A DNA stretch of 64,000 nucleotides from assembly GCA_002127295.1 (NCBI GenBank), contig NFUV01000002.1, positions 310,001 to 374,000 of the forward strand, in the 5' to 3' direction. Under the pieces are notes generated by a model. It searched no databases, was not told where the DNA came from, and saw nothing but the letters and a program-made list of their open reading frames with translations. The translations under genes and the position numbers were made by a program. Positions 1-64,000 of this stretch are shown here, piece after piece. Position 1 is the stretch's first letter. The number at the start of each line of letters is the position of its first letter. This DNA comes from Chitinophagaceae bacterium IBVUCB2 (GTDB lineage: Bacteria > Bacteroidota > Bacteroidia > Chitinophagales > Chitinophagaceae).

Positions 1-1428
1 TAAGCCGATTATTCCCTGTGTTAGGCCTGCACCATTATCAGCCTGGTAACTTGTGGGAACGATAATGGCAAAACCCCAACCTTGTTCAAGCAGTTGTTCC
101 TGCCAGCTTTTTTGTGGTGCTGCGTTATTGTTTTGCGGACGAAAGCCTGCCGGAAAAATAAAACCAAACTCCATTATCAGCGGAACAGGTTTGTTTACTT
201 CTTTTAGAGTGGTGACTGATAGTTGTATATCCACATTGATTTGAGGATACGATGAATTGTCAACATGACCACGCAGATTTTTGGTAATTGCTTTTTGATT
301 GCCGAATACTGTATCTGTTATGCTGATGACTTCCCATCTCACTTTCGGAGTGTTTGTTGGCACACGGCCATACATTTCTTTATCAAAGAGCTCAACAATT
401 TCAGGTCGTCTTTTGTTCCACCATGTTTTTGCATCGGTAACTTTTTTTCCATTTTTTAATAAGAATGGATCAGGTAGAGAAGTATAAGGCGATGCTTTTG
501 ATTCATCAACATTAGCAGCATTCGATGCTGATGGATTACCGGAAGGGCCGGGCCTTGTTGATTCGATCTTCAATTTCGCCAACATGTTTTTATAATCTAT
601 CTGTGTGGCCTGCTGCTGTGCTTTTATTTGTTTATCTCTTGCCTGCCATTCTTTGATATGTTCGGCCACTGTCCGCATTGGTGCTATCATTAAATCTTTT
701 TCCTGCAGCTTGATATAAGAAAGAATTTTTCTGTGATTGTCAATGGAGACATTTAATCCATTACCACCACCCACACCGTGAAATAAAATTACCAGCAATG
801 AGTTTGTTTGAACAGCTTTGTCCACCCATACTTTCATGTCTTCAAAACTGTGGTTATTTACCATATAGCAATCCACATTGTATAAATCAACCTCATTGAT
901 CTTGTGCATTTCATTTCTTACGGCTCTTGCAGCAATAAAATCGTTTTTCATTCCGCCGATAAAGGAAGAGTCTGAGATCTTCATATCGCCGCAGGTAAAG
1001 GCAAATGTTCTCTTATTTTTCCCATCCAAAGAATGTAAAAAAAGATTGGTCATTCTTGTTTCATCCACCATTCGTTGCACACTGTAATTATTTAAATCAT
1101 ATTCAGGTTTTACCCATTCTCTACCTTTTCCACCTATACAGGGATGAAATAATGTATGATTGCCAAGTTCATGACCAGTAGCAGATATTTTTTTCCATTC
1201 ATTCATCCGGGTTTGTACTGAATTAGAAAAAGCTGTCACATAGAATGTAGCCTTCAATCCAAGCGAATCAAGTACTGGAATTGCATTATCCAAATGTTCA
1301 TTGATCGCATCATCGTACGTAATGACCACTGCACATTTTTTTCCCTGCCAGGCTGGGTTGAATTGTGCAATGGCGGCTGTTGCCAGCAACAATTGAAACA
1401 ATACAGTTATTGCTATTCCTCTTTTCAT
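1..1428 (-). CDS. CE4 polysaccharide deacetylase - CE15 glucuronoyl esterase fusion (3' end off the window)
   Basis: About 476 codons are visible and the reading frame runs off the left edge, so the C-terminus is missing. An N-terminal signal peptide ends near residue 21 (ATAAIAQ). Residues about 30-260 form a NodB-type deacetylase: TYDD (Asp39/Asp40) and HTLFHP (His91, His95) match the metal-binding motifs of carbohydrate esterase family 4, and LFHG near 215 fits a late motif. A Gln/Pro/Ser-rich linker (262-315) leads into a second domain from about 318, where DPFLLKNGKKV, WWNKRRPEIVELF and MYGRVP look like the start of CE15 glucuronoyl esterases. Its catalytic serine motif would lie beyond the window. 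The pair would remove acetyl groups and lignin-glucuronate esters from xylan. It starts 4 bases after the GH51 gene and so is in the same operon. CE4 is confident; CE15 is likely. Confidence 0.8.
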   Translation of the reverse strand, partial: MKRGIAITVLFQLLLATAAIAQFNPAWQGKKCAVVITYDDAINEHLDNAIPVLDSLGLKATFYVTAFSNSVQTRMNEWKKISATGHELGNHTLFHPCIGGKGREWVKPEYDLNNYSVQRMVDETRMTNLFLHSLDGKNKRTFAFTCGDMKISDSSFIGGMKNDFIAARAVRNEMHKINEVDLYNVDCYMVNNHSFEDMKVWVDKAVQTNSLLVILFHGVGGGNGLNVSIDNHRKILSYIKLQEKDLMIAPMRTVAEHIKEWQARDKQIKAQQQATQIDYKNMLAKLKIESTRPGPSGNPSASNAANVDESKASPYTSLPDPFLLKNGKKVTDAKTWWNKRRPEIVELFDKEMYGRVPTNTPKVRWEVISITDTVFGNQKAITKNLRGHVDNSSYPQINVDIQLSVTTLKEVNKPVPLIMEFGFIFPAGFRPQNNNAAPQKSWQEQLLEQGWGFAIIVPTSYQADNGAGLTQGIIGL

Positions 1429-1432
1429 TTTT

Positions 1433-2977
1433 TTATTTCAATGCCAATACCACAACGGAAAACGGTGGAAGTTTAACAGAAAGATTGTTTCCATTCATCG
1501 TTGCTCCATTAAATACTGCAGGTTTTATCTTATCAGAATTTTCGAATGTATTATAGTCTTGTATTTTTCCTGATTGAAGAATTCTGCCGGTTAGAGATCT
1601 TGCGGATAAACCCCCAAGATCAATTTTCATTTCCTGTGCATTATTAGCATCCATGTTCACTAATGATATATGTATTATTCCGTTTTTGTCTTTCGATGCG
1701 GAAGCGGAAACAGCTTGTATCTTTTTATCTCCCAGCGCATAATCTTTACTCGTTATAGCCAGTGGTATCATCAAAGCATCCTGGTGCACATTGTACATCT
1801 CCATTACATGATAGGTAGGAGTAAGTACTATTTTTTCTTCTTTAGTGAGAATAACGGCTTGTAAAACATTTACGATTTGTGCAAGGTTCGCCATTCTCAC
1901 CCGGTCGCAATGATTATTAAAAATGTTCAACGACAAGCCTGCAATCATCGCATCCCGCATTGTATTTTGCTGGTAAAGGAATGCACCATTAGTGCCCGGT
2001 TCCACTTCATACCAACCACCCCATTCATCAACGATGAGGGCTACTTTTTTTTGTGGATCATATTTGTCCATTACATCACTGTTCTTTTTCACCATTCGCT
2101 CCATCTTCCATGCCTGTTCCATTGTTCTGAAATATTCATCTTCAGAAAATTGAGTAGCTGACCCTTTTTTTGACCAATTAATAACTGAATAGTGATGAAT
2201 GGATAAACCATCAATACGTTTTGCCGGAGTGTTCCGCATTACAGTTTCTGTCCATGCATAATCTTCTGTGCCGGGACCAACAGCAATACGAAATAAACCT
2301 TCTGTATTACTATAGCTTGTCATCATTGTGGCAAACTTCCTGTACTCGTTAACGTAATGATCGGCAGTCATGTGACCACCACAATCCCATGATTCATTAC
2401 CAACGCCCCAGTATTTTACATTCCAGGGTTTTGATCTGCCATTCTGCATTCGCATATCTGTTAGATAACTGGTGCCATTGCCATGATTTACATATTGCAC
2501 CCAATCAACCGCTTCCTGCACGGTGCCACCACCCATATTTACAGCGAGATAAGGATCGGCGCCAATCAATTCACATAAGTCGAGAAACTCATGCGTACCA
2601 AAACTGTTGTCTTCTCTTACATTGCCCCACGACATATTTTCAATATGTTTTCTTTTATCTTTTGGACCAATGGCATCTTTCCAATGATATATGTCGGCAA
2701 AACAACCACCCGGCCAGCGCAATACTGGTGTCTTTAATTTTTTCAATGCTTCTATTACATCAAGACGAACACCGTTGATAGTAGGAATTTTCTTTTGCTT
2801 GTCACCTACATAAATTCCATCATAAATACAGCGACCAAGATGCTCCGCAAAATGTCCGTAAATATTTTTGTTGATCGTGTCCCTGGATTTTTCAGGAAAT
2901 AGTACAATGCGATTTTGGGCAAATAATAGCTGCCAACAAAATGTTCCTAAGATGAATGTGAGAATGATTTTTTTCAT
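1433..2977 (-). CDS. abfA: GH51 alpha-L-arabinofuranosidase
   Basis: Exported enzyme of 514 aa that removes arabinofuranosyl side chains from arabinoxylan or arabinan. The signal peptide ends at about residue 20 (LLFAQ). The GH51 catalytic pair is visible: acid/base Glu195 in GVGNES and nucleophile Glu318 in VDEWGGW. RWPGGCFAD (about 87-95) and HHYS (about 261-264) are further family blocks, and the C-terminal part (about 400-514) is the usual beta-sandwich. Length is normal for the family. It lies 7 bases after the CE20-like gene, inside the xylan operon, and would supply arabinose to the araBDA genes of the same transcript. Confidence 0.95.
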   Translation of the reverse strand: MKKIILTFILGTFCWQLLFAQNRIVLFPEKSRDTINKNIYGHFAEHLGRCIYDGIYVGDKQKKIPTINGVRLDVIEALKKLKTPVLRWPGGCFADIYHWKDAIGPKDKRKHIENMSWGNVREDNSFGTHEFLDLCELIGADPYLAVNMGGGTVQEAVDWVQYVNHGNGTSYLTDMRMQNGRSKPWNVKYWGVGNESWDCGGHMTADHYVNEYRKFATMMTSYSNTEGLFRIAVGPGTEDYAWTETVMRNTPAKRIDGLSIHHYSVINWSKKGSATQFSEDEYFRTMEQAWKMERMVKKNSDVMDKYDPQKKVALIVDEWGGWYEVEPGTNGAFLYQQNTMRDAMIAGLSLNIFNNHCDRVRMANLAQIVNVLQAVILTKEEKIVLTPTYHVMEMYNVHQDALMIPLAITSKDYALGDKKIQAVSASASKDKNGIIHISLVNMDANNAQEMKIDLGGLSARSLTGRILQSGKIQDYNTFENSDKIKPAVFNGATMNGNNLSVKLPPFSVVVLALK

Positions 2978-2984
2978 TGCTTTA

Positions 2985-4907
2985 TTATTTATCGGTTCTG
3001 AATGGCGAAGCGGGAAGGCCTTCTTTATTATATAAATTTGGATTCACTGGATTGTCGGCCCATGCATATCTTACATACATTGGATTTGAAATAACATCGT
3101 TCCACACAATAATTTTATCGCCTTCAATTTTTGCTTTGGCCCATACAAATTTTTTATCGGCACCGGCAATAGCAAATTCGCCCAATTCTTCTCCATCATT
3201 GCTAATTAATCCGCCGCCAACATGAGTAAAGCTGATAATGATTTTATTGCCATCTGTTTTTGATGATTCGTAAACAGGCCCGGAGTACACAATATTTTCT
3301 CCATAACCCATTTTCTGTGCAGCTAAGGCTAAACGTTCGCCTACATCTTTTTTATTATCAGGATGAATATCATTCCATTCTCCCAAATCAATTGCAACTG
3401 CCATTGCTGTATTAGGAACGGATAACGATTTTAATTGTGCTTCTCTTAACTCTGCCCATTGACTTTCAGACGGAAGATAATTTGCATCCATAAAGTTGGG
3501 AAGCTGTACAAAGAAAAAAGGAATATCAGCTTGCTGCCATTTATTTCTCCAATCAGCAATCTGTGCAGGTTGCAATCTTACATATTCAGCAGCACGGCTT
3601 GAATTACTTTCTCCCTGGTACCAAAGAATTCCTTTAATGGAATAATTAATTAGCGGCGCTACCATTGCATTATACAAAGCCGTTGGTTGATTTTGCGCAT
3701 TGATGCCAGCAAAAGCACCGCCAGTGCGGGGAAGAAATACTTCTCCAACTTTATATTGCCAGGTGCCTTTTAGATCAACGGTATCATTGTCCGCAAATAT
3801 GCAATAAGGTTTATCAGGAACAAATCCTCCTTTGCCGGAGTTGTTGGTTACTTTAACTACAAAAATATTTTTGCCTGCCTTTAGTACATCAGCAGCAATA
3901 GCATACCTGCGTTGCGGATACATATAGGTTGTATTGCCAACTTGTTTACCATTTATATATAGTGCATCCGCATCTACAATTCTTCCCAAGAAAACTTTTG
4001 CAGGTTTTCCAATCATGGATGCCGGAATGTCAATTTCTTTTCTATACCATACAACTCCGTTGAGGTCTTTAATTCCCTGGTCTTCCCAATAGCCCGGAAC
4101 ATTTATTGGACGCCACTGTTTCGGAACATAAGTTGTTTCAAACCATTTTGGACTTTCCGTTGTTCCTTTATCTTTCGATGCTACAGGTCTGTTTGCATTT
4201 GCAGCTTTACGGTTCAAATCATTAACGTAGGCGGTGTCTTTATTTCTCTGAATGGTAGTTTGTATAGCTGCAAATTCTTTTAAACCTTCTTCACTTGTCC
4301 ATGCTTCTATAGGTGTACCGCCCACACTTGCATTGATGATGCCTATCGGCACACGGTATTTATCATAGAGTTTTTTGGCAAAAAAATATGCCACCGCAGA
4401 AAATGGCCGTACATTTTCTCCGATAGCTGCTTTCCATGAACCGCCCGGTAAGTCATTCTGCGGACCTGAGAAGTTGTTGACAACGGGAACTAAAAATTGT
4501 CTTATCTCCGGGTAATTGGCTTCCTTAATATCTTTTGCATAAGTGATATCATGAATATTCAGTTGATGCACCATATTACTTTGACCGCTGCAAAACCACA
4601 CATCACCAATTAAAATTTCTTTCAGTGTTATTTTATTCTTGCCGGTAATTTCCATGTTGAAAGGACCGCCTGCTTTCATGGCTGGTAATAGTACCGACCA
4701 ATTGCCTTCTGCACTAGCTTTTGTTTTATATGTTTTATTAGCAAATTTTACCGAAACCTTTTCATTCGTTGAAGCCCATCCCCAGATTTTGATCTTTTCA
4801 TCTCTTTGCAAGATCATACTATCCTGGACTAACCGTGGCAGTTTTACTTGTGCAGCAGAATAAAGGGCAGCCAGCAATACCGGCAGTGCCAGGAAAATTC
4901 TTTTCAT
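2985..4907 (-). CDS. SGNH-type esterase, sialate O-acetylesterase / CE20-like acetylxylan esterase
   Basis: 640 aa with a signal peptide (cleavage near residue 20, LYSAAQ). GDVWFCSGQSNM places the nucleophile at Ser110. WYQGESN lies near the middle, and the Asp-x-x-His of the triad is in NDIHPDNK near the C-terminus. A jelly-roll segment (roughly 255-380, around VPGYWEDQG and YINGKQVGN) interrupts the hydrolase fold, as is typical of this family. Proteins of this kind are often annotated as sialate 9-O-acetylesterase, but CE20 members act on acetylated xylo-oligosaccharides or xyloglucan. The xylan operon makes removal of xylosyl O-acetyl groups the best guess. It is 19 bases after araA. Family is confident; substrate is inferred from neighbours. 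Confidence 0.88.
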   Translation of the reverse strand: MKRIFLALPVLLAALYSAAQVKLPRLVQDSMILQRDEKIKIWGWASTNEKVSVKFANKTYKTKASAEGNWSVLLPAMKAGGPFNMEITGKNKITLKEILIGDVWFCSGQSNMVHQLNIHDITYAKDIKEANYPEIRQFLVPVVNNFSGPQNDLPGGSWKAAIGENVRPFSAVAYFFAKKLYDKYRVPIGIINASVGGTPIEAWTSEEGLKEFAAIQTTIQRNKDTAYVNDLNRKAANANRPVASKDKGTTESPKWFETTYVPKQWRPINVPGYWEDQGIKDLNGVVWYRKEIDIPASMIGKPAKVFLGRIVDADALYINGKQVGNTTYMYPQRRYAIAADVLKAGKNIFVVKVTNNSGKGGFVPDKPYCIFADNDTVDLKGTWQYKVGEVFLPRTGGAFAGINAQNQPTALYNAMVAPLINYSIKGILWYQGESNSSRAAEYVRLQPAQIADWRNKWQQADIPFFFVQLPNFMDANYLPSESQWAELREAQLKSLSVPNTAMAVAIDLGEWNDIHPDNKKDVGERLALAAQKMGYGENIVYSGPVYESSKTDGNKIIISFTHVGGGLISNDGEELGEFAIAGADKKFVWAKAKIEGDKIIVWNDVISNPMYVRYAWADNPVNPNLYNKEGLPASPFRTDK

Positions 4908-4926
4908 GTTCTATTGTTCTTATTAT

Positions 4927-6420
4927 TTACTTATACAACATTTCATTCCACTTCAATTCATTCTTCAACTGCTGTATAGTTGTTTCTTTATTTATAGTGA
5001 TACATTCAATACCTGCCATTTCAGCAAATATTTGCAATGTGTTTGTACTAAGATTCTGGCTATAGCAAGTGTGATGTGCACCTCCGGCCAATATCCAAGC
5101 CGAGCAACCAGTTTGCATATCCGGCAATGGTTTCCATAACACTCTTGCCACGGGTAGTTTTGGAAGTTTTTGCGGAGGCTTTATGGCGTCCACTTCATTG
5201 ATCAGCATACGAAAGCGATTGCCCATATCAATTACAGATGCGTTCAATGCTTTTCCGCTCTTTACATTAAATACTAATCGCACCGGATCGGCTTTTCCGC
5301 CAATTCCCAATGGATGAATTTCGCAAGTTGGTTTGCCATCAGCTATACTGCTGCATATTTCCAGCATGTGGCTGCCCAGCACCATTTCATTACCGGATTC
5401 AAAATGATACGTATAATCTTCCATGAATGCATTGCCACCGGGCAAACCTGTGGCCATTGTTTTCATAGCTCTTACCAGTGCTGCCGTTTTCCAGTCACCT
5501 TCAGCTGAAAAACCAAAACCATCCTGCATCAATCGTTGTGCTGCAATGCCCGGAAGTTGCATAATGCCATGCAGATCTTCAAACGTGTCGGTGAAACCTT
5601 TATAGTTTCCGTCAGTTAAAAATTTGCGCAAACCGATTTCAATTTTTGCTGCTTCTCTCAGCGACTGGTGTTGCGGATTTCCTTTCTTCAATGCGGGAGA
5701 TAATGAATACAGCAGGGCATAGTCATCACAAAGTTTGGTGATGGCAGTTTCTTTTACATTATTTACATATCCCACCAGGTCCCCAATGCCATAAGTGTTG
5801 ACACTATATCCAAATTTTATTTCTGCTTCTACTTTATCGCCATCGGTAACGGCTACATACCGCATATTGTCTCCGAAGCGAACAAATTTTGCTCCCTGCC
5901 AGTCGTGCCAGCCAATAGCAGCTCTTGTCCATTCTGCTATTTGCCCCACTGTGTTTTTGTTTTGCCAATGACCCGTCACCACTGTTCTGTTTATTCGCAT
6001 CCTGCTTATAATGAAACCAAATTCTCTGTCGCCATGAGCACTCTGGTTAAGATTCATAAAGTCCATGTCAATATCATTCCATGGAATGTCACGGTTGAAC
6101 TGTGTATGAAAATGAAGCAGGGGTTTATGTAAGATCTTCAACCCATTGATCCACATTTTTGCAGGAGAGAAAGTGTGCATCCATGCAATGATGCCAATGC
6201 AATTTTTGGAAGAACTGGCATCCACACAGAGATTGTATATTTCTTCTGGAGAAGTTAATACCTGTTTGAAAACAATTTTTACAGGAATGACTTCTTCCTG
6301 CTTCAATGATTTTACAATGGTAGCAGAATGGTTAGCCACTTTTTTTAATATTTCATCACCATACAAGTGTTGACTGCCTGTGATGAACCATATCTCTGCT
6401 TGCTTTATGGAGTTGCTCAT
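4927..6420 (-). CDS. araA: L-arabinose isomerase
   Basis: Cytoplasmic enzyme of 497 aa that converts L-arabinose to L-ribulose, the first step of bacterial arabinose use. Full-length match to the AraA family: N-terminal [15 protein letters not shown], central [14 protein letters not shown] and the [17 protein letters not shown] segment, then [13 protein letters not shown] and [12 protein letters not shown] near the C-terminus. There is no signal peptide. It starts 3 bases after the epimerase stop and is grouped with araD and araB on the same transcript. No frameshift or missing block was seen. Confidence 0.98.
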
Positions 6421-6423
6421 ATT

Positions 6424-7548
6424 TTATTTGGTTGAAAATTTATATACACAAGTTTGCTGATAGGTTTCGCCGGGTTTTAACAGAGTAGAAGGAAAGGTTG
6501 ATTGGTTCGGGCTATCTGGATAGTGCTGTGTTTCGAGACAAAGGGCTGCATGCTTTACATACTTTGTATTATTCTTTGTTTGTGATAAAGTACCGTCTAA
6601 AAAATTGCCACTATAAAACTGTATGCCGGGCTCTGTGGTCCACACTTCCATTTGTCTTCCGCTGGCCGCATCATATAATGTAGCTGCAAGCGATAGCTCA
6701 TTACCATTTTTATCTAGTACCCAGTTATGATCAAAACCACCTTTCACACTGTCAATATCTTTTCCGATTTTTTTTGCAACGGAAAAATCCATTGCTGTGC
6801 CTGTTGTTGATTTTATTTCGCCGGTAGGGATCAGTTTGTCATTTACAGGTGTGTATGCTTTTGCATTCAGGGTTAGTTCATGCCCTAGAATAGTTGAATC
6901 TTTTCCTGCTGACAAATTGAAATAAGCATGACTGGTAAGATTAACCGGAGTTGTTTTATCTGTGGTGGCGGTATAATAAATTTTAAGTGCATTGTCTGCC
7001 GAAAGAGTATACAGCACAGTAATATTTAAATTTCCGGGATAGCCTTCTTCACCATCTTTACTCAGGTAAGTTAGTTTAAGGCTGCTGTCGCCGGCTTGTT
7101 TTTCAATATTCCAGTAAACTTTATCATAACCTTTATTTCCGCCATGTAAAGAGTTGCCATTGTCATTGCTGGCAAGAGTATATTTTTTTCCCTCTAAGCT
7201 AAATTTTGCATTGGCAATTCTGTTTCCATAGCGACCGATCAATGCACCGAAATATGGATTGCCTTTTTGTAAAAAGCCCTCCAATGTTTCAAACCCTGTT
7301 ACGACATCTCCTGCATTACCGTCTTTATCAGGAGTAACGATGCGGCTGATAATACCACCGTAGTTAATGATACTAACTTGCATTCCGCCATTGTTGGTAA
7401 GTGTGTATTCAGTTACCGGTTTACCTTCAAATTCACCAAAGGCTTTTTCGGTAATAGTGGCTTTGCCTGCATCTGTTGTTTTCTTTTCCCCGCTTTTGCA
7501 AGAGAAAAAAACAAGTGAGATAAAAAGAATTAATAACGGATATTTCAT
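6424..7548 (-). CDS. galM: Exported aldose 1-epimerase (lipoprotein)
   Basis: 374 aa galactose mutarotase family protein that interconverts alpha and beta anomers of free sugars. The N-terminus is a lipoprotein signal (lipobox VFFSC, Cys17), so it should sit in the periplasm or be membrane-anchored. Family blocks include INYGGIISRIVTPDKDG, GRYGNRIANAKF, SLHGGNKGYD, LTSHAYFNLS (catalytic His) and WTTEPGIQFYSGNFLDG, ending with CLETQHYPDSPN (catalytic Glu). It lies between araD and araA. A second copy without a signal is at 32344-33381, so mutarotation is probably provided on both sides of the inner membrane. Confidence 0.95.
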   Translation of the reverse strand: MKYPLLILFISLVFFSCKSGEKKTTDAGKATITEKAFGEFEGKPVTEYTLTNNGGMQVSIINYGGIISRIVTPDKDGNAGDVVTGFETLEGFLQKGNPYFGALIGRYGNRIANAKFSLEGKKYTLASNDNGNSLHGGNKGYDKVYWNIEKQAGDSSLKLTYLSKDGEEGYPGNLNITVLYTLSADNALKIYYTATTDKTTPVNLTSHAYFNLSAGKDSTILGHELTLNAKAYTPVNDKLIPTGEIKSTTGTAMDFSVAKKIGKDIDSVKGGFDHNWVLDKNGNELSLAATLYDAASGRQMEVWTTEPGIQFYSGNFLDGTLSQTKNNTKYVKHAALCLETQHYPDSPNQSTFPSTLLKPGETYQQTCVYKFSTK

Positions 7549-7596
7549 AATTATTATTTGTTTATAATTTAAAAGTATTGGTCTTTATAATTTTTG

Positions 7597-8292
7597 TTAT
7601 TGCCCATAATAGCTGTCGGGGCCATGCTTTCGTTCAAAATGTTTTTTGATCAAAGCTTCTTTCATTCGTTGTGCCGCCGGATTTATTCCTTCAGTTATAA
7701 AAGCCATTTTAGCAATATATTCCAGCACTGCACTATTATGAACAGCTTTCGCTGCATTTTTTCCCCAGGTAAAAGGCGCATGATTGCCAACTAACATCAT
7801 TTCCACTTCAGCGGGATCTATTTTTTTATTTTCAAAACAGCGGATGATCTGAAATCCGGTTTCGTATTCATAATTTCCTTTGATCTTTTCATCCTCCATT
7901 GGTGCTGCACAGGGAATATCTACTGTGCAATAGTCGGCATGAGTAGTGCCATAGATAGGAATTTCTCTTTGTGATTGTGCCCACGCAGTAGCATAAGTGC
8001 TGTGTGTATGTGCAATGCCGCCAACATTTTCCCATTGTTTATAAAGCACAGCATGTGTTAACGTATCAGAAGAAGGCCGAAGATTGCCTTCAACTGTTTT
8101 GCCTTCAAAATCTACGATCACCATTTTAGCAGGCGAAAGATCATTATATGCAACTCCACTGGGTTTTATGGCAAATACTCCCAGTGATCTGTCAGCTGCA
8201 CTTACATTACCAAATGTAAACAGCACCAGTTCCAATTTGGGCAATTGCATATTAGCTTCAAAGGCTTCCTGTTGTATATGTTCGTACTTCAT
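7597..8292 (-). CDS. araD: L-ribulose-5-phosphate 4-epimerase
   Basis: 231 aa class II aldolase-fold enzyme that turns L-ribulose 5-phosphate into D-xylulose 5-phosphate, the entry to the pentose phosphate pathway. Metal-binding histidines are visible in GGIAHTHSTYATAWAQ and in a later MLVGNHAPFTWGK. The catalytic PIYGTTHADYC region and the C-terminal HGPDSYYGQ are typical of AraD. Length is normal for the family. It starts 3 bases after the araB stop, so the two are almost certainly co-transcribed. Confidence 0.97.
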   Translation of the reverse strand: MKYEHIQQEAFEANMQLPKLELVLFTFGNVSAADRSLGVFAIKPSGVAYNDLSPAKMVIVDFEGKTVEGNLRPSSDTLTHAVLYKQWENVGGIAHTHSTYATAWAQSQREIPIYGTTHADYCTVDIPCAAPMEDEKIKGNYEYETGFQIIRCFENKKIDPAEVEMMLVGNHAPFTWGKNAAKAVHNSAVLEYIAKMAFITEGINPAAQRMKEALIKKHFERKHGPDSYYGQ

Positions 8293-8295
8293 TGT

Positions 8296-9966
8296 TTATA
8301 TAGTAACTGTTGTTTCATTGAATGAGCTTACCTGTTCGCTGATAAAGTTTCCTAAATTTTTATATTGTTCATAGCGTTTACGGTAATGCGTAGTGTGTTC
8401 GGGATTTGGTTGATACGTTTTTTCAAAACCGCTGCCCATGGCTTGCATAGCATCTTCTACCTTATTATAAATGCCAGCAGCAGTAGCTGCAAACATCGCA
8501 GCACCAGCTGCACAAGTTTGTTCACTCCGGTGTACTTGAATCGGTTGTTCCAAAACATCTGCCATTACCTGCATGATATAAGTAGATTTTTTAGCTACAC
8601 CTCCCAATGCTATGATACCTTTTACCGGAATACCTTCTTCCGTAAAGCGATCTACAATGGCTTTACTTCCAAAACAGGTGGCTTCAACCAATGCTTTGAA
8701 AAGATGCGGTGCCTCTGTTCCGAGATTAAGATTCATGAAAGCTCCTTTCAATAATTGATTAGCATCTGGTGTGCGGCGGCCATTGAGCCAGTCGCTGGCC
8801 AGTACATCTCCTTGTTGCAGCGGAAGGCTTGCTGCTTCTTCACTCAATACAGTAATGATCTTATTGCTGATAGCAGTTTTTTCTTTTTCATCTTTTACAA
8901 ACTGGTTCAATGGCCAGCTCAACATATTTTTAAACCATGCATACGCATCACCAAAAGCACTTTGTCCGGCTTCCATGCCCAGCATACCAGGAATTACAGA
9001 TCCATTCACCTGTCCGCAAATTCCTCTCACTAATTTTCCTTCCATTTCTGCTAATGGAGCTACCATGATGTCGCAGGTAGAAGTGCCAACAATGCGGCTT
9101 AGGTAATAAGGTTCAATCTGTCCGCCTACTGCTCCCATATGACAATCAAATGCACCAATGCCAATTACTACAGTTTCCGGGAGACCGAGTTTTTTTGCCC
9201 ATTGCTGAGAAATGATTCCTGCAGCTTTATCAGCAGTATATGTTTTTGTGAAAAGTCTATTAGTAAAACCATCAAGTAACGGATCTAGTGAAGCAAAAAA
9301 TTCATTGGGAGGGAGGCCATCAAATTCTTCTGCCCACAGTGATTTATGACCTGCACTGCACACACCTCTTTTTATTTGTGCCGCATCATTTCCTCCTGTC
9401 AGCACAAAAGGAATCCAGTCGCAATGCTCTACAAAGCTGTGGATATGATTTCTTACTTGTTCATCCTCCTTTAAGATATGCAGCAGCTTTGCCCAAAACC
9501 ATTCGCTGCTGTAAATGCCACCAACAAATTTTAAGTAATTGATTGGGAACTTGACTGCATGCTGGTTAATTGCTTCAGCTTCCTGTACTGATGTATGATC
9601 TTTCCATAACACAAACATCCCGTTCACATTTTCTTCCATACCGGGCAACATAGATAATGGAGTGCCGCTTGCATCTACTGCAATGGGAGTGGAGCCGGTA
9701 GTATCGACGGAAAGTCCAACTATGTGTTGGAAAACTTCTTTTCCTGCATGCTGCACACATTCTTTAATGGATTGTTCAATACATTCGAGATAATCAAGTG
9801 GATGCTGACGGAACCGACTTTCAGATGCATTACAATATAGCCCCTCTTTCCAGCGGGGATAATAGGCAACAGCAGCGGTAATTTCCGCACCATTCATAGC
9901 ATTTATGATAACAGATCGAACTGAATCGGTTCCAAAATCAACTCCTATTACATATTTATCTTGCAT
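8296..9966 (-). CDS. araB: Ribulokinase
   Basis: 556 aa FGGY-family kinase that phosphorylates L-ribulose with ATP. The first ATPase half begins VIGVDFGTDSVRSVIINA. The AraB-type segments LWKDHTSVQEAEAIN and GIGAFDCHMGAVGG follow, and the second half carries the glycine-rich GIIALGGVAKKSTYIMQVMAD and a C-terminal AAGAAMFAATAAG. These are the araBAD-type rather than xylulokinase-type signatures. It is cytoplasmic. It follows the HAD gene by 12 bases and precedes araD by 3. Confidence 0.97.
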   Translation of the reverse strand: MQDKYVIGVDFGTDSVRSVIINAMNGAEITAAVAYYPRWKEGLYCNASESRFRQHPLDYLECIEQSIKECVQHAGKEVFQHIVGLSVDTTGSTPIAVDASGTPLSMLPGMEENVNGMFVLWKDHTSVQEAEAINQHAVKFPINYLKFVGGIYSSEWFWAKLLHILKEDEQVRNHIHSFVEHCDWIPFVLTGGNDAAQIKRGVCSAGHKSLWAEEFDGLPPNEFFASLDPLLDGFTNRLFTKTYTADKAAGIISQQWAKKLGLPETVVIGIGAFDCHMGAVGGQIEPYYLSRIVGTSTCDIMVAPLAEMEGKLVRGICGQVNGSVIPGMLGMEAGQSAFGDAYAWFKNMLSWPLNQFVKDEKEKTAISNKIITVLSEEAASLPLQQGDVLASDWLNGRRTPDANQLLKGAFMNLNLGTEAPHLFKALVEATCFGSKAIVDRFTEEGIPVKGIIALGGVAKKSTYIMQVMADVLEQPIQVHRSEQTCAAGAAMFAATAAGIYNKVEDAMQAMGSGFEKTYQPNPEHTTHYRKRYEQYKNLGNFISEQVSSFNETTVTI

Positions 9967-9978
9967 ACGTTCTTATTC

Positions 9979-10635
9979 TTAGCTACGGGTAATGAATTCA
10001 TATAAATCGCCGGTAAAGTCTGCGGCAAAACGAATAATATTACTGTTGTCAAATTCTTCCGGCACATGCATGGTGGTAATCGCCACACAATCCATTCCTG
10101 CATTTTTGGCCGACTCAGTTCCTTTTGGCGAGTCTTCAAATACCAGGCATTCTGCTGGCAAAACATTCAACCTGTCAGCACATTTCAAAAAAGTTTCCGG
10201 GTCGGGTTTGCTGATATTCACATCATCGGCACTGACAATAGCACTGAAATATTTCCTTAGTTCCAAACCATCCAGTACAAAATCTACATTCATCATGATG
10301 GCAGCGGAACCAATAGCCATTTTAATATTGTCTTTGTAAGTATTTTCCAAAAAACTATCTAACCCATCAAGCAATTTCAGATGCGGTTTGAAGCCCTCCT
10401 GGTAAGCCTTTTCTTTTTCCACACTGATCACCTGTTTTTCTTCTTCTGTGAACCTGCCGGGGAAAATCCTGTCCAGCAATTCATGATTCTTACCATAACA
10501 CTGCAGTTTCGTTTCTTCCAGGCTGATGGAAGCACCCATACCATTCAGCAATTTGTGCCATGCATTGATATGGTAGTGCATGTCGTTGATCATGGTGCCA
10601 TTCAGGTCAAATAAAAATGTCTTGTATTTTTTCAT
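9979..10635 (-). CDS. HAD-superfamily hydrolase, beta-phosphoglucomutase-like, with DxN motif
   Basis: 218 aa cytoplasmic protein with the HAD subfamily I layout: motif I at residues 10-14, an alpha-helical C1 cap (about 16-85), Ser/Thr motif in AIGSAA, Lys in SKPDPETF, and an acidic motif VFEDSPKG. Motif I reads DLNGT rather than the usual DxDGT, so the second Asp, the general acid/base of phosphatases and phosphomutases, is Asn. Substrate is unknown; sugar-phosphate repair or a phosphatase role fits its place between GH3 and araB. The gap to GH3 (66 bases) is the widest in this operon. Confidence 0.85.
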   Translation of the reverse strand: MKKYKTFLFDLNGTMINDMHYHINAWHKLLNGMGASISLEETKLQCYGKNHELLDRIFPGRFTEEEKQVISVEKEKAYQEGFKPHLKLLDGLDSFLENTYKDNIKMAIGSAAIMMNVDFVLDGLELRKYFSAIVSADDVNISKPDPETFLKCADRLNVLPAECLVFEDSPKGTESAKNAGMDCVAITTMHVPEEFDNSNIIRFAADFTGDLYEFITRS

Positions 10636-10701
10636 GAACTAAAGTTAGCTTTCACACAATTTTCTATTTGAATTTATCTGACCATTTTAATCAAATGAGA
10701 A

Positions 10702-13332
10702 CTACTGTATCGTCAATGTTCGGCTTACTACATTACTTGTTGTTTTGTTTTTTACTCCAGGCTGACCCCCGCCAATGCTTATGGTTAATTTTTCTTTTGG
10801 TTGATATGCTTTACCCCTTTCATCAATTAGCGACAATTGTTCAGGAGTCAATTTGAAAGTAATCGTTTTGCTTTCTCCGGCTTTTAATGCAATGCGTTTA
10901 AATCCTTTTAATGTCCTCACAGGGTTAAGTCCATTTAAGTTATTGTAGGATGTATATAATTGTACTACTTCCTCTCCATTTTTTTTACCAGTATTTTTTA
11001 CAACAACAGTTACGGTTATGTTTTTACCTTTTGCAATAACTGACGGCACTTTTAAATTACTATAGGTAAAATTTGTATAACTCAATCCATAACCAAAGGG
11101 ATACAATGCTTCTCCTTTGAAATAACGATACGTTCTTCCTGTCATATCATAACTTATAAACGATGGCAGATCGCTATCACTTTTGTAAAAAGTAACAGGT
11201 AATCGTCCTGCAGGATTATAATCGCCAAATAAAACATCTGCGATAGCAGTGCCTGCACTTTGTCCGCCATACCATGCATTTACAATCGCCGGAATATTTT
11301 CACTTTCCCACGGAGTTGCAATAGCACTACCTGTCATCATTACAAAAACAACTGGTTTACCGGTTTCTTTTAATGCCTTCATAAATTCTGTTTGCACAGC
11401 CGGTAGCATAATAGAAGTACGATCACCACCATTAAAGCCGGGGTAATCCACTCGCATTTCTTCGCCTTCTAATTGGGGCGATATGCCACCAACAAAAACA
11501 ATAGCATCAGCATCTTTTACACGGTTGGTCAAGGCTGCAAAATTTGTTTTTTCAAAATTTCCTGTTCTTAATCTCACATTCGCTTTGCCATCACCTTGCC
11601 AGTACTCTAACACAATTTTGTAAACAGAATCCTTCTTTGTTTCTAACTTATAGGTTCTGGCACCCCAGCGATTGCGTTGCCATGCATTCAATATTTCTTT
11701 ACCGTTGATCAAAAAGCGGTAGCCATCATCAGCTTCTACTTCAAATGTAATATCGCCATCCTGTGTGGGGGTAAAATCGCTGCTGTATTTGGCAGAAAAA
11801 TTAGTTGCTTTCATAGCTCCAACCATGCCTTCTCCTTCTTGCCAGAAATTATCAATTTCTTTTTCTATTTGCACGGCTACTGGCTCGCCGTTCATTTCCT
11901 TATTATTAAAATACTCGGCTTTAAAGCCTTGTTTGCCTTCCCACCGGAATTGACTTTTCACATCAGCATACACTAACAATGTATCATTCGTAAAATTGAT
12001 CGCTTTCTCATACACCACTTCCGCTCCGCTACCTACTTTATCTTTTATTCCCTGCAAAGCACTTATAACCTGTGTTGGAATGCCATTATAATTGCCCAAT
12101 ACTGCAATAGAATTATCAGCGTTTGGTCCAAGGACTACAATTTTTTTCATATTCTTACTTAATGGCAACGTATTGTTCTCGTTTCTCAACAATACAATTG
12201 ATTGTTGTGCCATCTTCAACGCATGTGCTTTGTGTGCTGGTGCTTCTAATGCTGAGGCAGGTGTTTGCGCATATTTTACCATGGATGAGGGGTCAAACAT
12301 ACCCAGGCGGAAACGTATCGTAAACAATCTTCTTAAGGAAATATCTAATTGCTCTTCTTTTATCAAGCCTGTTTTAACTGCTTCTACTAAAGTTTTATAA
12401 ACGGTCTGACCACATTCCACATCTGTTCCATGCATTACAGCATCTACAGCAGACACTGTTGCATCTTTATGTGTTTTATGATAGCGAAAAAAATCATCAA
12501 TTGCCCAGCAATCACTTGTTACATACCCGGTAAATTTCCATTGCTTGCGAAGAATATCATTCATTAATAAATCACTGGCACAACAAGGTTGTGTATTCAC
12601 AGCATTGTATGCACACATTACACCAGCTACGTTTGCGTTCACAATTAATTCTTTGAAGGCAGGCAAGTAGGTATCCCATAAATCATAAGCAGAGGGATTG
12701 AAATTATCTGAGTGCCGTGACGGTTCTGGTCCACTATGCACTGCAAAATGTTTGGCACAGGCTGCTGCTTTTAAATACTTTGGATCTTCGCCCTGCAATC
12801 CCCGGACAAATGCTTTTCCCAGCATAGCAGTCAGGAATGGGTCTTCGCCGTATGTTTCTTGTCCTCTTCCCCAACGGGGATCTCTGAAAATATTAATATT
12901 GGGTGTCCAGTAGGTTAATCCAAGATAACGATCACCTGTTTTTCCTGTTTCAATTGCTTTGTTATGAATGGCTCTTCCTTCTAATGCAGAATAATCTGCC
13001 ATGCGATGCAAAGAATTAGTATCCCAGGTGGCCGCCATACCAATGGCCTGTGGAAAGGAGGTTACTTTAAATGGGGTTCTTGCTACACCATGCAGCACTT
13101 CATTCCACCATTCATACGGCAAAATTCCTAATCGTGGAATACCCGGTGTTGCATTGAGCATTTGCGCCACTTTTTCTTCCAGCGTTAAGCGACTTACAAC
13201 ATCGTTGACTCTTTTTTCAACCGGAAGCTTATGGTTCCACATGGGAAAAGCTTTATAATCCTGTGCATTTCCATACACACTGGCTAATACCAGTACAATC
13301 GTTATATATTTTTTCATCATTGTCGTCGGCAT
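10702..13332 (-). CDS. GH3 beta-xylosidase/beta-glucosidase with PA14 insert
   Basis: 876 aa exported enzyme (signal peptide ending near VYGNAQ) that releases sugars from the non-reducing end of oligosaccharides. The N-terminal TIM barrel includes RWGRGQETYGEDPFL, KHFAVHSGPE and the nucleophile Asp in YVTSDCWAID. The second domain is interrupted by a PA14 domain (about 450-590; AEYFNNKEMNGE, VEADDGYRFLING, VRLRTGNF). A fibronectin-III-like domain closes the protein (YTNFTYSNL to the end). In this operon the likely substrate is xylo-oligosaccharide, but GH3 specificity cannot be read from sequence alone. Start: Met codons 5 and 6 residues downstream are also possible. The gene begins 4 bases after GH43. 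Confidence 0.93.
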   Translation of the reverse strand: MPTTMMKKYITIVLVLASVYGNAQDYKAFPMWNHKLPVEKRVNDVVSRLTLEEKVAQMLNATPGIPRLGILPYEWWNEVLHGVARTPFKVTSFPQAIGMAATWDTNSLHRMADYSALEGRAIHNKAIETGKTGDRYLGLTYWTPNINIFRDPRWGRGQETYGEDPFLTAMLGKAFVRGLQGEDPKYLKAAACAKHFAVHSGPEPSRHSDNFNPSAYDLWDTYLPAFKELIVNANVAGVMCAYNAVNTQPCCASDLLMNDILRKQWKFTGYVTSDCWAIDDFFRYHKTHKDATVSAVDAVMHGTDVECGQTVYKTLVEAVKTGLIKEEQLDISLRRLFTIRFRLGMFDPSSMVKYAQTPASALEAPAHKAHALKMAQQSIVLLRNENNTLPLSKNMKKIVVLGPNADNSIAVLGNYNGIPTQVISALQGIKDKVGSGAEVVYEKAINFTNDTLLVYADVKSQFRWEGKQGFKAEYFNNKEMNGEPVAVQIEKEIDNFWQEGEGMVGAMKATNFSAKYSSDFTPTQDGDITFEVEADDGYRFLINGKEILNAWQRNRWGARTYKLETKKDSVYKIVLEYWQGDGKANVRLRTGNFEKTNFAALTNRVKDADAIVFVGGISPQLEGEEMRVDYPGFNGGDRTSIMLPAVQTEFMKALKETGKPVVFVMMTGSAIATPWESENIPAIVNAWYGGQSAGTAIADVLFGDYNPAGRLPVTFYKSDSDLPSFISYDMTGRTYRYFKGEALYPFGYGLSYTNFTYSNLKVPSVIAKGKNITVTVVVKNTGKKNGEEVVQLYTSYNNLNGLNPVRTLKGFKRIALKAGESKTITFKLTPEQLSLIDERGKAYQPKEKLTISIGGGQPGVKNKTTSNVVSRTLTIQ

Positions 13333-13336
13333 TTAG

Positions 13337-14377
13337 TTATTGTGATTTGTAAGGATCTATTGTTTGGATGAAACCATTTTCATCGTATGTTATTTCTGTG
13401 ACTTTTACACTTCGTAAATGTGTAACGCCTTTTGATAAACTGGAGTCATGGTAAAATAAATACCATTTGCGATCAAATTCGCAAATGGAATGGTGTGAGG
13501 TCCATCCAACAACGGGGTTTAAAATTATTCCTGCATATTTGAACGGGCCGTATGGATTATCTCCAATAGCATAACATATATAATGTGTATCGCCAGTTGA
13601 ATAGCTGAAATAGTATTTGCCGTTGTATTTATGCATCCAGCTTGCTTCAAAGAAACGGCGATCCGTATCTCCGGCAAGCAACGGACTCCCATCTTCGTCC
13701 GTAATGATCAAATTCTTTGGTGTTTCAGTAAATGCCAACAGATCATTGGAGAGCTTTACAACTTTTGCGCACAAAGCTGGTTCGTTATCTTTTGGTAAGA
13801 AAGCAACGGGGCTTTCTGGTTGTTGGCTTTTAAAACTGCCGGTTCTCCAGCGTTGTAACTGGCCACCCCAAATTCCGCCAAAGTACATATAGTAATTGCT
13901 GTCCTCATCTTTAAAAACAGCTGGATCAATAGAAAAACTTCCTTGGATAGCTTCGGGTTGTGCTGTAAATGGACCAACAGGTGATTTGCTTGTGGCTACT
14001 CCAATGCGAAAGATGTCATCATGATCTTTTGCCGGAAAGAATAAATAGTAAGTGCCATCTTTCTCCGCAGCATCGGGTGCCCACATTTGTTTATTGGCCC
14101 AGGGTACATCTTTAACATGAAGAGCAACACCATTATCTACCGCTTCGCTTTCGGGAGTGTCCATGGACAGTACATGATAATCTTCCATAGCAAAATGACT
14201 TCCCAAATCATCAAACGCATCACCAGCATCTATATCATGTGATGGATAGATATAAATTTTTCCATTGAACACATGTGCTGATGGATCGGCTGTATAAATA
14301 TCTTTAATAAGCGGCTGTGAAATGGCACGATGATTCAACTTGTCAAAATCAATATGGTCAATCGGATCTTCTGGCAT
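13337..14377 (-). CDS. GH43 beta-xylosidase/alpha-L-arabinofuranosidase
   Basis: 346 aa five-bladed propeller glycosidase. The three catalytic acids are visible: Asp31 in YTADPSAHV (base), Asp151 in FSIDPAVF (pKa modulator) and Glu244 in FFEASWMH (acid). MWAPDAAEKDGTYYLFFPA and HHSICEFDRKWYLFYHD are further GH43 blocks. No signal peptide is seen at the chosen start, so it is predicted to be cytoplasmic, where it would cut imported oligosaccharides. That fits its place right after the GPH symporter. Exact specificity (xylosidase or arabinofuranosidase) is open. Confidence 0.93.
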   Translation of the reverse strand: MPEDPIDHIDFDKLNHRAISQPLIKDIYTADPSAHVFNGKIYIYPSHDIDAGDAFDDLGSHFAMEDYHVLSMDTPESEAVDNGVALHVKDVPWANKQMWAPDAAEKDGTYYLFFPAKDHDDIFRIGVATSKSPVGPFTAQPEAIQGSFSIDPAVFKDEDSNYYMYFGGIWGGQLQRWRTGSFKSQQPESPVAFLPKDNEPALCAKVVKLSNDLLAFTETPKNLIITDEDGSPLLAGDTDRRFFEASWMHKYNGKYYFSYSTGDTHYICYAIGDNPYGPFKYAGIILNPVVGWTSHHSICEFDRKWYLFYHDSSLSKGVTHLRSVKVTEITYDENGFIQTIDPYKSQ

Positions 14378-14411
14378 TTTTAAGTTATAAGTTTGTGGGT
14401 ATAATTTTTAG

Positions 14412-15854
14412 TTAAGCACTACGACGCAGTTTTAAATCGCTTTCAATCTGTACTTCCATTTTTTTATTGATCTTATAAAAGAAAAGCAAGGCAGCACCCA
14501 CTAAAAATGGAATAGCTGGATAAATGCTCACCAACAGTTTAGAAGCATTTACGGCTGTTGCTGTTTGGCCGCTGGTACTGTTCGGTATATAATCATATAT
14601 TCCCAATATCCAGGTAAGTAATGAACTTCCAATAGTCAATCCGGCCTTTAAACCCACCATCATCGCTGAGAAAATAATTGCTGTAGCTCTTCGATTGTTT
14701 TTCCATTCGCTGTAATCTGCTACGTCTGCTATCATAGCCCATAATAATGGAATAGTTATACCATAGAAAAATCCGTGTAGTATTTGCGATGTAAACATTA
14801 ATCCTGTTGACTTCGCTGGAAAGAAATAAAAGATAAGAATAAAAAATGTGGAGATGACCAGTGCGATACCAAACACATCTCTTTTACCGTATTTATCTGC
14901 TAAAGGTTTTGATAAGGTGATACCAATTATCATGAATAAGATTCCACCGGCATTGAAAAGTCCAAAGCCTGCTGATACAGGATCTTCTCCAAAGAAATTC
15001 ATACCAATTCGGGATAAAGCATCTGTAACTGGAATGATAAATTTGGTAAGGCTTTCTTTATCTACATAATTTTCGAAGTAATAAACGTAACCGCCACCTT
15101 TCATTGCCAATGTAATAAATACAAGGGTGGTCAATAGTAACATAATGAACCATGGTTTGTTCTTTTTCAAATCACCTAAGTCTTCGCTCAAGCTTGATTT
15201 TTGTTCAGGCTTTGGGACAATTCTTTCTTTAGTGGTTAGAAAAGTTATGATCAGCATAACTGTTCCTATAATGGCCAGCCATGTCATCACTTTTTCAATA
15301 CCAGCTGCTTTGTCGCCATTCCCGGCAGAGATTATGATCGAGTACATAAAAACCTGTACAAAGAATTGTGCAAACATTACCGCAACAAAACGATAGGCCG
15401 ACATGCTGTTTCGTTCTTTCATGTCGCCAGTAATTACACCACTTAATGCAGAGTAAGGAAGGTTGTTTGCTGCATAAAATAGAAGGAGTAAAGTATAAGT
15501 TACAACTGCGTAAATCACTTTCCCTTTGTATGAAAAATCGGGAGTACTAAATGCGAGTAGTGCTATTACACCAAGCGGAATGGCTGTCCACAATATCCAT
15601 GGTCTGAATTTTCCCCACCTCGAATTAGTTCTGTCTGCCAAAGCACCAACTATTGGATTAAATGCAAAGGCAGCAATAAGTCCTACAGTAAGTGTAATGG
15701 CAGAAGCATGTTTTGCATCGAGCCCATAAATATCAGTATAGAAATAGGCAAGGTAGGTCACCAGTGTTTGAAATACAAGGTTAGCTGCTAAATCGCCAAG
15801 ACTATAGCCTATCTTTTCAAATACCGTTAATTTCTGTGAAGCGTTAGTACTCAT
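14412..15854 (-). CDS. GPH-family glycoside-cation symporter
   Basis: 480 aa inner-membrane protein with about 12 hydrophobic segments. It resembles MelB/XynP-type sodium or proton symporters: N-terminal EKIGYSLGDLAANLVFQT, GALADRTNSRWGKFRPWILW between the second and third helices, and a central TLVFITLAMKGGGYVYYFENY. XynP-like members import xylosides, which fits the flanking GH10 and GH43 genes. It would carry xylo-oligosaccharides, or aldouronic acids after deglucuronidation, across the inner membrane. The gap to GH10 is 22 bases. Confidence 0.93.
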   Translation of the reverse strand: MSTNASQKLTVFEKIGYSLGDLAANLVFQTLVTYLAYFYTDIYGLDAKHASAITLTVGLIAAFAFNPIVGALADRTNSRWGKFRPWILWTAIPLGVIALLAFSTPDFSYKGKVIYAVVTYTLLLLFYAANNLPYSALSGVITGDMKERNSMSAYRFVAVMFAQFFVQVFMYSIIISAGNGDKAAGIEKVMTWLAIIGTVMLIITFLTTKERIVPKPEQKSSLSEDLGDLKKNKPWFIMLLLTTLVFITLAMKGGGYVYYFENYVDKESLTKFIIPVTDALSRIGMNFFGEDPVSAGFGLFNAGGILFMIIGITLSKPLADKYGKRDVFGIALVISTFFILIFYFFPAKSTGLMFTSQILHGFFYGITIPLLWAMIADVADYSEWKNNRRATAIIFSAMMVGLKAGLTIGSSLLTWILGIYDYIPNSTSGQTATAVNASKLLVSIYPAIPFLVGAALLFFYKINKKMEVQIESDLKLRRSA

Positions 15855-15876
15855 GTTGTAGATTGGGTTTAAAAAA

Positions 15877-17010
15877 TCAGAAGCCTTTTTTTTCGTTCTT
15901 TTTTGTTTCTATCACTTTATAAAATGCAGGCTTTGGTTGTAATGCTCTGTCAAATAATAACGGATGATTGGTTCTTCCTCTTACCGGCCAGCCATTCAAC
16001 CAACTCTGACCATCATCTACACCCCAGAAAGTTACTCTTGTTATTTTGTCTTTATGCTTTAAGAAAAGATTGAATAAGGCTGCATAATCATTGGCTAATT
16101 GTTGTTGTACGCTATCGGGCAACCCGTTAACGTATGGATTTAATGAGGGGTCTTCTTTCATCCGCTGGCTTACATCGGCTCCGGAAAAATTCCTGGGTAA
16201 CACTTCAATGTCTACTTCGGTGAACATTACTTTTAATCCTAATGCTGAGTATTCCAAAATACTTGCTTCAATATCTTTAAATGGAACCTTGCCTGCATGC
16301 CAATGCCCTTGAATACCTACGCCATCAATGCGAACTCCGGCAGCTTGTACTTTTTTTACTAATGCAATACATCCTGCCCGTTTAGCTGGTTGTTCATTAT
16401 TGTAATCGTTGTAATAAAGTTCGGTATTAGGTGATGCGGCAGCGGCCAAACGGAATGCTTCAGTTACAAAATTATCGCCCAGCCTATCTAAGAAAATAGA
16501 TTTACGCATAGTGCCATCTTCATTAAGTGCTTCGTTCACCACATCCCAGGAAAATATTTTTCCGCTGTAACGACCAGCTACCGTATTGATGTGATTGCTG
16601 AAAAAGGTTTTAAATGAATCCACATTTTTAATATTTCTTGCAAAAGCCGGTAACTGGCTATGCCAGACAAGTGTATGTCCATTAATTTTTATATTATTTT
16701 TTTCACCGTATTCGATCATTTTGTCGGCAACCGTAAAATCATATTTATCCCATTGCGGGTGAATGATCTCCGCTTTCATAATATTTTCTGGCGTAGCCAT
16801 ATTGAATTGCTGTTTTATCAATGCATCAACCTTTGCATCTTTTTCTTCAATTTGTGCGGTATTTAAAGCAGTTCCTATAGCGAAGTCATTTTTAAATATT
16901 TCTTTTAAAGAAGGGATTGGTTGTGTAGCTGAATTTTTTTGACTGCTTGCACAAGAAGACAGCAATAAACTTGTGGCACATAGTACAGGAATAAAAAATC
17001 GTTTTATCAT
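15877..17010 (-). CDS. GH10 endo-1,4-beta-xylanase (lipoprotein)
   Basis: Endoxylanase that cuts the xylan backbone. The start was set at 17010, 4 bases after the GH115 stop. The frame stays open to 17076, but the extra 22 residues precede a clear lipoprotein signal (MIKRFFIP to SLLLSSC) and overlap GH115. From this start the protein is 377 aa. GH10 marks: GHTLVWHSQLP, acid/base Glu in WDVVNEAL, YYNDYN, GIQGHWH and nucleophile Glu in VMFTEVDIEV, with FWGVDDGQSWLN near the end. There is no carbohydrate-binding module. As a lipoprotein it is probably anchored at the outer membrane, possibly facing outward. Confidence 0.97.
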   Translation of the reverse strand: MIKRFFIPVLCATSLLLSSCASSQKNSATQPIPSLKEIFKNDFAIGTALNTAQIEEKDAKVDALIKQQFNMATPENIMKAEIIHPQWDKYDFTVADKMIEYGEKNNIKINGHTLVWHSQLPAFARNIKNVDSFKTFFSNHINTVAGRYSGKIFSWDVVNEALNEDGTMRKSIFLDRLGDNFVTEAFRLAAAASPNTELYYNDYNNEQPAKRAGCIALVKKVQAAGVRIDGVGIQGHWHAGKVPFKDIEASILEYSALGLKVMFTEVDIEVLPRNFSGADVSQRMKEDPSLNPYVNGLPDSVQQQLANDYAALFNLFLKHKDKITRVTFWGVDDGQSWLNGWPVRGRTNHPLLFDRALQPKPAFYKVIETKKNEKKGF

Positions 17011-17014
17011 TATT

Positions 17015-19585
17015 TTATTTTTTCTGTTGATACAATGTTTCAGGCGGACCCAGAAAGCTTTGTTTGACAGCTCCAAAATCCAAAACTATTTTTTGCAACA
17101 CCACTGCCGGACTTACTACCCAATATTTCACCGTATGCTTACCCGGTTGCAGTAGTTTATGTTTACTTGATTTAATGATTATGCTTTCGGCTACCCATTT
17201 GTTCCAGATGCCACTGATGCTGTTTTTATCTTCTTTGTTGATGCTGAAAATTTGTGGTGTTTCATCGTCAATTGAAATGGCATATTGCAAACCTTCTACC
17301 GCATTGTGAAAATTTAAAGTCGGAGAGAAGTAGCAATTTATGGTTACACTGTCTTTGCTATAAGTATATATCTGATATTGAAGATGTGCTGATGAGCCAC
17401 CCGGTTTTTGTTGATTAGCAGTAACAGGGAAGCTTGTGATAGCAGAGCCTGTTCTCCCATGATCGGGTAAAATTTTCCAGGTGATGCCATTGGTATTAAC
17501 TGCTTTTGTGAAATGATTGGCTTCTATAGAGACATAATTATCATTTTCATAAAATATGTTTTTATTGGTAAGATTATGAATTTTCTTATCATAATATGTA
17601 TTTGCAATAACCGTCGAATCATTCAGATTAGTAGCTGAATCTTTTGGCAGATATTTTACTTCTGGCATTTTTTGCTTTGCAGGTTGCTGCCAATAAGTAT
17701 AGCCAATATGTGTCTGGCTCATCATATGATTCCACTTGCCATTGTTCAATTGATGATAGGCAAGAGTGATTAATGAATCGTTTATGTATAGTTGATTTAC
17801 TTTATCTGCATATAGATTGGCTTCTTCCCATTTATTTTTATAGGCTTCCTTGTTAAGCGCCACGTTGTAATACATTTCATTCAGGTTAGCGCAGGCTTTT
17901 ATTGGATGTAGTACCAATTGAAAGAAGGCATCCCTGTATTGAGCCGGGAGTTGGCTATTTACTTTTTCTGCTCTTGTAAGTAAATTGTTGTAATCAGTTA
18001 CAACATTATTCCATTCATTATAATTTAAACTATAGGTATTTGCATCCAGCAGTTCTGGTTTTCTTCGTCCATTATATTTAGCGTAGCCAGCCAACAGTTC
18101 TGCAATTTCTTTTGCATAAGCTTTACCAAAATTATCTGTTGCCCATTGTTGGGAATATTTTTGCAGATCATCAGCATCAATTTTTTCCGGATTCCATGCA
18201 TAATCTAAAAAGAAAGAAATTGGGAATTCCATGGGTTTTATATCTCCAACATTTACGATCCATATGTCTTTTACATTATGCTGCCATGCCAGGTGCATTT
18301 GCTCCCATATCCTCGGAAGCGGATTTGTATTAAGCCATTTATAATTTCTGGGTCCACCCACATAATCAAAATGATAATAAATTCCGTAGCCGCCCTTTCT
18401 TGGTGCATCGGTAAGCTTTGGGAGTTTTCTTAAGTTGCCCCAGTTGTCGTCACATAATAGCAATGTAACATCATCCGGTACCCGCATTCCTTTATCATAA
18501 TAATCCTGTACTTCTTTATACAATGCCCATAGCTGTGGTGTTTGCGAAGCAGGTTTGCCGGTAACATCGGCGATGATCTCCCGTTGATCTTTTACAATTC
18601 TCTCTAACAGTGCAGTTGCAGTTTCTCTCGACATGGGTTCATCACCATCGCCCCTCATTCCTACACTCACAATTTTTTCATTCCAGGCTCTTTCCATGCC
18701 GCTTTTCCAAAATTCTTTTAATCCTTTTTCAGTGCTGTCATAATTCCATTTTTGTTTGTTGCCATACCTTCTCCATTCGTCATGTGCTCTCATTAGTGGT
18801 TCGTGGTGAGAGGTGCCGATCACTATGCCATATTCATCTGCTGTTTTAATATTTAATGAATCATCATCATAAAATGCATTGCCCCACATGGCAGGCCAGA
18901 TATAGTTGCCTTTCAACCGCAGGAGGAGTTCAAAAACCTTTTCGTAAAATTTATGATTGAAGCCGCCAAATTTTTCCCTACTCCAGTTAGAAAGGGCAGG
19001 GGCTTCATCATTAATAAAAATGCCACGGTATTTTACCCTGGGCAGATCAGTGACAGAAGTGTTTTTATTAATGTAAATCGTCTCTTTCTTTTTAACAGGT
19101 ACATCTGCCCACCAATACCAGGGTGAAACACCGATTTGCTTGGATAATTCAAATACACCATAAGCGATTCCTCTTCTGTCGCTGCCGGTAATTACAATTG
19201 CATTTGCGATGCCACTAAATGGATTGCCGATGGTTTGAATTGTGTAGGCTTCCCATTTATTAGTAAGCGAAGCCGATTTTATTTTATTTGTTTTTATCAA
19301 TGCCTGGATAAGCGATGATTTCTCCAGGGAACCAATTATGATAACTGTTGTTGCTTTATTCGGAAGACTGGACTGTAGTATTGGTTTGTTATCAGTAATT
19401 GCTTCTATATCTTTTTGTAAAAAACCAGCTGCCAATTGAACCAATGAAAGATCATCAGTATCCACACAGATAACACTATTGCCCAATGCAAATGTATTGG
19501 CAGATAATTTTTCTCCAGTTATTTGTTGACTTGTGGCAGCAAATACAAGAAAAATGAAATACAATGTTATAAAGCAACTTTTCAT
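17015..19585 (-). CDS. GH115 xylan alpha-1,2-glucuronidase
   Basis: Large exported enzyme (856 aa from this start; signal ending FVFAATSQQ) that removes 4-O-methyl-glucuronic acid from internal as well as terminal xylose residues. The start at 19585 gives a 10-base gap after the SDR gene. The frame is open to 19663, but that adds 26 residues upstream of the signal and overlaps SDR. GH115 signatures: YRGIFINDEAPALSNWS, NYIWPAMWGNAF, LLCDDNWGNLRKLP, and GIYYHFDYVGGPRNYKWLNT. A C-terminal domain (about 700-856) probably binds carbohydrate. Paired with GH67 in one operon, it covers substituents that GH67 cannot reach. Confidence 0.95.
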   Translation of the reverse strand: MKSCFITLYFIFLVFAATSQQITGEKLSANTFALGNSVICVDTDDLSLVQLAAGFLQKDIEAITDNKPILQSSLPNKATTVIIIGSLEKSSLIQALIKTNKIKSASLTNKWEAYTIQTIGNPFSGIANAIVITGSDRRGIAYGVFELSKQIGVSPWYWWADVPVKKKETIYINKNTSVTDLPRVKYRGIFINDEAPALSNWSREKFGGFNHKFYEKVFELLLRLKGNYIWPAMWGNAFYDDDSLNIKTADEYGIVIGTSHHEPLMRAHDEWRRYGNKQKWNYDSTEKGLKEFWKSGMERAWNEKIVSVGMRGDGDEPMSRETATALLERIVKDQREIIADVTGKPASQTPQLWALYKEVQDYYDKGMRVPDDVTLLLCDDNWGNLRKLPKLTDAPRKGGYGIYYHFDYVGGPRNYKWLNTNPLPRIWEQMHLAWQHNVKDIWIVNVGDIKPMEFPISFFLDYAWNPEKIDADDLQKYSQQWATDNFGKAYAKEIAELLAGYAKYNGRRKPELLDANTYSLNYNEWNNVVTDYNNLLTRAEKVNSQLPAQYRDAFFQLVLHPIKACANLNEMYYNVALNKEAYKNKWEEANLYADKVNQLYINDSLITLAYHQLNNGKWNHMMSQTHIGYTYWQQPAKQKMPEVKYLPKDSATNLNDSTVIANTYYDKKIHNLTNKNIFYENDNYVSIEANHFTKAVNTNGITWKILPDHGRTGSAITSFPVTANQQKPGGSSAHLQYQIYTYSKDSVTINCYFSPTLNFHNAVEGLQYAISIDDETPQIFSINKEDKNSISGIWNKWVAESIIIKSSKHKLLQPGKHTVKYWVVSPAVVLQKIVLDFGAVKQSFLGPPETLYQQKK

Positions 19586-19595
19586 TTCGTTCAAT

Positions 19596-20345
19596 TTAGA
19601 ACCCAATGCTATTCCCACCATCAACCGGTAATACAACACCGGTGATATATTTGGCAGCATCACTTGCTAAGAAATATGCTGCTTCACTAATATCAGTTGG
19701 TTGTCCCATGATGCCCATTGGTGTTCGCCCAAATACTTTTGCTTTTCTTTCCGGATCACTGTCCAATGCTTTTGCAGTCATTTCTGAATAAATAAATCCT
19801 GGTGCAATGGCATTTACCCGAATTCCTTTTGGAGAAAGCTCAACCGCCATGGCTCTTGTCATGCCGTCAATAGCAGTTTTGCTGGCCGAATAAGCGATCA
19901 CCTTTGGTAATCCATATTGTGCTGCCATGGAACTGATATTGATGATACAACCGGATTGTTGTACCAGCATTTGTTTAACTACTTCTCTGCTGATGCTAAA
20001 TACAGCCGTAAGGTTTGTAGTGATGATCTTTTGAAAATCCTCATCTGTAACATCGGTAAATTCTTTTTTCATATTGATACCGGCATTGTTGACGAGAATA
20101 TCAATTTGCCCAAATTGTTTAATTACATCTGTAACAAATACCGGAACAGAAGAGAGGTTGCTTACATCACAGGACATTGCAAAACATAGTTCACCCAGCT
20201 TTTCTTTAGCAGTATCCAACTTTGCTTTATCTCTTCCTGCAATGATGGTGGTGATGCCCTGTTGAACAAATTTTTGAGCAATGGCAAAACCAAGACCAGA
20301 GCCACCACCTGTGACGATGGCAACTTTTTTAAGCGTTGTTGTCAT
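19596..20345 (-). CDS. SDR-family NAD(P)-dependent oxidoreductase
   Basis: 249 aa classical short-chain dehydrogenase: cofactor motif TGGGSGLG (12-19), NNAG (86-89), active-site Ser139 and Tyr152-x3-Lys156 (YSASK). C-terminal ITGVVLPVDGGNSIGF is typical of the FabG-like branch. It is cytoplasmic. It sits between two alpha-glucuronidase genes, so a role in glucuronate breakdown is likely, for example as a fructuronate/mannonate reductase or a KduD-like ketouronate dehydrogenase. No uxuA or uxaC is present in the window to support this, so the substrate is an inference from position only. Confidence 0.9.
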   Translation of the reverse strand: MTTTLKKVAIVTGGGSGLGFAIAQKFVQQGITTIIAGRDKAKLDTAKEKLGELCFAMSCDVSNLSSVPVFVTDVIKQFGQIDILVNNAGINMKKEFTDVTDEDFQKIITTNLTAVFSISREVVKQMLVQQSGCIINISSMAAQYGLPKVIAYSASKTAIDGMTRAMAVELSPKGIRVNAIAPGFIYSEMTAKALDSDPERKAKVFGRTPMGIMGQPTDISEAAYFLASDAAKYITGVVLPVDGGNSIGF

Positions 20346-20374
20346 TATATAAATTTCAATTTATGCGAATCACA

Positions 20375-22522
20375 TTAGTTACCCGGAGCAAACGGAAACC
20401 GCAAACTTTTGTAATACTCCAGTGTTTTATCGGGCTTTTCATAGTGAGAAGGGATTGGCATTTTGCTGAATGTCTGAAAATATAATAAGCAGGCATTTCT
20501 CCACCACACTGCTTCGTTGTATTGAATGCCTAATAATTGTTTTACATGTTCAAAGCGGTCGACATCTACGAACTGTTTTAATACATTCCAGCTTTGTTGC
20601 ATTTGCTTTACCCGTTCTGTGCCGGTATAATATTGAAAGCAGAGCTCATTCCAGAGTGTCCTGCCGCTTTTCATTTTGAAATTCCAGGACACATGATGAA
20701 ACCATAGTAAATATTTTTCATCGCAACTGTTGATGTCTTCCCAAAGTTTTCTTGCCTCCGGAAAATATTGTGCAATAGCATTGCTGCCAGTGCTGGTCCT
20801 GTTAAAGCCAAGACCAATACTATCTGCTTTGTGATAATAAACAGGGTTCCATTCGGGCCTGTTTAAATTACTTACCCATGGTGCGGGGCCATAATGATGG
20901 CCTGTGCCCATAATATGATGTAGTCCGTTGGGATTTGAATATTGTACCATTATATCCCGGCTTTCCAGCATCATTTTTTTTGCGCTGCTAATAAACGATC
21001 CATTATTCGTAAACGTCATTCGCAGCCATTCATCCGCAATTTTTTCGCTGGATAAATTATAATCCCAGTTCAATCTTCCCAAAGCATACCAGTTTGACTG
21101 TGCAAAAGGATGGCCGCACCAGTTGATGTCGTTGCCGATATTGGAAACACCGGCCATTCCACTTAACCGGTGATTATTTAAACTTCCATCAATAACTTTT
21201 GCAACAGTGCTTCCTTTGCCATTGCTGTATGTATCACTGTCTAATACTTCTTTGAATAGGGGAGCTAAATACACAAGGTTCGTAGCTTGTCCTAAATATT
21301 CCTGTGTTACCTGGAACTCCATCACCAATGGAGTTTTGGGCATAGCGCCAAATAGCGGATGGAAAGGTTCCCGTGGCATAAAATCTATAGCACCATTTTT
21401 TACCTGCACCATTACGTTGCTTCGGAATTTTCCATCCAATGGAACAAAATCGTCATAAGCTTGTTTATGGCGATCAACAGGATTTTCTGCTGCATATACA
21501 AATGCTCTCCATATTACAATGCCGTTAAAAGGTGCTACGGCATCGGCTAACATATTTGCACCATCAGCATGTGTACGTTTATAATCCTGTGGCCCCGGTT
21601 GTCCTTCACTGTTAGCTTTTACCAGGAAGCCGCCAAAATCAGGGATGTAAGAATATATTTCTCTTGCTTTTTCTTTCCACCAGTTGCGGACTCCTTCATC
21701 TAAAGGATCAGCTGTTTTTAATCCACCAATTTCTATTGGTGCACTAAAGCGGGCCGTTAAATACACTTTTATACCATAAGGCCGGAATGTATTTGCGAGG
21801 GCGGCTACTTTGGTTAGATACGGAGCGGTGAGAATGGTGGCATTTGCATTTACATTGGTAAGTACAGTGCCGTTGATACCGATAGATGCATTGGCTCTAG
21901 CATAATCTATATAGCGTTTATCAATGAGACCTGGTAAAGTATGCCAGTTCCATAAAGAAAATCCTGCATAACCTCTTTCAACGGTTCTGTTTAAGTTGTC
22001 CCAGTGATTAAGTAGGCGTAATTGAAGTTTTGGGGAAGATGAGAGATTTAAATTGTCGAGACTTTGTTCTGTTTGAAGTAAACGTAGGAAATGAAATACA
22101 CCATAAAGAATACCTATATCTGTGTTTGCCGTTATTACAATACAATTCTTTCCATTTATAGTTTTGGAAAAAATTAAAAATCCTTCGTTGCCAATCTTTG
22201 AAAGATCTGATTGAAGATCTAGTGATTTAATAACAGGAGAGGAAGAAGATGTTCCTGCTACAATAGTACCATTGTTTTTTATTGTGGTTGTGAGTAAGAT
22301 AGATGTTTGTAACAACCCTTTTAGTCCAGTTATTAATTCTTCTTTTGCAGCTGTTATGGTTTGTGAAGTGCCGGGAATGTGTAATGCCTGTATCGCTTGT
22401 TTATATTTAGAAAGTACTATTTTGTTTACCGGTTTATACCGCAACCATAAATCATATCCGTCTTCTGCAAAAAGAAAAGTACCAGATAATAATAGCAGTA
22501 GAAACAGGAATTTTTTTTTCAT
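20375..22522 (-). CDS. aguA: GH67 alpha-glucuronidase
   Basis: 715 aa, with a signal peptide ending at FLFAED (about 19). GH67 releases 4-O-methyl-glucuronate from the terminal non-reducing xylose of aldouronic acids. Family marks: GYAGFSLWNWHTLPG, GFLVKANSEGQPGP (general acid region), GAIDFMPREPFHPLFGAMP and VMEFQVTQEYLGQ (the conserved Asp and Glu of the other active-site side), then HHVSWNFKMKSGRTLWNEL. Length is normal. The signal peptide suggests periplasmic action; many GH67 enzymes in other phyla are cytoplasmic. It is the first enzyme gene after lacI (7-base gap). Confidence 0.96.
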   Translation of the reverse strand: MKKKFLFLLLLLSGTFLFAEDGYDLWLRYKPVNKIVLSKYKQAIQALHIPGTSQTITAAKEELITGLKGLLQTSILLTTTIKNNGTIVAGTSSSSPVIKSLDLQSDLSKIGNEGFLIFSKTINGKNCIVITANTDIGILYGVFHFLRLLQTEQSLDNLNLSSSPKLQLRLLNHWDNLNRTVERGYAGFSLWNWHTLPGLIDKRYIDYARANASIGINGTVLTNVNANATILTAPYLTKVAALANTFRPYGIKVYLTARFSAPIEIGGLKTADPLDEGVRNWWKEKAREIYSYIPDFGGFLVKANSEGQPGPQDYKRTHADGANMLADAVAPFNGIVIWRAFVYAAENPVDRHKQAYDDFVPLDGKFRSNVMVQVKNGAIDFMPREPFHPLFGAMPKTPLVMEFQVTQEYLGQATNLVYLAPLFKEVLDSDTYSNGKGSTVAKVIDGSLNNHRLSGMAGVSNIGNDINWCGHPFAQSNWYALGRLNWDYNLSSEKIADEWLRMTFTNNGSFISSAKKMMLESRDIMVQYSNPNGLHHIMGTGHHYGPAPWVSNLNRPEWNPVYYHKADSIGLGFNRTSTGSNAIAQYFPEARKLWEDINSCDEKYLLWFHHVSWNFKMKSGRTLWNELCFQYYTGTERVKQMQQSWNVLKQFVDVDRFEHVKQLLGIQYNEAVWWRNACLLYFQTFSKMPIPSHYEKPDKTLEYYKSLRFPFAPGN

Positions 22523-22529
22523 AACAATA

Positions 22530-23576
22530 TTAGCTTTTTCCAGATTTAGGTTGATTCCTCAGAGAAGATTTACGAATGATCAGATCAGACCGTACAACAA
22601 TGGTATTGGTATGTTTAATATTTGATACACCTTTTAAATGGTTGATGAGGTTGCGGGCTGCTATTTCTCCCATATCAATACCGGGATAGTTAACAGTGGT
22701 TAATTGAGGTTCTATTATTTTACTGATAGCATCATTGTTAAAACCGACCACGGCAATATCTTCAGGAATATTGATACCATTTTCTTTTAGTGTACGCATA
22801 CAAACTGCTGCAGAGAAGTCGTTGGTAATAAAAGCCCCATCTGGGAATGGCTTCATTTTCAAAATTTGCAAAGCAGCTTCCACACCACATTGTTCACTCA
22901 GGTCTTTAATAAGAACCCTGCTTTTTTCATAAGGGATTTCATTATCGTACAGGGCATCTGTATATCCTTTATGACGTTGCGCATATACGTTACGTTTAAG
23001 GTTGGCTGTTACCAGCACAATGCGTTTACAACCCTGGTCTATTAAATGTTGCGTGGCCTGGTAGCCACATTTGTAGTTATCAATAATGACTTTAGTGCTT
23101 TCTGTATTCTCTTCAACCCGGTCAAAAAATACAATCGGAATACCTTTTTCTTCGAAGGCATCATAATGGTCCAATCCTTTTGTATCAAATGCTAAGGAGG
23201 CAATTAGGCCATCTACCCGTTTATGAAAAAGGTTCAGTGCATTGGCAGCTTCTTTTTCAAAGCTTTCGGAAGAGTGGGCAATAATAAGATCGTATCCTGC
23301 TTCAGTAGTTACTTTTTCTATACCTGCTAATACAGAGGTAATGAAGTTACTATTCAATTCGTGTACAATAACACCTATAGTATTTGTCTTTTGTTTGCGA
23401 AGGCTGCTGGCAAATGTATTATGACGATAGCCTAATTCTTTAGCGGCTTCCTGGATCTTTTTCCGGGTATTCTTATTGATAGAAGGATTGTCCTGCAAAC
23501 CACGACTAACGGTAGCAGAGGATAATGCCAACTTTTGGGCAATGTCATAGATAGTGACCTCTTTTTTTGGCTTCAT
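22530..23576 (-). CDS. LacI-family transcriptional repressor
   Basis: 348 aa from the ATG at 23576; an in-frame TTG two codons upstream is also open. The N-terminal helix-turn-helix reads TIYDIAQKLALSSATVSRGL, followed by a hinge helix region (KIQEAAKELGYRHN) and a periplasmic-binding-type sensor domain (about 60-335; IGVIVHELNSNF, DGLIASLAF, AVVGFNNDAISKIIEP). It heads the leftward xylan operon. A LacI-type palindrome directly abuts its start codon and a second lies 228 bp away before susC, so it probably represses itself, the leftward operon and susCD. The inducer is likely a xylose- or uronate-containing sugar, but the sequence does not show which. Confidence 0.95.
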   Translation of the reverse strand: MKPKKEVTIYDIAQKLALSSATVSRGLQDNPSINKNTRKKIQEAAKELGYRHNTFASSLRKQKTNTIGVIVHELNSNFITSVLAGIEKVTTEAGYDLIIAHSSESFEKEAANALNLFHKRVDGLIASLAFDTKGLDHYDAFEEKGIPIVFFDRVEENTESTKVIIDNYKCGYQATQHLIDQGCKRIVLVTANLKRNVYAQRHKGYTDALYDNEIPYEKSRVLIKDLSEQCGVEAALQILKMKPFPDGAFITNDFSAAVCMRTLKENGINIPEDIAVVGFNNDAISKIIEPQLTTVNYPGIDMGEIAARNLINHLKGVSNIKHTNTIVVRSDLIIRKSSLRNQPKSGKS

Positions 23577-23592
23577 TTGCAATCGGTTGCAG
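23577..23592. promoter_or_regulatory. LacI-type operator O1 over the lacI start
   Basis: The sequence TTGCAATCGGTTGCAG is a near-palindrome with a central CG, the layout bound by LacI/CcpA/PurR-type repressors. It abuts the lacI ATG (23576). On the minus strand TATTTTAG (23600 to 23593), a possible -7 element, lies directly upstream. The operator would then cover the transcription start and block the whole leftward operon. This is inferred from position and from the twin site at 23805. Confidence 0.75.
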
Positions 23593-23657
23593 CTAAAATA
23601 CAGAAAATACTGAGTATTAAAATTATGGAAACAGGCTTACAATCGAAATAAATATTT

Positions 23658-23680
23658 TGAAATTAAATAAAATAATTTCA
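23658..23680. repeat. Inverted repeat between the two operators
   Basis: Arms TGAAATTA and TAATTTCA are perfect 8-bp complements separated by 7 A/T bases. It lies in the divergent region about 80 bp from O1. It could be a binding site for a second regulator or simply A/T-rich symmetry; no known family consensus was recognised. Confidence 0.4.
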
Positions 23681-23804
23681 GTTTTCATAGGAAGATTTTC
23701 TCGTTTGCTCTTGTTTATCCCTTTTATCCCTTCTTCGAAAAGGAAGCACATGGTATTATATATATAGCATCATTTTTCGGGAAAGGAAAATTTTTTAAAA
23801 ATAA

Positions 23805-23820
23805 TTGCAATCGGTTGCAA
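23805..23820. promoter_or_regulatory. LacI-type operator O2 upstream of susC
   Basis: The sequence TTGCAATCGGTTGCAA is identical to O1 in 15 of 16 positions and in the same orientation. Centres are 228 bp apart. The right half-site contains the TTG (23815-23817) that serves as the likely -33 element of the susC promoter, so binding would exclude RNA polymerase. The two sites could also be bridged by one tetramer through a DNA loop. Confidence 0.78.
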
Positions 23821-23844
23821 TTTTTAAAAAAAATCCTATATTCG
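23815..23844 (+). promoter_or_regulatory. susC promoter, Bacteroidetes -33/-7 type
   Basis: TTG at 23815-23817 and TATATTCG at 23837-23844 are separated by 19 bases. This matches the Bacteroidetes pattern TTTG / TAnnTTTG, with TTCG for TTTG at the -7 element. The same TATATTCG word is seen before the astacin gene (39616-39623). Operator O2 overlaps the -33 part. Confidence 0.6.
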
Positions 23845-23934
23845 TTTTGAGATGTAGAAAATGTGACGATTGCCCAGCGCCAATTCATTTTTTTTATGCC
23901 ATGCTGCTATATGATAAATGACGGATCCAATTAC

Positions 23935-23960
23935 CGGGATCATCCCGTATTGACTTTTTT
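23935..23960 (+). promoter_or_regulatory. Hairpin plus T-run in the susC leader
   Basis: CGGGATCATCCCG can fold as a short stem and is followed 7 bases later by six T residues. It resembles a weak intrinsic terminator inside the long 5' leader, so an attenuation role is possible. The stem is only 4-6 bp with a very tight loop, so this is tentative. Confidence 0.25.
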
Positions 23961-24084
23961 AACTGCTACTCTTCATCTGGAGTCATTGGCAATTCTTCTC
24001 CCTTTACGATTAATCAGCGACGCATAATTTACTAACCATTACTGCAATTATATTCAACTAACAAAACCTCTTTTACTTGCCAAA

Positions 24085-27000
24085 ATGAGAAACATGAAAA
24101 AAATAATCAAACAAAAACAAATGCTCCCACTAAAAAAACTGGGGTCGAAACTGTTGATGTTTACGACCGCACTATTAGTGGTTTTGCTGGCAATGCCTTC
24201 GATGGCACATGCGCAAAACAACATTGTTACTGGAAAAGTAACCAATGAATCTGGTGCAGGAGTAGCCGGCGCTACCGTACAGGTTAAAGGCGGCTCCACT
24301 ACCACTATCACCGACAACAATGGAAATTTTTCAATTGTTGCCGCTAAAGGAGCTACACTTATTATTTCTAATGTTGGTTTTACCGACCGTGAAATAAAAG
24401 TGGGCGATGACAATCAGGTTAATATTCAACTACAATCCAGCTTCAAGGATATGGGTGAAGTAATTGTAGTTGGTTATGGTTCGCAACGTAAGGAAGCTAT
24501 CACAGGTTCGGTTGCTTCAATTGGTGGCGACAAGATGCGGGAAGTTCCTGCTCCTAATATTTCACAAGCCATACAAGGACGTTTGGCTGGTGTGGAATTA
24601 TCGCAAACTTCGACTCGTCCGGGTGCTACCATGCAAATCCGTATCAGAGGTACAAGGTCGTTGAGTGCTGATAATAATCCATTAATAGTTCTTGATGGTA
24701 TACCTTTCATAGGTTCAATTGCTGACATCAACCCCAACGATGTAAAAAGTATTGAGATCCTTAAAGATGCTTCTGCAACTGCTATTTATGGGTCTCGTGG
24801 TGCAAACGGAGTTATACTTATTACAACAGATAAAGGATCCAAGAACAGAAAGCCCCGCATAAACTATAGCGGTTATCTTGGTTCTCAGGAAGTATTTGCT
24901 AAATACCCAATGATGGATGGACCTCAGTTTATAAAACTGCGTACGACAGCTGGATTATATACCAACGGTCAAGATGAATCAAACGATATAAATACCGATT
25001 GGCAAGATCTGTTTTACAGAACTGGTATAGTTACAGATCATAACGTAAGCTTATCGGGCGGTTCCGAAACCGGCAGCTACAATTTTGGTGCTGGTTATCA
25101 TCATAACCAGGGAGTAATACCTACTCAATTATACAAACGCTATTCATTGCGTGGATCATTGGATCAGGCGGTAGGCAAACACTTTCGTTTTGGGTTTACT
25201 ACTAATACAAATTTTAATAAAAGCGAAGGAAACCAGGTTGGTCTATATAGCAACTTAAGCATGTCTCCTATATCTACACCGTATAATCCTGATGGTACAA
25301 TGAAAAGATCTATCCGGATGATATTAGACAACCAATATGTTTTTACAAAAGATCATGTGGAAAATTTAAGAGACAATAGCCAGTGGATTAACGAAAACCG
25401 TGGCTTCGCATCATACAATGCTATTTATGGGGAAGTGAAAGCTCCATTTCTTGATGGGTTAAAGTACAGAGTAAACCTCGGTCTGGATTTCGTACAAACT
25501 ACTGGTGGGGCATATACTGGCCCAGGAGTAGGCGATGGTTTAAATCCTAATACGGTGTCAAATGCGTCTGTTGATAACAGACAAACCAATCACTGGACAT
25601 TGGAAAATATTCTTTCTTACGACCAAACTTTTGGTGGAAAGCATACTGTTAATGCAGTTGCATTATATTCTGCAGAACAAAATAAATATAATCGTTCAAA
25701 TATGTCAGCCTTGGATATTCCTGCTGATGCATTTCAATATTATAACCTTGGTCAGGCTAATGGTCAATTAACAATTAACCCGGCTAATCAGGATTATCAG
25801 CTATGGGGATTAATGTCGGCGATGGGTCGTGTTATGTATTCATACGACAATCGTTATATGATTTCAGCTACTGTCCGTTCGGATGCTTCATCCAGATTGG
25901 CCAAAGGAAAGCAATGGAATACGTATCCGGCTGTATCTGTAGGATGGAATATCGCAAATGAATCGTTTATGAAAAATATTTCTTTCATAAATAGTTTGAA
26001 ATTGCGAGCAGGTTTTGGACAAACATCTAACCAGGCGATTGCTCCTTATTCTACACTTGGCCAATTAAGCACAAGACCTTATAATTTTGGTCCTACCAAT
26101 TATGCAACCGGTTTTTTTGTTTCACAACTGCCCAATCCTGAGCTGGGTTGGGAGTTCTCCAAAACGTTGAACTTCGGTCTAGATTTCTCCATTTTAAAAA
26201 ATCGCTTATCGGGTACTATTGAATATTATGTAACTAAAACAGAAGATATTCTTTTGGGTCTTGGTTTGCCTCCAACAGCTGGTGTAGGAAGTATTGCTTC
26301 TAATATCGGAGCTACTCAAAACAAAGGGTTTGAGCTTGCATTAAATGGTACCATTATCGACAATAAAAATGGCTGGACCTGGGAAGCAGGATTTAACTTC
26401 TATACCAATAAAAACAAATTGGTATCACTTGCTTCCGGACAAACAAGGGATGAAGGAAACTGGTGGTTTGTTGGATATAATATTAACGCTATTTTCGATT
26501 ATAAGAGAATTGGTTTATGGCAGGATAAAGATCCGTATCGGACTATTCTTGAGCCAGGCACAGATCAACAAATAATAGGGTCAATAAAAGTAGAATACAC
26601 AGGGGCCTACAATCCTGATGGTTCACCCGTAAGAGCAATTGGAACTGCTGACAGGCAAGTTTTCAATGTAGATCCTAAATTCCAGGGAGGATTTAATACC
26701 CGTGTTGCTTATAAAGGATTTGATTTGGGCATTGTTGGTTTTTATAGAAATGGTGGTATTCTCTTTAGCACCATTCATGGTTCTAACGGTTATCTTAATT
26801 TATTAAGCGGTCGTAGAAACAATATCAACGTAGATTATTGGACGCCTGATAATACCGGTGCTAAATATCCCAAACCGGGCGGCATCATCAGTAACGATAA
26901 TCCAAAATATGCCAGCACCCTCAGCTACTTCGATGGTGGTTTCATGAAAATACGCACCATTACACTCGGGTATGACTTTAGCCGAAGTCTTATAAAAAAT

Positions 27001-27216
27001 CCTGATCTTAAAATGAGGATGTATGTTACTGCTCAAAATCCATTTGTAATGTTCTCTGAGTTTCACAAAGAGTCGGGATTGGATCCTGAGACAAACTCAT
27101 TCGGTAATGAAAATGCGTCAGTAAACCTTAGTCAAAATTTGAGACGTATCCTTACTGTAGGATATAATACTCCATCAACCCGCAATTTTATTGTTGGTGT
27201 TAATTTGACCTTTTAA
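24085..27216 (+). CDS. susC: SusC/RagA-family TonB-dependent outer-membrane transporter
   Basis: 1043 aa outer-membrane barrel that imports oligosaccharides with energy from TonB. The signal peptide ends near residue 44 (MAHAQ). It is followed by a carboxypeptidase-regulatory-like domain (about 48-125, GKVTNESGAGVAGATVQV), the plug with MGEVIVVGYGSQRKEAITG and the SusC signature LKDASATAIYGSRGANGVI (about 228-246), then a beta-barrel to the end. An alternative start 3 codons downstream is possible. It is paired with susD (11-base gap), and its promoter overlaps a LacI-type operator. The substrate is most likely glucuronoarabinoxylan fragments, from context. Confidence 0.97.
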   Translation: MRNMKKIIKQKQMLPLKKLGSKLLMFTTALLVVLLAMPSMAHAQNNIVTGKVTNESGAGVAGATVQVKGGSTTTITDNNGNFSIVAAKGATLIISNVGFTDREIKVGDDNQVNIQLQSSFKDMGEVIVVGYGSQRKEAITGSVASIGGDKMREVPAPNISQAIQGRLAGVELSQTSTRPGATMQIRIRGTRSLSADNNPLIVLDGIPFIGSIADINPNDVKSIEILKDASATAIYGSRGANGVILITTDKGSKNRKPRINYSGYLGSQEVFAKYPMMDGPQFIKLRTTAGLYTNGQDESNDINTDWQDLFYRTGIVTDHNVSLSGGSETGSYNFGAGYHHNQGVIPTQLYKRYSLRGSLDQAVGKHFRFGFTTNTNFNKSEGNQVGLYSNLSMSPISTPYNPDGTMKRSIRMILDNQYVFTKDHVENLRDNSQWINENRGFASYNAIYGEVKAPFLDGLKYRVNLGLDFVQTTGGAYTGPGVGDGLNPNTVSNASVDNRQTNHWTLENILSYDQTFGGKHTVNAVALYSAEQNKYNRSNMSALDIPADAFQYYNLGQANGQLTINPANQDYQLWGLMSAMGRVMYSYDNRYMISATVRSDASSRLAKGKQWNTYPAVSVGWNIANESFMKNISFINSLKLRAGFGQTSNQAIAPYSTLGQLSTRPYNFGPTNYATGFFVSQLPNPELGWEFSKTLNFGLDFSILKNRLSGTIEYYVTKTEDILLGLGLPPTAGVGSIASNIGATQNKGFELALNGTIIDNKNGWTWEAGFNFYTNKNKLVSLASGQTRDEGNWWFVGYNINAIFDYKRIGLWQDKDPYRTILEPGTDQQIIGSIKVEYTGAYNPDGSPVRAIGTADRQVFNVDPKFQGGFNTRVAYKGFDLGIVGFYRNGGILFSTIHGSNGYLNLLSGRRNNINVDYWTPDNTGAKYPKPGGIISNDNPKYASTLSYFDGGFMKIRTITLGYDFSRSLIKNPDLKMRMYVTAQNPFVMFSEFHKESGLDPETNSFGNENASVNLSQNLRRILTVGYNTPSTRNFIVGVNLTF

Positions 27217-27227
27217 AACAAACGAAT

Positions 27228-29210
27228 ATGAAACATATACAAATAAAATCTTTTATAGCTACGGCCCTGTTTATGCTGATTTTTTCTTCAGGTTGTAAGA
27301 AAATTTTGGATGAGCAGCCCCGCAGTACTTATACTCCTGAATTCTTCAAAACTGAAAAGGGTGTTCAGGGTGGCGTTACATCTATGTATGGTCACTTACG
27401 CTTTATTTATGGGCAACCTTATTATTATAACTCTTTAGAAACCGGTACTGATGAATATACATGGGCCCAAAGCGCCGATGGTAATTTCAGAGATATGGAT
27501 TATAGTGGTGTAGGCAATCTAACCGCAGCCAGTAGCCGTTCTGATGCCTTATGGGGAACTGCTTTTTCTAATATTAATACAGCTAGCGGTATTATAGAAA
27601 ATGCAGTTGCCGTGAGTTCTATTCCTCCATCATTAATAGCTGAAGCAAGGTTTTTCCGTGCTTTTGATTACTTTTTGTTAGTACAAACATTTGGAGGTGT
27701 GCCGTTGGATTTAGGTGCGGGAGAACTCAAATTCAATACTACTGCTTCAAGAAAATCTATACGTAATACAGTTCCTGAAGTTTATACAAAAGCAATATTT
27801 CCCGATTTGCTGATAGCAATAAACGATTTGCCAGTTACTGGTAGGGTAACAGGTGGAGCCACTAGAACGCTGGCACGTCTATATCTGGCGAAAGCTTATT
27901 TAACTTACGCCTGGTGGTTACAAAATCCTAATAACATCCCCACTTATCCTGCTTCAGCAAGAACTGACCCTGATGGCCAAACTGCGGCCTTCTATTTTCA
28001 AAAAGCATATGATATAGCTGTACAAGGAATAGACAATCCGGGTCCTTTCGGTTTAGAGAATACTTTTTATGATTTGCATGTTGGAGGTAATGATCGCAAC
28101 AAGGAAATGATGTTGTATGCTGATCATACACAGGAAAACGAAACGTACAATGGTGCTTGTCTTAATTGCTTCGATAGTGAATCAGGTAATGGAAGAAACG
28201 GAGCTTTTTGGATGGTTAACTGGAATTATACGGTAATAAGAAGTGCACCAAATGCCGATGGAACAGGAAGTGCTGTTAGCTCTGTTCAGCGGGAAGCCGT
28301 TCAGGCATTGGGACGTCCTTACACCCGTATGGCACCACCTATTGGAGTTTTTACAAATACTTTTGCAGAAAAAACATTGGATGCCCGTTACGATGGTACA
28401 TTCACTACTGTTTACAGGGGGAACTGGCCTAAAGGAGGAACGCCTAATCCAGTTCTATATAATGCTAATGATCTGCCAATTACCCCGGGACAGCCGGTAT
28501 TGAGTTTTCTGGAGGATGAATCAGAAACACCCAATATTGTTTATCCTTCCGGGGCAAATTTTCCGGGTAAAACATCTAATAATGTTGGAGCTGGCAGATT
28601 GCCAGGCAGAGCTGATTTTGTAATTAACCCCCGTGGTATAAGCAGAATTGTATATCCGGGCCTTTGGAAGCTGGGAGTTTATCGTACTGATAATGGTACC
28701 GGGCTGGGTCAACCGAATGCTACCAGCACCCGTCCATTCAAAATTGCCAAATTCTCAGAACTTTATTTTATTGCAGCGGAAGCGGCAGTTAAAGGAGCAA
28801 CAACAGTAGCCGGTAAAAGTGCAAGGGATCTTATTAATGTGATCCGTGCAAGAGCTGGAAAATGGAGATTTTCTAACAAGAACAATGCAGCATTTGTTGC
28901 GGATAATAGTGCTGCAATGGTAGCTGCTACTCCTGCCAACATTGATATTAATTATATTTTAGCAGAACGTTCCCGTGAATATTTTGGAGAAGGTCATCGT
29001 TGGTTCGATCTGATTCGTACCCAAAAATGGAACGAGCTGGCAGGTACATACGAAATTGGTGCAGCAACTTATGGAAGTCATACGCCACAAACGTTTACAC
29101 GTACTATTCAACCATATCATTATCTCCGTCCTATTCCACAAGGTCAACTGGATGGAATGGATGCAACACCTGAGGAAAAAGCAGCTTATCAAAACCCAAA
29201 TTATCAATAA
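27228..29210 (+). CDS. susD: SusD/RagB-family outer-membrane glycan-binding lipoprotein
   Basis: 660 aa surface lipoprotein (lipobox SSGC near residue 23) that caps the SusC barrel and captures glycan. SusD features: KKILDEQPRSTYTPEFFKT, AEARFFRAFDYFLLVQTFGGVPL, LARLYLAKAYLTYAWW (TPR helices) and near the C-terminus FKIAKFSELYFIAAEAAVKG and ILAERSREYFGEGHRWFDLIRT. It is longer than typical SusD (about 500-600 aa), with the extra length in the middle (about 290-480). A strong stem-loop terminator follows it. No SusE/SusF-type gene follows in this locus. Confidence 0.96.
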   Translation: MKHIQIKSFIATALFMLIFSSGCKKILDEQPRSTYTPEFFKTEKGVQGGVTSMYGHLRFIYGQPYYYNSLETGTDEYTWAQSADGNFRDMDYSGVGNLTAASSRSDALWGTAFSNINTASGIIENAVAVSSIPPSLIAEARFFRAFDYFLLVQTFGGVPLDLGAGELKFNTTASRKSIRNTVPEVYTKAIFPDLLIAINDLPVTGRVTGGATRTLARLYLAKAYLTYAWWLQNPNNIPTYPASARTDPDGQTAAFYFQKAYDIAVQGIDNPGPFGLENTFYDLHVGGNDRNKEMMLYADHTQENETYNGACLNCFDSESGNGRNGAFWMVNWNYTVIRSAPNADGTGSAVSSVQREAVQALGRPYTRMAPPIGVFTNTFAEKTLDARYDGTFTTVYRGNWPKGGTPNPVLYNANDLPITPGQPVLSFLEDESETPNIVYPSGANFPGKTSNNVGAGRLPGRADFVINPRGISRIVYPGLWKLGVYRTDNGTGLGQPNATSTRPFKIAKFSELYFIAAEAAVKGATTVAGKSARDLINVIRARAGKWRFSNKNNAAFVADNSAAMVAATPANIDINYILAERSREYFGEGHRWFDLIRTQKWNELAGTYEIGAATYGSHTPQTFTRTIQPYHYLRPIPQGQLDGMDATPEEKAAYQNPNYQ

Positions 29211-29243
29211 GATTAAAAACTAATAGTCTTATATGTTTAAAAT

Positions 29244-29280
29244 AAAAACCGGGAATAAGGTTTATCTATTCCCGGTTTTT
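29244..29280 (+). terminator. Intrinsic terminator after susD
   Basis: Fourteen-base arms (29244-29257 and 29267-29280) pair perfectly around a 9-base loop. The GC core ACCGGGAA is flanked by A on the left and a T-run on the right. It probably ends or attenuates the susCD transcript before xylB, giving high susCD and lower downstream expression. Confidence 0.85.
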
Positions 29281-29399
29281 AAATTTTTAGTTTGACATTG
29301 ACAAATAAGAGACCTGCTTTTAATCTTTTCGTTAGGGATTAAAGTAATGATCTTATTAGTTAAAAATTTTTTCGCAGAGCAGTTCTTATAGCAATCGAA

Positions 29400-29432
29400 A
29401 GGAAGGGTGAATTCTTTCACCTTTCCTCTTTT
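29400..29432 (+). terminator. Stem-loop before xylB; possible second terminator or CRP-type site
   Basis: GGAAGGGTGA pairs with TCACCTTTCC (one G-T pair) around a 6-base loop, then TCTTTT. As RNA it is a weak terminator. As DNA the core GGTGA-N6-TCACC looks like a CRP-type operator. A possible -7 element TATTATTG (29443-29450) lies 29.5 bp from its centre. Both readings are possible. Confidence 0.45.
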
Positions 29433-29469
29433 AAACTTGAAGTATTATTGGTTAATTTTCTATTTATAA

Positions 29470-30987
29470 ATGTTATTATTAGGAATCGATATAGGTACAT
29501 CGTCAGTAAAAGTTTCTGTAGTAGATGCAGTAACTCATACAACTGTGGCTTCTGCTCATTATCCCGAAACAGAAGCGGAGATTATTTCTGTGCATCCCGG
29601 CTGGGCTGAACAAAGCCCGGATCAGTGGTGGGAATATGTAAAGCAGGCAATTTTAAAATGTCATTCCACCGAAAACTATGATCCGCTTGCTATTGGTGCA
29701 ATTGGTATTGCGTATCAGATGCATGGTTTAGTATTGGTAGATAAAGACCAGCATGTATTGCGCAATTCTATTATTTGGTGTGATAGCAGAGCCGTTGAAA
29801 TTGGTGATAAAGCCTTCCATGAAATTGGCGAAGAAAAATCATTGGCCCATCTATTAAATTCGCCGGGCAATTTTACGGCCAGTAAACTGGCCTGGGTTAA
29901 AGAAAATGAACCAGCCATTTATCAACAAATAGATAAAGCAATGCTGCCGGGTGATTTTATTGCTATGAAAATGACTGGAGATTCTACCACTACCATCTCT
30001 GCATTGTCCGAAGGAATTTTCTGGGATTTTAAAAACAATAGTTTGTCACAAGATGTGTTAAGCTATTTTGGATTTGATAAAAAATTATTTCCAGCTATTC
30101 ACCCATTGTTTGCTACACATGGTTATTTAAAAGATACTGTTGCTTCCCGGTTATCATTGAAAAAAGGAATACCTGTTTCCTATAAAGCAGGTGATCAGCC
30201 CAACAACGCTTTATCATTAAATGTACTGGAGCCGGGTGAAGTAGCCACTACTGCAGGTACATCCGGGGTAATTTATGGAGTCACCGACGAATTGTGTTAT
30301 GATCAGCAATCCCGTATCAATAGTTTTGCACATGTAAATTATAGCGAAGCGCAAAGAAGGATTGGCGTATTGCTTTGTATCAATGGAACCGGAATTTTTA
30401 ATCGTTGGGTTAAAAATTTAACAGGGATGAACACTACTTATTCCGGTCTAAACGATGCGGCCGCAACTGTTCCAATTGGTTCAGATGGGTTACTAGCCCT
30501 GCCTTTTGGTAATGGTGCAGAACGGGTTTTTAATAACCATATAATTGGTTCTCATATTCACAATCTTGATTTTAATATTCATTCTTCCGCACATTTGGTG
30601 AGAGCTGTGCAGGAAGGAATTGCATTTTCATTCCGGTATGGGCTTGATATTATGCGGGAGAATGGTATCAATCCTTCTGTAGTAAGAGCAGGCAAGGCGA
30701 ATTTATTTTTGAGCGATGTGTTTACTAACGCATTTGCAACCGTCAATAACCTTGCTGTTGAATTTTATGATGGCGATGGTAGTTATGGTGCCGCCATTGG
30801 TGCTGGTATTGGTGCAGGATTTTATAGCAGCCCAGCAGAAGCAGCAAAGAACAGGAAGCCATCGGGAACTGTGCTTCCAGCTAAGAATAATAAATATGAA
30901 GATCTGTATGAAGCATGGAAAATGCTTTTAAAAGATCAATTGGAGAAAATAGATAAGACGAATGCTTTGTCATTGAGTTTATCCTGA
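29470..30987 (+). CDS. xylB: Xylulokinase
   Basis: 505 aa FGGY-family kinase that makes D-xylulose 5-phosphate. Marks: LLGIDIGTSSVKVSVVDA (first ATPase half), GIAYQMHGLVLVDKDQHVL, IIWCDSRAVEIG, NFTASKLAWVKENEP, KAGDQPNNALSLNVLEPGE and TTAGTSGVIYGV. The C-terminal part has an AIGAGIGAGFYSS stretch. The start is the only ATG with a good N-terminal fit. It is followed 28 bases later by xylA, completing xylose entry into the pentose phosphate pathway. Confidence 0.96.
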   Translation: MLLLGIDIGTSSVKVSVVDAVTHTTVASAHYPETEAEIISVHPGWAEQSPDQWWEYVKQAILKCHSTENYDPLAIGAIGIAYQMHGLVLVDKDQHVLRNSIIWCDSRAVEIGDKAFHEIGEEKSLAHLLNSPGNFTASKLAWVKENEPAIYQQIDKAMLPGDFIAMKMTGDSTTTISALSEGIFWDFKNNSLSQDVLSYFGFDKKLFPAIHPLFATHGYLKDTVASRLSLKKGIPVSYKAGDQPNNALSLNVLEPGEVATTAGTSGVIYGVTDELCYDQQSRINSFAHVNYSEAQRRIGVLLCINGTGIFNRWVKNLTGMNTTYSGLNDAAATVPIGSDGLLALPFGNGAERVFNNHIIGSHIHNLDFNIHSSAHLVRAVQEGIAFSFRYGLDIMRENGINPSVVRAGKANLFLSDVFTNAFATVNNLAVEFYDGDGSYGAAIGAGIGAGFYSSPAEAAKNRKPSGTVLPAKNNKYEDLYEAWKMLLKDQLEKIDKTNALSLSLS

Positions 30988-31015
30988 TTTATTTAACCAC
31001 ATTTAAAACAAAAAA

Positions 31016-32344
31016 ATGGCAATTACTCTTGGACAAAAAGAATTTTTTAAAGAAATACCTGCAATCAAATATGAAGGTAAGGATACGGATAACCCATTGG
31101 CATATCATTGGTACGAAGAAAATAAAGTGGTGGCAGGCAAATCCATGAAAGAGTGGTTGCGTTTCGCTTGTGCATACTGGCATAGCTTCTGTGGAAATGG
31201 AGGAGATCCATTTGGTGAGCCAACGCATATTTTCCCCTGGAATGAAAAAACAGATGCAGTAGAAAGAGCAAAAGATAAAGCGGATGCGGCGTTTGAATTT
31301 ATTACGAAGTTGGGATTGCCTTATTATTGTTTTCATGATGTTGATGCTGTTGATTATACAAATGATATCCATGAAAACGAAAGAAGGTTACAAGCTATTA
31401 CTAAATATTTGGGTGAGAAGCAAGCTGCCAGTGGTGTAAAGCTTCTTTGGGGAACAGCTAATCTTTTTTCTAACAAAAGATACATGAATGGTGCATCTAC
31501 CAACCCAGACTTTCATGTCCTGGCACATGGTGCGGCACAAGTAAAAGCTGCATTGGATGCTACCATTGCATTGGGTGGAGAGAACTATGTATTCTGGGGT
31601 GGAAGAGAAGGTTATATGAGTTTGTTGAACACCAACATGAAAAGAGAGAAAGAACATTTGGCCAGGTTCCTGCATACAGCAAAAGATTATGCAAGAAAGA
31701 ATGGTTTCAAAGGACAATTCTTTATTGAACCAAAACCATGCGAACCTTCCAAGCATCAGTATGATTATGATTGTGAAACAGTGATCGGGTTCTTACGCCA
31801 ACATGATCTGATGAATGATTTTAGTTTGAATATAGAAGTTAACCATGCGACCCTAGCTGGTCATACTTTCACCCATGAATTACAAGTGGCTGCAGATACA
31901 GGTTTATTAGGAAGTATTGATGCAAACCGGGGTGATTACCAGAATGGCTGGGACACAGACCAATTCCCAAATGATCTGAATGAAATAACAGAAGCCATGC
32001 TCATAATTTTACAAACAGGAGGCTTCAAAGGTGGTGGAATTAACTTTGATGCGAAAATTCGACGCAATTCTACAGATATGGAAGATCTGTTTCATGCACA
32101 TATTGGTGGTATAGATACATTTGCCCGGGGATTGATTACAGCAGATAATATTTTACAGCATTCTGATTATAATAAAATACGAGCAGATCGTTATGCAAGT
32201 TTTGATAGCGGAAAAGGGAAAGATTTTGAGAGTGGAAAATTATCGTTAGAAGATTTGAGAGCTTATGCAATTGAAAATGGCGAACCAGCAGTAAAAAGTG
32301 GTAAACAGGAGCATTTAGAGAATATTATTAACCGGTATATCTGA
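31016..32344 (+). CDS. xylA: Xylose isomerase
   Basis: 442 aa cytoplasmic TIM-barrel enzyme that converts D-xylose to D-xylulose. Family marks: [11 protein letters not shown] (catalytic His region), [55 protein letters not shown] and [20 protein letters not shown] (metal sites). Length fits the class II (longer) xylose isomerases. Its stop overlaps the galM start by one base (TGATG). Confidence 0.98.
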
Positions 32345-33381
32345 TGTCGGTAAAAATAGCTGTACAACCATTTGGTGAGTATGAAGGAAAGCAAGTAAAG
32401 AAGTACACCATTACCGGGGATAAGGGAATGGAAATAAGTGCAATTAATTATGGTGCTACTATCACCAATATTATTGTTCCTGATAGAAATGGTTTGCTGG
32501 GAGACATTGTATTAGGCTTTGATACAGTAAGTGGATATGTTAATGCCGGGAATTATTACATCGGCGGAATTTGCGGACGTTATGCCAATAGAATAGCCAA
32601 TGGCAGGTTTCGGATAAATGGTAGTGAGTATAAATTACCTGGTAATAATGGAATCAATTGTTTGCATGGTGGGTTTAAAGGATTTGATAAAGTATATTGG
32701 GATGCTGAAATTAATTCAGAAGGTGACGGTGTAACATTTATGTATAATAGTATAGATGGGGAAGAAGGTTTTCCCGGCAATATGAAAGTAACTGTGAACT
32801 ATCGCTTATTTGGCAATGCATTGCATATTGAATATGCCGCAACAACGGATAAGGCATCACCGGTAAACCTTACCAGTCATTGTTATTTTAATTTATCAGG
32901 TGATGTTGAAAGTGATATTCTTAGTCATGAGTTGCAAATTAATGCTAACCACTTTCTGGAATCAAATAGTGAAATGATACCTACCGGAGAATTTCTTGAA
33001 GTAAAAAATACATCGATGGATTTTACAACTCTTCGCCGTGCAGACGCAGCAATAGATAAAACAAAAGATTATGATCATTGCTGGGTGCTAAATAAAGTAA
33101 ATGGCGACCTGGAAGAAGTTGCTTCATTAACCGATCAAAAATCAGGCCGTCGGATGAAGGTTCTTACAACAGAACCTGGTATTCACTTTTATAGTGGCCA
33201 TTTTTTGGATGGAAATTTTACAGACACAAAAGAGGGTAAGCTATATGGCAAGTACTCCGGTCTTTGCCTAGAAGCACAGCATTATCCTGACAGTCCTAAT
33301 AAAAAGCATTTTCCCAATACAATTTTACAGCCGGGAGAAACATACCGGCAACAAACGATTTACAAATTTGAAAACATCTGA
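32344..33381 (+). CDS. galM: Aldose 1-epimerase (cytoplasmic)
   Basis: 345 aa mutarotase without a signal peptide, unlike the lipoprotein copy at 6424-7548. Marks: INYGATITNIIVPDRNG, GRYANRIANGRF, CLHGGFKGFDKVYW, LTSHCYFNLS (catalytic His), LTTEPGIHFYSGHFLDG and CLEAQHYPDSPNKKHF (catalytic Glu). The start codon overlaps the xylA stop, so the two are translationally coupled. It probably speeds alpha/beta xylose interconversion for XylA. Confidence 0.96.
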   Translation: MSVKIAVQPFGEYEGKQVKKYTITGDKGMEISAINYGATITNIIVPDRNGLLGDIVLGFDTVSGYVNAGNYYIGGICGRYANRIANGRFRINGSEYKLPGNNGINCLHGGFKGFDKVYWDAEINSEGDGVTFMYNSIDGEEGFPGNMKVTVNYRLFGNALHIEYAATTDKASPVNLTSHCYFNLSGDVESDILSHELQINANHFLESNSEMIPTGEFLEVKNTSMDFTTLRRADAAIDKTKDYDHCWVLNKVNGDLEEVASLTDQKSGRRMKVLTTEPGIHFYSGHFLDGNFTDTKEGKLYGKYSGLCLEAQHYPDSPNKKHFPNTILQPGETYRQQTIYKFENI

Positions 33382-33405
33382 TTAATTAGAAATTAAAACT
33401 GCTGT

Positions 33406-35052
33406 ATGAACTTCTTAGGAACTATCGACTGGATTTTTCTTATTGTCTATATGTTAGTCATTGCCGGAGTATCTATTTGGTCTATCCGAAAAAGCAAAGA
33501 CTCTCCAACAGATTATTTCTTAGCTAACCGAAACTTAGGTTGGTGGGTAATAGGAGCTTCAATCCTCGCTTCCAATGTAGGATCTGAGCATATTGTGGGT
33601 TTAGCAGGAGAAGCTTCCCGTACCGGTACTGTAATGGGGCATTATGAATTGCATTCGTGGATCGTTCTTATTTTAGGTTGGGTATTTGTTCCTTTTTATA
33701 TGCGGGCCAATGTATATACAATGCCGGAGTTTTTGGAAAGAAGATTTAATGCAAAGGCCCGTAGATTGTTATCCATAATTCAATTGCTTAGCTATGTAAT
33801 AGCAAAAGCATCAGTTACCATTTTTGCAGGTGCTTTGGTGTTCAATCAGTTCCTCGGTATTGGTTTTTGGGAAGGTGCAATTGTACTTGTAATTGTAACC
33901 GGGGTGTATACCATCTTCGGAGGTCTACATGCCGTTATGTACACCGAAGCCATCCAGGCATTCGTTCTGTTGATCGGTTCTGCTGTATTATTATATGTAG
34001 GATTGGATAAAGTAGGAGGATGGAACGGAATGATATCAGCTATACCACCTGAGAAATTAAATATGTTTCGTCCATTAAGTGACCCGGATTTTCCCTGGCT
34101 GGGTATTTTAATTGCATCGCCCATTGTTGGTATATGGTATTGGTGCACCGATCAGCACATTGTGCAGCGATGTTTGGCTGCAAGAAATGAAAAAGAAGCA
34201 AGAAGGGGAACGATCTTCGCAGCGTATCTTAAACTACTGCCATTTTTCATTTTTCTCATTCCAGGTTTAATTGCTTTTGTTATGCATCAAAGAGGGCAGT
34301 TGATTTTACCAGTAGGGGCTGATGGACTAACAGATTACAATGCAGCATTTCCTGCAATGGTACAGCAGATAATGCCAATGGGATTAAGAGGTTTGCTTGC
34401 CGGCGGATTATTAGCAGCATTGATGGCATCACTGGCATCTGTTTATAATGCATGTTCAACATTATTCACCATGGACATTTATCAAAAGATGAAGCCGAAT
34501 GCAACTGGTAAAGAACTGGTAAAGGTTGGGAGAATTGCGACAGGTGTTGTAGTAATTCTTGGTATGGTTTGGATACCGATGATGGGAAGAATTTCCAGCT
34601 CGCTGTATAACTACTTACAAAGTGTACAATCTTATTTAGCACCACCAATTGCTGCTGTTTTCTTATTAGGCGTATTTTTTAAAAGGCTTAATGCAAAAGG
34701 AGCCTACTCAGCAATGGTCGCTGGCTTCATTGTAGGAATTATAAAACTTACACTTGAACTGTTCCAAACAAATCTAACGGGCATCTTACATGATTTTGCC
34801 ACTATCAATTTCTTATACTTCTGTATTTATTTGTTCCTTTTCTCCATTGTAATAATGGTGGTAGTAAGCTTGCTTACTCCAAAACCAAGTGATGAGCAGA
34901 TAAGGGGATTGACTTTTGCTACAACAGTATCAGAAGATAGAGCTGCAAGCCGGGCAAGCTGGAACAAAAAAGATGTTATTCTTTCATTGATTGTAGTCGC
35001 CTTTATTGTAGCCGTTTTTATTTATTTCTCACCATTGGGTATAGCGAAATAA
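33406..35052 (+). CDS. SGLT-family sodium/sugar symporter
   Basis: 548 aa inner-membrane protein with about 14 hydrophobic segments. Solute:sodium symporter marks: DYFLANRNLGWWVIGASILASNVGSE near the N-terminus, GLAGEA, MPEFLERRFN, TVFGG-like TIFGGLHAVMYTEAIQ, and IWYWCTDQHIVQRCLAARNEKEARRG. The last block is typical of sugar-transporting SGLTs. It probably carries xylose, or another monosaccharide released in the periplasm, into the cell. It is 24 bases after galM. Confidence 0.95.
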   Translation: MNFLGTIDWIFLIVYMLVIAGVSIWSIRKSKDSPTDYFLANRNLGWWVIGASILASNVGSEHIVGLAGEASRTGTVMGHYELHSWIVLILGWVFVPFYMRANVYTMPEFLERRFNAKARRLLSIIQLLSYVIAKASVTIFAGALVFNQFLGIGFWEGAIVLVIVTGVYTIFGGLHAVMYTEAIQAFVLLIGSAVLLYVGLDKVGGWNGMISAIPPEKLNMFRPLSDPDFPWLGILIASPIVGIWYWCTDQHIVQRCLAARNEKEARRGTIFAAYLKLLPFFIFLIPGLIAFVMHQRGQLILPVGADGLTDYNAAFPAMVQQIMPMGLRGLLAGGLLAALMASLASVYNACSTLFTMDIYQKMKPNATGKELVKVGRIATGVVVILGMVWIPMMGRISSSLYNYLQSVQSYLAPPIAAVFLLGVFFKRLNAKGAYSAMVAGFIVGIIKLTLELFQTNLTGILHDFATINFLYFCIYLFLFSIVIMVVVSLLTPKPSDEQIRGLTFATTVSEDRAASRASWNKKDVILSLIVVAFIVAVFIYFSPLGIAK

Positions 35053-35115
35053 AAAAAGGAAGATAAACTTGTAAGAGTTGGTAATTTTTTACCAGCTTAT
35101 TTCATAGTTTAGTTA

Positions 35116-35775
35116 TTGATGAAATCAATAGTAGCTCCATTTCTTGACATTGTTTCTGCTAGCAGTGATATTTCCGATATTTCATTGCAGTTGGATAAAC
35201 TTCCTAAACACCTGGTGGATTGTTTTCCATGGCCAGTTTATAAAAATGAAACCGCTGTCAACTTTTCAATAGCAGCATCAGATAGCCATGTCTTATTAAA
35301 ATTCCGTGTAAAAGAAAAAAATATCAGGGCTATCAATACCACTATCAATTCTCCTGTGTACGAAGATAGCTGTGTAGAATTCTTTATTGCATTTGATGAT
35401 GCCGGTTATTATAATTTTGAATTTAACTGTATTGGCACCAGGCTGGCAGAGTATGGTAAAAACAGAAAACACAGGAGGTTTCTTCCTCCATCAGCGATTG
35501 AAAAAATAGTAACAACAACGGTTATTAAACATGTTGAAGAGGATTTCTATCTATGGCATTTAACCATCATGATGCCATTCGGGACTTTTAAACATCATGA
35601 TCTTACAAACATTAGAAACCAGGGATGCCGGGCTAATTTTTATAAATGTGGCGATAAGCTTCCATCGCCGCATTATATTGTATGGTCTCCAGTCTTTACT
35701 GCTGAGCCGGATTTTCATCAACCGAAATACTTTGGCGAATTGATTTTTGGTACAGATGCCAGTTTTACCCGGTAA
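35116..35775 (+). CDS. CBM9-like carbohydrate-binding protein
   Basis: 219 aa protein resembling the stand-alone carbohydrate-binding family 9-like proteins of Bacteroidetes: FSIAASDSHVLLKFRVKE, then SPVYEDSCVEFFIAFDDAGYYNFEFN and an aromatic-rich WSPVFTAEPDFHQPKYFGEL end. CBM9 domains bind reducing ends of xylan or glucan chains. No signal peptide is visible, so its location is unclear. A short weak stem (about 35076-35097) lies in the gap after the SGLT gene. The next gene starts 22 bases downstream of its stop. Confidence 0.75.
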   Translation: MMKSIVAPFLDIVSASSDISDISLQLDKLPKHLVDCFPWPVYKNETAVNFSIAASDSHVLLKFRVKEKNIRAINTTINSPVYEDSCVEFFIAFDDAGYYNFEFNCIGTRLAEYGKNRKHRRFLPPSAIEKIVTTTVIKHVEEDFYLWHLTIMMPFGTFKHHDLTNIRNQGCRANFYKCGDKLPSPHYIVWSPVFTAEPDFHQPKYFGELIFGTDASFTR

Positions 35776-35797
35776 CACAAACGTTTATCTTTACAAA

Positions 35798-36925
35798 ATG
35801 TATTTATCCCGTTTATACATTTGTATAGCCTGTTTTCTTTTTGTTTGCTGTGTTGCAAAAAATAGAAATACAGATGCTGATGCTAGCGCAGATTCGGCTC
35901 ATGCTTGTATGAATGTTCCCGGGAGACCAGTAAGTGCAGATAGTTCAATTGTAATTTCATCAGGTGATACTTCAACCAGCGGTATGGTTTATATACCTGG
36001 TGGCAACTTTTTGATGGGAGGGGATAATAACCAGGCTTATAATGATGAATTTCCAAAGCATGCTGTACAAGTAAGCCCTTTTTGGATGGATGCAACAGAA
36101 GTGACCAACGCACAGTTTCAAAAATTTGTTGATGCTACCGGTTATATTACAACTGCAGAAAAAAAGCCCGATTGGGAAGAATTAAAAAAGCAAGTTGAAC
36201 CGGGAACTGCAAAACCTCCTGACAGCGTATTAACAGCTGCGTCATTAGTATTTAAACAAACAAACGGTCCCGTTACTCTTGATGATGTAAGTCAGTGGTG
36301 GGTATGGCAACCCGGAGCTGATTGGAAACATCCACAGGGAAAATCAAGTACTAATAAAGGAAAAGAAAACTATCCGGTTGTGCATATCAGTTGGTTTGAT
36401 GCTATGGCTTATTGTAAATGGGCTGGCAAGCGGTTGCCTACAGAAGCGGAGTGGGAGTTAGCAGCAAGGGGAGGGCTTCCCAACAATATTTATCCCTGGG
36501 GTAATGAACATGTTAATGCAGGAAAAGCAAAAGCCAATAGTTGGGAAGGTGAGTTTCCCTATAAGAATGAAAAAAAAGATGGTTTTATTACAGCAGCACC
36601 GGCTAAACAATATGCACCTAACCGTTATGGTTTATATGATATGGCTGGAAATGTATGGGAGTGGTGTGCTGATTTCTATGATGCTGCTTATTACGCAACA
36701 TTGGAAAATACAACAGCCGTAAATCCACAAGGCCCCGTAAAAAGCAACGACCCCACAGAGCCGTACACTATTAAAAGAGTACTGAGGGGTGGTAGTTTTT
36801 TATGTAATGATAGCTATTGCAGTGGCTACAGGGTGGCTCGTAGAATGAAAAGTAGCCCGGACACCGGGTTGGAAAATACCGGTTTTCGTTGTGTCAGGGA
36901 TATAAACAACGCTAAACCTAAATAG
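35798..36925 (+). CDS. Exported formylglycine-generating enzyme (SUMF1 family)
   Basis: 375 aa from the ATG at 35798; the frame opens at 35747, but upstream residues overlap the CBM9-like gene and precede a clear signal sequence (MYLSRLYICIACFLFVCC). FGE oxidises a sulfatase cysteine to formylglycine. Family marks: YIPGGNFLMGGDN, VHISWFDAMAYCKWAGKRLPTEAEWE, NRYGLYDMAGNVWEWC. The end, RGGSFLCNDSYCSGYR, keeps both catalytic cysteines (about residues 336 and 341) of true FGEs, which many SUMF1-like proteins lack. No sulfatase gene is in the window. The export signal means it would act on a periplasmic target. Confidence 0.85.
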   Translation: MYLSRLYICIACFLFVCCVAKNRNTDADASADSAHACMNVPGRPVSADSSIVISSGDTSTSGMVYIPGGNFLMGGDNNQAYNDEFPKHAVQVSPFWMDATEVTNAQFQKFVDATGYITTAEKKPDWEELKKQVEPGTAKPPDSVLTAASLVFKQTNGPVTLDDVSQWWVWQPGADWKHPQGKSSTNKGKENYPVVHISWFDAMAYCKWAGKRLPTEAEWELAARGGLPNNIYPWGNEHVNAGKAKANSWEGEFPYKNEKKDGFITAAPAKQYAPNRYGLYDMAGNVWEWCADFYDAAYYATLENTTAVNPQGPVKSNDPTEPYTIKRVLRGGSFLCNDSYCSGYRVARRMKSSPDTGLENTGFRCVRDINNAKPK

Positions 36926-37065
36926 CATCTATTAGGAATAGTTAGTTTACAAACTTCATTGTTAGCTATCATTAAATCTTATGCATTCGTTTGCATTGAT
37001 ATTATACTTTATATTCAGTTACTTTCATTATTCTGCATTTCTTAATACAATTTTAAAAAGCCAGT

Positions 37066-38421
37066 ATGAACCGGAAAGATTTTGTAAAAAAAACAGGTAT
37101 GGCAGTCGCATCATTAGCGGTATTACCAACTTCAGATTTATTTGCGAATAATGTGGATGCTAAAGTAAAAGTTGCTTTAGTTGGTGTGGGGCTGCGGGGG
37201 CAAAATCATCTTAATCTATTGCTGAGAAGACAGGATGTAGAAATCGTTGCAATTTGTGATATTGATGACAGAATGTTAACCAGGTCGAAAGAAATGATTA
37301 GCAAGAGCGGAAAAAAAATGCCACAAATATTTACGGGGGATATATATAGCTGGAAAAAAATGCTGGAATCAAAGGGAATAGATACTGTAATAATTTCTAC
37401 TCCGTGGGAATGGCACAAGGAAATGATTATTGGATCATTGGAGGCGGGGATTAAATATGTAGGAACAGAAGTAATGTTGGGAATTACCTTGCAAGATCAT
37501 TGGGATGTAGTAAAAGCAGCAGAAAAATACAAAGCACATGTCATGATGCTGGAGAATGTTTGCTATCGTCGGGATGTAATGGCGGTATTGAACATGGCCC
37601 GCCAGGGAATATTTGGAGAGCTAATACATTTACAAGGAGGTTATCAGCATGACCTGCGGGAGGTAAAGTTTAACAATGGTATTGATGCTTACGGAAATGG
37701 CTGTGAGTTTGGCGATAAAGCATGGACAGAAGCCCGTTGGAGAACACACCATTCCGTTCATCGCAATGGCGACCTTTACCCTACACATGGCATCGGGCCA
37801 ATTGCTCATTATATAAATATCAACAGGGGTAATCGCTTTGTCAATATTTCCTCTTTTTCATCTAAAGCAAGAGGATTGCATAATCATATAGTGAAGAAAT
37901 GCGGACCTGATCACCCCAATGCAAAAATTAATTTTAAGCTTGGTGATGTAGTTACTACTTCAATAAGCTGTGCCAATGGAGAAACAATTTTATTGCAACA
38001 TGATACAAACCTGCCAAGACCTTATTCTCTTGGCTTTAGAGTTCAGGGTACTGATGGTTTGTGGATGGATGTAAATAAAAGTATTTATGTAGAAGGCCAA
38101 TCACCTAAAGCACATCAGTGGGATGCTGCAAAAGAATGGCTGGATAAATATGATCACCCACTTTGGAAAAAATATGGAGAAGATGCACAGGGTGCCGGGC
38201 ATGGAGGAATGGATTTTTTTGTTATACATTCTTTTATAGAATCGGTTAAACGTAAGCTTCCAACAGCAATGGATGTGTATGATGCAGCAGCATGGAGTGC
38301 AGTCACACCATTAAGTGAACTATCCGTTGAAAAGGGAAACGAAACAATAGAGTTCCCTGATTTTACGGGGGGTCAATGGATGTATCGTAAACCAGTTTTT
38401 GCATTGAACGACGATTATTAA
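37066..38421 (+). CDS. GH109-type Gfo/Idh/MocA family glycosidase
   Basis: 451 aa with a Tat-like signal (NRKDFVKKTGMAVASLAVLP; twin R-K rather than R-R). The NAD-binding Rossmann motif is VALVGVGLRGQNH (about 34-46). VMMLENVCYRRDVMAVLNMA and LIHLQGGYQHDLREVKFN match the GH109 alpha-N-acetylgalactosaminidases, which cleave by an NAD-dependent redox mechanism. The typical downstream THGIGPIAHYININRGNRF is also present. It is followed 6 bases later by a sugar-kinase homologue. The GH109 assignment is strong for family; the sugar cleaved here is not certain, as the locus is otherwise for xylan. Confidence 0.88.
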   Translation: MNRKDFVKKTGMAVASLAVLPTSDLFANNVDAKVKVALVGVGLRGQNHLNLLLRRQDVEIVAICDIDDRMLTRSKEMISKSGKKMPQIFTGDIYSWKKMLESKGIDTVIISTPWEWHKEMIIGSLEAGIKYVGTEVMLGITLQDHWDVVKAAEKYKAHVMMLENVCYRRDVMAVLNMARQGIFGELIHLQGGYQHDLREVKFNNGIDAYGNGCEFGDKAWTEARWRTHHSVHRNGDLYPTHGIGPIAHYININRGNRFVNISSFSSKARGLHNHIVKKCGPDHPNAKINFKLGDVVTTSISCANGETILLQHDTNLPRPYSLGFRVQGTDGLWMDVNKSIYVEGQSPKAHQWDAAKEWLDKYDHPLWKKYGEDAQGAGHGGMDFFVIHSFIESVKRKLPTAMDVYDAAAWSAVTPLSELSVEKGNETIEFPDFTGGQWMYRKPVFALNDDY

Positions 38422-38427
38422 TAGTAT

Positions 38428-39474
38428 ATGGTATCTTCTGTTCTAGGTGAATATGGGTTATCAGATAATTCATTCAAAGTTGAAGCCTTTGGTAGTGGAC
38501 TTATCAATAATACATGGAAAATAATAACAGCAGAAAGGCAATATATTCTGCAACGGATCAACAGTGCTGTATTTAAACAACCACTTGATATTGGAGCTAA
38601 TATTAGTTTAATTGCAAAACACCTGCATCAATTTCATCCGCACTACAAATTTATTGCTCCTCTTATCTCACTTAAAGGCGATGAAATGGTATATAATGAA
38701 GAGGGAGGTTATTTTCGCCTCTTTCCTTTTGTAACATTATCTCACTCCAAAGATGTGGTAAAGAATCCGGAACAGGCATACGAAGCAGCTACACAATTCG
38801 GCAGGTTTACAAAATTGCTGAGAGATTTTAATGTCAGCTCTTTAAAAGCAACTATCCCGTCTTTTCATGATTTGACTTTGCGTTACCAGGATTTCCTGGA
38901 TGCACAAAAGAATGGCAATAAGGAACGGATTAAAGAGTCTGAAAACCTGCTGAAAACCCTTACAAGGCTGTCAGGTATTGTTGCAGAGTTTGAACGCATT
39001 AAATCAGACCCCACTTTCAAACTACGTGTAACTCATCATGATACTAAAATCAGCAACGTATTATTTAATGAAGAAGAAAAAGGCTTGTGTGTCATTGATC
39101 TTGATACAGTAATGCCTGGTTATTTTATTAGTGATTTAGGAGATATGATGCGTACTTATTTATGTCCAGTATCAGAAGAAGAAAAAGATTATAATAAGAT
39201 CGAAGTGCGAACAGATTATTATAGATCTATTGTACAAGGTTATCTAAATGAAATGAAGGATGAATTAACCGCCAATGAGAAAGAATATTTCTTTTATGCG
39301 GGTAAATTCATGATTTATATGCAAGCCATCCGTTTTTTGACAGATTATTTGAATAACGATAAATATTACGGGGCGGCATATCCCGGTCACAACCTGGTAA
39401 GAGCGGCCAACCAGGCTATATTATTGTCCCGGTTTATGGAAAAGGAAACACTTTGGTCGGATTTTACTGCCTAA
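38428..39474 (+). CDS. Aminoglycoside-phosphotransferase-fold kinase, NahK-like
   Basis: 348 aa cytoplasmic kinase of the APH/choline-kinase fold. Marks: FGSGLINNTWKI (N-lobe), YILQRINSAVFKQP, catalytic loop THHDTKISNVLF and metal motif CVIDLDTVMPGY, with ISDLGDMMRTYL after it. This set resembles N-acetylhexosamine 1-kinases (NahK), which phosphorylate GlcNAc/GalNAc at C1. Adjacent to a GH109 gene, this suggests release and then C1-phosphorylation of an N-acetylhexosamine. A homoserine-kinase-II-like role is the other option. Confidence 0.8.
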   Translation: MVSSVLGEYGLSDNSFKVEAFGSGLINNTWKIITAERQYILQRINSAVFKQPLDIGANISLIAKHLHQFHPHYKFIAPLISLKGDEMVYNEEGGYFRLFPFVTLSHSKDVVKNPEQAYEAATQFGRFTKLLRDFNVSSLKATIPSFHDLTLRYQDFLDAQKNGNKERIKESENLLKTLTRLSGIVAEFERIKSDPTFKLRVTHHDTKISNVLFNEEEKGLCVIDLDTVMPGYFISDLGDMMRTYLCPVSEEEKDYNKIEVRTDYYRSIVQGYLNEMKDELTANEKEYFFYAGKFMIYMQAIRFLTDYLNNDKYYGAAYPGHNLVRAANQAILLSRFMEKETLWSDFTA

Positions 39475-39615
39475 AATTAATTATGAGCCGCCGATCAAAA
39501 ATCTCTTTCTAAGAATTGCAACGCTTAACCTACATTACCCCTCTGATGGCAGGAATAATTACAAAAAAATTGCATATACCGTATGCCGGGTATTACCGAA
39601 GTAAAGAAACCGCAT

Positions 39616-39623
39616 TATATTCG
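39616..39623 (+). promoter_or_regulatory. Possible -7 element for the astacin gene
   Basis: TATATTCG, identical to the susC -7 element, lies 22 bases before the ATG. No good -33 TTG lies at the normal distance. The 171-base gap otherwise shows nothing recognisable. Confidence 0.35.
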
Positions 39624-39645
39624 GGCATAATTTAAAAGGAACAAT

Positions 39646-40947
39646 ATGAAAAAGTTAATGATTTTAGCACTGGGTTTATTTTATGTAGGCAGTAATGTGG
39701 AGGCGCAGCATTTTCCAAAGCCTAATTGTACCACAATGCTGGGTGAAGCCATGTTTGGAGAAGTAGATACTACAAAACCAAGAGGTGTGTCAGATAATTA
39801 TCATACATGGGAGAACGGCAAAGTGTTGTTGGTTAAATTTATGCCCGGTGGAGGTAAAGTTCTCCGGGATAAAGTAATGCAAAACGCCAAAGAGTGGCAG
39901 AAATATGCAAATATTACATTGAAGTTTGTACCGGATACTACTAAGAATACAGATATCCGGATCAAACTTGGAAAAGGATCAGGTCATAACTCGGCCGTGG
40001 GAACAGAAGCTAAATTCAGATCGGAATCCACACAAACGATGAATTTTGATACCCTTTATTTTGCAGACGCAGATTACTATATCGCAAGTCTTAAAAGAAA
40101 GGGAATTCAGCCTCCGTACAATCTAAATCAGTTAATAGCCGAAATGAAAGCCGACCCAAACAGGTGGAATAATACAGAATTACGCAGAGTGGTTATGCAT
40201 GAAATGGGACATGCGTTAGGTCTTTTACATGAGCAGAGTTATCCCGGGGCAGTTAACTGGAAAAAAACGGATTCTGTTTATAAATATTACAAAGAAACCC
40301 AGGGTTGGGACAAAGCAAAAGTTGATTTCAATGTTTTCGAAGTATCCAATCAATTTTATACGAATGGAACCAGCTACGATCCTAATTCCATTATGCATTA
40401 CTCTATTCAACCATGGGAAACAACGGATGGATATTCCGTAAAAAACAACTTTGAGCTTTCTGCCGGGGATAAAGCAATTATCGCAGCCTTATATCCTAAA
40501 AATGCAAAAACATCTGTGCATGTAGTGCCTAAAGTTGATATTTCAAACTTCGGGAAGTTAAATGTAGTTACAAGTACAACACGAAATGGTCTTGTTATTC
40601 AACCAACTTTTGATTTAAAGACTAATTCTAAACTGGGAGAAGTATATTTTGTTGCTCGTTTGGCCGATGAGGATGGATATTATATCAGAACAAGTAATAC
40701 TTATTATAATTGGGGTGGAACAGCAGCGGGGTATCTTAAAATGAACCTGTTGCCAAACTCAAAAGTGAGCTATAATAAAGGGGCAAAGAAAAATCTTGAA
40801 ATTTTTATTCCCTTTGACCAGATTCCCGATGTAAACGGAAAGAAAATAATGGTTGTTTTTGCTGTTTACCTGGATGATGTGGCAAATAAACAAATGGACA
40901 ATCTAATGTATTTTTCAACAACAAATCCGCTGAGTATTACTCACTAG
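39646..40947 (+). CDS. Astacin-like (M12A) zinc metalloprotease
   Basis: 433 aa secreted protease; signal peptide ends near residue 21 (NVEAQ). The catalytic zinc motif is complete (MHEMGHALGLLHEQ, HExxHxxGxxHE type) and the Met-turn is in SIMHYS. An unassigned C-terminal region of about 150 residues follows the protease domain (from about 285). It is flanked by its own promoter-like element and a strong terminator, so it is probably a single-gene unit. A function in xylan use is not indicated. Confidence 0.92.
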   Translation: MKKLMILALGLFYVGSNVEAQHFPKPNCTTMLGEAMFGEVDTTKPRGVSDNYHTWENGKVLLVKFMPGGGKVLRDKVMQNAKEWQKYANITLKFVPDTTKNTDIRIKLGKGSGHNSAVGTEAKFRSESTQTMNFDTLYFADADYYIASLKRKGIQPPYNLNQLIAEMKADPNRWNNTELRRVVMHEMGHALGLLHEQSYPGAVNWKKTDSVYKYYKETQGWDKAKVDFNVFEVSNQFYTNGTSYDPNSIMHYSIQPWETTDGYSVKNNFELSAGDKAIIAALYPKNAKTSVHVVPKVDISNFGKLNVVTSTTRNGLVIQPTFDLKTNSKLGEVYFVARLADEDGYYIRTSNTYYNWGGTAAGYLKMNLLPNSKVSYNKGAKKNLEIFIPFDQIPDVNGKKIMVVFAVYLDDVANKQMDNLMYFSTTNPLSITH

Positions 40948-40965
40948 ATAATTTGATATTTAATA

Positions 40966-41001
40966 AAAAAAGAAGCGCCGAATTTTCAGCGCTTCTTTTT
41001 T
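40966..41001. terminator. Bidirectional terminator between astacin and hemerythrin genes
   Basis: Arms AAAAAAGAAGCGC and GCGCTTCTTTTTT pair perfectly around CGAATTTTCA. A-tract on one side and T-tract on the other serve both converging genes. Confidence 0.9.
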
Positions 41002-41059
41002 ATATGCGAAAGAATTCGCAGCCATCAACTTAAGTGGAAATACCTTTTAATCGGAAAGT

Positions 41060-41554
41060 TTATTTATCGCTTTTTTTTTGAACCCAAAACTCATCTTTCC
41101 ATTCATTCTGGCAGGTAACAGGATGTTGGTTCAGCTCTTCAGAAACTTTATCCAGCTCTTTTACAGAAAGTGTTGATTCCAGGAATTGAAAAAATTCTCT
41201 TTCTTCCCACCTGATATGTACTTCAACCAGGTTGGCAAGATCCTTTAAATCATACTGGTCAACTTCTTTATCAATGGAGATCACAAGTTCTCTGATTTCA
41301 TTATGATCTGATTTTAGTTTGCTGGCCAGTGGATGCAAATCAGGCAACCAGGGCATCAAAATTTTTTCTTCCTGGAAGAAATGTGGACGCATATGGTTTT
41401 CCCAAAACCAACCCACAAATTGCCGGAGTTTTTCAATATCTGTGTTATTGGTAAGCCCCTGGCGAATTTTCCATACAAATAACAATCCGTCATGATGCTC
41501 CCGGCTTAAAGGCTGCAATTGCAAGCTTCTCTTCAGAGGTTTTATTTCATTCAT
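41060..41554 (-). CDS. Hemerythrin HHE-domain protein
   Basis: 164 aa four-helix protein with di-iron-type His/Glu residues: SREHHDGLLF, HMRPHFFQEEKIL, SDHNEIRELV and HIRWEEREFF. It probably binds O2 or NO through a di-iron site, in the cytoplasm. It diverges from Hsp20, and two TGA-N6-TCA sites lie between them. Its best -7 match (TACTTTTA, 41566 to 41559) is very close to the ATG, so its promoter is uncertain. Confidence 0.88.
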   Translation of the reverse strand: MNEIKPLKRSLQLQPLSREHHDGLLFVWKIRQGLTNNTDIEKLRQFVGWFWENHMRPHFFQEEKILMPWLPDLHPLASKLKSDHNEIRELVISIDKEVDQYDLKDLANLVEVHIRWEEREFFQFLESTLSVKELDKVSEELNQHPVTCQNEWKDEFWVQKKSDK

Positions 41555-41612
41555 ATTCTAAAAGTACACTGGTTACAGTTCCCGTGGCTATGACAACCCG
41601 CATACTCCCAGC

Positions 41613-41624
41613 TGATTTTCCTCA
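41613..41624. promoter_or_regulatory. TGA-N6-TCA site (hemerythrin/Hsp20 region, distal)
   Basis: TGATTTTCCTCA, the core shared by FNR, FixK and CRP boxes. It lies 18 bp from a second site. The centre is 52.5 bp from a possible hemerythrin -7 element on the minus strand, but that element almost abuts the start codon. Confidence 0.4.
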
Positions 41625-41636
41625 CTTCCCTTCAAC

Positions 41637-41648
41637 TGATATTAATCA
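41637..41648. promoter_or_regulatory. TGA-N6-TCA site upstream of Hsp20
   Basis: TGATATTAATCA, in context CTGATATTAATCAT, close to the FNR/FixK box. Its centre (41642.5) is 51.5 bp before TACTTTCG (41694-41701), a TAnnTTTG-like -7 element. This is an upstream (class I-like) activator position. Confidence 0.6.
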
Positions 41649-41719
41649 TAATAACTTCTGCGGCACATCATTCTAATAGCCTATACGCAGCTTTACTTTC
41701 GTAAAATAAAATTATCATT

Positions 41720-42151
41720 ATGTATCCAGGTTCAGCAACAAACAAGGAAATTAAAATAGGGACAACTGCAGCTCTCCCTTTTAAACAAGAGTCCGGCTCA
41801 ACTGCTATTAATTCGGAAGCAATTTCGGTCCCGGCTGTTAATATAACAGAAACGGCCACAGAATACCTTTTGGAAATTGCTTCACCGGGAATGCACCGGG
41901 AAGATTTTAATATTCAGATTGAACAATCAGTAATTACAATTTCTGCGAAATCTGAAAGAAGCACCGAAGACAGTAGTATAACTGACCGATGCGAATACAA
42001 TTACACTGAATGGGCCAGGGCATTTGCCTTGCCGGAAGATGCGGATGAGGTATTGGCTCATGCAAAATATAGTAATGGCGAATTAATAATTCGTATCCCC
42101 CGTGGTAATACAAGTGAAAACAAGGAAAAGACAACTGTATATGTCTATTAA
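41720..42151 (+). CDS. Hsp20/alpha-crystallin small heat-shock protein
   Basis: 143 aa chaperone. The alpha-crystallin domain (about 45-143) includes VNITETATEYLLEIASPGMH, IEQSVITISAKSE and FALPEDADEVLAHAKYSNGE, closing with the LIIRIPRGN (I-x-I/V) region. The N-terminal arm is short. It is preceded by a FixK/FNR-like site and a good -7 element. A small unknown gene follows 10 bases later. Confidence 0.93.
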   Translation: MYPGSATNKEIKIGTTAALPFKQESGSTAINSEAISVPAVNITETATEYLLEIASPGMHREDFNIQIEQSVITISAKSERSTEDSSITDRCEYNYTEWARAFALPEDADEVLAHAKYSNGELIIRIPRGNTSENKEKTTVYVY

Positions 42152-42161
42152 CATTAATTAT

Positions 42162-42581
42162 ATGCACTTACATATTTCGTCCAACCGTCTTATCAGCGAT
42201 ATTCAGAAGGAATTCAATAGTGCATTTCCTTTTCTGAAATTGGAATTTTTTAATAACCGGAGTTTTTCCCGTTCTAATTTCTCCGTGAGCCAACTAATTC
42301 CCGCCAATAAGAAAATAGGGGATAGTCAATTGGCAATATTGGATGCAGAAATGGAAATTTCTGAAGACATGAAAGTTATTGATCTTGAAAAAATGTTTAA
42401 GGATAAGTTCAAACTGGCAGTGCAGGTATTCCGCAAATCTGGTAATCTTTGGTTAGAAACAACCATGACAGACAATTGGACTTTGCTGCAGCAAAACAAC
42501 CATGGCAGAGAATTGTCAACCGAAAAAGGCAACAGCGATGCAGTAGATGACTATGATCTCAGTCGTGATGCTGACCATTAA
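42162..42581 (+). CDS. Conserved small protein of unknown function downstream of Hsp20
   Basis: 139 aa from the ATG at 42162; the frame opens at 42102 but that would overlap Hsp20. No signal or membrane segment. Visible: MHLHISSNRLISDIQKEFNS, a central DAEMEISEDMKVIDLEKMF and an acidic C-terminus with SDAVDDYDLSRDADH. I do not recognise the family. Its position suggests co-expression with Hsp20 under the same TGA-N6-TCA site. Confidence 0.65.
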   Translation: MHLHISSNRLISDIQKEFNSAFPFLKLEFFNNRSFSRSNFSVSQLIPANKKIGDSQLAILDAEMEISEDMKVIDLEKMFKDKFKLAVQVFRKSGNLWLETTMTDNWTLLQQNNHGRELSTEKGNSDAVDDYDLSRDADH

Positions 42582-42634
42582 ATCTTAAATTTTCTACAGT
42601 GAGCTCTTCCTCACTGAGGTTTGCAAATGAAATA

Positions 42635-42670
42635 AAAAATAACCAGGCTTTGAAAGACCTGGTTATTTTT
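42635..42670. terminator. Bidirectional terminator between converging genes
   Basis: AAAAATAACCAGG pairs perfectly with CCTGGTTATTTTT around a 10-base loop. It serves the plus-strand Hsp20 unit and the minus-strand regulator operon. Confidence 0.9.
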
Positions 42671-42686
42671 AAAATATGCGTTTATT

Positions 42687-43754
42687 TTAGTAAAGAAGAT
42701 TTTTTAATTTCTCCAGGTTAACGATGGAAATTTTTCCTTCTTTGATTTCTATTAATTTCTCCGCTTTAAAATCGCTGAGTGTACGGATCAATGATTCGGT
42801 AGCTGTACCAACATAATGTGCAAAATCTTCCCTTGAAATTTCAATGGGTTTATCAGGTCTCTCTGCATTAAATTTGGATTGAATATCAACCAATGCTTTT
42901 GCAACCCTCTTCCGAAGGGAACTATACGCAAGGCTTAGCAACCTATCCTCTTTTTCTTTTACATTTTGCGTAATGATCTGTATGAACTTGGCAGCTACAT
43001 CCATATTGCCATAAATCATTTGCATAAAATCTTCCCGTGGCAACTGTAGAATTTCTGCTTCCTCTAGTATTATGGCGGAATCGTCATAATTTTTATCTTC
43101 AATCAAAGCTGTGTATCCAATAAAATCTCCATCACTGAACAAGTCGGTAATATATTCTTTACCATCCTCATGCGACTTGACTGCTTTTACTTTTCCTTTC
43201 ACTAAATAAAACAAGACCCTTGGTCGCTTGCCCTCCTGGTAAAGCACTTGTTTTTTTGCATAATTGTCGGTGTTGTATTGTTCCGACAGCTGATTTACCA
43301 GGCCAGCACTTTTTACATCCTTAATAAATTGGTTGATACCCTGGTGTGAAGCAGCATAATTATTATTTAAAACCTCAGCTTTTTTTAACCTTACTTCTAT
43401 CGCATTCAACAACTCAATATCTTCAAAAGGCTTGGTTATATAATCATCTGCCCCCATTTCCATTCCTTTTCGGAAATCTGTTCGCTCCGTTTTTGCGGTT
43501 AGAAATACAAAGGGTATCTGTTCAGTATCCTTATTCTTTTTTAAAAGATGAAGTACTCCGTAGCCGTCCAGCTCAGGCATCATAATATCACAAACGATCA
43601 CATCTGGTTTTTCCCGTTGGGCTGCTTCCACACCTTTTTTTCCGTTCTCAGCAGTAAAAGTTTTATAGCCCGCTAATTCTAAGATCTCGGCTGTATTTTC
43701 CCGGATGTCCTGGTTGTCATCAATAACTAAAACTGATTTCATAATACTATCCAT
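42687..43754 (-). CDS. Response regulator fused to CRP/FNR-type DNA-binding module
   Basis: 355 aa with three parts. Receiver (5-125): acidic pair IDD (12-13), phospho-acceptor Asp56 in VCDIMMPELDG, Thr86, Lys108 in ITKPF. Then a cyclic-nucleotide-binding-type beta-roll (about 155-265; FYLVKGKVKAVK, FIGYTALIE) without the Cys set of FNR. Last, a CRP helix-turn-helix (about 300-345), with recognition helix TATESLIRTLSDFK; Glu320 and Arg324 are at the places of CRP Glu181/Arg185 and FNR Glu209/Arg213, which read TGA. It follows the kinase gene (overlap of 8 bases, or a 4-base gap from the ATG at 43742). Phosphorylation would replace a small-molecule signal. It is the natural candidate to bind the TGA-N6-TCA sites nearby. 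Confidence 0.92.
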   Translation of the reverse strand: MDSIMKSVLVIDDNQDIRENTAEILELAGYKTFTAENGKKGVEAAQREKPDVIVCDIMMPELDGYGVLHLLKKNKDTEQIPFVFLTAKTERTDFRKGMEMGADDYITKPFEDIELLNAIEVRLKKAEVLNNNYAASHQGINQFIKDVKSAGLVNQLSEQYNTDNYAKKQVLYQEGKRPRVLFYLVKGKVKAVKSHEDGKEYITDLFSDGDFIGYTALIEDKNYDDSAIILEEAEILQLPREDFMQMIYGNMDVAAKFIQIITQNVKEKEDRLLSLAYSSLRKRVAKALVDIQSKFNAERPDKPIEISREDFAHYVGTATESLIRTLSDFKAEKLIEIKEGKISIVNLEKLKNLLY

Positions 43755-45003
43755 TTATCGGAATACTAAAAGTAATGGTTGTTCCTTTATTTAACTCACT
43801 TTCCAATTTAACATCGCCGCCCAGCAAATCTATATATCTCTTTACAATGTGCAAGCCTAAACCAGTTCCCTGGATATTTACTGCATTGGCTGCCCTGAAA
43901 AAACTGGCAAACAAATGCTCCTGGTCTTCTTGTCCTATTCCAATTCCATTATCAATTACTGCCAGTACAATCCTGTTTTTGGATGTTTTAGCATCAATAG
44001 TAATGTTCTTTTCTTCCCCGGAAAACTTAACGGCATTACTGATCAGGTTGATCAATATATTCCTAAGTAGTTTTTTATCCGTTAAGGCGTGGCAATCTTC
44101 CTTACAGTTTACAATAATATGTTGCCCGGATTTTAACTGCGACTTCATTTCATCAACCGTTTCAGTTAAAATCTCTTTCACATTCACATCTTCCAGCTTT
44201 TTATCAACCCTTCCTTCATTTAATTTTCCCAACGAAAGGAAATCTTCCAGTATATCATTCAGGTTATTAACAGAATTTTTTATCCGCTGAATATGTTTAT
44301 CCCTTTTTTCCTGTTCTTCCGCCCCTGTATATTTTGATAAGAGACTGGCAGAAGAGAGCACAGTTGTAAGCGGTGTACGAAATTCATGCGATGCCATTGA
44401 TACAAACCTGCTTTTTATTTCGTTCAACTGTCTTTCTTTATCTAAAGCCTCGCTAAGTTCTTGTTGCGATTGTTCCAGTTTTTGCAGGGCCTCCCGCAAG
44501 ATCAAGGTACGTTCTTCTACTTTTACTTCGAGGTCTGCATTCAACTGCCGGATTTTATCCGTGATTTTTTCCAGCTCTGCTTTTTGTTGCAGCATACTCG
44601 TTTCAATTTCTTTACGCTGGGTAATATCTACTATAAAAGCAATTACAAATAATTCATCATCCCGCTTGTAATGGCTTAAACTAACTTCTACCGGCAATTC
44701 TGAATTATCTTTTTTTCTTCCATATAAATCCCGGCCATGCCCCATCGATCTATTAGAGGGCTTGTTATAAAAACCCTCTCTTAATTGGTGATGATGGGGA
44801 CGGAATTTAGCAGGTATTAATATCTCGATGGGATTGCCTATTAGTTCCTCACCCTTATAACCAAACATTCTCTCTACAGCAGGATTGGACATGACAATAT
44901 TTCCCTTACCGTTTGTAAGTATGATTCCTTCTGTTGCATTTTCAAACAAAGAGGTCATGTGTGCCTTATCCAGCATACGGGTGTTTTGTTTATTCAAATC
45001 CAA
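43747..45003 (-). CDS. Soluble PAS-domain histidine kinase, FixL-like
   Basis: 418 aa with no membrane segment. PAS domain (about 12-130), coiled coil (135-195), HisKA with phospho-acceptor His206 in SMASHEFRTPL, and HATPase (about 315-418; N box around INLISNAVKF, ATP-lid AVIDNGIGIG, GTGLGLHIVKRY). In an ungapped alignment to the heme PAS of FixL, His71 falls on the FixL heme ligand His200 and Arg91 on the distal Arg220. The same motif also occurs in non-heme PAS domains. It is upstream of, and overlapping, its receiver-CRP partner, so the two form one two-component system. O2, NO or redox is the likely signal. Confidence 0.9.
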   Translation of the reverse strand: MDLNKQNTRMLDKAHMTSLFENATEGIILTNGKGNIVMSNPAVERMFGYKGEELIGNPIEILIPAKFRPHHHQLREGFYNKPSNRSMGHGRDLYGRKKDNSELPVEVSLSHYKRDDELFVIAFIVDITQRKEIETSMLQQKAELEKITDKIRQLNADLEVKVEERTLILREALQKLEQSQQELSEALDKERQLNEIKSRFVSMASHEFRTPLTTVLSSASLLSKYTGAEEQEKRDKHIQRIKNSVNNLNDILEDFLSLGKLNEGRVDKKLEDVNVKEILTETVDEMKSQLKSGQHIIVNCKEDCHALTDKKLLRNILINLISNAVKFSGEEKNITIDAKTSKNRIVLAVIDNGIGIGQEDQEHLFASFFRAANAVNIQGTGLGLHIVKRYIDLLGGDVKLESELNKGTTITFSIPING

Positions 45004-45074
45004 AATAACAAATAGTAGGGGGAAAGTGAAAAGATATTCAGAGAATGAGGTACTATTGGATTACTTATTTTCTA

Positions 45075-45605
45075 TTAGTATACGGGGAAGGGTTGTTTTT
45101 CAAAGGAGTTCTTTACAGCGGCCAGCATCTCTTTTATATGAGTTTTTGCCACATTATCATAATTTGTCAGCATAGTCTTCTTTTCTACGGGATTCTTTGT
45201 TAACATGGCTCCCATTTTCAGCATAAGCCGGTCTTTCCAGGTAAGATCCTTCATTATCATTTTTCCGGGCAAAAAGTAAAACTCGCAATTTGGTTTCAAT
45301 TCATTGGGAATTCCGGTTTCATTATAGGATTGTCGTTTTTCCCGAAGCTCTACCGGAGTACCTGCCACCTGGTAAAAGAATATTTTTTTCCCAATAATGA
45401 AAGGAAGATTGTGCTTTAGCCAGCTTTCCATTTGCAATTTGCCGATATATACACTTGTGCCAATAACAAGGAAGTCATATTTATTGAGAGCTTTCTCATT
45501 TATTTCATCGGAAGCTGAAACCGGTAAATTTAATTCTTGCCCCAGCCATTCAGCATACTGCTGCGTTGCACCATATTTCCCTTTATATATTATAATACCT
45601 TGCAT
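45075..45605 (-). CDS. Flavodoxin-domain protein, HemG-like
   Basis: 176 aa. The FMN-phosphate loop is at the N-terminus (IIIYKGKYGATQQYAEWL) and FLVIGTSVYIGKLQ follows; this is the flavodoxin/protoporphyrinogen-oxidase (HemG) branch. In HemG the family makes haem by oxidising protoporphyrinogen under anaerobic conditions. It may serve haem supply for cbb3 oxidase, but an electron-carrier role is equally possible. No TGA-N6-TCA site was found in its upstream gap. Confidence 0.82.
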   Translation of the reverse strand: MQGIIIYKGKYGATQQYAEWLGQELNLPVSASDEINEKALNKYDFLVIGTSVYIGKLQMESWLKHNLPFIIGKKIFFYQVAGTPVELREKRQSYNETGIPNELKPNCEFYFLPGKMIMKDLTWKDRLMLKMGAMLTKNPVEKKTMLTNYDNVAKTHIKEMLAAVKNSFEKQPFPVY

Positions 45606-45680
45606 ATATGATAGATTATAACGGTAGTTAATTGGCGATTCTCAGCAGGAGGACGTCGAAATATCGGAGCCATTGGATAG

Positions 45681-45893
45681 CTATGCTTTTTTCTTAACCT
45701 GGCATGTATTAATTCCAAATAAAGAATACAAGGGGCAGGAGCCAACCAGGCTTGTAAGTAAAAAGATCCCGGCAATTCCTAATAAAACATATCCAAGAGT
45801 TCCGGTAATGCTGTTGGTAAAATAAAGAACTGCTATTACGATGGCAGCCAGTACTCTGATTATGCGATCGGTGTTTCCCATATTCTGTTTCAT
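45681..45893 (-). CDS. DUF2892 (YgaP-like) small membrane protein
   Basis: 70 aa with two membrane helices (about 8-26 and 28-50). MKQNMGNTDRIIRVLAAIV and the GSCPLYSLFGINTC end match the DUF2892 family. Function unknown; the family is often found beside rhodanese or redox genes. It has a perfect -7 element TAAGTTTG on the minus strand (45920 to 45913), 29.5 bp from a TGA-N6-TCA site. Confidence 0.9.
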   Translation of the reverse strand: MKQNMGNTDRIIRVLAAIVIAVLYFTNSITGTLGYVLLGIAGIFLLTSLVGSCPLYSLFGINTCQVKKKA

Positions 45894-45943
45894 GCTATTT
45901 GATTTTTATACTCAAACTTAAATTCTAAAAACAAGGATTTGGA

Positions 45944-45955
45944 TGATTATAGTCA
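45944..45955. promoter_or_regulatory. TGA-N6-TCA site upstream of the DUF2892 gene
   Basis: TGATTATAGTCA. Centre 45949.5 is 29.5 bp from the minus-strand -7 element TAAGTTTG (start 45920), which fits TAnnTTTG exactly. This close position would be class II-like. Confidence 0.6.
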
Positions 45956-46012
45956 GCCCGAAGAATGATTTATCGGATAATCCTTTTGAAATACAGGAAT
46001 CAAGGGGTTTAC

Positions 46013-46024
46013 TGATAAAAGTCA
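46013..46024. promoter_or_regulatory. TGA-N6-TCA site upstream of the universal stress protein gene
   Basis: TGATAAAAGTCA. Centre 46018.5 is 29.5 bp from TACATTTG (46048-46055), an exact TAnnTTTG -7 element. The spacing is the same as at the divergent DUF2892 promoter, where a separate copy is present. Confidence 0.62.
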
Positions 46025-46073
46025 GGAGGTGGGCAAGGGTACAGGTTTACATTTGGATGTAAAAATTAAAAAA

Positions 46074-46901
46074 ATGAAAACAATAATAGCTGCTACAGAT
46101 TTTTCTCCCGTATCACTCAGCGCTGTAAATTTTGCGGCTGATATGGCAGTGGCTATAAACGCCAATATTCTGTTATTCCATGCTTATAATATTCCCGTAA
46201 GCTATTCAGAAGTACCTATTGCTTTAATCTCTGTAGAAGAATTAAAACAAGAGGCCGAAAAGAAAATTCAAGACCTAAAGAAGGGGCTGCAGCACATATT
46301 ACCTCCCGGAATAAAAATAACAACAGTAGCGAGGTTAGGAAACACGGTGGATGAGATTGAAAATATATGCAACGAAACAAAACCTTTTGCAATAGTAATT
46401 GGATCTAAAGGAAGATCAAATATTGAAAATATAGTATTTGGAAGTGTTGCACTGACAGCTATTCGCCACCTGGAGTGGCCGGTGATTTGCGTACCCGGAG
46501 GAAAAGAATATGGAGGCGGAATTAAAAAAATAGGCTTTACCTGTGATTTCAGACAAATAGAAAAAACAACACCTGTTCAGAAAGTAAAGGAAATTGTAAG
46601 CGTTTTTAATGCGACACTATATATACTCAACGTAGATTACGATAACAAGCATTTCGATAGCGAAACACCTGCTCAAATGTATTTACTGAATGACTTATTT
46701 AATGATGTTAATCCCGAGTACCGTTTTATAAATAATCCAAATGTGGAAGTTGGCATTCATGAATTTGCAGAGACTAATAATTTGGACTTAATAATTGCAA
46801 TACCAAAAAAGCATAAATTATTAGATGGGATCTTTAATCCAAGCACTACGAAACAGTTGATTTTCCAGTCCCATATTCCGGTTATGTGTCTTCACCAATA
46901 A
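46074..46901 (+). CDS. Universal stress protein (two UspA domains)
   Basis: 275 aa from the ATG at 46074. The frame opens at 46029, but that would put the -7 element TACATTTG inside the gene. Two Usp domains in tandem: residues about 1-140 start MKTIIAATDFSPVSLSAVNFA and include VIGSKGRSNIENIVFGSVA (ATP-binding G-x-xG-x9-GS type), and 150-275 is a more diverged copy. It probably acts as a dormancy or stress-adaptation protein, as in other micro-oxic regulons. Confidence 0.92.
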   Translation: MKTIIAATDFSPVSLSAVNFAADMAVAINANILLFHAYNIPVSYSEVPIALISVEELKQEAEKKIQDLKKGLQHILPPGIKITTVARLGNTVDEIENICNETKPFAIVIGSKGRSNIENIVFGSVALTAIRHLEWPVICVPGGKEYGGGIKKIGFTCDFRQIEKTTPVQKVKEIVSVFNATLYILNVDYDNKHFDSETPAQMYLLNDLFNDVNPEYRFINNPNVEVGIHEFAETNNLDLIIAIPKKHKLLDGIFNPSTTKQLIFQSHIPVMCLHQ

Positions 46902-46925
46902 GCGAAAAGTTTTTTAAAATTAGAA

Positions 46926-47675
46926 TTACATAGACAGCACTTCTTTTTCAATAGACATTGCTTTTGGAAGCAGAATAGATTGCTCCAGGTATAAATGATG
47001 CATAAGATCATTGTCAAGTTCCTTAAGCTTTGCCATTACAACTTTATGACTGGTACAAACATTAGGAGCTGTGTTGTATTGATTTGTAATAGCACGGATA
47101 GAGAAAATAGTATCTGTCAGAGCTTCATGACCATTAAATATTGTATCCTCTACAGGTTTGCGCAAGGTTTTAATCAACAGCACAGCATATGGCTCTTTGT
47201 CTTTGCAGGCATGCGCAATCTGCCGGATATATGGGAACAATACTTCTTCTTCACGCTTCATAGCAGGAAAAACCTGTTGCGTCAGTAAGTCTAATTTCAT
47301 TTCAAGTTCTGATAGCCATGGGAATTTATTGGCATGTTCTTGAACAAAATCTTTCAACAAATCCATTGTTTCGGGAAGGGATTGCCGTAAATATTGGTGA
47401 TGAATATTAATAATGTAGTCAATAAGAAAATCAATGCACCACTTTGGGAAATTAAGCTGGTTTGATACAGGAACGGTTCGAACAGCTGCTTCCAGTTCCT
47501 GTTGAAGTTTTTCAACAGAAATTCCCTGTATCTCACAAGTCATTTCAATGGGCCATTTGCCCCCGCAACAGTAACCAATACCATATTTTTTGAAAACATC
47601 AGCCGTACGGTAATCCTTTGCAACAATGTCTGCAGGCGATAATTGGCGATCTATTTTAAAAGGTTGTAAAAACAT
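46926..47675 (-). CDS. ric: RIC/ScdA iron-sulfur cluster repair di-iron protein (copy 1)
   Basis: 249 aa from the ATG at 47675 (an upstream in-frame Met at 47696 is less likely). N-terminal ScdA domain with YGIGYCCGG, then two hemerythrin-like halves with IHHQYLRQSLPETMD, MKREEEVLFPYI, FNGHEALTD and LYLEQSILLPKAM. RIC proteins restore iron-sulfur clusters damaged by NO or peroxide. A second copy ends the nos operon. Its promoter has a TGA-N6-TCA site. Confidence 0.94.
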   Translation of the reverse strand: MFLQPFKIDRQLSPADIVAKDYRTADVFKKYGIGYCCGGKWPIEMTCEIQGISVEKLQQELEAAVRTVPVSNQLNFPKWCIDFLIDYIINIHHQYLRQSLPETMDLLKDFVQEHANKFPWLSELEMKLDLLTQQVFPAMKREEEVLFPYIRQIAHACKDKEPYAVLLIKTLRKPVEDTIFNGHEALTDTIFSIRAITNQYNTAPNVCTSHKVVMAKLKELDNDLMHHLYLEQSILLPKAMSIEKEVLSM

Positions 47676-47723
47676 AATTATTAATCCAGCCAGCAAATTA
47701 TACGGATAGATTATCTATAATTA

Positions 47724-47735
47724 TGATTTACGTCA
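47724..47735. promoter_or_regulatory. TGA-N6-TCA site upstream of RIC copy 1
   Basis: TGATTTACGTCA. The minus-strand word TATAATTTG (47702 to 47694) is a -7-like element with one extra base. Its end lies 35.5 bp from the site centre, one base off the spacing seen for the stress protein. Confidence 0.5.
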
Positions 47736-47763
47736 GTTGCTCCGTAATGTGCAGAAAATAGGA

Positions 47764-48204
47764 TTAAATGACAGAGATACTTTTAATAAAATCAGGATTT
47801 TTTTTGTCCAGCAAATCGCCAATGGTTGTTTTAGAAAATTCGGCTAACATCCCATCTCTTATTTGCAGCATCTGGTAATGGAGGGGGCAAGGGTTTTTGC
47901 TATTACATTTTCGCAGGCTTAAAACACAGGTTTTAAACTGCTCCATTCCATCGGTAATTTTTACCAGGTGAAGCAATTTAGTTTGCAAAGTAGTCTCAGA
48001 TAATGAAAACCCACCATAAGGACCTTTTGTTGAGGTAAGAATGTCTTCCTGTACCATTTTCTTCATGATCTTAGCTAAGAAATGACGTGGTACAGCAAGC
48101 TTGTCAGCCATTTGCTCTATTTTGACCTTTTTTCCTTTAGGTTCCAATAAGGCCACATACAAAACTCCTCTAAGTGCATAACCAAATGACTTTGAAAGAA
48201 ACAT
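47764..48204 (-). CDS. Rrf2-family transcriptional regulator, three-Cys type
   Basis: 146 aa winged-helix regulator: MFLSKSFGYALRGVLYVALL, QMADKLAVPRHFLAKIMKKM (recognition region) and STKGPYGGFSLSE (wing). A Cys-x6-Cys-x5-Cys set in CVLSLRKCNSKNPC is placed like the iron-sulfur ligands of NsrR/IscR. It could sense NO or iron-sulfur status. It diverges from the nos operon across 202 bases that hold a 10-bp-arm palindrome, a candidate operator. Confidence 0.9.
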   Translation of the reverse strand: MFLSKSFGYALRGVLYVALLEPKGKKVKIEQMADKLAVPRHFLAKIMKKMVQEDILTSTKGPYGGFSLSETTLQTKLLHLVKITDGMEQFKTCVLSLRKCNSKNPCPLHYQMLQIRDGMLAEFSKTTIGDLLDKKNPDFIKSISVI

Positions 48205-48255
48205 CTTTGTTTTGGATTAAAGCGGCGAAGATACAAACGAGGCGCCTCTAAAAGC

Positions 48256-48267
48256 TGATTAATATCA
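48256..48267. promoter_or_regulatory. TGA-N6-TCA site in the rrf2/nos intergenic region
   Basis: TGATTAATATCA, in context CTGATTAATATCAC. Centre 48261.5 is 28.5 bp from the minus-strand -7-like TATCTTCG (48233 to 48226) of rrf2 and 94.5 bp from the nos -7 element. It could act on either gene; the rrf2 distance is closer to the others. Confidence 0.55.
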
Positions 48268-48325
48268 CAAAAAGGGTTGACAAGCCTCATTCAGGGTGGA
48301 AATTTGCGCAGATACATTTGTGTTA

Positions 48326-48353
48326 TTAAAAAAGACATCGGTATCTTTTTTAA
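48326..48353. promoter_or_regulatory. Palindrome just upstream of the nos -7 element (candidate Rrf2 operator)
   Basis: TTAAAAAAGA and TCTTTTTTAA are perfect 10-bp arms with an 8-base spacer. Three bases later lies TAAATTTG (48356-48363), an exact TAnnTTTG. The palindrome occupies the -33 zone, where no TTG is seen. This fits a repressor site, with the divergent Rrf2 protein the obvious candidate. Confidence 0.55.
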
Positions 48354-48355
48354 AG

Positions 48356-48363
48356 TAAATTTG
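48356..48363 (+). promoter_or_regulatory. nos operon -7 element
   Basis: TAAATTTG fits TAnnTTTG exactly and lies 43 bases before the cytochrome c start codon. No matching -33 element was seen. Confidence 0.5.
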
Positions 48364-48406
48364 GGATGTCAACTATATCATTGAATCCTCACAAAACACA
48401 ATCAAC

Positions 48407-48892
48407 ATGAAACGTATTAGCTTGGTTTTCTCTATCACAATCATCATCGTATTATTTTCCACTTCCTTGTTAATTAGTTCTTGTGGCGGTAACGAAGAAA
48501 AAAAGGATAACTCACCCGTAATAGAAACTCAGCCCAAAGAGCAGGCTGAAAGTCACGGAACAGAAGTAAAGCCGGGTGATGTTACATTAACTACGCCGCT
48601 CAATGCTGAGTGGGTAAATGCAGGAAAAGGTATTTATGAATTAAAGTGCCAATCTTGCCACAAACTTACAGATGAGCGACTAGTAGGCCCGGGTTGGAAA
48701 GGTGTAACACAAAAAAGAGAGCCACACTGGATTATGAATATGATCACCAATGTAGACATGATGCTGGAGACAGATCCGGAAGCACAAAAATTATTAGAGC
48801 AATGTTTGGTTCGCATGCCAAACCAGAATATATCCAAAGATGAATCCCGCCAGATAATTGAGTTTATGCGTTCTAACGATGGGGTTAAATAA
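48407..48892 (+). CDS. Cytochrome c lipoprotein of the nos operon
   Basis: 161 aa with lipobox ISSC (Cys26) and a class I cytochrome c domain: haem site CQSCH (Cys81, Cys84, His85) and a likely axial Met in VRMPNQN. It is the first gene of the nos operon, 39 bases before nosZ. It would carry electrons to NosZ on the periplasmic side of a membrane, in keeping with clade II nos clusters that include c-type cytochromes. Confidence 0.9.
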   Translation: MKRISLVFSITIIIVLFSTSLLISSCGGNEEKKDNSPVIETQPKEQAESHGTEVKPGDVTLTTPLNAEWVNAGKGIYELKCQSCHKLTDERLVGPGWKGVTQKREPHWIMNMITNVDMMLETDPEAQKLLEQCLVRMPNQNISKDESRQIIEFMRSNDGVK

Positions 48893-48931
48893 AAAATGGC
48901 AATTATTCTCTTCATTTAATAAATAAAAAAT

Positions 48932-50935
48932 ATGAAACGCTATTACTTCAAAACCCATGTGGTTTTGATAATGACCTCTGCTTGCCTTTTATTTCTACAA
49001 AGTTGTAAACCAAAGACAGCACAATCCGCTGCCGGTGGTGATGCTTCCAAATCGTATGTTGCCCCTGGTAAATACGATGAATTCTACAATATCGTATCTG
49101 GTGGTTTTAATGGCCAGGTAGCTGTATATGGTATACCATCGGGCCGTTTATTTCGCATCATTCCCGTATTCTCACAGGCTGCAGAAAGTGGTTATGGTTT
49201 TAGCGAAGAAACCAAGCCAATGTTAAACACTTCTCATGGTTTTGTGCCTTGGGATGATCAGCATCACATTGCATTATCGCAGACCAAAGGCGAACATGAT
49301 GGTCGCTGGGCATTTGCAAATGGTAACAACACACCAAGACTGGCGAGAATAGACCTTACCACTTTCCGTACTTCAGAAATTTTAGAAATACCCAATAGTG
49401 CCGGTAACCATGCTTCACCTTTCATTACCGAGAACTCCGAATATATTGTAGCAGCTACCCGCTTTAGTGTTCCATTGGATGACCAGAACGGTGATGTTCC
49501 TATTAATACATACAAACAAAATTTTAAAGGCTCAATAAGTTTTGTTTCTGTAAATCCAACATCCGGTGAAATGAACATTGCGTTCCAGATACGTACTCCC
49601 GGTGTAAACTTTGATCTTTCCCGTGCGGGCAAAGGAAAATCACATGGCTGGTTCTTCTTTAGTTGTTATAATTCAGAGAAAGCAAATACATTACTAGAAG
49701 TAAATGCTTCGCAGAAAGACAAAGACTTTGTAATGGCTGTAAACTGGAAAAAAGCAGAAGAATATCTAAAAGCCGGTAAAGCAAAAAAACAATCTGTAAA
49801 ATATGCACACAATGTGTATGATGAAAATACACATACAGCTACTTCCACTATTAAAACAGAGGTAATGGTACTTGATCCCGCTGATTGCCCTGAAATGTTA
49901 TACCTGATACCATGTCCTAAATCACCACACGGAACAGATGTGGATCCTACCGGGGAATATATTGTTGCCTCTGGTAAATTAGCGGCCAGTATTCCTGTTT
50001 TCTCTTTTACAAAATTGCAAAAAGCGATTGCGGATAAAGCATTTGATGGCGAATATGATGGTATTCCTGTAATTAAATATGAAGCTGCTTTACATGGTGA
50101 AGTTGCGAAGCCAGGACTTGGACCTTTGCATACAGAATTTGATGGAAAAGGAAATGCTTACACTTCCATGTTCGTTTCTTCTGAAGTAGTGAAATGGAGT
50201 ATCAGTGATCTGAAAGTTTTAGACAGGGTGCCTACTTATTATTCCATCGGACACTTATCAATACCTGGTGGACCCACAGCGAAACCACATGGCAAATATT
50301 TGATCGCTTATAATAAAATTACCAAAGACCGTTATTTACCAACCGGACCTGAATTAACACAGAGTGCACAGCTTTATGATATTAGTGGCGAAAAAATGAA
50401 ATTAATACTTGACTTTCCTACTACTGGTGAGCCGCACTATGCAGAAGCAATACCTGCCAGCCTGCTCATGAATAAGCAACGGAAGATTTATAAAATTGAA
50501 GAGAACACACATCCGTATGTTGCAAAAGGTGAAGGACAATCAAGAGTGGAACGCAAAGGAAACCAGGTGCATGTATGGATGACTGCTATACGTTCGCACC
50601 TTACTCCTGATAATATAGAAGGAATAAAAGTAGGGGATGAAGTTTATTTCCATGTTACCAACCTGGAACAGGATTGGGATGTTCCGCACGGCTTTGCGTT
50701 GAAAGGTGCTAACACAGCAGAAATATTAATAATGCCCGGCGAAACTCAAACTTTAAAATGGGTGGCTGATAAACCAGGTATTGTGCCTTTCTATTGCACA
50801 GACTTTTGTTCAGCATTACACCAGGAGATGCAAGGTTACTTAAGAGTTTCACCTGCAGGATCGAATGTTCCACTTCTATTCAGTACTGGTACCAATAAGC
50901 CAGCTGTAACAGGTACAGATACTACAAAAAAATAA
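48932..50935 (+). CDS. nosZ: Nitrous-oxide reductase, clade II
   Basis: 667 aa enzyme that reduces N2O to N2. A Sec-type signal with a lipobox-like LQSC near residue 25 replaces the Tat signal of clade I enzymes. The CuA domain at the end has CTDFCSALHQEM (Cys622, Cys626, His630, Met633). Propeller segments include EHDGRWAFANGNNTPRLAR, KSPHGTDVDPTGEYIV and GPLHTEFDGKGNAYTS, with the conserved histidines of the CuZ cluster. It is followed by a strong stem-loop, then accessory genes. Confidence 0.97.
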   Translation: MKRYYFKTHVVLIMTSACLLFLQSCKPKTAQSAAGGDASKSYVAPGKYDEFYNIVSGGFNGQVAVYGIPSGRLFRIIPVFSQAAESGYGFSEETKPMLNTSHGFVPWDDQHHIALSQTKGEHDGRWAFANGNNTPRLARIDLTTFRTSEILEIPNSAGNHASPFITENSEYIVAATRFSVPLDDQNGDVPINTYKQNFKGSISFVSVNPTSGEMNIAFQIRTPGVNFDLSRAGKGKSHGWFFFSCYNSEKANTLLEVNASQKDKDFVMAVNWKKAEEYLKAGKAKKQSVKYAHNVYDENTHTATSTIKTEVMVLDPADCPEMLYLIPCPKSPHGTDVDPTGEYIVASGKLAASIPVFSFTKLQKAIADKAFDGEYDGIPVIKYEAALHGEVAKPGLGPLHTEFDGKGNAYTSMFVSSEVVKWSISDLKVLDRVPTYYSIGHLSIPGGPTAKPHGKYLIAYNKITKDRYLPTGPELTQSAQLYDISGEKMKLILDFPTTGEPHYAEAIPASLLMNKQRKIYKIEENTHPYVAKGEGQSRVERKGNQVHVWMTAIRSHLTPDNIEGIKVGDEVYFHVTNLEQDWDVPHGFALKGANTAEILIMPGETQTLKWVADKPGIVPFYCTDFCSALHQEMQGYLRVSPAGSNVPLLFSTGTNKPAVTGTDTTKK

Positions 50936-50940
50936 TTATC

Positions 50941-50974
50941 AAAGTGTGCAGGCTTACTAAGTCTGCACACTTTT
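50941..50974 (+). terminator. Terminator/attenuator after nosZ
   Basis: AAAGTGTGCAG pairs perfectly with CTGCACACTTT around an 11-base loop, followed by TTAAAA. The downstream nos genes are co-oriented, so it may lower their expression relative to nosZ. Confidence 0.85.
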
Positions 50975-50993
50975 AAAAATAAATATATTTTTT

Positions 50994-51560
50994 ATGAAAA
51001 AGATACTTGGTTCTATACTATTACTATCATCCATTTTCTTTTTTTCATGCAATGATGCTGCAAAGGAATCCGGCACAACAACCACCGAAACAGAAACGAT
51101 CAATCCGGGAGGCCAATCCTCTGTAAAGGATGATGAGTCCGCAAAAGATGTTGTAAAAATTGCAGTTGGTTCTGCGGATCACAGCACCCTGGTAGCTGCT
51201 TTAAAACAGGCCGACCTTGTTAACTCCCTGTCAAACGCAGGTCCTTTTACAGTATTTGCCCCAACGAATGCAGCTTTTGATAAAGTACCAAAAGAAACAT
51301 TAGACAACCTGATGAAAGATGAAAATAAAGCCCAGTTGCAGGACATCCTACAATATCATGTGTATGTAGGAAGTTTGAAAACAGAAATGATGGAAGACGG
51401 CCAGACCTTCAACCAGGTAAATGGAGGAAATATAACCATCACAAAAAAAGATGGTAAAGTAATGGTCAATAATTCCGCAACTGTTATTGCTTCAATACCT
51501 GCTTCAAACGGTATTATCCATGTTATTGATGGGGTGTTGTTGCCGCCAGCAAATAAATAA
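50994..51560 (+). CDS. Fasciclin-domain lipoprotein
   Basis: 188 aa; lipobox FFSC (Cys19), an acidic Thr/Glu linker, then one FAS1 domain (about 55-186; DHSTLVAALKQADLVNSLSN, GPFTVFAPTNAAFDKVP, IIHVIDGVLLPP). FAS1 domains mediate adhesion or protein contacts. Its place between nosZ and nosL suggests a scaffold for the Nos proteins, but this is inference. Confidence 0.9.
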   Translation: MKKILGSILLLSSIFFFSCNDAAKESGTTTTETETINPGGQSSVKDDESAKDVVKIAVGSADHSTLVAALKQADLVNSLSNAGPFTVFAPTNAAFDKVPKETLDNLMKDENKAQLQDILQYHVYVGSLKTEMMEDGQTFNQVNGGNITITKKDGKVMVNNSATVIASIPASNGIIHVIDGVLLPPANK

Positions 51561-51609
51561 AAGTTTTCTTTAGTTGTACCTGGATTCTCTCAACTGAATA
51601 TGATCTCTT

Positions 51610-52650
51610 ATGAAAAGAAAACTAAGTAATACAGCAAGGATAATTATTTTTTTAGGCTCCCTGGCAATGTGCATTATGTTTTTTGTACCCGCCTGGTCCA
51701 TTTACCTGATAGCACCCCAGTATCCTGAGGGACTTTCAATGCAGATTTGGTTATATAAAATAACAGGCCAGGTCGAGATCATCAATGGCCTTAATCATTA
51801 TATAGGAATGAAACATATCGAGGCCAGCATGTTTCCTGAATTTAATTTCCTTGTTTATGTTTTAGGATTTTTTGTGCTTTTCGGATTGACGATTGCTATA
51901 ACCGGCAGCCGTAGACTTTTATTTATTTATCTGATACTTTCTGTAATGGGTGGCGTCGCCGCTATGGTAGATTTTTACTTGTGGGGTTATGATTATGGAC
52001 ATAATCTTGATCCAACTGCTGCGATCCAGGTTCCCGGTTTATCTTATCAACCGCCATTGATCGGGCATAAAAAATTATTGAATTTCGATTCCTACTCTTA
52101 TCCTGATACAGGTGGATGGGTGATAGTAGTGGTGACTTTCATCTTTAGCATAATATGGTTTCTTGAATGGCGGAAATATAAAAAACAAAAAAGCATGACA
52201 TCGTTTAAAAAAATGACCACTATTGTATCAGTGCTGCTGGTAGGTCTTTTTCTCGTAGGTTGTAAACCTAAACCAGAAAAAATAAATGTTGGCAAGGATA
52301 ACTGTGCGGAATGCAAGATGACCATTATGGATACCAAATTTGGTGCTGAGATCGTAACAAAAAAAGGCAAAGTATATAAGTTTGATGACTCCCATTGCGT
52401 AGCAGCTTTTTTCAATCGCAGGGGTGTAGAACTTAGCAGCATTTCAAAAACACTATTTGTTGATTACAACAGTGGTGATTTTATTGAAGTGAAGGATGCT
52501 GAATTTGTAGTAAGTAGTCAATTAAAAAGCCCTATGGGTGGTAATGCTGCTGCCTTTAAAAATAAAACTGCGGCGCAACAAAAATCGAATGAGATTGAAG
52601 GTAGCCGACTTACCAATTGGGCCACACTTTATAATATCCTTATCAAATGA
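51610..52650 (+). CDS. nosL: Four-helix membrane protein fused to NosL copper chaperone
   Basis: 346 aa in one frame. Residues 1-190 hold four membrane helices (about 10-35, 79-98, 102-125, 168-187) and a soluble loop. From Met196 a second part looks like a complete NosL lipoprotein: basic SFKKM, a fifth helix and a lipobox FLVGC (Cys218), then NCAECKMTIMDTK (Cys232, Cys235, Met237), the Cu(I) motif. Topology is consistent: the fourth helix ends inside, so NosL projects into the periplasm. An internal start at 52195 could also make free NosL. The stop overlaps nosD (ATGA). Confidence 0.88.
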   Translation: MKRKLSNTARIIIFLGSLAMCIMFFVPAWSIYLIAPQYPEGLSMQIWLYKITGQVEIINGLNHYIGMKHIEASMFPEFNFLVYVLGFFVLFGLTIAITGSRRLLFIYLILSVMGGVAAMVDFYLWGYDYGHNLDPTAAIQVPGLSYQPPLIGHKKLLNFDSYSYPDTGGWVIVVVTFIFSIIWFLEWRKYKKQKSMTSFKKMTTIVSVLLVGLFLVGCKPKPEKINVGKDNCAECKMTIMDTKFGAEIVTKKGKVYKFDDSHCVAAFFNRRGVELSSISKTLFVDYNSGDFIEVKDAEFVVSSQLKSPMGGNAAAFKNKTAAQQKSNEIEGSRLTNWATLYNILIK

Positions 52651-53879
52651 AGTGCTTGATTTCAGTACTGTTATTTTTTGCAGCCACAACCTGTTTTGCC
52701 AACACTATTATTGTGGGAAAAGGGAAGGCTATAAGCAGTTTAAAACTGGCGATCAAAACTTCAAAAAACGGCGATACAATTCTTTTAAATGCGGGAACAT
52801 ATAAAGAAGGGACTATTATTATCGACAAATCAATTCATCTTATCGGTGTAAATACACCCATATTAGATGGCGAAAACAAAAACGAAATACTGACTGTAAC
52901 AGGGAAAAATATTTTTATCAGTGGTATTCATTTTGCCAATGCCGGCTATTCTTCTATGAACGATTATGCTGGTCTTAAGATCATTGACGCAACCAATATT
53001 AAAGTTGAAAAAAATATATTCAGTAATACGTCATTTGCCATACATATTTCCAATTCTACGCATTGCACTATCAGCAATAATTCCATAAAAGGCACCAGCA
53101 AATCGGAGCATTCATCCGGCAATGGTATACACCTGTGGAAATGTAGTCAGATGCTGATTGAGAACAATACTATACAAGGACATAGAGATGGCATTTACTT
53201 CGAATTTGTGAGCCATTCAACTATCAGAAAGAACTGGAGTGAGAAAAATATCCGGTATGGATTGCATTTTATGTTTTCAAGTGACAACTCTTATCTCAGT
53301 AATACATTTAGAAATAATGGAGCAGGGGTAGCTGTAATGTATTCCAAAAAAGTGATCATGCTCCGTAATCATTTTGACCAAAATTGGGGAGCTTCTGCAT
53401 ATGGCATTCTTTTAAAAGACATTACCGACAGCCGTATTCAGTATAATACTTTTTTTAAGAACACTATTGCAATTCACATGGAGGGAAGTAGTAGGATTCA
53501 GGTTGAAAAGAACATATTCAAAGAGAACGGATGGGGAATTAAAGTACAGTCCAGTTGTGATGATAATAACTTTCGCTTTAATAACTTTTATGGCAATTCT
53601 TTTGACCTGGCTACGAATGGTACTATGATGCTAAATTATTTTTCAAATAACTATTGGGATAAGTATGAAGGATATGATATTAATAAAGACGGAACCGGCG
53701 ATATACCTTTTCATCCCGTAAGCATGTACTCCATGATAGTAGAACAAAACCCTCATGCTTTATTATTGATGAGAAGCTTTACTATTTCCTTATTGGATAA
53801 AGCAGAAAAAGCAATACCCGGTCTTACGCCTGAAAACCTGGTGGATAATTACCCCAAGATGAAACCCAATAAATTATGA
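52647..53879 (+). CDS. nosD: NosD, periplasmic parallel beta-helix maturation protein
   Basis: 410 aa; signal peptide ends near residue 18 (CFANT). The rest is a right-handed beta-helix of repeated short strands (CTISNNSIKG, MLIENNTIQGH, YLSNTFRNNG, IQYNTFFKN), the CASH-domain pattern of NosD. It works with NosF and NosY to provide sulfur or otherwise mature the CuZ centre of NosZ. ATGA overlaps link it to the genes on both sides. Confidence 0.95.
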   Translation: MKCLISVLLFFAATTCFANTIIVGKGKAISSLKLAIKTSKNGDTILLNAGTYKEGTIIIDKSIHLIGVNTPILDGENKNEILTVTGKNIFISGIHFANAGYSSMNDYAGLKIIDATNIKVEKNIFSNTSFAIHISNSTHCTISNNSIKGTSKSEHSSGNGIHLWKCSQMLIENNTIQGHRDGIYFEFVSHSTIRKNWSEKNIRYGLHFMFSSDNSYLSNTFRNNGAGVAVMYSKKVIMLRNHFDQNWGASAYGILLKDITDSRIQYNTFFKNTIAIHMEGSSRIQVEKNIFKENGWGIKVQSSCDDNNFRFNNFYGNSFDLATNGTMMLNYFSNNYWDKYEGYDINKDGTGDIPFHPVSMYSMIVEQNPHALLLMRSFTISLLDKAEKAIPGLTPENLVDNYPKMKPNKL

Positions 53880-54643
53880 TTCGAATTGAAAATATCAGCA
53901 AGCGGTTTAAAAAATTACAGGTACTCGATAATATTTCTGTAGGATTTGAAAAAGGGCAGGTGATATCGCTGATCGGACCCAATGGCTCCGGTAAAACAAC
54001 CCTGATAAAATCCATCCTGGGTATGGTGAAGCCCAACAGCGGAAAAATATTCGTGGGAGAAAAAATTATTGACACGGATCCTGCTTATCGCAAAATAATT
54101 GGCTATATGCCCCAGATAGGCCGCTACCCTGATAATATGAAAATAGGGCAGTTATTCAGTATGCTAAAGCAAATACGCAAAACAGAAAATAACCAAACGG
54201 ATGAAGAACTGATTAAAAAGTTCGAACTCGAAAAAATATTCGATAAGCCAATGCGTACCCTCAGCGGCGGTACCCGTCAAAAAGTAAGTGCAGCTATAGC
54301 TTTTCTATTCGACCCAGCCATTCTTATACTGGACGAACCTACCGCAGGCCTTGATCCGCTGGCTTCAGAAATATTAAAACAAAAAATAATTGCAGAAAAG
54401 AAAAAAGATAAACTGATTTTAATTACCTCTCATATTCTCAGTGATCTCGATGAAATAACTACCCATGTAATGTATATGCAGGAAGGTAAAATGCAATTCT
54501 TTAAGGACATTGGCACCCTGCAGGAAGAAACAGGAGAGTTGCGGTTAGGTAAAGCTATTGCAAGGATAATGAAAGGCGATTTAATAAATACTAACTGGAT
54601 CGATAAAATGTTTGAGCCAAAAAATGATGAAAAAATTTATTAA
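53876..54643 (+). CDS. nosF: NosF, ABC transporter ATPase
   Basis: 255 aa ATPase: Walker A GPNGSGKTTL, Q-loop region GYMPQIGRYP, signature LSGGTRQKVS, Walker B LILDEPTAGLDP and switch His in LITSHILSDL. Its start overlaps the nosD stop and nosY follows 9 bases later. It would power the NosFY transporter for NosZ maturation. Confidence 0.95.
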   Translation: MIRIENISKRFKKLQVLDNISVGFEKGQVISLIGPNGSGKTTLIKSILGMVKPNSGKIFVGEKIIDTDPAYRKIIGYMPQIGRYPDNMKIGQLFSMLKQIRKTENNQTDEELIKKFELEKIFDKPMRTLSGGTRQKVSAAIAFLFDPAILILDEPTAGLDPLASEILKQKIIAEKKKDKLILITSHILSDLDEITTHVMYMQEGKMQFFKDIGTLQEETGELRLGKAIARIMKGDLINTNWIDKMFEPKNDEKIY

Positions 54644-54652
54644 ACTGTTTTT

Positions 54653-55420
54653 ATGTTAAAGCTATCCCGTTATGTGCTGTATGATATTTTGAGAAGCAAG
54701 ATTGTGATTGCCTATACCATTTTCCTGTTTGCCGTTTCACTCAGTATGTTCCAGATGGAAGAAAATAGCAGTAAAGCGATGCTGAGTCTTTTAAATATTG
54801 TGCTGATTGTTTTACCATTGGTAAGCCTGGTTTTTACGACCATTCATTATTATAATTCTTATGAATTTATAGAGCTCATGTCCTCCCAACCCATGAGCCG
54901 TACAAGAATATTATTAAGCGAATATGCTGGAGTGGCCATTTCATTGCTCAGTGCTTTTCTGATAGGAGTTGGCATCCCGGTCTTACTATTAGCTCCCAAT
55001 GATATCGGGTTTGCTTTACTATTTTCCGGTGTTTGCTTAACACTTGTATTTACATCCATTGCTTTTTTTGCTGCCGTAATAGCCAGAGATAAGGCGAGAG
55101 GTATTGGTTTTGCTTTGTTGCTCTGGTTTTATTTTGCCCTTATTTATGACAGTCTTGTACTGCTGATACTTTTCTCTTTCAGTGATTATCCATTGGAAAA
55201 AATAACGCTGTTGCTTTCTGCCCTTAATCCTATTGATCTGGGCCGCATATTCATTATGCTTAAAATGGATGTTAGTGCATTAATGGGATACACTGGTGCT
55301 TTGTACAAAGATTTTTTCGGCAGCGGTACAGGTATTCTTTTCACCACAGGCATTATGCTGTTGTGGATCATTGTGCCACTATGGTTGGCAGTAAGAAAAT
55401 TTCGAAAAAAAGATCTATAA
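54653..55420 (+). CDS. nosY: NosY, ABC transporter permease
   Basis: 255 aa with about six membrane helices. MLKLSRYVLYDILRSKIVIAY and YEFIELMSSQPMSRTRIL match the NosY family. It partners NosF. The next gene, a RIC protein, follows 31 bases later in the same direction. Confidence 0.93.
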   Translation: MLKLSRYVLYDILRSKIVIAYTIFLFAVSLSMFQMEENSSKAMLSLLNIVLIVLPLVSLVFTTIHYYNSYEFIELMSSQPMSRTRILLSEYAGVAISLLSAFLIGVGIPVLLLAPNDIGFALLFSGVCLTLVFTSIAFFAAVIARDKARGIGFALLLWFYFALIYDSLVLLILFSFSDYPLEKITLLLSALNPIDLGRIFIMLKMDVSALMGYTGALYKDFFGSGTGILFTTGIMLLWIIVPLWLAVRKFRKKDL

Positions 55421-55451
55421 ACAATTTTATACAATAGTAAAATAAATTATC

Positions 55452-56189
55452 ATGAACGATTTAACAACAAAAAGCCTTGCACAAATTGTAAATGGAAACC
55501 ATCGGGCTGCGCCGGTATTTGAAAAATATCACCTCGATTTTTGTTGCAAAGGGAAACGGACGCTGGAACAAGCCTGCAATGAGGGTGAAATCAAACTGGA
55601 AGAGGTGGTCGCTGACCTGGAAAATTCCGAGCAAAGTAGTTCCTGTTCCATTACGCCCAATTATGCAAAAATGTCGCTGGAACAGCTGGCTGAGCATATT
55701 GTATTGAAACATCATAATTATGTAAAAAAGGAAATGCCTGCAATACTGGGTTATTTACAAAAAGTAGCATCCAAACATGGTGATCGCCATCCCGAGCTGA
55801 TAAAAGTACTTCAGCTATTCACCGCAGTGAAGGAAGAAATGGAACAGCATATGCAGAAAGAAGAACTTATACTTTTTCCGAGAATTACCGAAATAGAAAA
55901 AAAATTGACAGCTGGAAAAGAATTGGTCATTAACAATACTTTTCTCCTTGCACCTATTAATATGATGGAGCAGGAGCATGACCATGCAGGCACCTTATTG
56001 GCTGAAATAAGAAATTTAACCAGCGATTATAATCCACCAGCTGATGCCTGTACGACCTATCGGGTTAGTTTAGCAGCTTTGCAGGCATTCGAACTGGATT
56101 TACACCAGCATGTACATTTAGAGAATAATATCCTTTTCCCTAAGGCATTAAAAATGTTTGAGCAACCAAACCAGTGCTCGTTGAACTAA
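55452..56189 (+). CDS. ric: RIC/ScdA iron-sulfur cluster repair di-iron protein (copy 2)
   Basis: 245 aa; ScdA N-terminal domain with YHLDFCCKGKRTLEQAC, then hemerythrin-like halves with HHNYVKKEMPAIL, MQKEELILFPRI, EQEHDHAGTLLAEI and VHLENNILFPKAL. It is a diverged paralogue of the protein at 46926-47675. As the last gene of the nos operon it would repair NO-damaged clusters during denitrification. A terminator follows. Confidence 0.94.
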   Translation: MNDLTTKSLAQIVNGNHRAAPVFEKYHLDFCCKGKRTLEQACNEGEIKLEEVVADLENSEQSSSCSITPNYAKMSLEQLAEHIVLKHHNYVKKEMPAILGYLQKVASKHGDRHPELIKVLQLFTAVKEEMEQHMQKEELILFPRITEIEKKLTAGKELVINNTFLLAPINMMEQEHDHAGTLLAEIRNLTSDYNPPADACTTYRVSLAALQAFELDLHQHVHLENNILFPKALKMFEQPNQCSLN

Positions 56190-56204
56190 AGTTTAATCTC
56201 CATA

Positions 56205-56249
56205 ACTGGCTGGGCTTCTATATTAAATATAGCTCAGCCAGTAATTTTT
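56205..56249 (+). terminator. Terminator of the nos operon
   Basis: ACTGGCTG pairs with CAGCCAGT, with an inner CTATAT/ATATAG stem and a 3-base loop, followed by AATTTTT. Confidence 0.85.
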
Positions 56250-56259
56250 CTGCTCTACC

Positions 56260-56271
56260 TGACCAAAATCA
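56260..56271. promoter_or_regulatory. TGA-N6-TCA site upstream of ccoI
   Basis: TGACCAAAATCA, in the palindromic context CTGACCAAAATCAG. Centre 56265.5 is 51.5 bp before TAATTTAG (56317-56324), a -7-like element with one mismatch. The spacing equals that at Hsp20 and ccoS. Confidence 0.6.
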
Positions 56272-56345
56272 GTTATGCATTTGAACTTACTCACTTCCTG
56301 TAAAAGGCATGCCTTGTAATTTAGCCTCCTATCTTGGAAATAAGT

Positions 56346-58742
56346 ATGACCGGGTCAAATTTTACAGACAATAAAGTACAATGCTACCATTGTGGTGAAG
56401 CATGCAGCAATAGTAAAATCAATGTCCGGGAAAAGAATTTTTGTTGCGAAGGCTGCAAGATGGTGTACCAGATTTTGAACCAAAGTGATCTCTGCGATTA
56501 CTATGATATGAATAAAAATCCGGGCATAAGTCAACGTATTAAAGTGCGAAAGGACAAATTTGCATTTTTAGAGGACGAGAATATCCAGAACAAACTCACC
56601 AGTTTCAGGAGCGATAAACAAGTGCATGTAACACTTTACCTGCCTCAAATGCACTGTAGTTCCTGTCTTTATTTGTTAGAGAACCTGCATCGAATTGATG
56701 AAGGCATTGTTTCCAGTAAAGTAAATTTCACAAGAAAAGAAGTAGAAATTGTTTTCCTGGTTACTAAAACAACATTGCGAAAAGTAGTCGAAACACTTAC
56801 CAGTATTGGATACGAACCATATATCAGCCTGAATGATCTGAAAGAAAAAAGACCCGCCGTTAATAAAACAATGGTTTTGCAATTGGGAATTGCGGGGTTT
56901 TGTTTTGGGAATATCATGTTGATGAGCTTTCCTGAATACCTGGGTATTGATACCACCGAAGTTGGATTGCGGAGCATTTTTCGCTGGCTCAATTTTGGAC
57001 TAGCTATTCCTGTTTTACTTTACTCTGCGCTTCCTTTCTATACTTCTTCAATCAAGAGTTTGCAGCATAGATTCCTTAATATTGATGCGCCGATTGCATT
57101 GGCTATTCTTATTACATTTATCCGTAGTGCTTACGAAGTGATAAGCGGTACCGGTGGTGGCTATTTTGATTCTATGACTGGCATAGTTTTTTTTATGCTT
57201 GCCGGTAGAATTCTGCAGGATAAAACATTTCGTCAGCTTTCTTTTGAGAGAGATTATACTTCCTACTTTCCCATTGCTGTTTCGGTAACTAAAGATGATA
57301 AAGAAACTCCTACTGCTTTGCCCGATATTAAACCGGGAGATACTTTGTTAATACATAATGAAGAATTAATTCCTGCAGATGGTATACTCACAAAAGGAAA
57401 AGCCTTTGTTGATTACAGTTTTGTAACCGGCGAATCCTTGCCTGTTGTAAAAGAAGTAGGTGAATTAGTATATGCAGGCGGCAAACAAACAGAGGGCAAT
57501 ATTGAAATACTGGTGGTAAAGGAAGTAGCACAAAGCTACCTTACCAAATTGTGGAACAGGGATGAATTCAAAAAGCAGGACGCAATAAAAAAAGTTTCAT
57601 TTGTTCACTTACTTAGTCGCTATTTTACCTATATCGTTTTTGCTATTGCTCTCGGCACAGCCATTTATTGGCAGATAAATGAGCCTGCCCGATTATGGCC
57701 TGCAGTAACTGCTATCTTCATCATTGCCTGCCCCTGCGCATTGCTATTATCCAATACATTTACAAATGGAAATATTTTGCAGATACTTGGCCGCAATCAC
57801 TTTTATCTTCGGAGTGCACAAACTATAGAAGAAGTGGCCAAAGTAACTCATATCGTTTTTGACAAAACCGGAACACTTACTTCAACCCAACATCAACATA
57901 TTACCTACGAAGGCACCAGGCTTACTACTTATCAAATACAACAGGTGGCTGCATTAGCCGCCTGTTCTTCTCATCCCTTAAGCAAAGCTCTTGCAAAATA
58001 TCTTGCAAAGGGAAAGCAACCAGAAGTGGCGGGGTTTAAAGAAACAATAGGAGAGGGCATTGAAGGATTTGTACAAAATGATTTAATGAAACTGGGCTCA
58101 TATCATTTTGTAACCGGGTTAGCAAGCCGTCAAACCGGCACGGCAATATTTGTAAGTATTGAAAATAGATTACAAGGTTTTTTTCACTTCAGCAACCATT
58201 ACCGGGGTGAAATTCCGGGCTTACTGAACAATTTAAAAATCAATTACCGGCTTTCTGTTTTATCTGGGGATAATGATACAGAAAGAAAAAATCTGCAGCA
58301 TTTGCTGGGAAAAAAAGCTACCCTGCGATTTCATCAAAAACCAGAAGATAAGCTTCGCTATATAAAACACCTGCAAGACCAGGGAGAAAAAGTGATGATG
58401 ATCGGAGATGGACTGAACGATGCCGGTGCATTGAAACAAAGTGATATTGGTGTTGCAGTGGCCGAACAAACAAATAATTTTACTCCTTCCAGCGATGGTA
58501 TCATTGAAGCAAAACAACTGGCACTGCTTCCGAAATTTATCCGGCTATGCCATGCTAACCGGCAAATTGTGATCGCCAGCTTTGTTTTATCTATTGTGTA
58601 TAATATAATCGGGTTATTCTTTGCCGTGCAAGGAAATTTATCCCCCCTTATTGCTGCTATCCTCATGCCCGCCAGTTCCCTTAGTATTTTATTGATCACA
58701 TTTGGCAGCAGCAGTTGGGTTGCCCGTCGTATGAAACTGTAG
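56346..58742 (+). CDS. ccoI: CcoI-type copper-translocating P-type ATPase
   Basis: 798 aa from the ATG at 56346 (an in-frame TTG at 56334 is less likely). N-terminal metal-binding part with YHCGEAC and FCCEGCKMVYQIL, then an HMA domain with MHCSSCLYLLENL. The membrane motif is CPC in FIIACPCALLLSN, the phosphorylation site DKTGTLT, and the hinge GDGLNDAGAL. This layout is that of CcoI/FixI, which exports copper needed to assemble cbb3 oxidase (and possibly NosZ). It has its own TGA-N6-TCA site. Confidence 0.94.
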   Translation: MTGSNFTDNKVQCYHCGEACSNSKINVREKNFCCEGCKMVYQILNQSDLCDYYDMNKNPGISQRIKVRKDKFAFLEDENIQNKLTSFRSDKQVHVTLYLPQMHCSSCLYLLENLHRIDEGIVSSKVNFTRKEVEIVFLVTKTTLRKVVETLTSIGYEPYISLNDLKEKRPAVNKTMVLQLGIAGFCFGNIMLMSFPEYLGIDTTEVGLRSIFRWLNFGLAIPVLLYSALPFYTSSIKSLQHRFLNIDAPIALAILITFIRSAYEVISGTGGGYFDSMTGIVFFMLAGRILQDKTFRQLSFERDYTSYFPIAVSVTKDDKETPTALPDIKPGDTLLIHNEELIPADGILTKGKAFVDYSFVTGESLPVVKEVGELVYAGGKQTEGNIEILVVKEVAQSYLTKLWNRDEFKKQDAIKKVSFVHLLSRYFTYIVFAIALGTAIYWQINEPARLWPAVTAIFIIACPCALLLSNTFTNGNILQILGRNHFYLRSAQTIEEVAKVTHIVFDKTGTLTSTQHQHITYEGTRLTTYQIQQVAALAACSSHPLSKALAKYLAKGKQPEVAGFKETIGEGIEGFVQNDLMKLGSYHFVTGLASRQTGTAIFVSIENRLQGFFHFSNHYRGEIPGLLNNLKINYRLSVLSGDNDTERKNLQHLLGKKATLRFHQKPEDKLRYIKHLQDQGEKVMMIGDGLNDAGALKQSDIGVAVAEQTNNFTPSSDGIIEAKQLALLPKFIRLCHANRQIVIASFVLSIVYNIIGLFFAVQGNLSPLIAAILMPASSLSILLITFGSSSWVARRMKL

Positions 58743-58750
58743 CCTTGTCT

Positions 58751-58774
58751 TTATCATCTTTTTTGAGATGATAA
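58751..58774 (+). terminator. Hairpin after ccoI, overlapping a TGA-N6-TCA site
   Basis: TTATCATCT and AGATGATAA are perfect 9-bp arms around a 6-base loop. It lacks a downstream T-run, so it is a weak terminator at best. Its right arm is shared with the TGA-N6-TCA site at 58769. Confidence 0.45.
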
Positions 58775-58780
58775 TAATCA
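58769..58780. promoter_or_regulatory. TGA-N6-TCA site upstream of ccoS-ccoNOQPG
   Basis: TGATAATAATCA, in context ATGATAATAATCAG. Centre 58774.5 is 51.5 bp before TACTTTTA (58826-58833), a -7-like element with one mismatch. The spacing is the same as at ccoI and Hsp20. Confidence 0.6.
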
Positions 58781-58852
58781 GTTTTCTTGTTGATACCTGT
58801 TATGTATTGCCGTTAGCTGGCTTTTTACTTTTACGCCACCTTAAAAAAGAAC

Positions 58853-59017
58853 ATGAGTGTCATCATTATTCTACTTATTGCCAGCATTACAGTAGCCGCA
58901 TTATTCCTTATCGCCTTTTTATGGAGTGTAAAATCGGGTCAGTTTGAAGATGACTTTTCTCCTTCTTCCCGGATTCTTTTTGATGATAAACCCACAACCC
59001 CAACCAAAACAAAATAA
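58853..59017 (+). CDS. ccoS: CcoS, cbb3 oxidase assembly protein
   Basis: 54 aa with one membrane helix: MSVIIILLIASITVAALFLI, then AFLWSVKSGQFEDD and a short soluble tail with RILFDD. This is the typical CcoS pattern. It lies 11 bases before ccoNO and is needed in other bacteria for insertion of cofactors into cbb3 oxidase. Confidence 0.93.
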   Translation: MSVIIILLIASITVAALFLIAFLWSVKSGQFEDDFSPSSRILFDDKPTTPTKTK

Positions 59018-59028
59018 ATATTTCAGGT

Positions 59029-61185
59029 ATGCAAGAAACAAATCAACCTATGCAAGTTGAAAAATTTTATTACGATAATAAAATTGTAAAGGCTTTTGGC
59101 TATGCCACCATCGTTTTCGGACTTGTTGGTATGCTGGCCGGACTTTGGGCAGCTATTCAAATTTTTTATCCCGAAAGTAGCTTAAATTTTCCTGCCACTA
59201 CGTTTGGCCGTCTTCGCCCATTGCATACCAATGCTATCATTTTTGCATTTGTAGGGAATGCATCTTTTGCAGGTATTTATTATTCATTGCAGCGATTGTG
59301 TAAAGCAAGAATGTTTAGTGACAAGCTAAGCTGGATTCATTTTTGGGGATGGCAACTGATCATAGTTGCGGCAGCTATTACTTTACCGCTTGGATTGACT
59401 ACTGGTGCCGAGTATGCAGAATTAATATGGCCAATAGACATAGCCATCACATTAGTGTGGGTGATTTTTGGTATCAATATGTTTGGTACCATTATTAAGA
59501 GAAGAGAAAAACATCTCTATGTTGCCATTTGGTTTTACATCGCTACCTGGGTAACTGTTGCCCTATTACATATTGTACGTTCTATAGAATTGCCTTATTC
59601 CGCTACCGGAAGCTATAGTTGGTTTGCAGGGGTACAAGATGCGTTAGTACAATGGTGGTATGGACATAATGCAGTAGCATTCTTTTTAACTACACCTGTG
59701 CTTGGTTTGATGTACTATTTCTTACCAAAGGCAGCTAACAGACCTGTTTATTCATATCGACTTTCCATTATTCACTTTTGGGCATTGATATTTATTTATA
59801 TATGGGCCGGTCCTCACCATTTATTGTATACAGCATTGCCCGATTGGGCACAATCACTTGGGGTAGTTTTTTCCATTATGCTGATAGCCCCCAGTTGGGG
59901 AGGTATGTTGAATGGATTATTTACACTCCGCGGTGCATGGGATAAAGTAAGAGAAGATCCTGTTTTAAAATTCATGGTGGTTGCAATTACTTGTTATGGA
60001 ATGGCTACCCTTGAAGGACCATTACTTAGCTTAAAAAGTGTAAATGCTATTTCACACTTTAGTGATTGGACAATTGCCCACGTACATATCGGCGGATTAG
60101 GATGGAACGGCTTTCTTGCTTTTTCTATTCTTTATTACATGATTCCCAAAATGTGGGGTACCTCTTTGTATTCAAAGAAATTAGCGGCTAACCACTTTTG
60201 GTTAGGTACGATAGGCATTATTCTCTATGCAGTTCCGCTTTATTGGGCAGGGTTTGAACAGAGTCTTAACTGGAAAGCCTTTACTCCGGAAGGGCAATTG
60301 AAGTTCGACTTCATGGAAACTGTAAATAATATTAAGGGGATGTATGTAAGTCGCAGTATAGGTGGAGCATTATACCTGGTAGGTGCAATACTGATGACCT
60401 ATAACTTATACAAAACAATTGCAAAAGGAAAATTCATAGCGAATGAAGCAGCGGAAGCTGCACCAATTGTAAAAGAAGTAAGCAAGAAAAAAGAATATTG
60501 GCATAGAGTGATTGAAAGAAAGCCGGTGATGCTGCTGGTGCTTAGTTTGATTGTAGTAGCATTGGGAGGGTTGATAGAAATTATTCCAACCTTCCTCGTT
60601 AAATCGAATGTGCCAACTATTGCCAGTGTAAAACCCTACACGCCGCTTGAATTGCAGGGACGGGATATTTATGTTCGGGAAGGATGTTATACCTGTCACT
60701 CACAAATGATACGTCCATTCCGGGATGAAGTAGCGAGATATGGTGAGTATTCAAAAGCCGGCGAATTTGTATATGATCATCCGCATCAATGGGGAAGTAA
60801 AAGAACCGGTCCTGACTTAGCAAGAGAAGGCGGCAAATTTTCTGATAGCTGGCACTACAATCATATGTATGACCCACGATCAATGTCACCTGGATCCCTA
60901 ATGCCACAATATGTATGGTTGCTGGATGATAAGATAGACACTTCTTCAACCCCGGCAAAAATTAGGGCCATGATGACATTGGGAGTTCCCTATCCAAAAG
61001 GATATGATAAACTGGCAAATATTGACCTGATGCAACAGGCAACAAAAATTGCCGCAAATCTTAAAGCAGATAAGATTGAAACAGCTCCTGATAAAGAAAT
61101 AATTGCACTGATCGCTTACCTGCAACGATTGGGCACTGATATAAAAACTGTATCCAAACAACCCATTACCGAAACAAAAAAATAA
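59029..61185 (+). CDS. ccoNO: Fused cbb3 cytochrome oxidase subunits I and II
   Basis: 718 aa. Residues 1 to about 475 are CcoN, the catalytic haem-copper subunit with about 12 helices and conserved histidines (RPLHTNAIIFAFVGN, WYGHNAVAFFLTTP, AGPHHLLYT, HFSDWTIAHVHIGGLGWNG). A helix at about 495-520 begins the CcoO part, with haem site CYTCH (Cys553, Cys556, His557) in REGCYTCHSQMIRPFRDEV. Fusion of ccoN and ccoO is common in Bacteroidetes. The enzyme has high O2 affinity and fits micro-oxic growth. Confidence 0.97.
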   Translation: MQETNQPMQVEKFYYDNKIVKAFGYATIVFGLVGMLAGLWAAIQIFYPESSLNFPATTFGRLRPLHTNAIIFAFVGNASFAGIYYSLQRLCKARMFSDKLSWIHFWGWQLIIVAAAITLPLGLTTGAEYAELIWPIDIAITLVWVIFGINMFGTIIKRREKHLYVAIWFYIATWVTVALLHIVRSIELPYSATGSYSWFAGVQDALVQWWYGHNAVAFFLTTPVLGLMYYFLPKAANRPVYSYRLSIIHFWALIFIYIWAGPHHLLYTALPDWAQSLGVVFSIMLIAPSWGGMLNGLFTLRGAWDKVREDPVLKFMVVAITCYGMATLEGPLLSLKSVNAISHFSDWTIAHVHIGGLGWNGFLAFSILYYMIPKMWGTSLYSKKLAANHFWLGTIGIILYAVPLYWAGFEQSLNWKAFTPEGQLKFDFMETVNNIKGMYVSRSIGGALYLVGAILMTYNLYKTIAKGKFIANEAAEAAPIVKEVSKKKEYWHRVIERKPVMLLVLSLIVVALGGLIEIIPTFLVKSNVPTIASVKPYTPLELQGRDIYVREGCYTCHSQMIRPFRDEVARYGEYSKAGEFVYDHPHQWGSKRTGPDLAREGGKFSDSWHYNHMYDPRSMSPGSLMPQYVWLLDDKIDTSSTPAKIRAMMTLGVPYPKGYDKLANIDLMQQATKIAANLKADKIETAPDKEIIALIAYLQRLGTDIKTVSKQPITETKK

Positions 61186-61190
61186 GCGTT

Positions 61191-61352
61191 ATGAAATTCA
61201 TTCACTACATAGAGAAAGTAAGCGGCATAGATATATACGGGCTTGCATCACTCCTCATTTTTGTGATCTTCTTTACTGTTATGCTGACCTGGGTTTTTAA
61301 AACCAAGAAAAAAACCTTTGCTGATATCAGCCGTATTCCATTAGATAATTAA
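61191..61352 (+). CDS. ccoQ: CcoQ, small cbb3 oxidase subunit
   Basis: 53 aa with one helix: YGLASLLIFVIFFTVMLTWV and a C-terminal KTKKKTFADISRIPLDN. This matches CcoQ/FixQ. It lies 5 bases after ccoNO and 10 before ccoP. CcoQ stabilises the complex in other species. Confidence 0.9.
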   Translation: MKFIHYIEKVSGIDIYGLASLLIFVIFFTVMLTWVFKTKKKTFADISRIPLDN

Positions 61353-61362
61353 AATAACTGCC

Positions 61363-62523
61363 ATGTTTTCATCACCGAATAATAAAGTAAAATATATCCT
61401 GGTACTGATTGTTATTTTTCTTATTTCATTTCAATCGGCCTGGGCTGCGGGTCCACCTGCCCCGTCTCTGTTCAGCAACCCGCTGGCATTAATATTAATC
61501 ATTCTCATGATATTACTGCTGATCATAATTGCCATTCTTGCCGGTATACTGGTGGGTGCCGCAGATGTGAAATTGAAAAAAAGAAAGAAGGGAAATAGTT
61601 CTGTCGTTACATCGGGACTTATGATTCTGTTTTTACTTTCCGGATCATCACTATTGGCCCAAGATGTTGCCGCGGATACTACTACAACTACCGTTGCCAA
61701 AACGATAGGTGGTATGCCTGCTTCAACTTTTTATATAATGGCGACAGTTATTTTTTTGGAGCTGGGACTCATTATCGCCCTGCTTATTAATATAAGGTTC
61801 TTATTAAAAAATGAAAAAGAAAAACTAGTAGTAGCGGACGAACCTGAAACAATTGAAGCAAAGAAAAACAAATTAAGCTGGTGGGACAGGATGAACAAAT
61901 TGCGGCCTGTAAGCCAGGAAGCAGAACTTGACCTGGGCCATGAATATGATGGCATTCGGGAACTGAACAACAAGCTTCCTCCATGGTGGTTGTATGGGTT
62001 TTATCTCACTATCATATTTGCAGTTGTTTACTTGTGGCGGTTCCATGTATCACACACAGGGCCATCCAGTCAACAGGAATATGAAATATCTATAGCAAAA
62101 GCTGAATTAAAAACACAGGAGTACCTGAAAGCAAAAGGGGATGCTGTGGATGAAAATACAGTAACACTTCTAAAGGGCACAGAAGATCTTGCTGCAGGTA
62201 AAATTATATACATGAAATCATGTGCTTCTTGTCATACAGAGACAGGAGCAGGTAATGTGGGTCCAAACCTTACCGATAATTATTGGATACATGGCAACGA
62301 TGTGAAAAGTATTTTCAAAACTATACGCTATGGAATTAATGCGATGCCGCAGTGGCAAAATACTTATTCTAATAAGCAATTGGCACAAGTAACCAGCTAT
62401 ATCAAAACACTGGTAGGAACAAATCCTCCTAATGGGAAAGCAGCACAGGGAACTGAAATGAAAGACGAAGTACCAGCAGCTAAACCTGCAGCCGACTCTG
62501 CCACTGTAAAAGAGATAAAATAG
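61363..62523 (+). CDS. ccoP: CcoP, cbb3 oxidase subunit III (single-haem form with extra N-terminal helices)
   Basis: 386 aa. The usual CcoP core begins at about 192 (HEYDGIRELNNKLPPWWL), a membrane helix follows, and there is one haem site CASCH (Cys287, Cys290, His291) with an axial Met in INAMPQW. Canonical CcoP has two haem c sites; only one is present. Before the core are four additional hydrophobic segments (about 10-28, 41-66, 84-99, 122-143), the first and third resembling signal peptides. Confidence 0.93.
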   Translation: MFSSPNNKVKYILVLIVIFLISFQSAWAAGPPAPSLFSNPLALILIILMILLLIIIAILAGILVGAADVKLKKRKKGNSSVVTSGLMILFLLSGSSLLAQDVAADTTTTTVAKTIGGMPASTFYIMATVIFLELGLIIALLINIRFLLKNEKEKLVVADEPETIEAKKNKLSWWDRMNKLRPVSQEAELDLGHEYDGIRELNNKLPPWWLYGFYLTIIFAVVYLWRFHVSHTGPSSQQEYEISIAKAELKTQEYLKAKGDAVDENTVTLLKGTEDLAAGKIIYMKSCASCHTETGAGNVGPNLTDNYWIHGNDVKSIFKTIRYGINAMPQWQNTYSNKQLAQVTSYIKTLVGTNPPNGKAAQGTEMKDEVPAAKPAADSATVKEIK

Positions 62524-62550
62524 GGAAGGACAATTGAAAGCTGTAAAATT

Positions 62551-63978
62551 ATGAGCAACGTTGAAAATGATACTACTCCCTTACAGAACGAATCATTCCG
62601 TGATAGAATAGCAACCGTAGATGAAAAAGGTAAAAGAAAATGGGTGTATGCACAAAAACCTAAAGGTCGCTTTTACAATATCCGTACCTGGGTAAGCTGG
62701 GGGTTCTTTGCTTTGTTTTTTGCTTTACCATTCATTAAAGTAAATGACCGGCCGCTATTTCTTTTTGATATTACAGAAACAAAGTTCATCATATTCGGAA
62801 AAATATTCTGGGCACAGGATTTTTTCATCTTTGGATTGACCATGGTGACATTTATCATCTTCATTGTTCTTTTCACTGCAGCTTTTGGAAGATTGTTTTG
62901 TGGATGGGTTTGCCCGCAAACAATATTTATGGAAATGCTGTTTCGTAAAGTAGAATACTTGATAGAAGGGGATGCAGCACAGCAAAAATTATTAAACAAT
63001 TCCCCCTGGACTGCCACCAAGATCAGGAAAAAGATAATCAAACACATTCTTTTTTATTTACTGGCCTTTATAATTGCCAATTTCTTTTTGGCCTATATCA
63101 TTGGTATTGATGATTTAAAAAAGATCATCAGTGAGCCATTGGGTAATCATATTGGTGGTTTTCTTTCCATACTCGGCTTTGCAGGTATATTTTATGGTGT
63201 ATATGCTTTTTTCAGGGAACAGGTTTGCACCGTTGTATGTCCTTATGGAAGATTGCAAAGTGTGTTATTGGATAAAAATTCTATGGTCGTTGCGTACGAT
63301 TATCAACGGGGAGAACCAAGAGGAAAATTTAAGAAGACAATGCAGCCGGCACAAATCGCCGGCGATTGTATAGACTGTTTTCAATGTGTAAAAGTATGTC
63401 CAACCGGTATTGATATTCGAAATGGTACACAAATGGAATGTGTAGGTTGCACTGCTTGTATCGATGCCTGCGACAGGATGATGGAAGCGGTGAAAAAACC
63501 GCTTGGCCTTATCCGCTATGCATCAGAAAATGGAATTACTGAAGGGAAAAAACTTCGCTACACCGGCCGCATGAAATTTTATACCCTTATTCTAATTCTG
63601 TTAACCGGGGTACTAACCGTATTACTTGTTACCAGGAAAGATGTGGGTGGTACAATTGTAAGAGCCAAAGGACAATTATTCCAGGAAAGAGGAACAGACA
63701 GTTTATCGAACCTGTACACTATTAAAGTAATCAACAAAACTATTAAAGACATACCGCTTACACTTCGGTTGGAAAATGCACCCGGCCGCATCATTGAGGC
63801 AGATGGGAAAGATATATTGGTACAAAAAGAAGGACAGGGGAAGGGTTCATTCTTTATCGTGTTACCCAAAAATTTTGTGAACAAAAGAAAAACAAGTGTC
63901 CGGGTAGGATTATACCAGGGCGATAAAAAAATAACCAGCATCAAAACAAATTTTATGGGCCCCTTTAACCGGCTCTAA
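62551..63978 (+). CDS. ccoG: CcoG, cbb3 oxidase accessory ferredoxin-like protein
   Basis: 475 aa membrane protein with about five helices and iron-sulfur motifs. FGRLFCGWVCPQTIFMEM and CTVVCPYGRLQSVLLDKNS precede two Cys-rich clusters, CIDCFQCVKVCP and CVGCTACIDACD. A periplasmic Ig-like domain ends it (about 375-475). CcoG acts as a copper reductase in cbb3 assembly. It is 27 bases after ccoP. Confidence 0.95.
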   Translation: MSNVENDTTPLQNESFRDRIATVDEKGKRKWVYAQKPKGRFYNIRTWVSWGFFALFFALPFIKVNDRPLFLFDITETKFIIFGKIFWAQDFFIFGLTMVTFIIFIVLFTAAFGRLFCGWVCPQTIFMEMLFRKVEYLIEGDAAQQKLLNNSPWTATKIRKKIIKHILFYLLAFIIANFFLAYIIGIDDLKKIISEPLGNHIGGFLSILGFAGIFYGVYAFFREQVCTVVCPYGRLQSVLLDKNSMVVAYDYQRGEPRGKFKKTMQPAQIAGDCIDCFQCVKVCPTGIDIRNGTQMECVGCTACIDACDRMMEAVKKPLGLIRYASENGITEGKKLRYTGRMKFYTLILILLTGVLTVLLVTRKDVGGTIVRAKGQLFQERGTDSLSNLYTIKVINKTIKDIPLTLRLENAPGRIIEADGKDILVQKEGQGKGSFFIVLPKNFVNKRKTSVRVGLYQGDKKITSIKTNFMGPFNRL

Positions 63979-63995
63979 TTAATAAATTATTCAGT

Positions 63996-64000
63996 ATGAA
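63996..64000 (+). CDS. Start codon of the next gene (probably ccoH), cut by the window edge
   Basis: An ATG lies 17 bases after the ccoG stop and only five bases are visible. In most cco operons ccoG is followed by ccoH. No sequence evidence beyond the position is available. Confidence 0.35.

Follow-up and report, generated by a model that had tools for sequence, protein, structure and literature searches.

Paired regulator boxes, very probably working switches, precede low-oxygen respiration genes at fixed spacings in Chitinophagaceae bacterium IBVUCB2 and most sampled relatives, and are apparently read by an unusual one-protein version of the root-nodule oxygen-sensing relay

The window, by which we mean the whole 64-kb stretch of IBVUCB2 DNA analysed, carries stress, denitrification and cbb3 oxidase genes around a receiver-CRP protein (REC-CRP) and a PAS histidine kinase (Table 1). 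The ygaP-like, flavodoxin, kinase and REC-CRP genes probably form one operon, given the short gaps between them on the same strand. REC-CRP is a member of the CRP/FNR superfamily (PF00027, 2.9e-19; PF13545, 1.8e-14) with an added receiver (PF00072, 4e-30). Across 73 aligned REC-CRPs the phosphoacceptor aspartate D56 and K108 are invariant (73/73 each), and T86 is present in 71, with serine in the other 2. These proteins lack the cysteines of FNR: cysteine was found in 0/73 at the first N-terminal column and in 3/73 at the central one. At the second N-terminal column all 73 have a cysteine, which is that of the receiver's VCDIMM stretch, placed there by the alignment.

Table 1. Predicted promoters and genes of the locus (window coordinates; boxes given as distal, proximal and −7)
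Feature	Positions	Strand	Matrix score	Remarks
Hemerythrin (proposed target)	41060..41554	-
Composite promoter, hemerythrin	41559..41624	-	15.7	distal 41624-41613; proximal 41602-41591 (one mismatch); −7 one base off
Composite promoter, hsp20	41637..41701	+	29.5	distal 41637-41648; proximal 41659-41670 (TGCGGCACATCA, one mismatch); −7 TACTTTCG (one mismatch)
Hsp20 (proposed target)	41720..42151	+
REC-CRP (proposed activator)	42687..43754	-		receiver, cNMP-binding fold, Crp-type HTH; 355 aa
PAS histidine kinase (proposed partner)	43747..45003	-		FixL/DosP-like PAS with conserved His71
YgaP-like transmembrane protein (proposed target)	45681..45893	-		DUF2892 of the earlier note
Promoter before ygaP-like, flavodoxin, kinase and REC-CRP genes	45913..45977	-	13.5	distal 45977-45966, one half intact; proximal 45955-45944, perfect; −7 TAAGTTTG
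Promoter, usp	45991..46055	+	4.9	within random range; exact 33-bp spacing; distal 45991-46002, one half intact; proximal 46013-46024, perfect; −7 TACATTTG
Universal stress protein (proposed target)	46074..46901	+		scanned from 46062, ATG at 46074
Single palindrome upstream of RIC1	47724..47735			misfit to composite
Rrf2-type regulator (possible target of shared site pair)	47764..48204	-
Composite promoter, cytochrome c-nosZ operon	48256..48320	+	32.0	distal 48256-48267; proximal 48278-48289; −7 TACATTTG 48313-48320
Cytochrome c, Sec-dependent-type nosZ, fasciclin, nosL, nosD, ABC genes (proposed target operon)	48407..55420	+
Composite promoter, ccoI	56260..56324	+	35.8	distal 56260-56271; proximal 56282-56293; −7 TAATTTAG 56317-56324 (one mismatch)
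ccoI-type heavy-metal P-type ATPase (proposed target)	56334..58742	+
Composite promoter, ccoS-ccoNO-ccoP	58769..58833	+	40.7	best in window; distal 58769-58780; proximal 58791-58802 (TGATACCTGTTA, one mismatch); −7 TACTTTTA 58826-58833 (one mismatch)
ccoS, ccoN-ccoO fusion, ccoP (proposed targets)	58853..62523	+

An earlier note on this DNA had listed eight TGA-N6-TCA palindromes in six intergenic gaps. All eight were found in place (41613, 41637, 45944, 46013, 47724, 48256, 56260 and 58769), but the true total is ten, as the list omitted 48278 and 56282, both of which follow a listed palindrome at exactly 22 bp. The excess over chance that had been claimed was borne out: the six gaps (856 bp) hold 10 palindromes against a mean of 0.203 in 2000 shuffles (largest 3), and the remaining spacers from N0 to N12 together gave 5. 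Taken alone, the core was not enriched in the full 64 kb (21 observed, 21.75 expected from shuffles) and was discarded as a genome-wide marker. In the IBVUCB2 genome, TTGATNNNNATCAA occurs at 13 places, against 6 for its reversed control, and at none in the window.

When we measured the distances to the −7 boxes, the 29.5 and 51.5 bp reported earlier proved correct as distances from site centre to first −7 base, and correspond to 33.0 and 55.0 bp from centre to centre. Eight of the ten sites have exactly one of these spacings: 45944 (ygaP), 46013 (usp) and 48278 (nos), with no −7 mismatch, and 56282 (ccoI), with one, lie at 33.0 bp, while 48256 (nos, no mismatch), 41637 (hsp20), 56260 (ccoI) and 58769 (ccoS), with one mismatch each, lie at 55.0 bp. 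The hemerythrin site 41613, at 56 bp, is one base off. The nos site pair also fronts the divergent rrf2 gene, where the −7 box is one base short (32 and 54 bp; score 3.8); such pairs common to divergent genes recur in relatives. The RIC1 palindrome, described as about one base off, does not fit, since the −7-like boxes on its strand lie at 53 and 57 bp, with one mismatch each, and we assigned it to no promoter.

The two distances had been taken as alternative class I and class II positions, a reading that we abandoned because promoters have both positions as a tandem, in which one copy is often degenerate. In the 65-bp promoter unit, a pair of palindromes with a pitch of 22 bp precedes a TAnnTTTG −7 box at centre-to-centre distances of 55 and 33 bp, and both sites are perfect in 36/42 ccoI-side and 43/64 ccoN-side promoters scoring above 15. 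The composite matrix contains no conserved −33 element; activator-dependent promoters are not expected to have one. By analogy with Flavobacterium, the tandem sites would lie at about −63.5 and −41.5: the −7 box of F. psychrophilum spans −12 to −5 in the sections cited here (PMC9723704), so that a site 33 bp from it would fall at −41.5.

The earlier caveat that the −7 boxes had been chosen by eye was justified, since further −7-like boxes (one mismatch at most) occur within 140 bp of most sites, and the spacing therefore needed testing in relatives. A scan of the IBVUCB2 genome with one box plus a −7 box made gap 23 prominent (5 of 31 places) but not gap 45 (2 places, with 3 for gaps 33 and 47). 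The composite form was derived from the window; the values of 22, 33 and 55 bp then emerged from relatives independently of it. The ccoI regions came from 90 of the 96 genomes with near-full-length ccoI and gave 89 usable upstream and 89 usable downstream regions (88 relatives plus IBVUCB2 in each set). The comparison of orthologous promoters suggested by the earlier note revealed that the N6 core, the 22-bp pairs and the −7 spacing all recur there: these regions hold 230 N6 palindromes (91+4+111+24), against at most 49 in all for any other spacer from N2 to N10 (N3 highest), two boxes stand 22 bp apart 85 times, against at most 2 per set for the other listed spacings (six listed each), and the distances between sites and −7 boxes have their maxima at 55 and 33 bp.

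A search of 147 Chitinophagaceae genomes with the 65-bp composite gave 687 matches, spread over 120 of the genomes, whereas the reversed pattern matched once; the core, unspecific by itself as a regulon signature, becomes specific in this form. A matrix trained on the ccoI/ccoN promoters of 104 relatives within 3 mismatches of the composite, with IBVUCB2 excluded, gave scores of 29.5-40.7 to the ccoS, ccoI, nos and hsp20 promoters of the window; the highest score among 20 random windows was 9.1. Scores were moderate for hemerythrin and ygaP, and for usp no better than those of random windows. The stretches L038, L039 and L040 held no composite above score 6. In 64 of 88 relatives a composite scoring above 15 precedes ccoS/ccoN; all scores on the ccoI and ccoN promoters of relatives are partly circular because the same promoters trained the matrix. 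At the level of sequence, this promoter architecture and its conservation are shown.

The composite code also clearly goes together with its candidate regulators. Composites were found in 117/124 genomes with a receiver-CRP or a cysteine-bearing FNR-like protein, as opposed to 3/23 with neither, thresholds having been chosen once the lists were seen and the Fisher value ignoring phylogeny. Four of the seven regulator-bearing genomes without matches are among the 17 FNR-only genomes; of the three composite-bearing genomes without a regulator, two are 72% and 60% complete and the third has a REC-CRP-like protein at a contig end. Seven genera offered a pair of genomes with and without a regulator, and in six of these the sites were missing only from the regulator-less genome, while in the seventh both genomes were without sites. 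REC-CRP lies within 3 kb of ccoI in 30/62 REC-only genomes, and the FNR-like protein does so in 22/32. The FNR-like proteins have an N-terminal CxxC, with cysteine in 13/15 at the first N-terminal column and 15/15 at the central column, and share with REC-CRP the recognition-helix consensus GTATES-x-IR; the one in genome G087 reached 89.5 bits, below the NF008365 cut-off of 228. A tree of the CRP halves placed the REC-CRP rows in one group and the FNR-like rows in another (supports 86/85 and 87/57, not starred), with one outgroup row and both CRPx rows beside FNR, and we left it out of any argument on the direction of replacement.

The kinase gene lies directly upstream of REC-CRP at 53/74 loci. 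An orthologue was found in 25/25 tested REC-CRP genomes, chosen for close REC-CRPs from 107 scored positive, and in 0/28 without REC-CRP (all 17 FNR-only genomes and 11 of the 23 with neither protein). Among the solved relatives of its PAS domain, 13 of 15 are DosP or FixL, the top two being DosP. His71, the presumed haem histidine, is present in 57/57 kinases and aligns with a histidine of DosP and FixL which we take to be the haem ligand, while the arginine (R91) aligned with their distal arginine occurs in only 40/57. This kinase presumably binds haem and responds to O2.

Could the pattern be an accident of AT-rich intergenic DNA and of −7 boxes picked by eye? The bare core does stand at chance level over the window, but the shuffled gaps, the spacer controls with the N6 palindromes and 22-bp pairs of relatives, and the 687 composites against a single control match make this extremely improbable, and it is very likely that the palindromes work as switches. 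Which protein reads them is less certain. IBVUCB2 has five HTH_Crp_2 matches, four above cut-off, including a second REC-CRP (REC-CRP2), which is 49% identical, shares the helix motif and has composite promoters beside it, so that either REC-CRP could bind a given site. Moreover, in genomes without full-length REC-CRP a palindrome was found in 13/16 ccoI-downstream regions, with 9 pairs at 22 bp, but in only 3/16 ccoI-upstream regions; the shared code there is at ccoS/ccoN, not ccoI, and REC-CRP is not required everywhere. We therefore dropped the ideas that REC-CRP is the sole reader and that the tandem needs a receiver. That the main reader is another CRP/FNR protein (REC-CRP2 or a further CRP-like one), leaving a narrower part to the neighbouring REC-CRP, is nonetheless unlikely, as the latter (REC-CRP1) lies within the cluster and adjoins ccoI in many relatives, 20/23 genomes with neither REC-CRP nor FNR-like protein have no composite, and the other two clear CRP-like proteins of IBVUCB2 are only about 20% identical, with no composite scoring above 6 in a 14-kb stretch around either.

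The signal could also be NO, redox state or another ligand; the PAS domain might be free of haem, and the presence of RIC, Rrf2, hemerythrin and nos might point to nitrosative stress. The cluster has RIC twice, Rrf2 and nos, R91 is not invariant, and the R-x-x-H motif can occur in haem-less PAS domains. We consider this rather unlikely, given the code before ccoS/ccoN in relatives (with the circularity mentioned), the haem O2 sensors among the closest solved PAS domains, the cysteines at FNR-like places in the FNR-like proteins, and the induction of cbb3 by O2 limitation described for F. psychrophilum in the sections cited (PMC9723704).

Phylogenetic footprinting and the co-occurrence of sites and regulators strongly support the FixK/FNR-type regulon of cbb3 oxidase, N2O reduction and stress genes that was first suggested. 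We infer that O2 is the signal and REC-CRP the binder, the haem-PAS-like kinase adding to the evidence. The sites would be boxes for a CRP/FNR-superfamily activator, of which two dimers would occupy neighbouring positions on sigma-A promoters, with a pitch of 22 bp. At low O2 the kinase may phosphorylate the receiver of REC-CRP, which would then bind both boxes, the proximal dimer in class II position and the distal one behind it, and recruit RNA polymerase to the cbb3 oxidase, N2O reductase and stress genes, and probably to its own operon. We consider it likely that a FixL-like kinase switches on an activator which fuses FixJ-like and FixK-like parts and acts as two dimers at a rigid promoter. 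The net scheme would be FixL, FixJ and FixK in sequence, with the FixJ receiver and the DNA-reading half of FixK joined in a single protein; where relatives have no REC-CRP, the FNR-like protein, with its N-terminal cysteines and same helix motif, probably reads the same boxes. We lean slightly towards a more general reading for the Chitinophagaceae, in which a short FixLJ-FixK relay of haem-PAS kinase and receiver-CRP fusion shares its code with Fe-S FNR, and sensors swap or coexist while the code (dimers at −41.5/−63.5, often a symmetric pair common to divergent genes) stays fixed, two adjacent dimers being obligatory, unlike the single-site class I/II promoters of E. coli.

Control by O2 seems little studied in Bacteroidota, N2O-reducing members included, and no description of such a system appeared among the literature matches listed. 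A promoter pattern with almost no background should predict regulons from sequence across the family, an exchange of Fe-S-type and phosphorelay sensors over one DNA code would open regulatory rewiring to direct testing, and the repeated occurrence of the tandem prompts the question of how the Bacteroidota RNA polymerase is activated.

The box core, the predicted −41.5 position and the proposed cbb3 targets are as in FNR/FnrN systems; the recognition helix of E. coli FNR has a glutamate and an arginine, as has that of REC-CRP, but in REC-CRP the Fe-S cysteines are missing and a receiver is in place. FixJ ends in a GerE/LuxR-type HTH, which is absent from REC-CRP, where the receiver with its phosphoacceptor aspartate is followed by a Crp-type output. 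Like FixK, REC-CRP has no Fe-S cysteines and is associated with predicted TTGA-N6-TCAA-type boxes upstream of cco genes, the receiver being additional, while the kinase resembles FixL in its PAS domain with a proximal-type histidine. In the sections cited (PMC5957442), E. coli CRP acts at −41.5 (class II) or −61.5 (class I); the predicted position of the proximal site here agrees with class II, whereas the distal one would be at about −63.5 and both sites together are the usual form. The rhizobial FixL-FixJ-FixK and hFixL-FxkR-FixKf cascades, as described in the parts of the reports cited (PMC4999443, PMC7888657), likewise combine a haem-PAS-like kinase, a receiver and a CRP-type regulator without Fe-S cysteines, which substitutes for an Fe-S FNR-type protein, acts on cco and in some cases nos, and binds the consensus TTGANCNNGATCAANG, with the same TGA-N6-TCA core. 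In contrast to these cascades, REC-CRP unites receiver and CRP-type DNA-binding part in one protein, so that the transcriptional step from FixJ to fixK is missing, and the Chitinophagaceae system belongs to another phylum and another promoter type, with two boxes at fixed places, predicted as −63.5 and −41.5.

All eight TGA-N6-TCA palindromes reported in the earlier note are present in the window, and we found two more, each 22 bp after one of them (Table). The claimed excess holds for the six gaps (ten sites in 856 bp against a shuffled mean of 0.203, N6 being the sole enriched spacer) and disappears across the 64 kb, where the bare core is at chance level (21 seen vs 21.75 expected). The proposed fixed distance to the TAnnTTTG box was borne out: with one mismatch allowed in this -7 box, it is exactly 33.0 or 55.0 bp, centre to centre, at eight of the ten sites.

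The promoter unit is a tandem of two boxes. At ccoS and hsp20 a second box likewise lies 22 bp off, one mismatch allowed, while ygaP and usp retain half of it. When we scanned this genome exactly for the -7 box with one box, 31 places were found across 31 possible gaps (mean 1), with 5 at gap 23, 2 at gap 45 and 3 at two further gaps, so that genome-wide a single box shows the 33-bp spacing only. The tandem with at most one mismatch occurs in 26 places in this genome, 4 of them perfect (reversed control 10). A composite matrix, from whose training this genome was left out, gave the scores in the Table; the next-best place in the window scored -1.8. Since maxima in 20 random windows ranged from -5.6 to 9.1, the usp and rrf2 scores are not significant. 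No conserved element appears in the matrix at -33, where a promoter element is placed.

Features in the window and beyond it, with composite-matrix scores
Feature	Position (strand)	Score	Remark
159-aa protein	42102-42581 (+)		no Pfam match; adjoins hsp20
REC-CRP	42687-43754 (-)		
PAS histidine kinase	43747-45003 (-)		
Reverse reading	46024	8.2	
Additional palindrome	48278		
Fasciclin-domain gene	50994-51560		between nosZ and nosL, within nos cluster
Additional palindrome	56282		
ccoS promoter		40.7	
ccoI promoter		35.8	
nos promoter		32.0	
hsp20 promoter		29.5	
hemerythrin promoter		15.7	
ygaP promoter		13.5	
usp promoter		4.9	
nos/rrf2 in reverse		3.8	
Composite just beyond window	~65151 (L288 5151)	32	ahead of 222-aa lipoprotein-like protein without Pfam match
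Second kinase/REC-CRP pair	G000:C2:434585-438457 (L037 8585-12456)		its REC-CRP 49% identical

A Flavobacterium psychrophilum study (PMC9723704) puts the TAnnTTTG box at -12 to -5, which would centre our boxes at -41.5 and -63.5. For E. coli CRP, PMC5957442 gives -41.5 for class II and -61.5 for class I. Because both boxes have fixed positions, one pair can serve promoters on either side. In 80 named REC-CRP loci, 237 matrix matches above 12 were spread over 77 loci, and opposed composites used one common pair (offset +33) in 37 cases from 30 loci, the next offset having 5. This arrangement is also seen in the nos/rrf2 gap, where the rrf2 -7 box of this genome is one base short.

The comparison of orthologous promoters proposed in the earlier note covered ccoI regions from 90 genomes, this one included (89 upstream and 89 downstream), split by presence (73 each side) or absence (16 each side) of a full-length REC-CRP, the receiver protein with a cNMP-binding fold and Crp-type HTH. 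N6 palindromes numbered 91 upstream and 111 downstream with REC-CRP, and 4 and 24 without it; their total of 230 compares with 8 to 49 overall for the remaining spacers N2 to N10, N3 being highest. Box pairs 22 bp apart recur (38 in each set with REC-CRP; in its absence 0 upstream and 9 downstream), other listed spacings having at most 2 per set, as do the -7 distances, with peaks at 55 and 33. In genomes lacking REC-CRP, these counts show the code at ccoS/ccoN but not immediately ahead of ccoI.

Of the 147 family genomes, 120 carry the composite (box, 10, box, 23, TAnnTTTG; at most one mismatch), at 687 places in all (reversed control 1). It also occurs in 54 of 395 genomes of a phylum sample (control 1), in 29/79 from other orders of the class and in seven outside the class. 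Two of these seven, G409 and G442 of family f47, bear 10 and 11 composite promoters, which may point to horizontal transfer or to an earlier emergence of the code. Three family genomes (G035, G045, G141) have 28, 25 and 22 matches against 5 here by the same pattern, which suggests much larger regulons; the small genome G257 (2.0 Mb, same genus) has none. Genes behind composites in named relatives vary by locus among ccoI, ccoNO, cytochrome c-nosZ, rrf2, RIC, usp, hsp20 and hemerythrin. In the stretches of this genome covered outside the window, composites also precede genes for two Usp proteins, a PLD-domain protein, a YceI-like protein, a cytochrome c, a heavy-metal-binding-domain protein, a lipoprotein-like protein and a 127-aa protein that matches no Pfam family. 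Relatives of the 159-aa protein lie near REC-CRP in many named loci, often near a composite promoter.

Among the products encoded in the window are a receiver-CRP protein and a PAS histidine kinase. Full-length REC-CRP, scored by best E-value, is present in 107/147 genomes and a cysteine-bearing FNR-like protein (at least 230 bits) in 36/147. Composites occur in 85/88 genomes with REC-CRP only, 19/19 with both, 13/17 with FNR-like only and 3/23 with neither (Fisher 5.7e-16, not corrected for phylogeny). Two of these last three are 72% and 60% complete, and the third, G078, has a 228-aa relative at a contig end. In seven genera, a genome with a regulator could be paired with one lacking it: in six of them, sites are missing only in the regulator-less genome, and in the seventh (g12) in both. 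Among the 62 REC-only genomes having ccoI, 30 have REC-CRP no more than 3 kb away from it, and the FNR-like gene is as close in 22/32; where both occur, FNR-like is near ccoI in 11/17 and REC-CRP in 1. The gap beside the second kinase/REC-CRP pair holds composites in both directions, one ahead of a heavy-metal-binding-domain protein. Judging from sequence, REC-CRP1 of the window and this paralogue are both candidate actors at each site.

Among FNR-like proteins, the first N-terminal Cys of CxxC is present in 13/15 (the other two rows begin late) and the central Cys in 15/15, against 0/73 and 3/73 in REC-CRPs; the third N-terminal Cys, a putative Fe-S ligand, is variable (10/15 and 12/15 in two columns). 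At the second CxxC column all 73 REC-CRPs align a Cys of their own receiver, which we read as an alignment artefact. The recognition-helix consensus GTATES-x-IR is common to both proteins. No solved chain matched both REC-CRP halves among the 60 of 144 matches listed. For the kinase PAS domain, 13 of 15 solved relatives are DosP and FixL; it aligns a His with theirs in 57/57 and an Arg with their distal Arg in 40/57. A kinase orthologue (at least 215 bits) occurs in 25/25 REC-CRP genomes tested vs 0/28 without REC-CRP (best there 99 bits).

We found no published description of such a receiver-CRP system among the matches listed, whose coverage of subscription journals is thin. For Alphaproteobacteria, it has been proposed that in Caulobacterales FixLJ-FixK took the place of FnrN and that FixK binds the FnrN sites already there (PMC4999443); Rhizobium leguminosarum uses hFixL-FxkR-FixK alongside FnrN (PMC7888657). 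Compared at the sequence level, the Chitinophagaceae case looks like the same sensor exchange, in whichever direction, arisen separately, and it differs from FixLJ-FixK in that receiver and CRP part are fused in REC-CRP.
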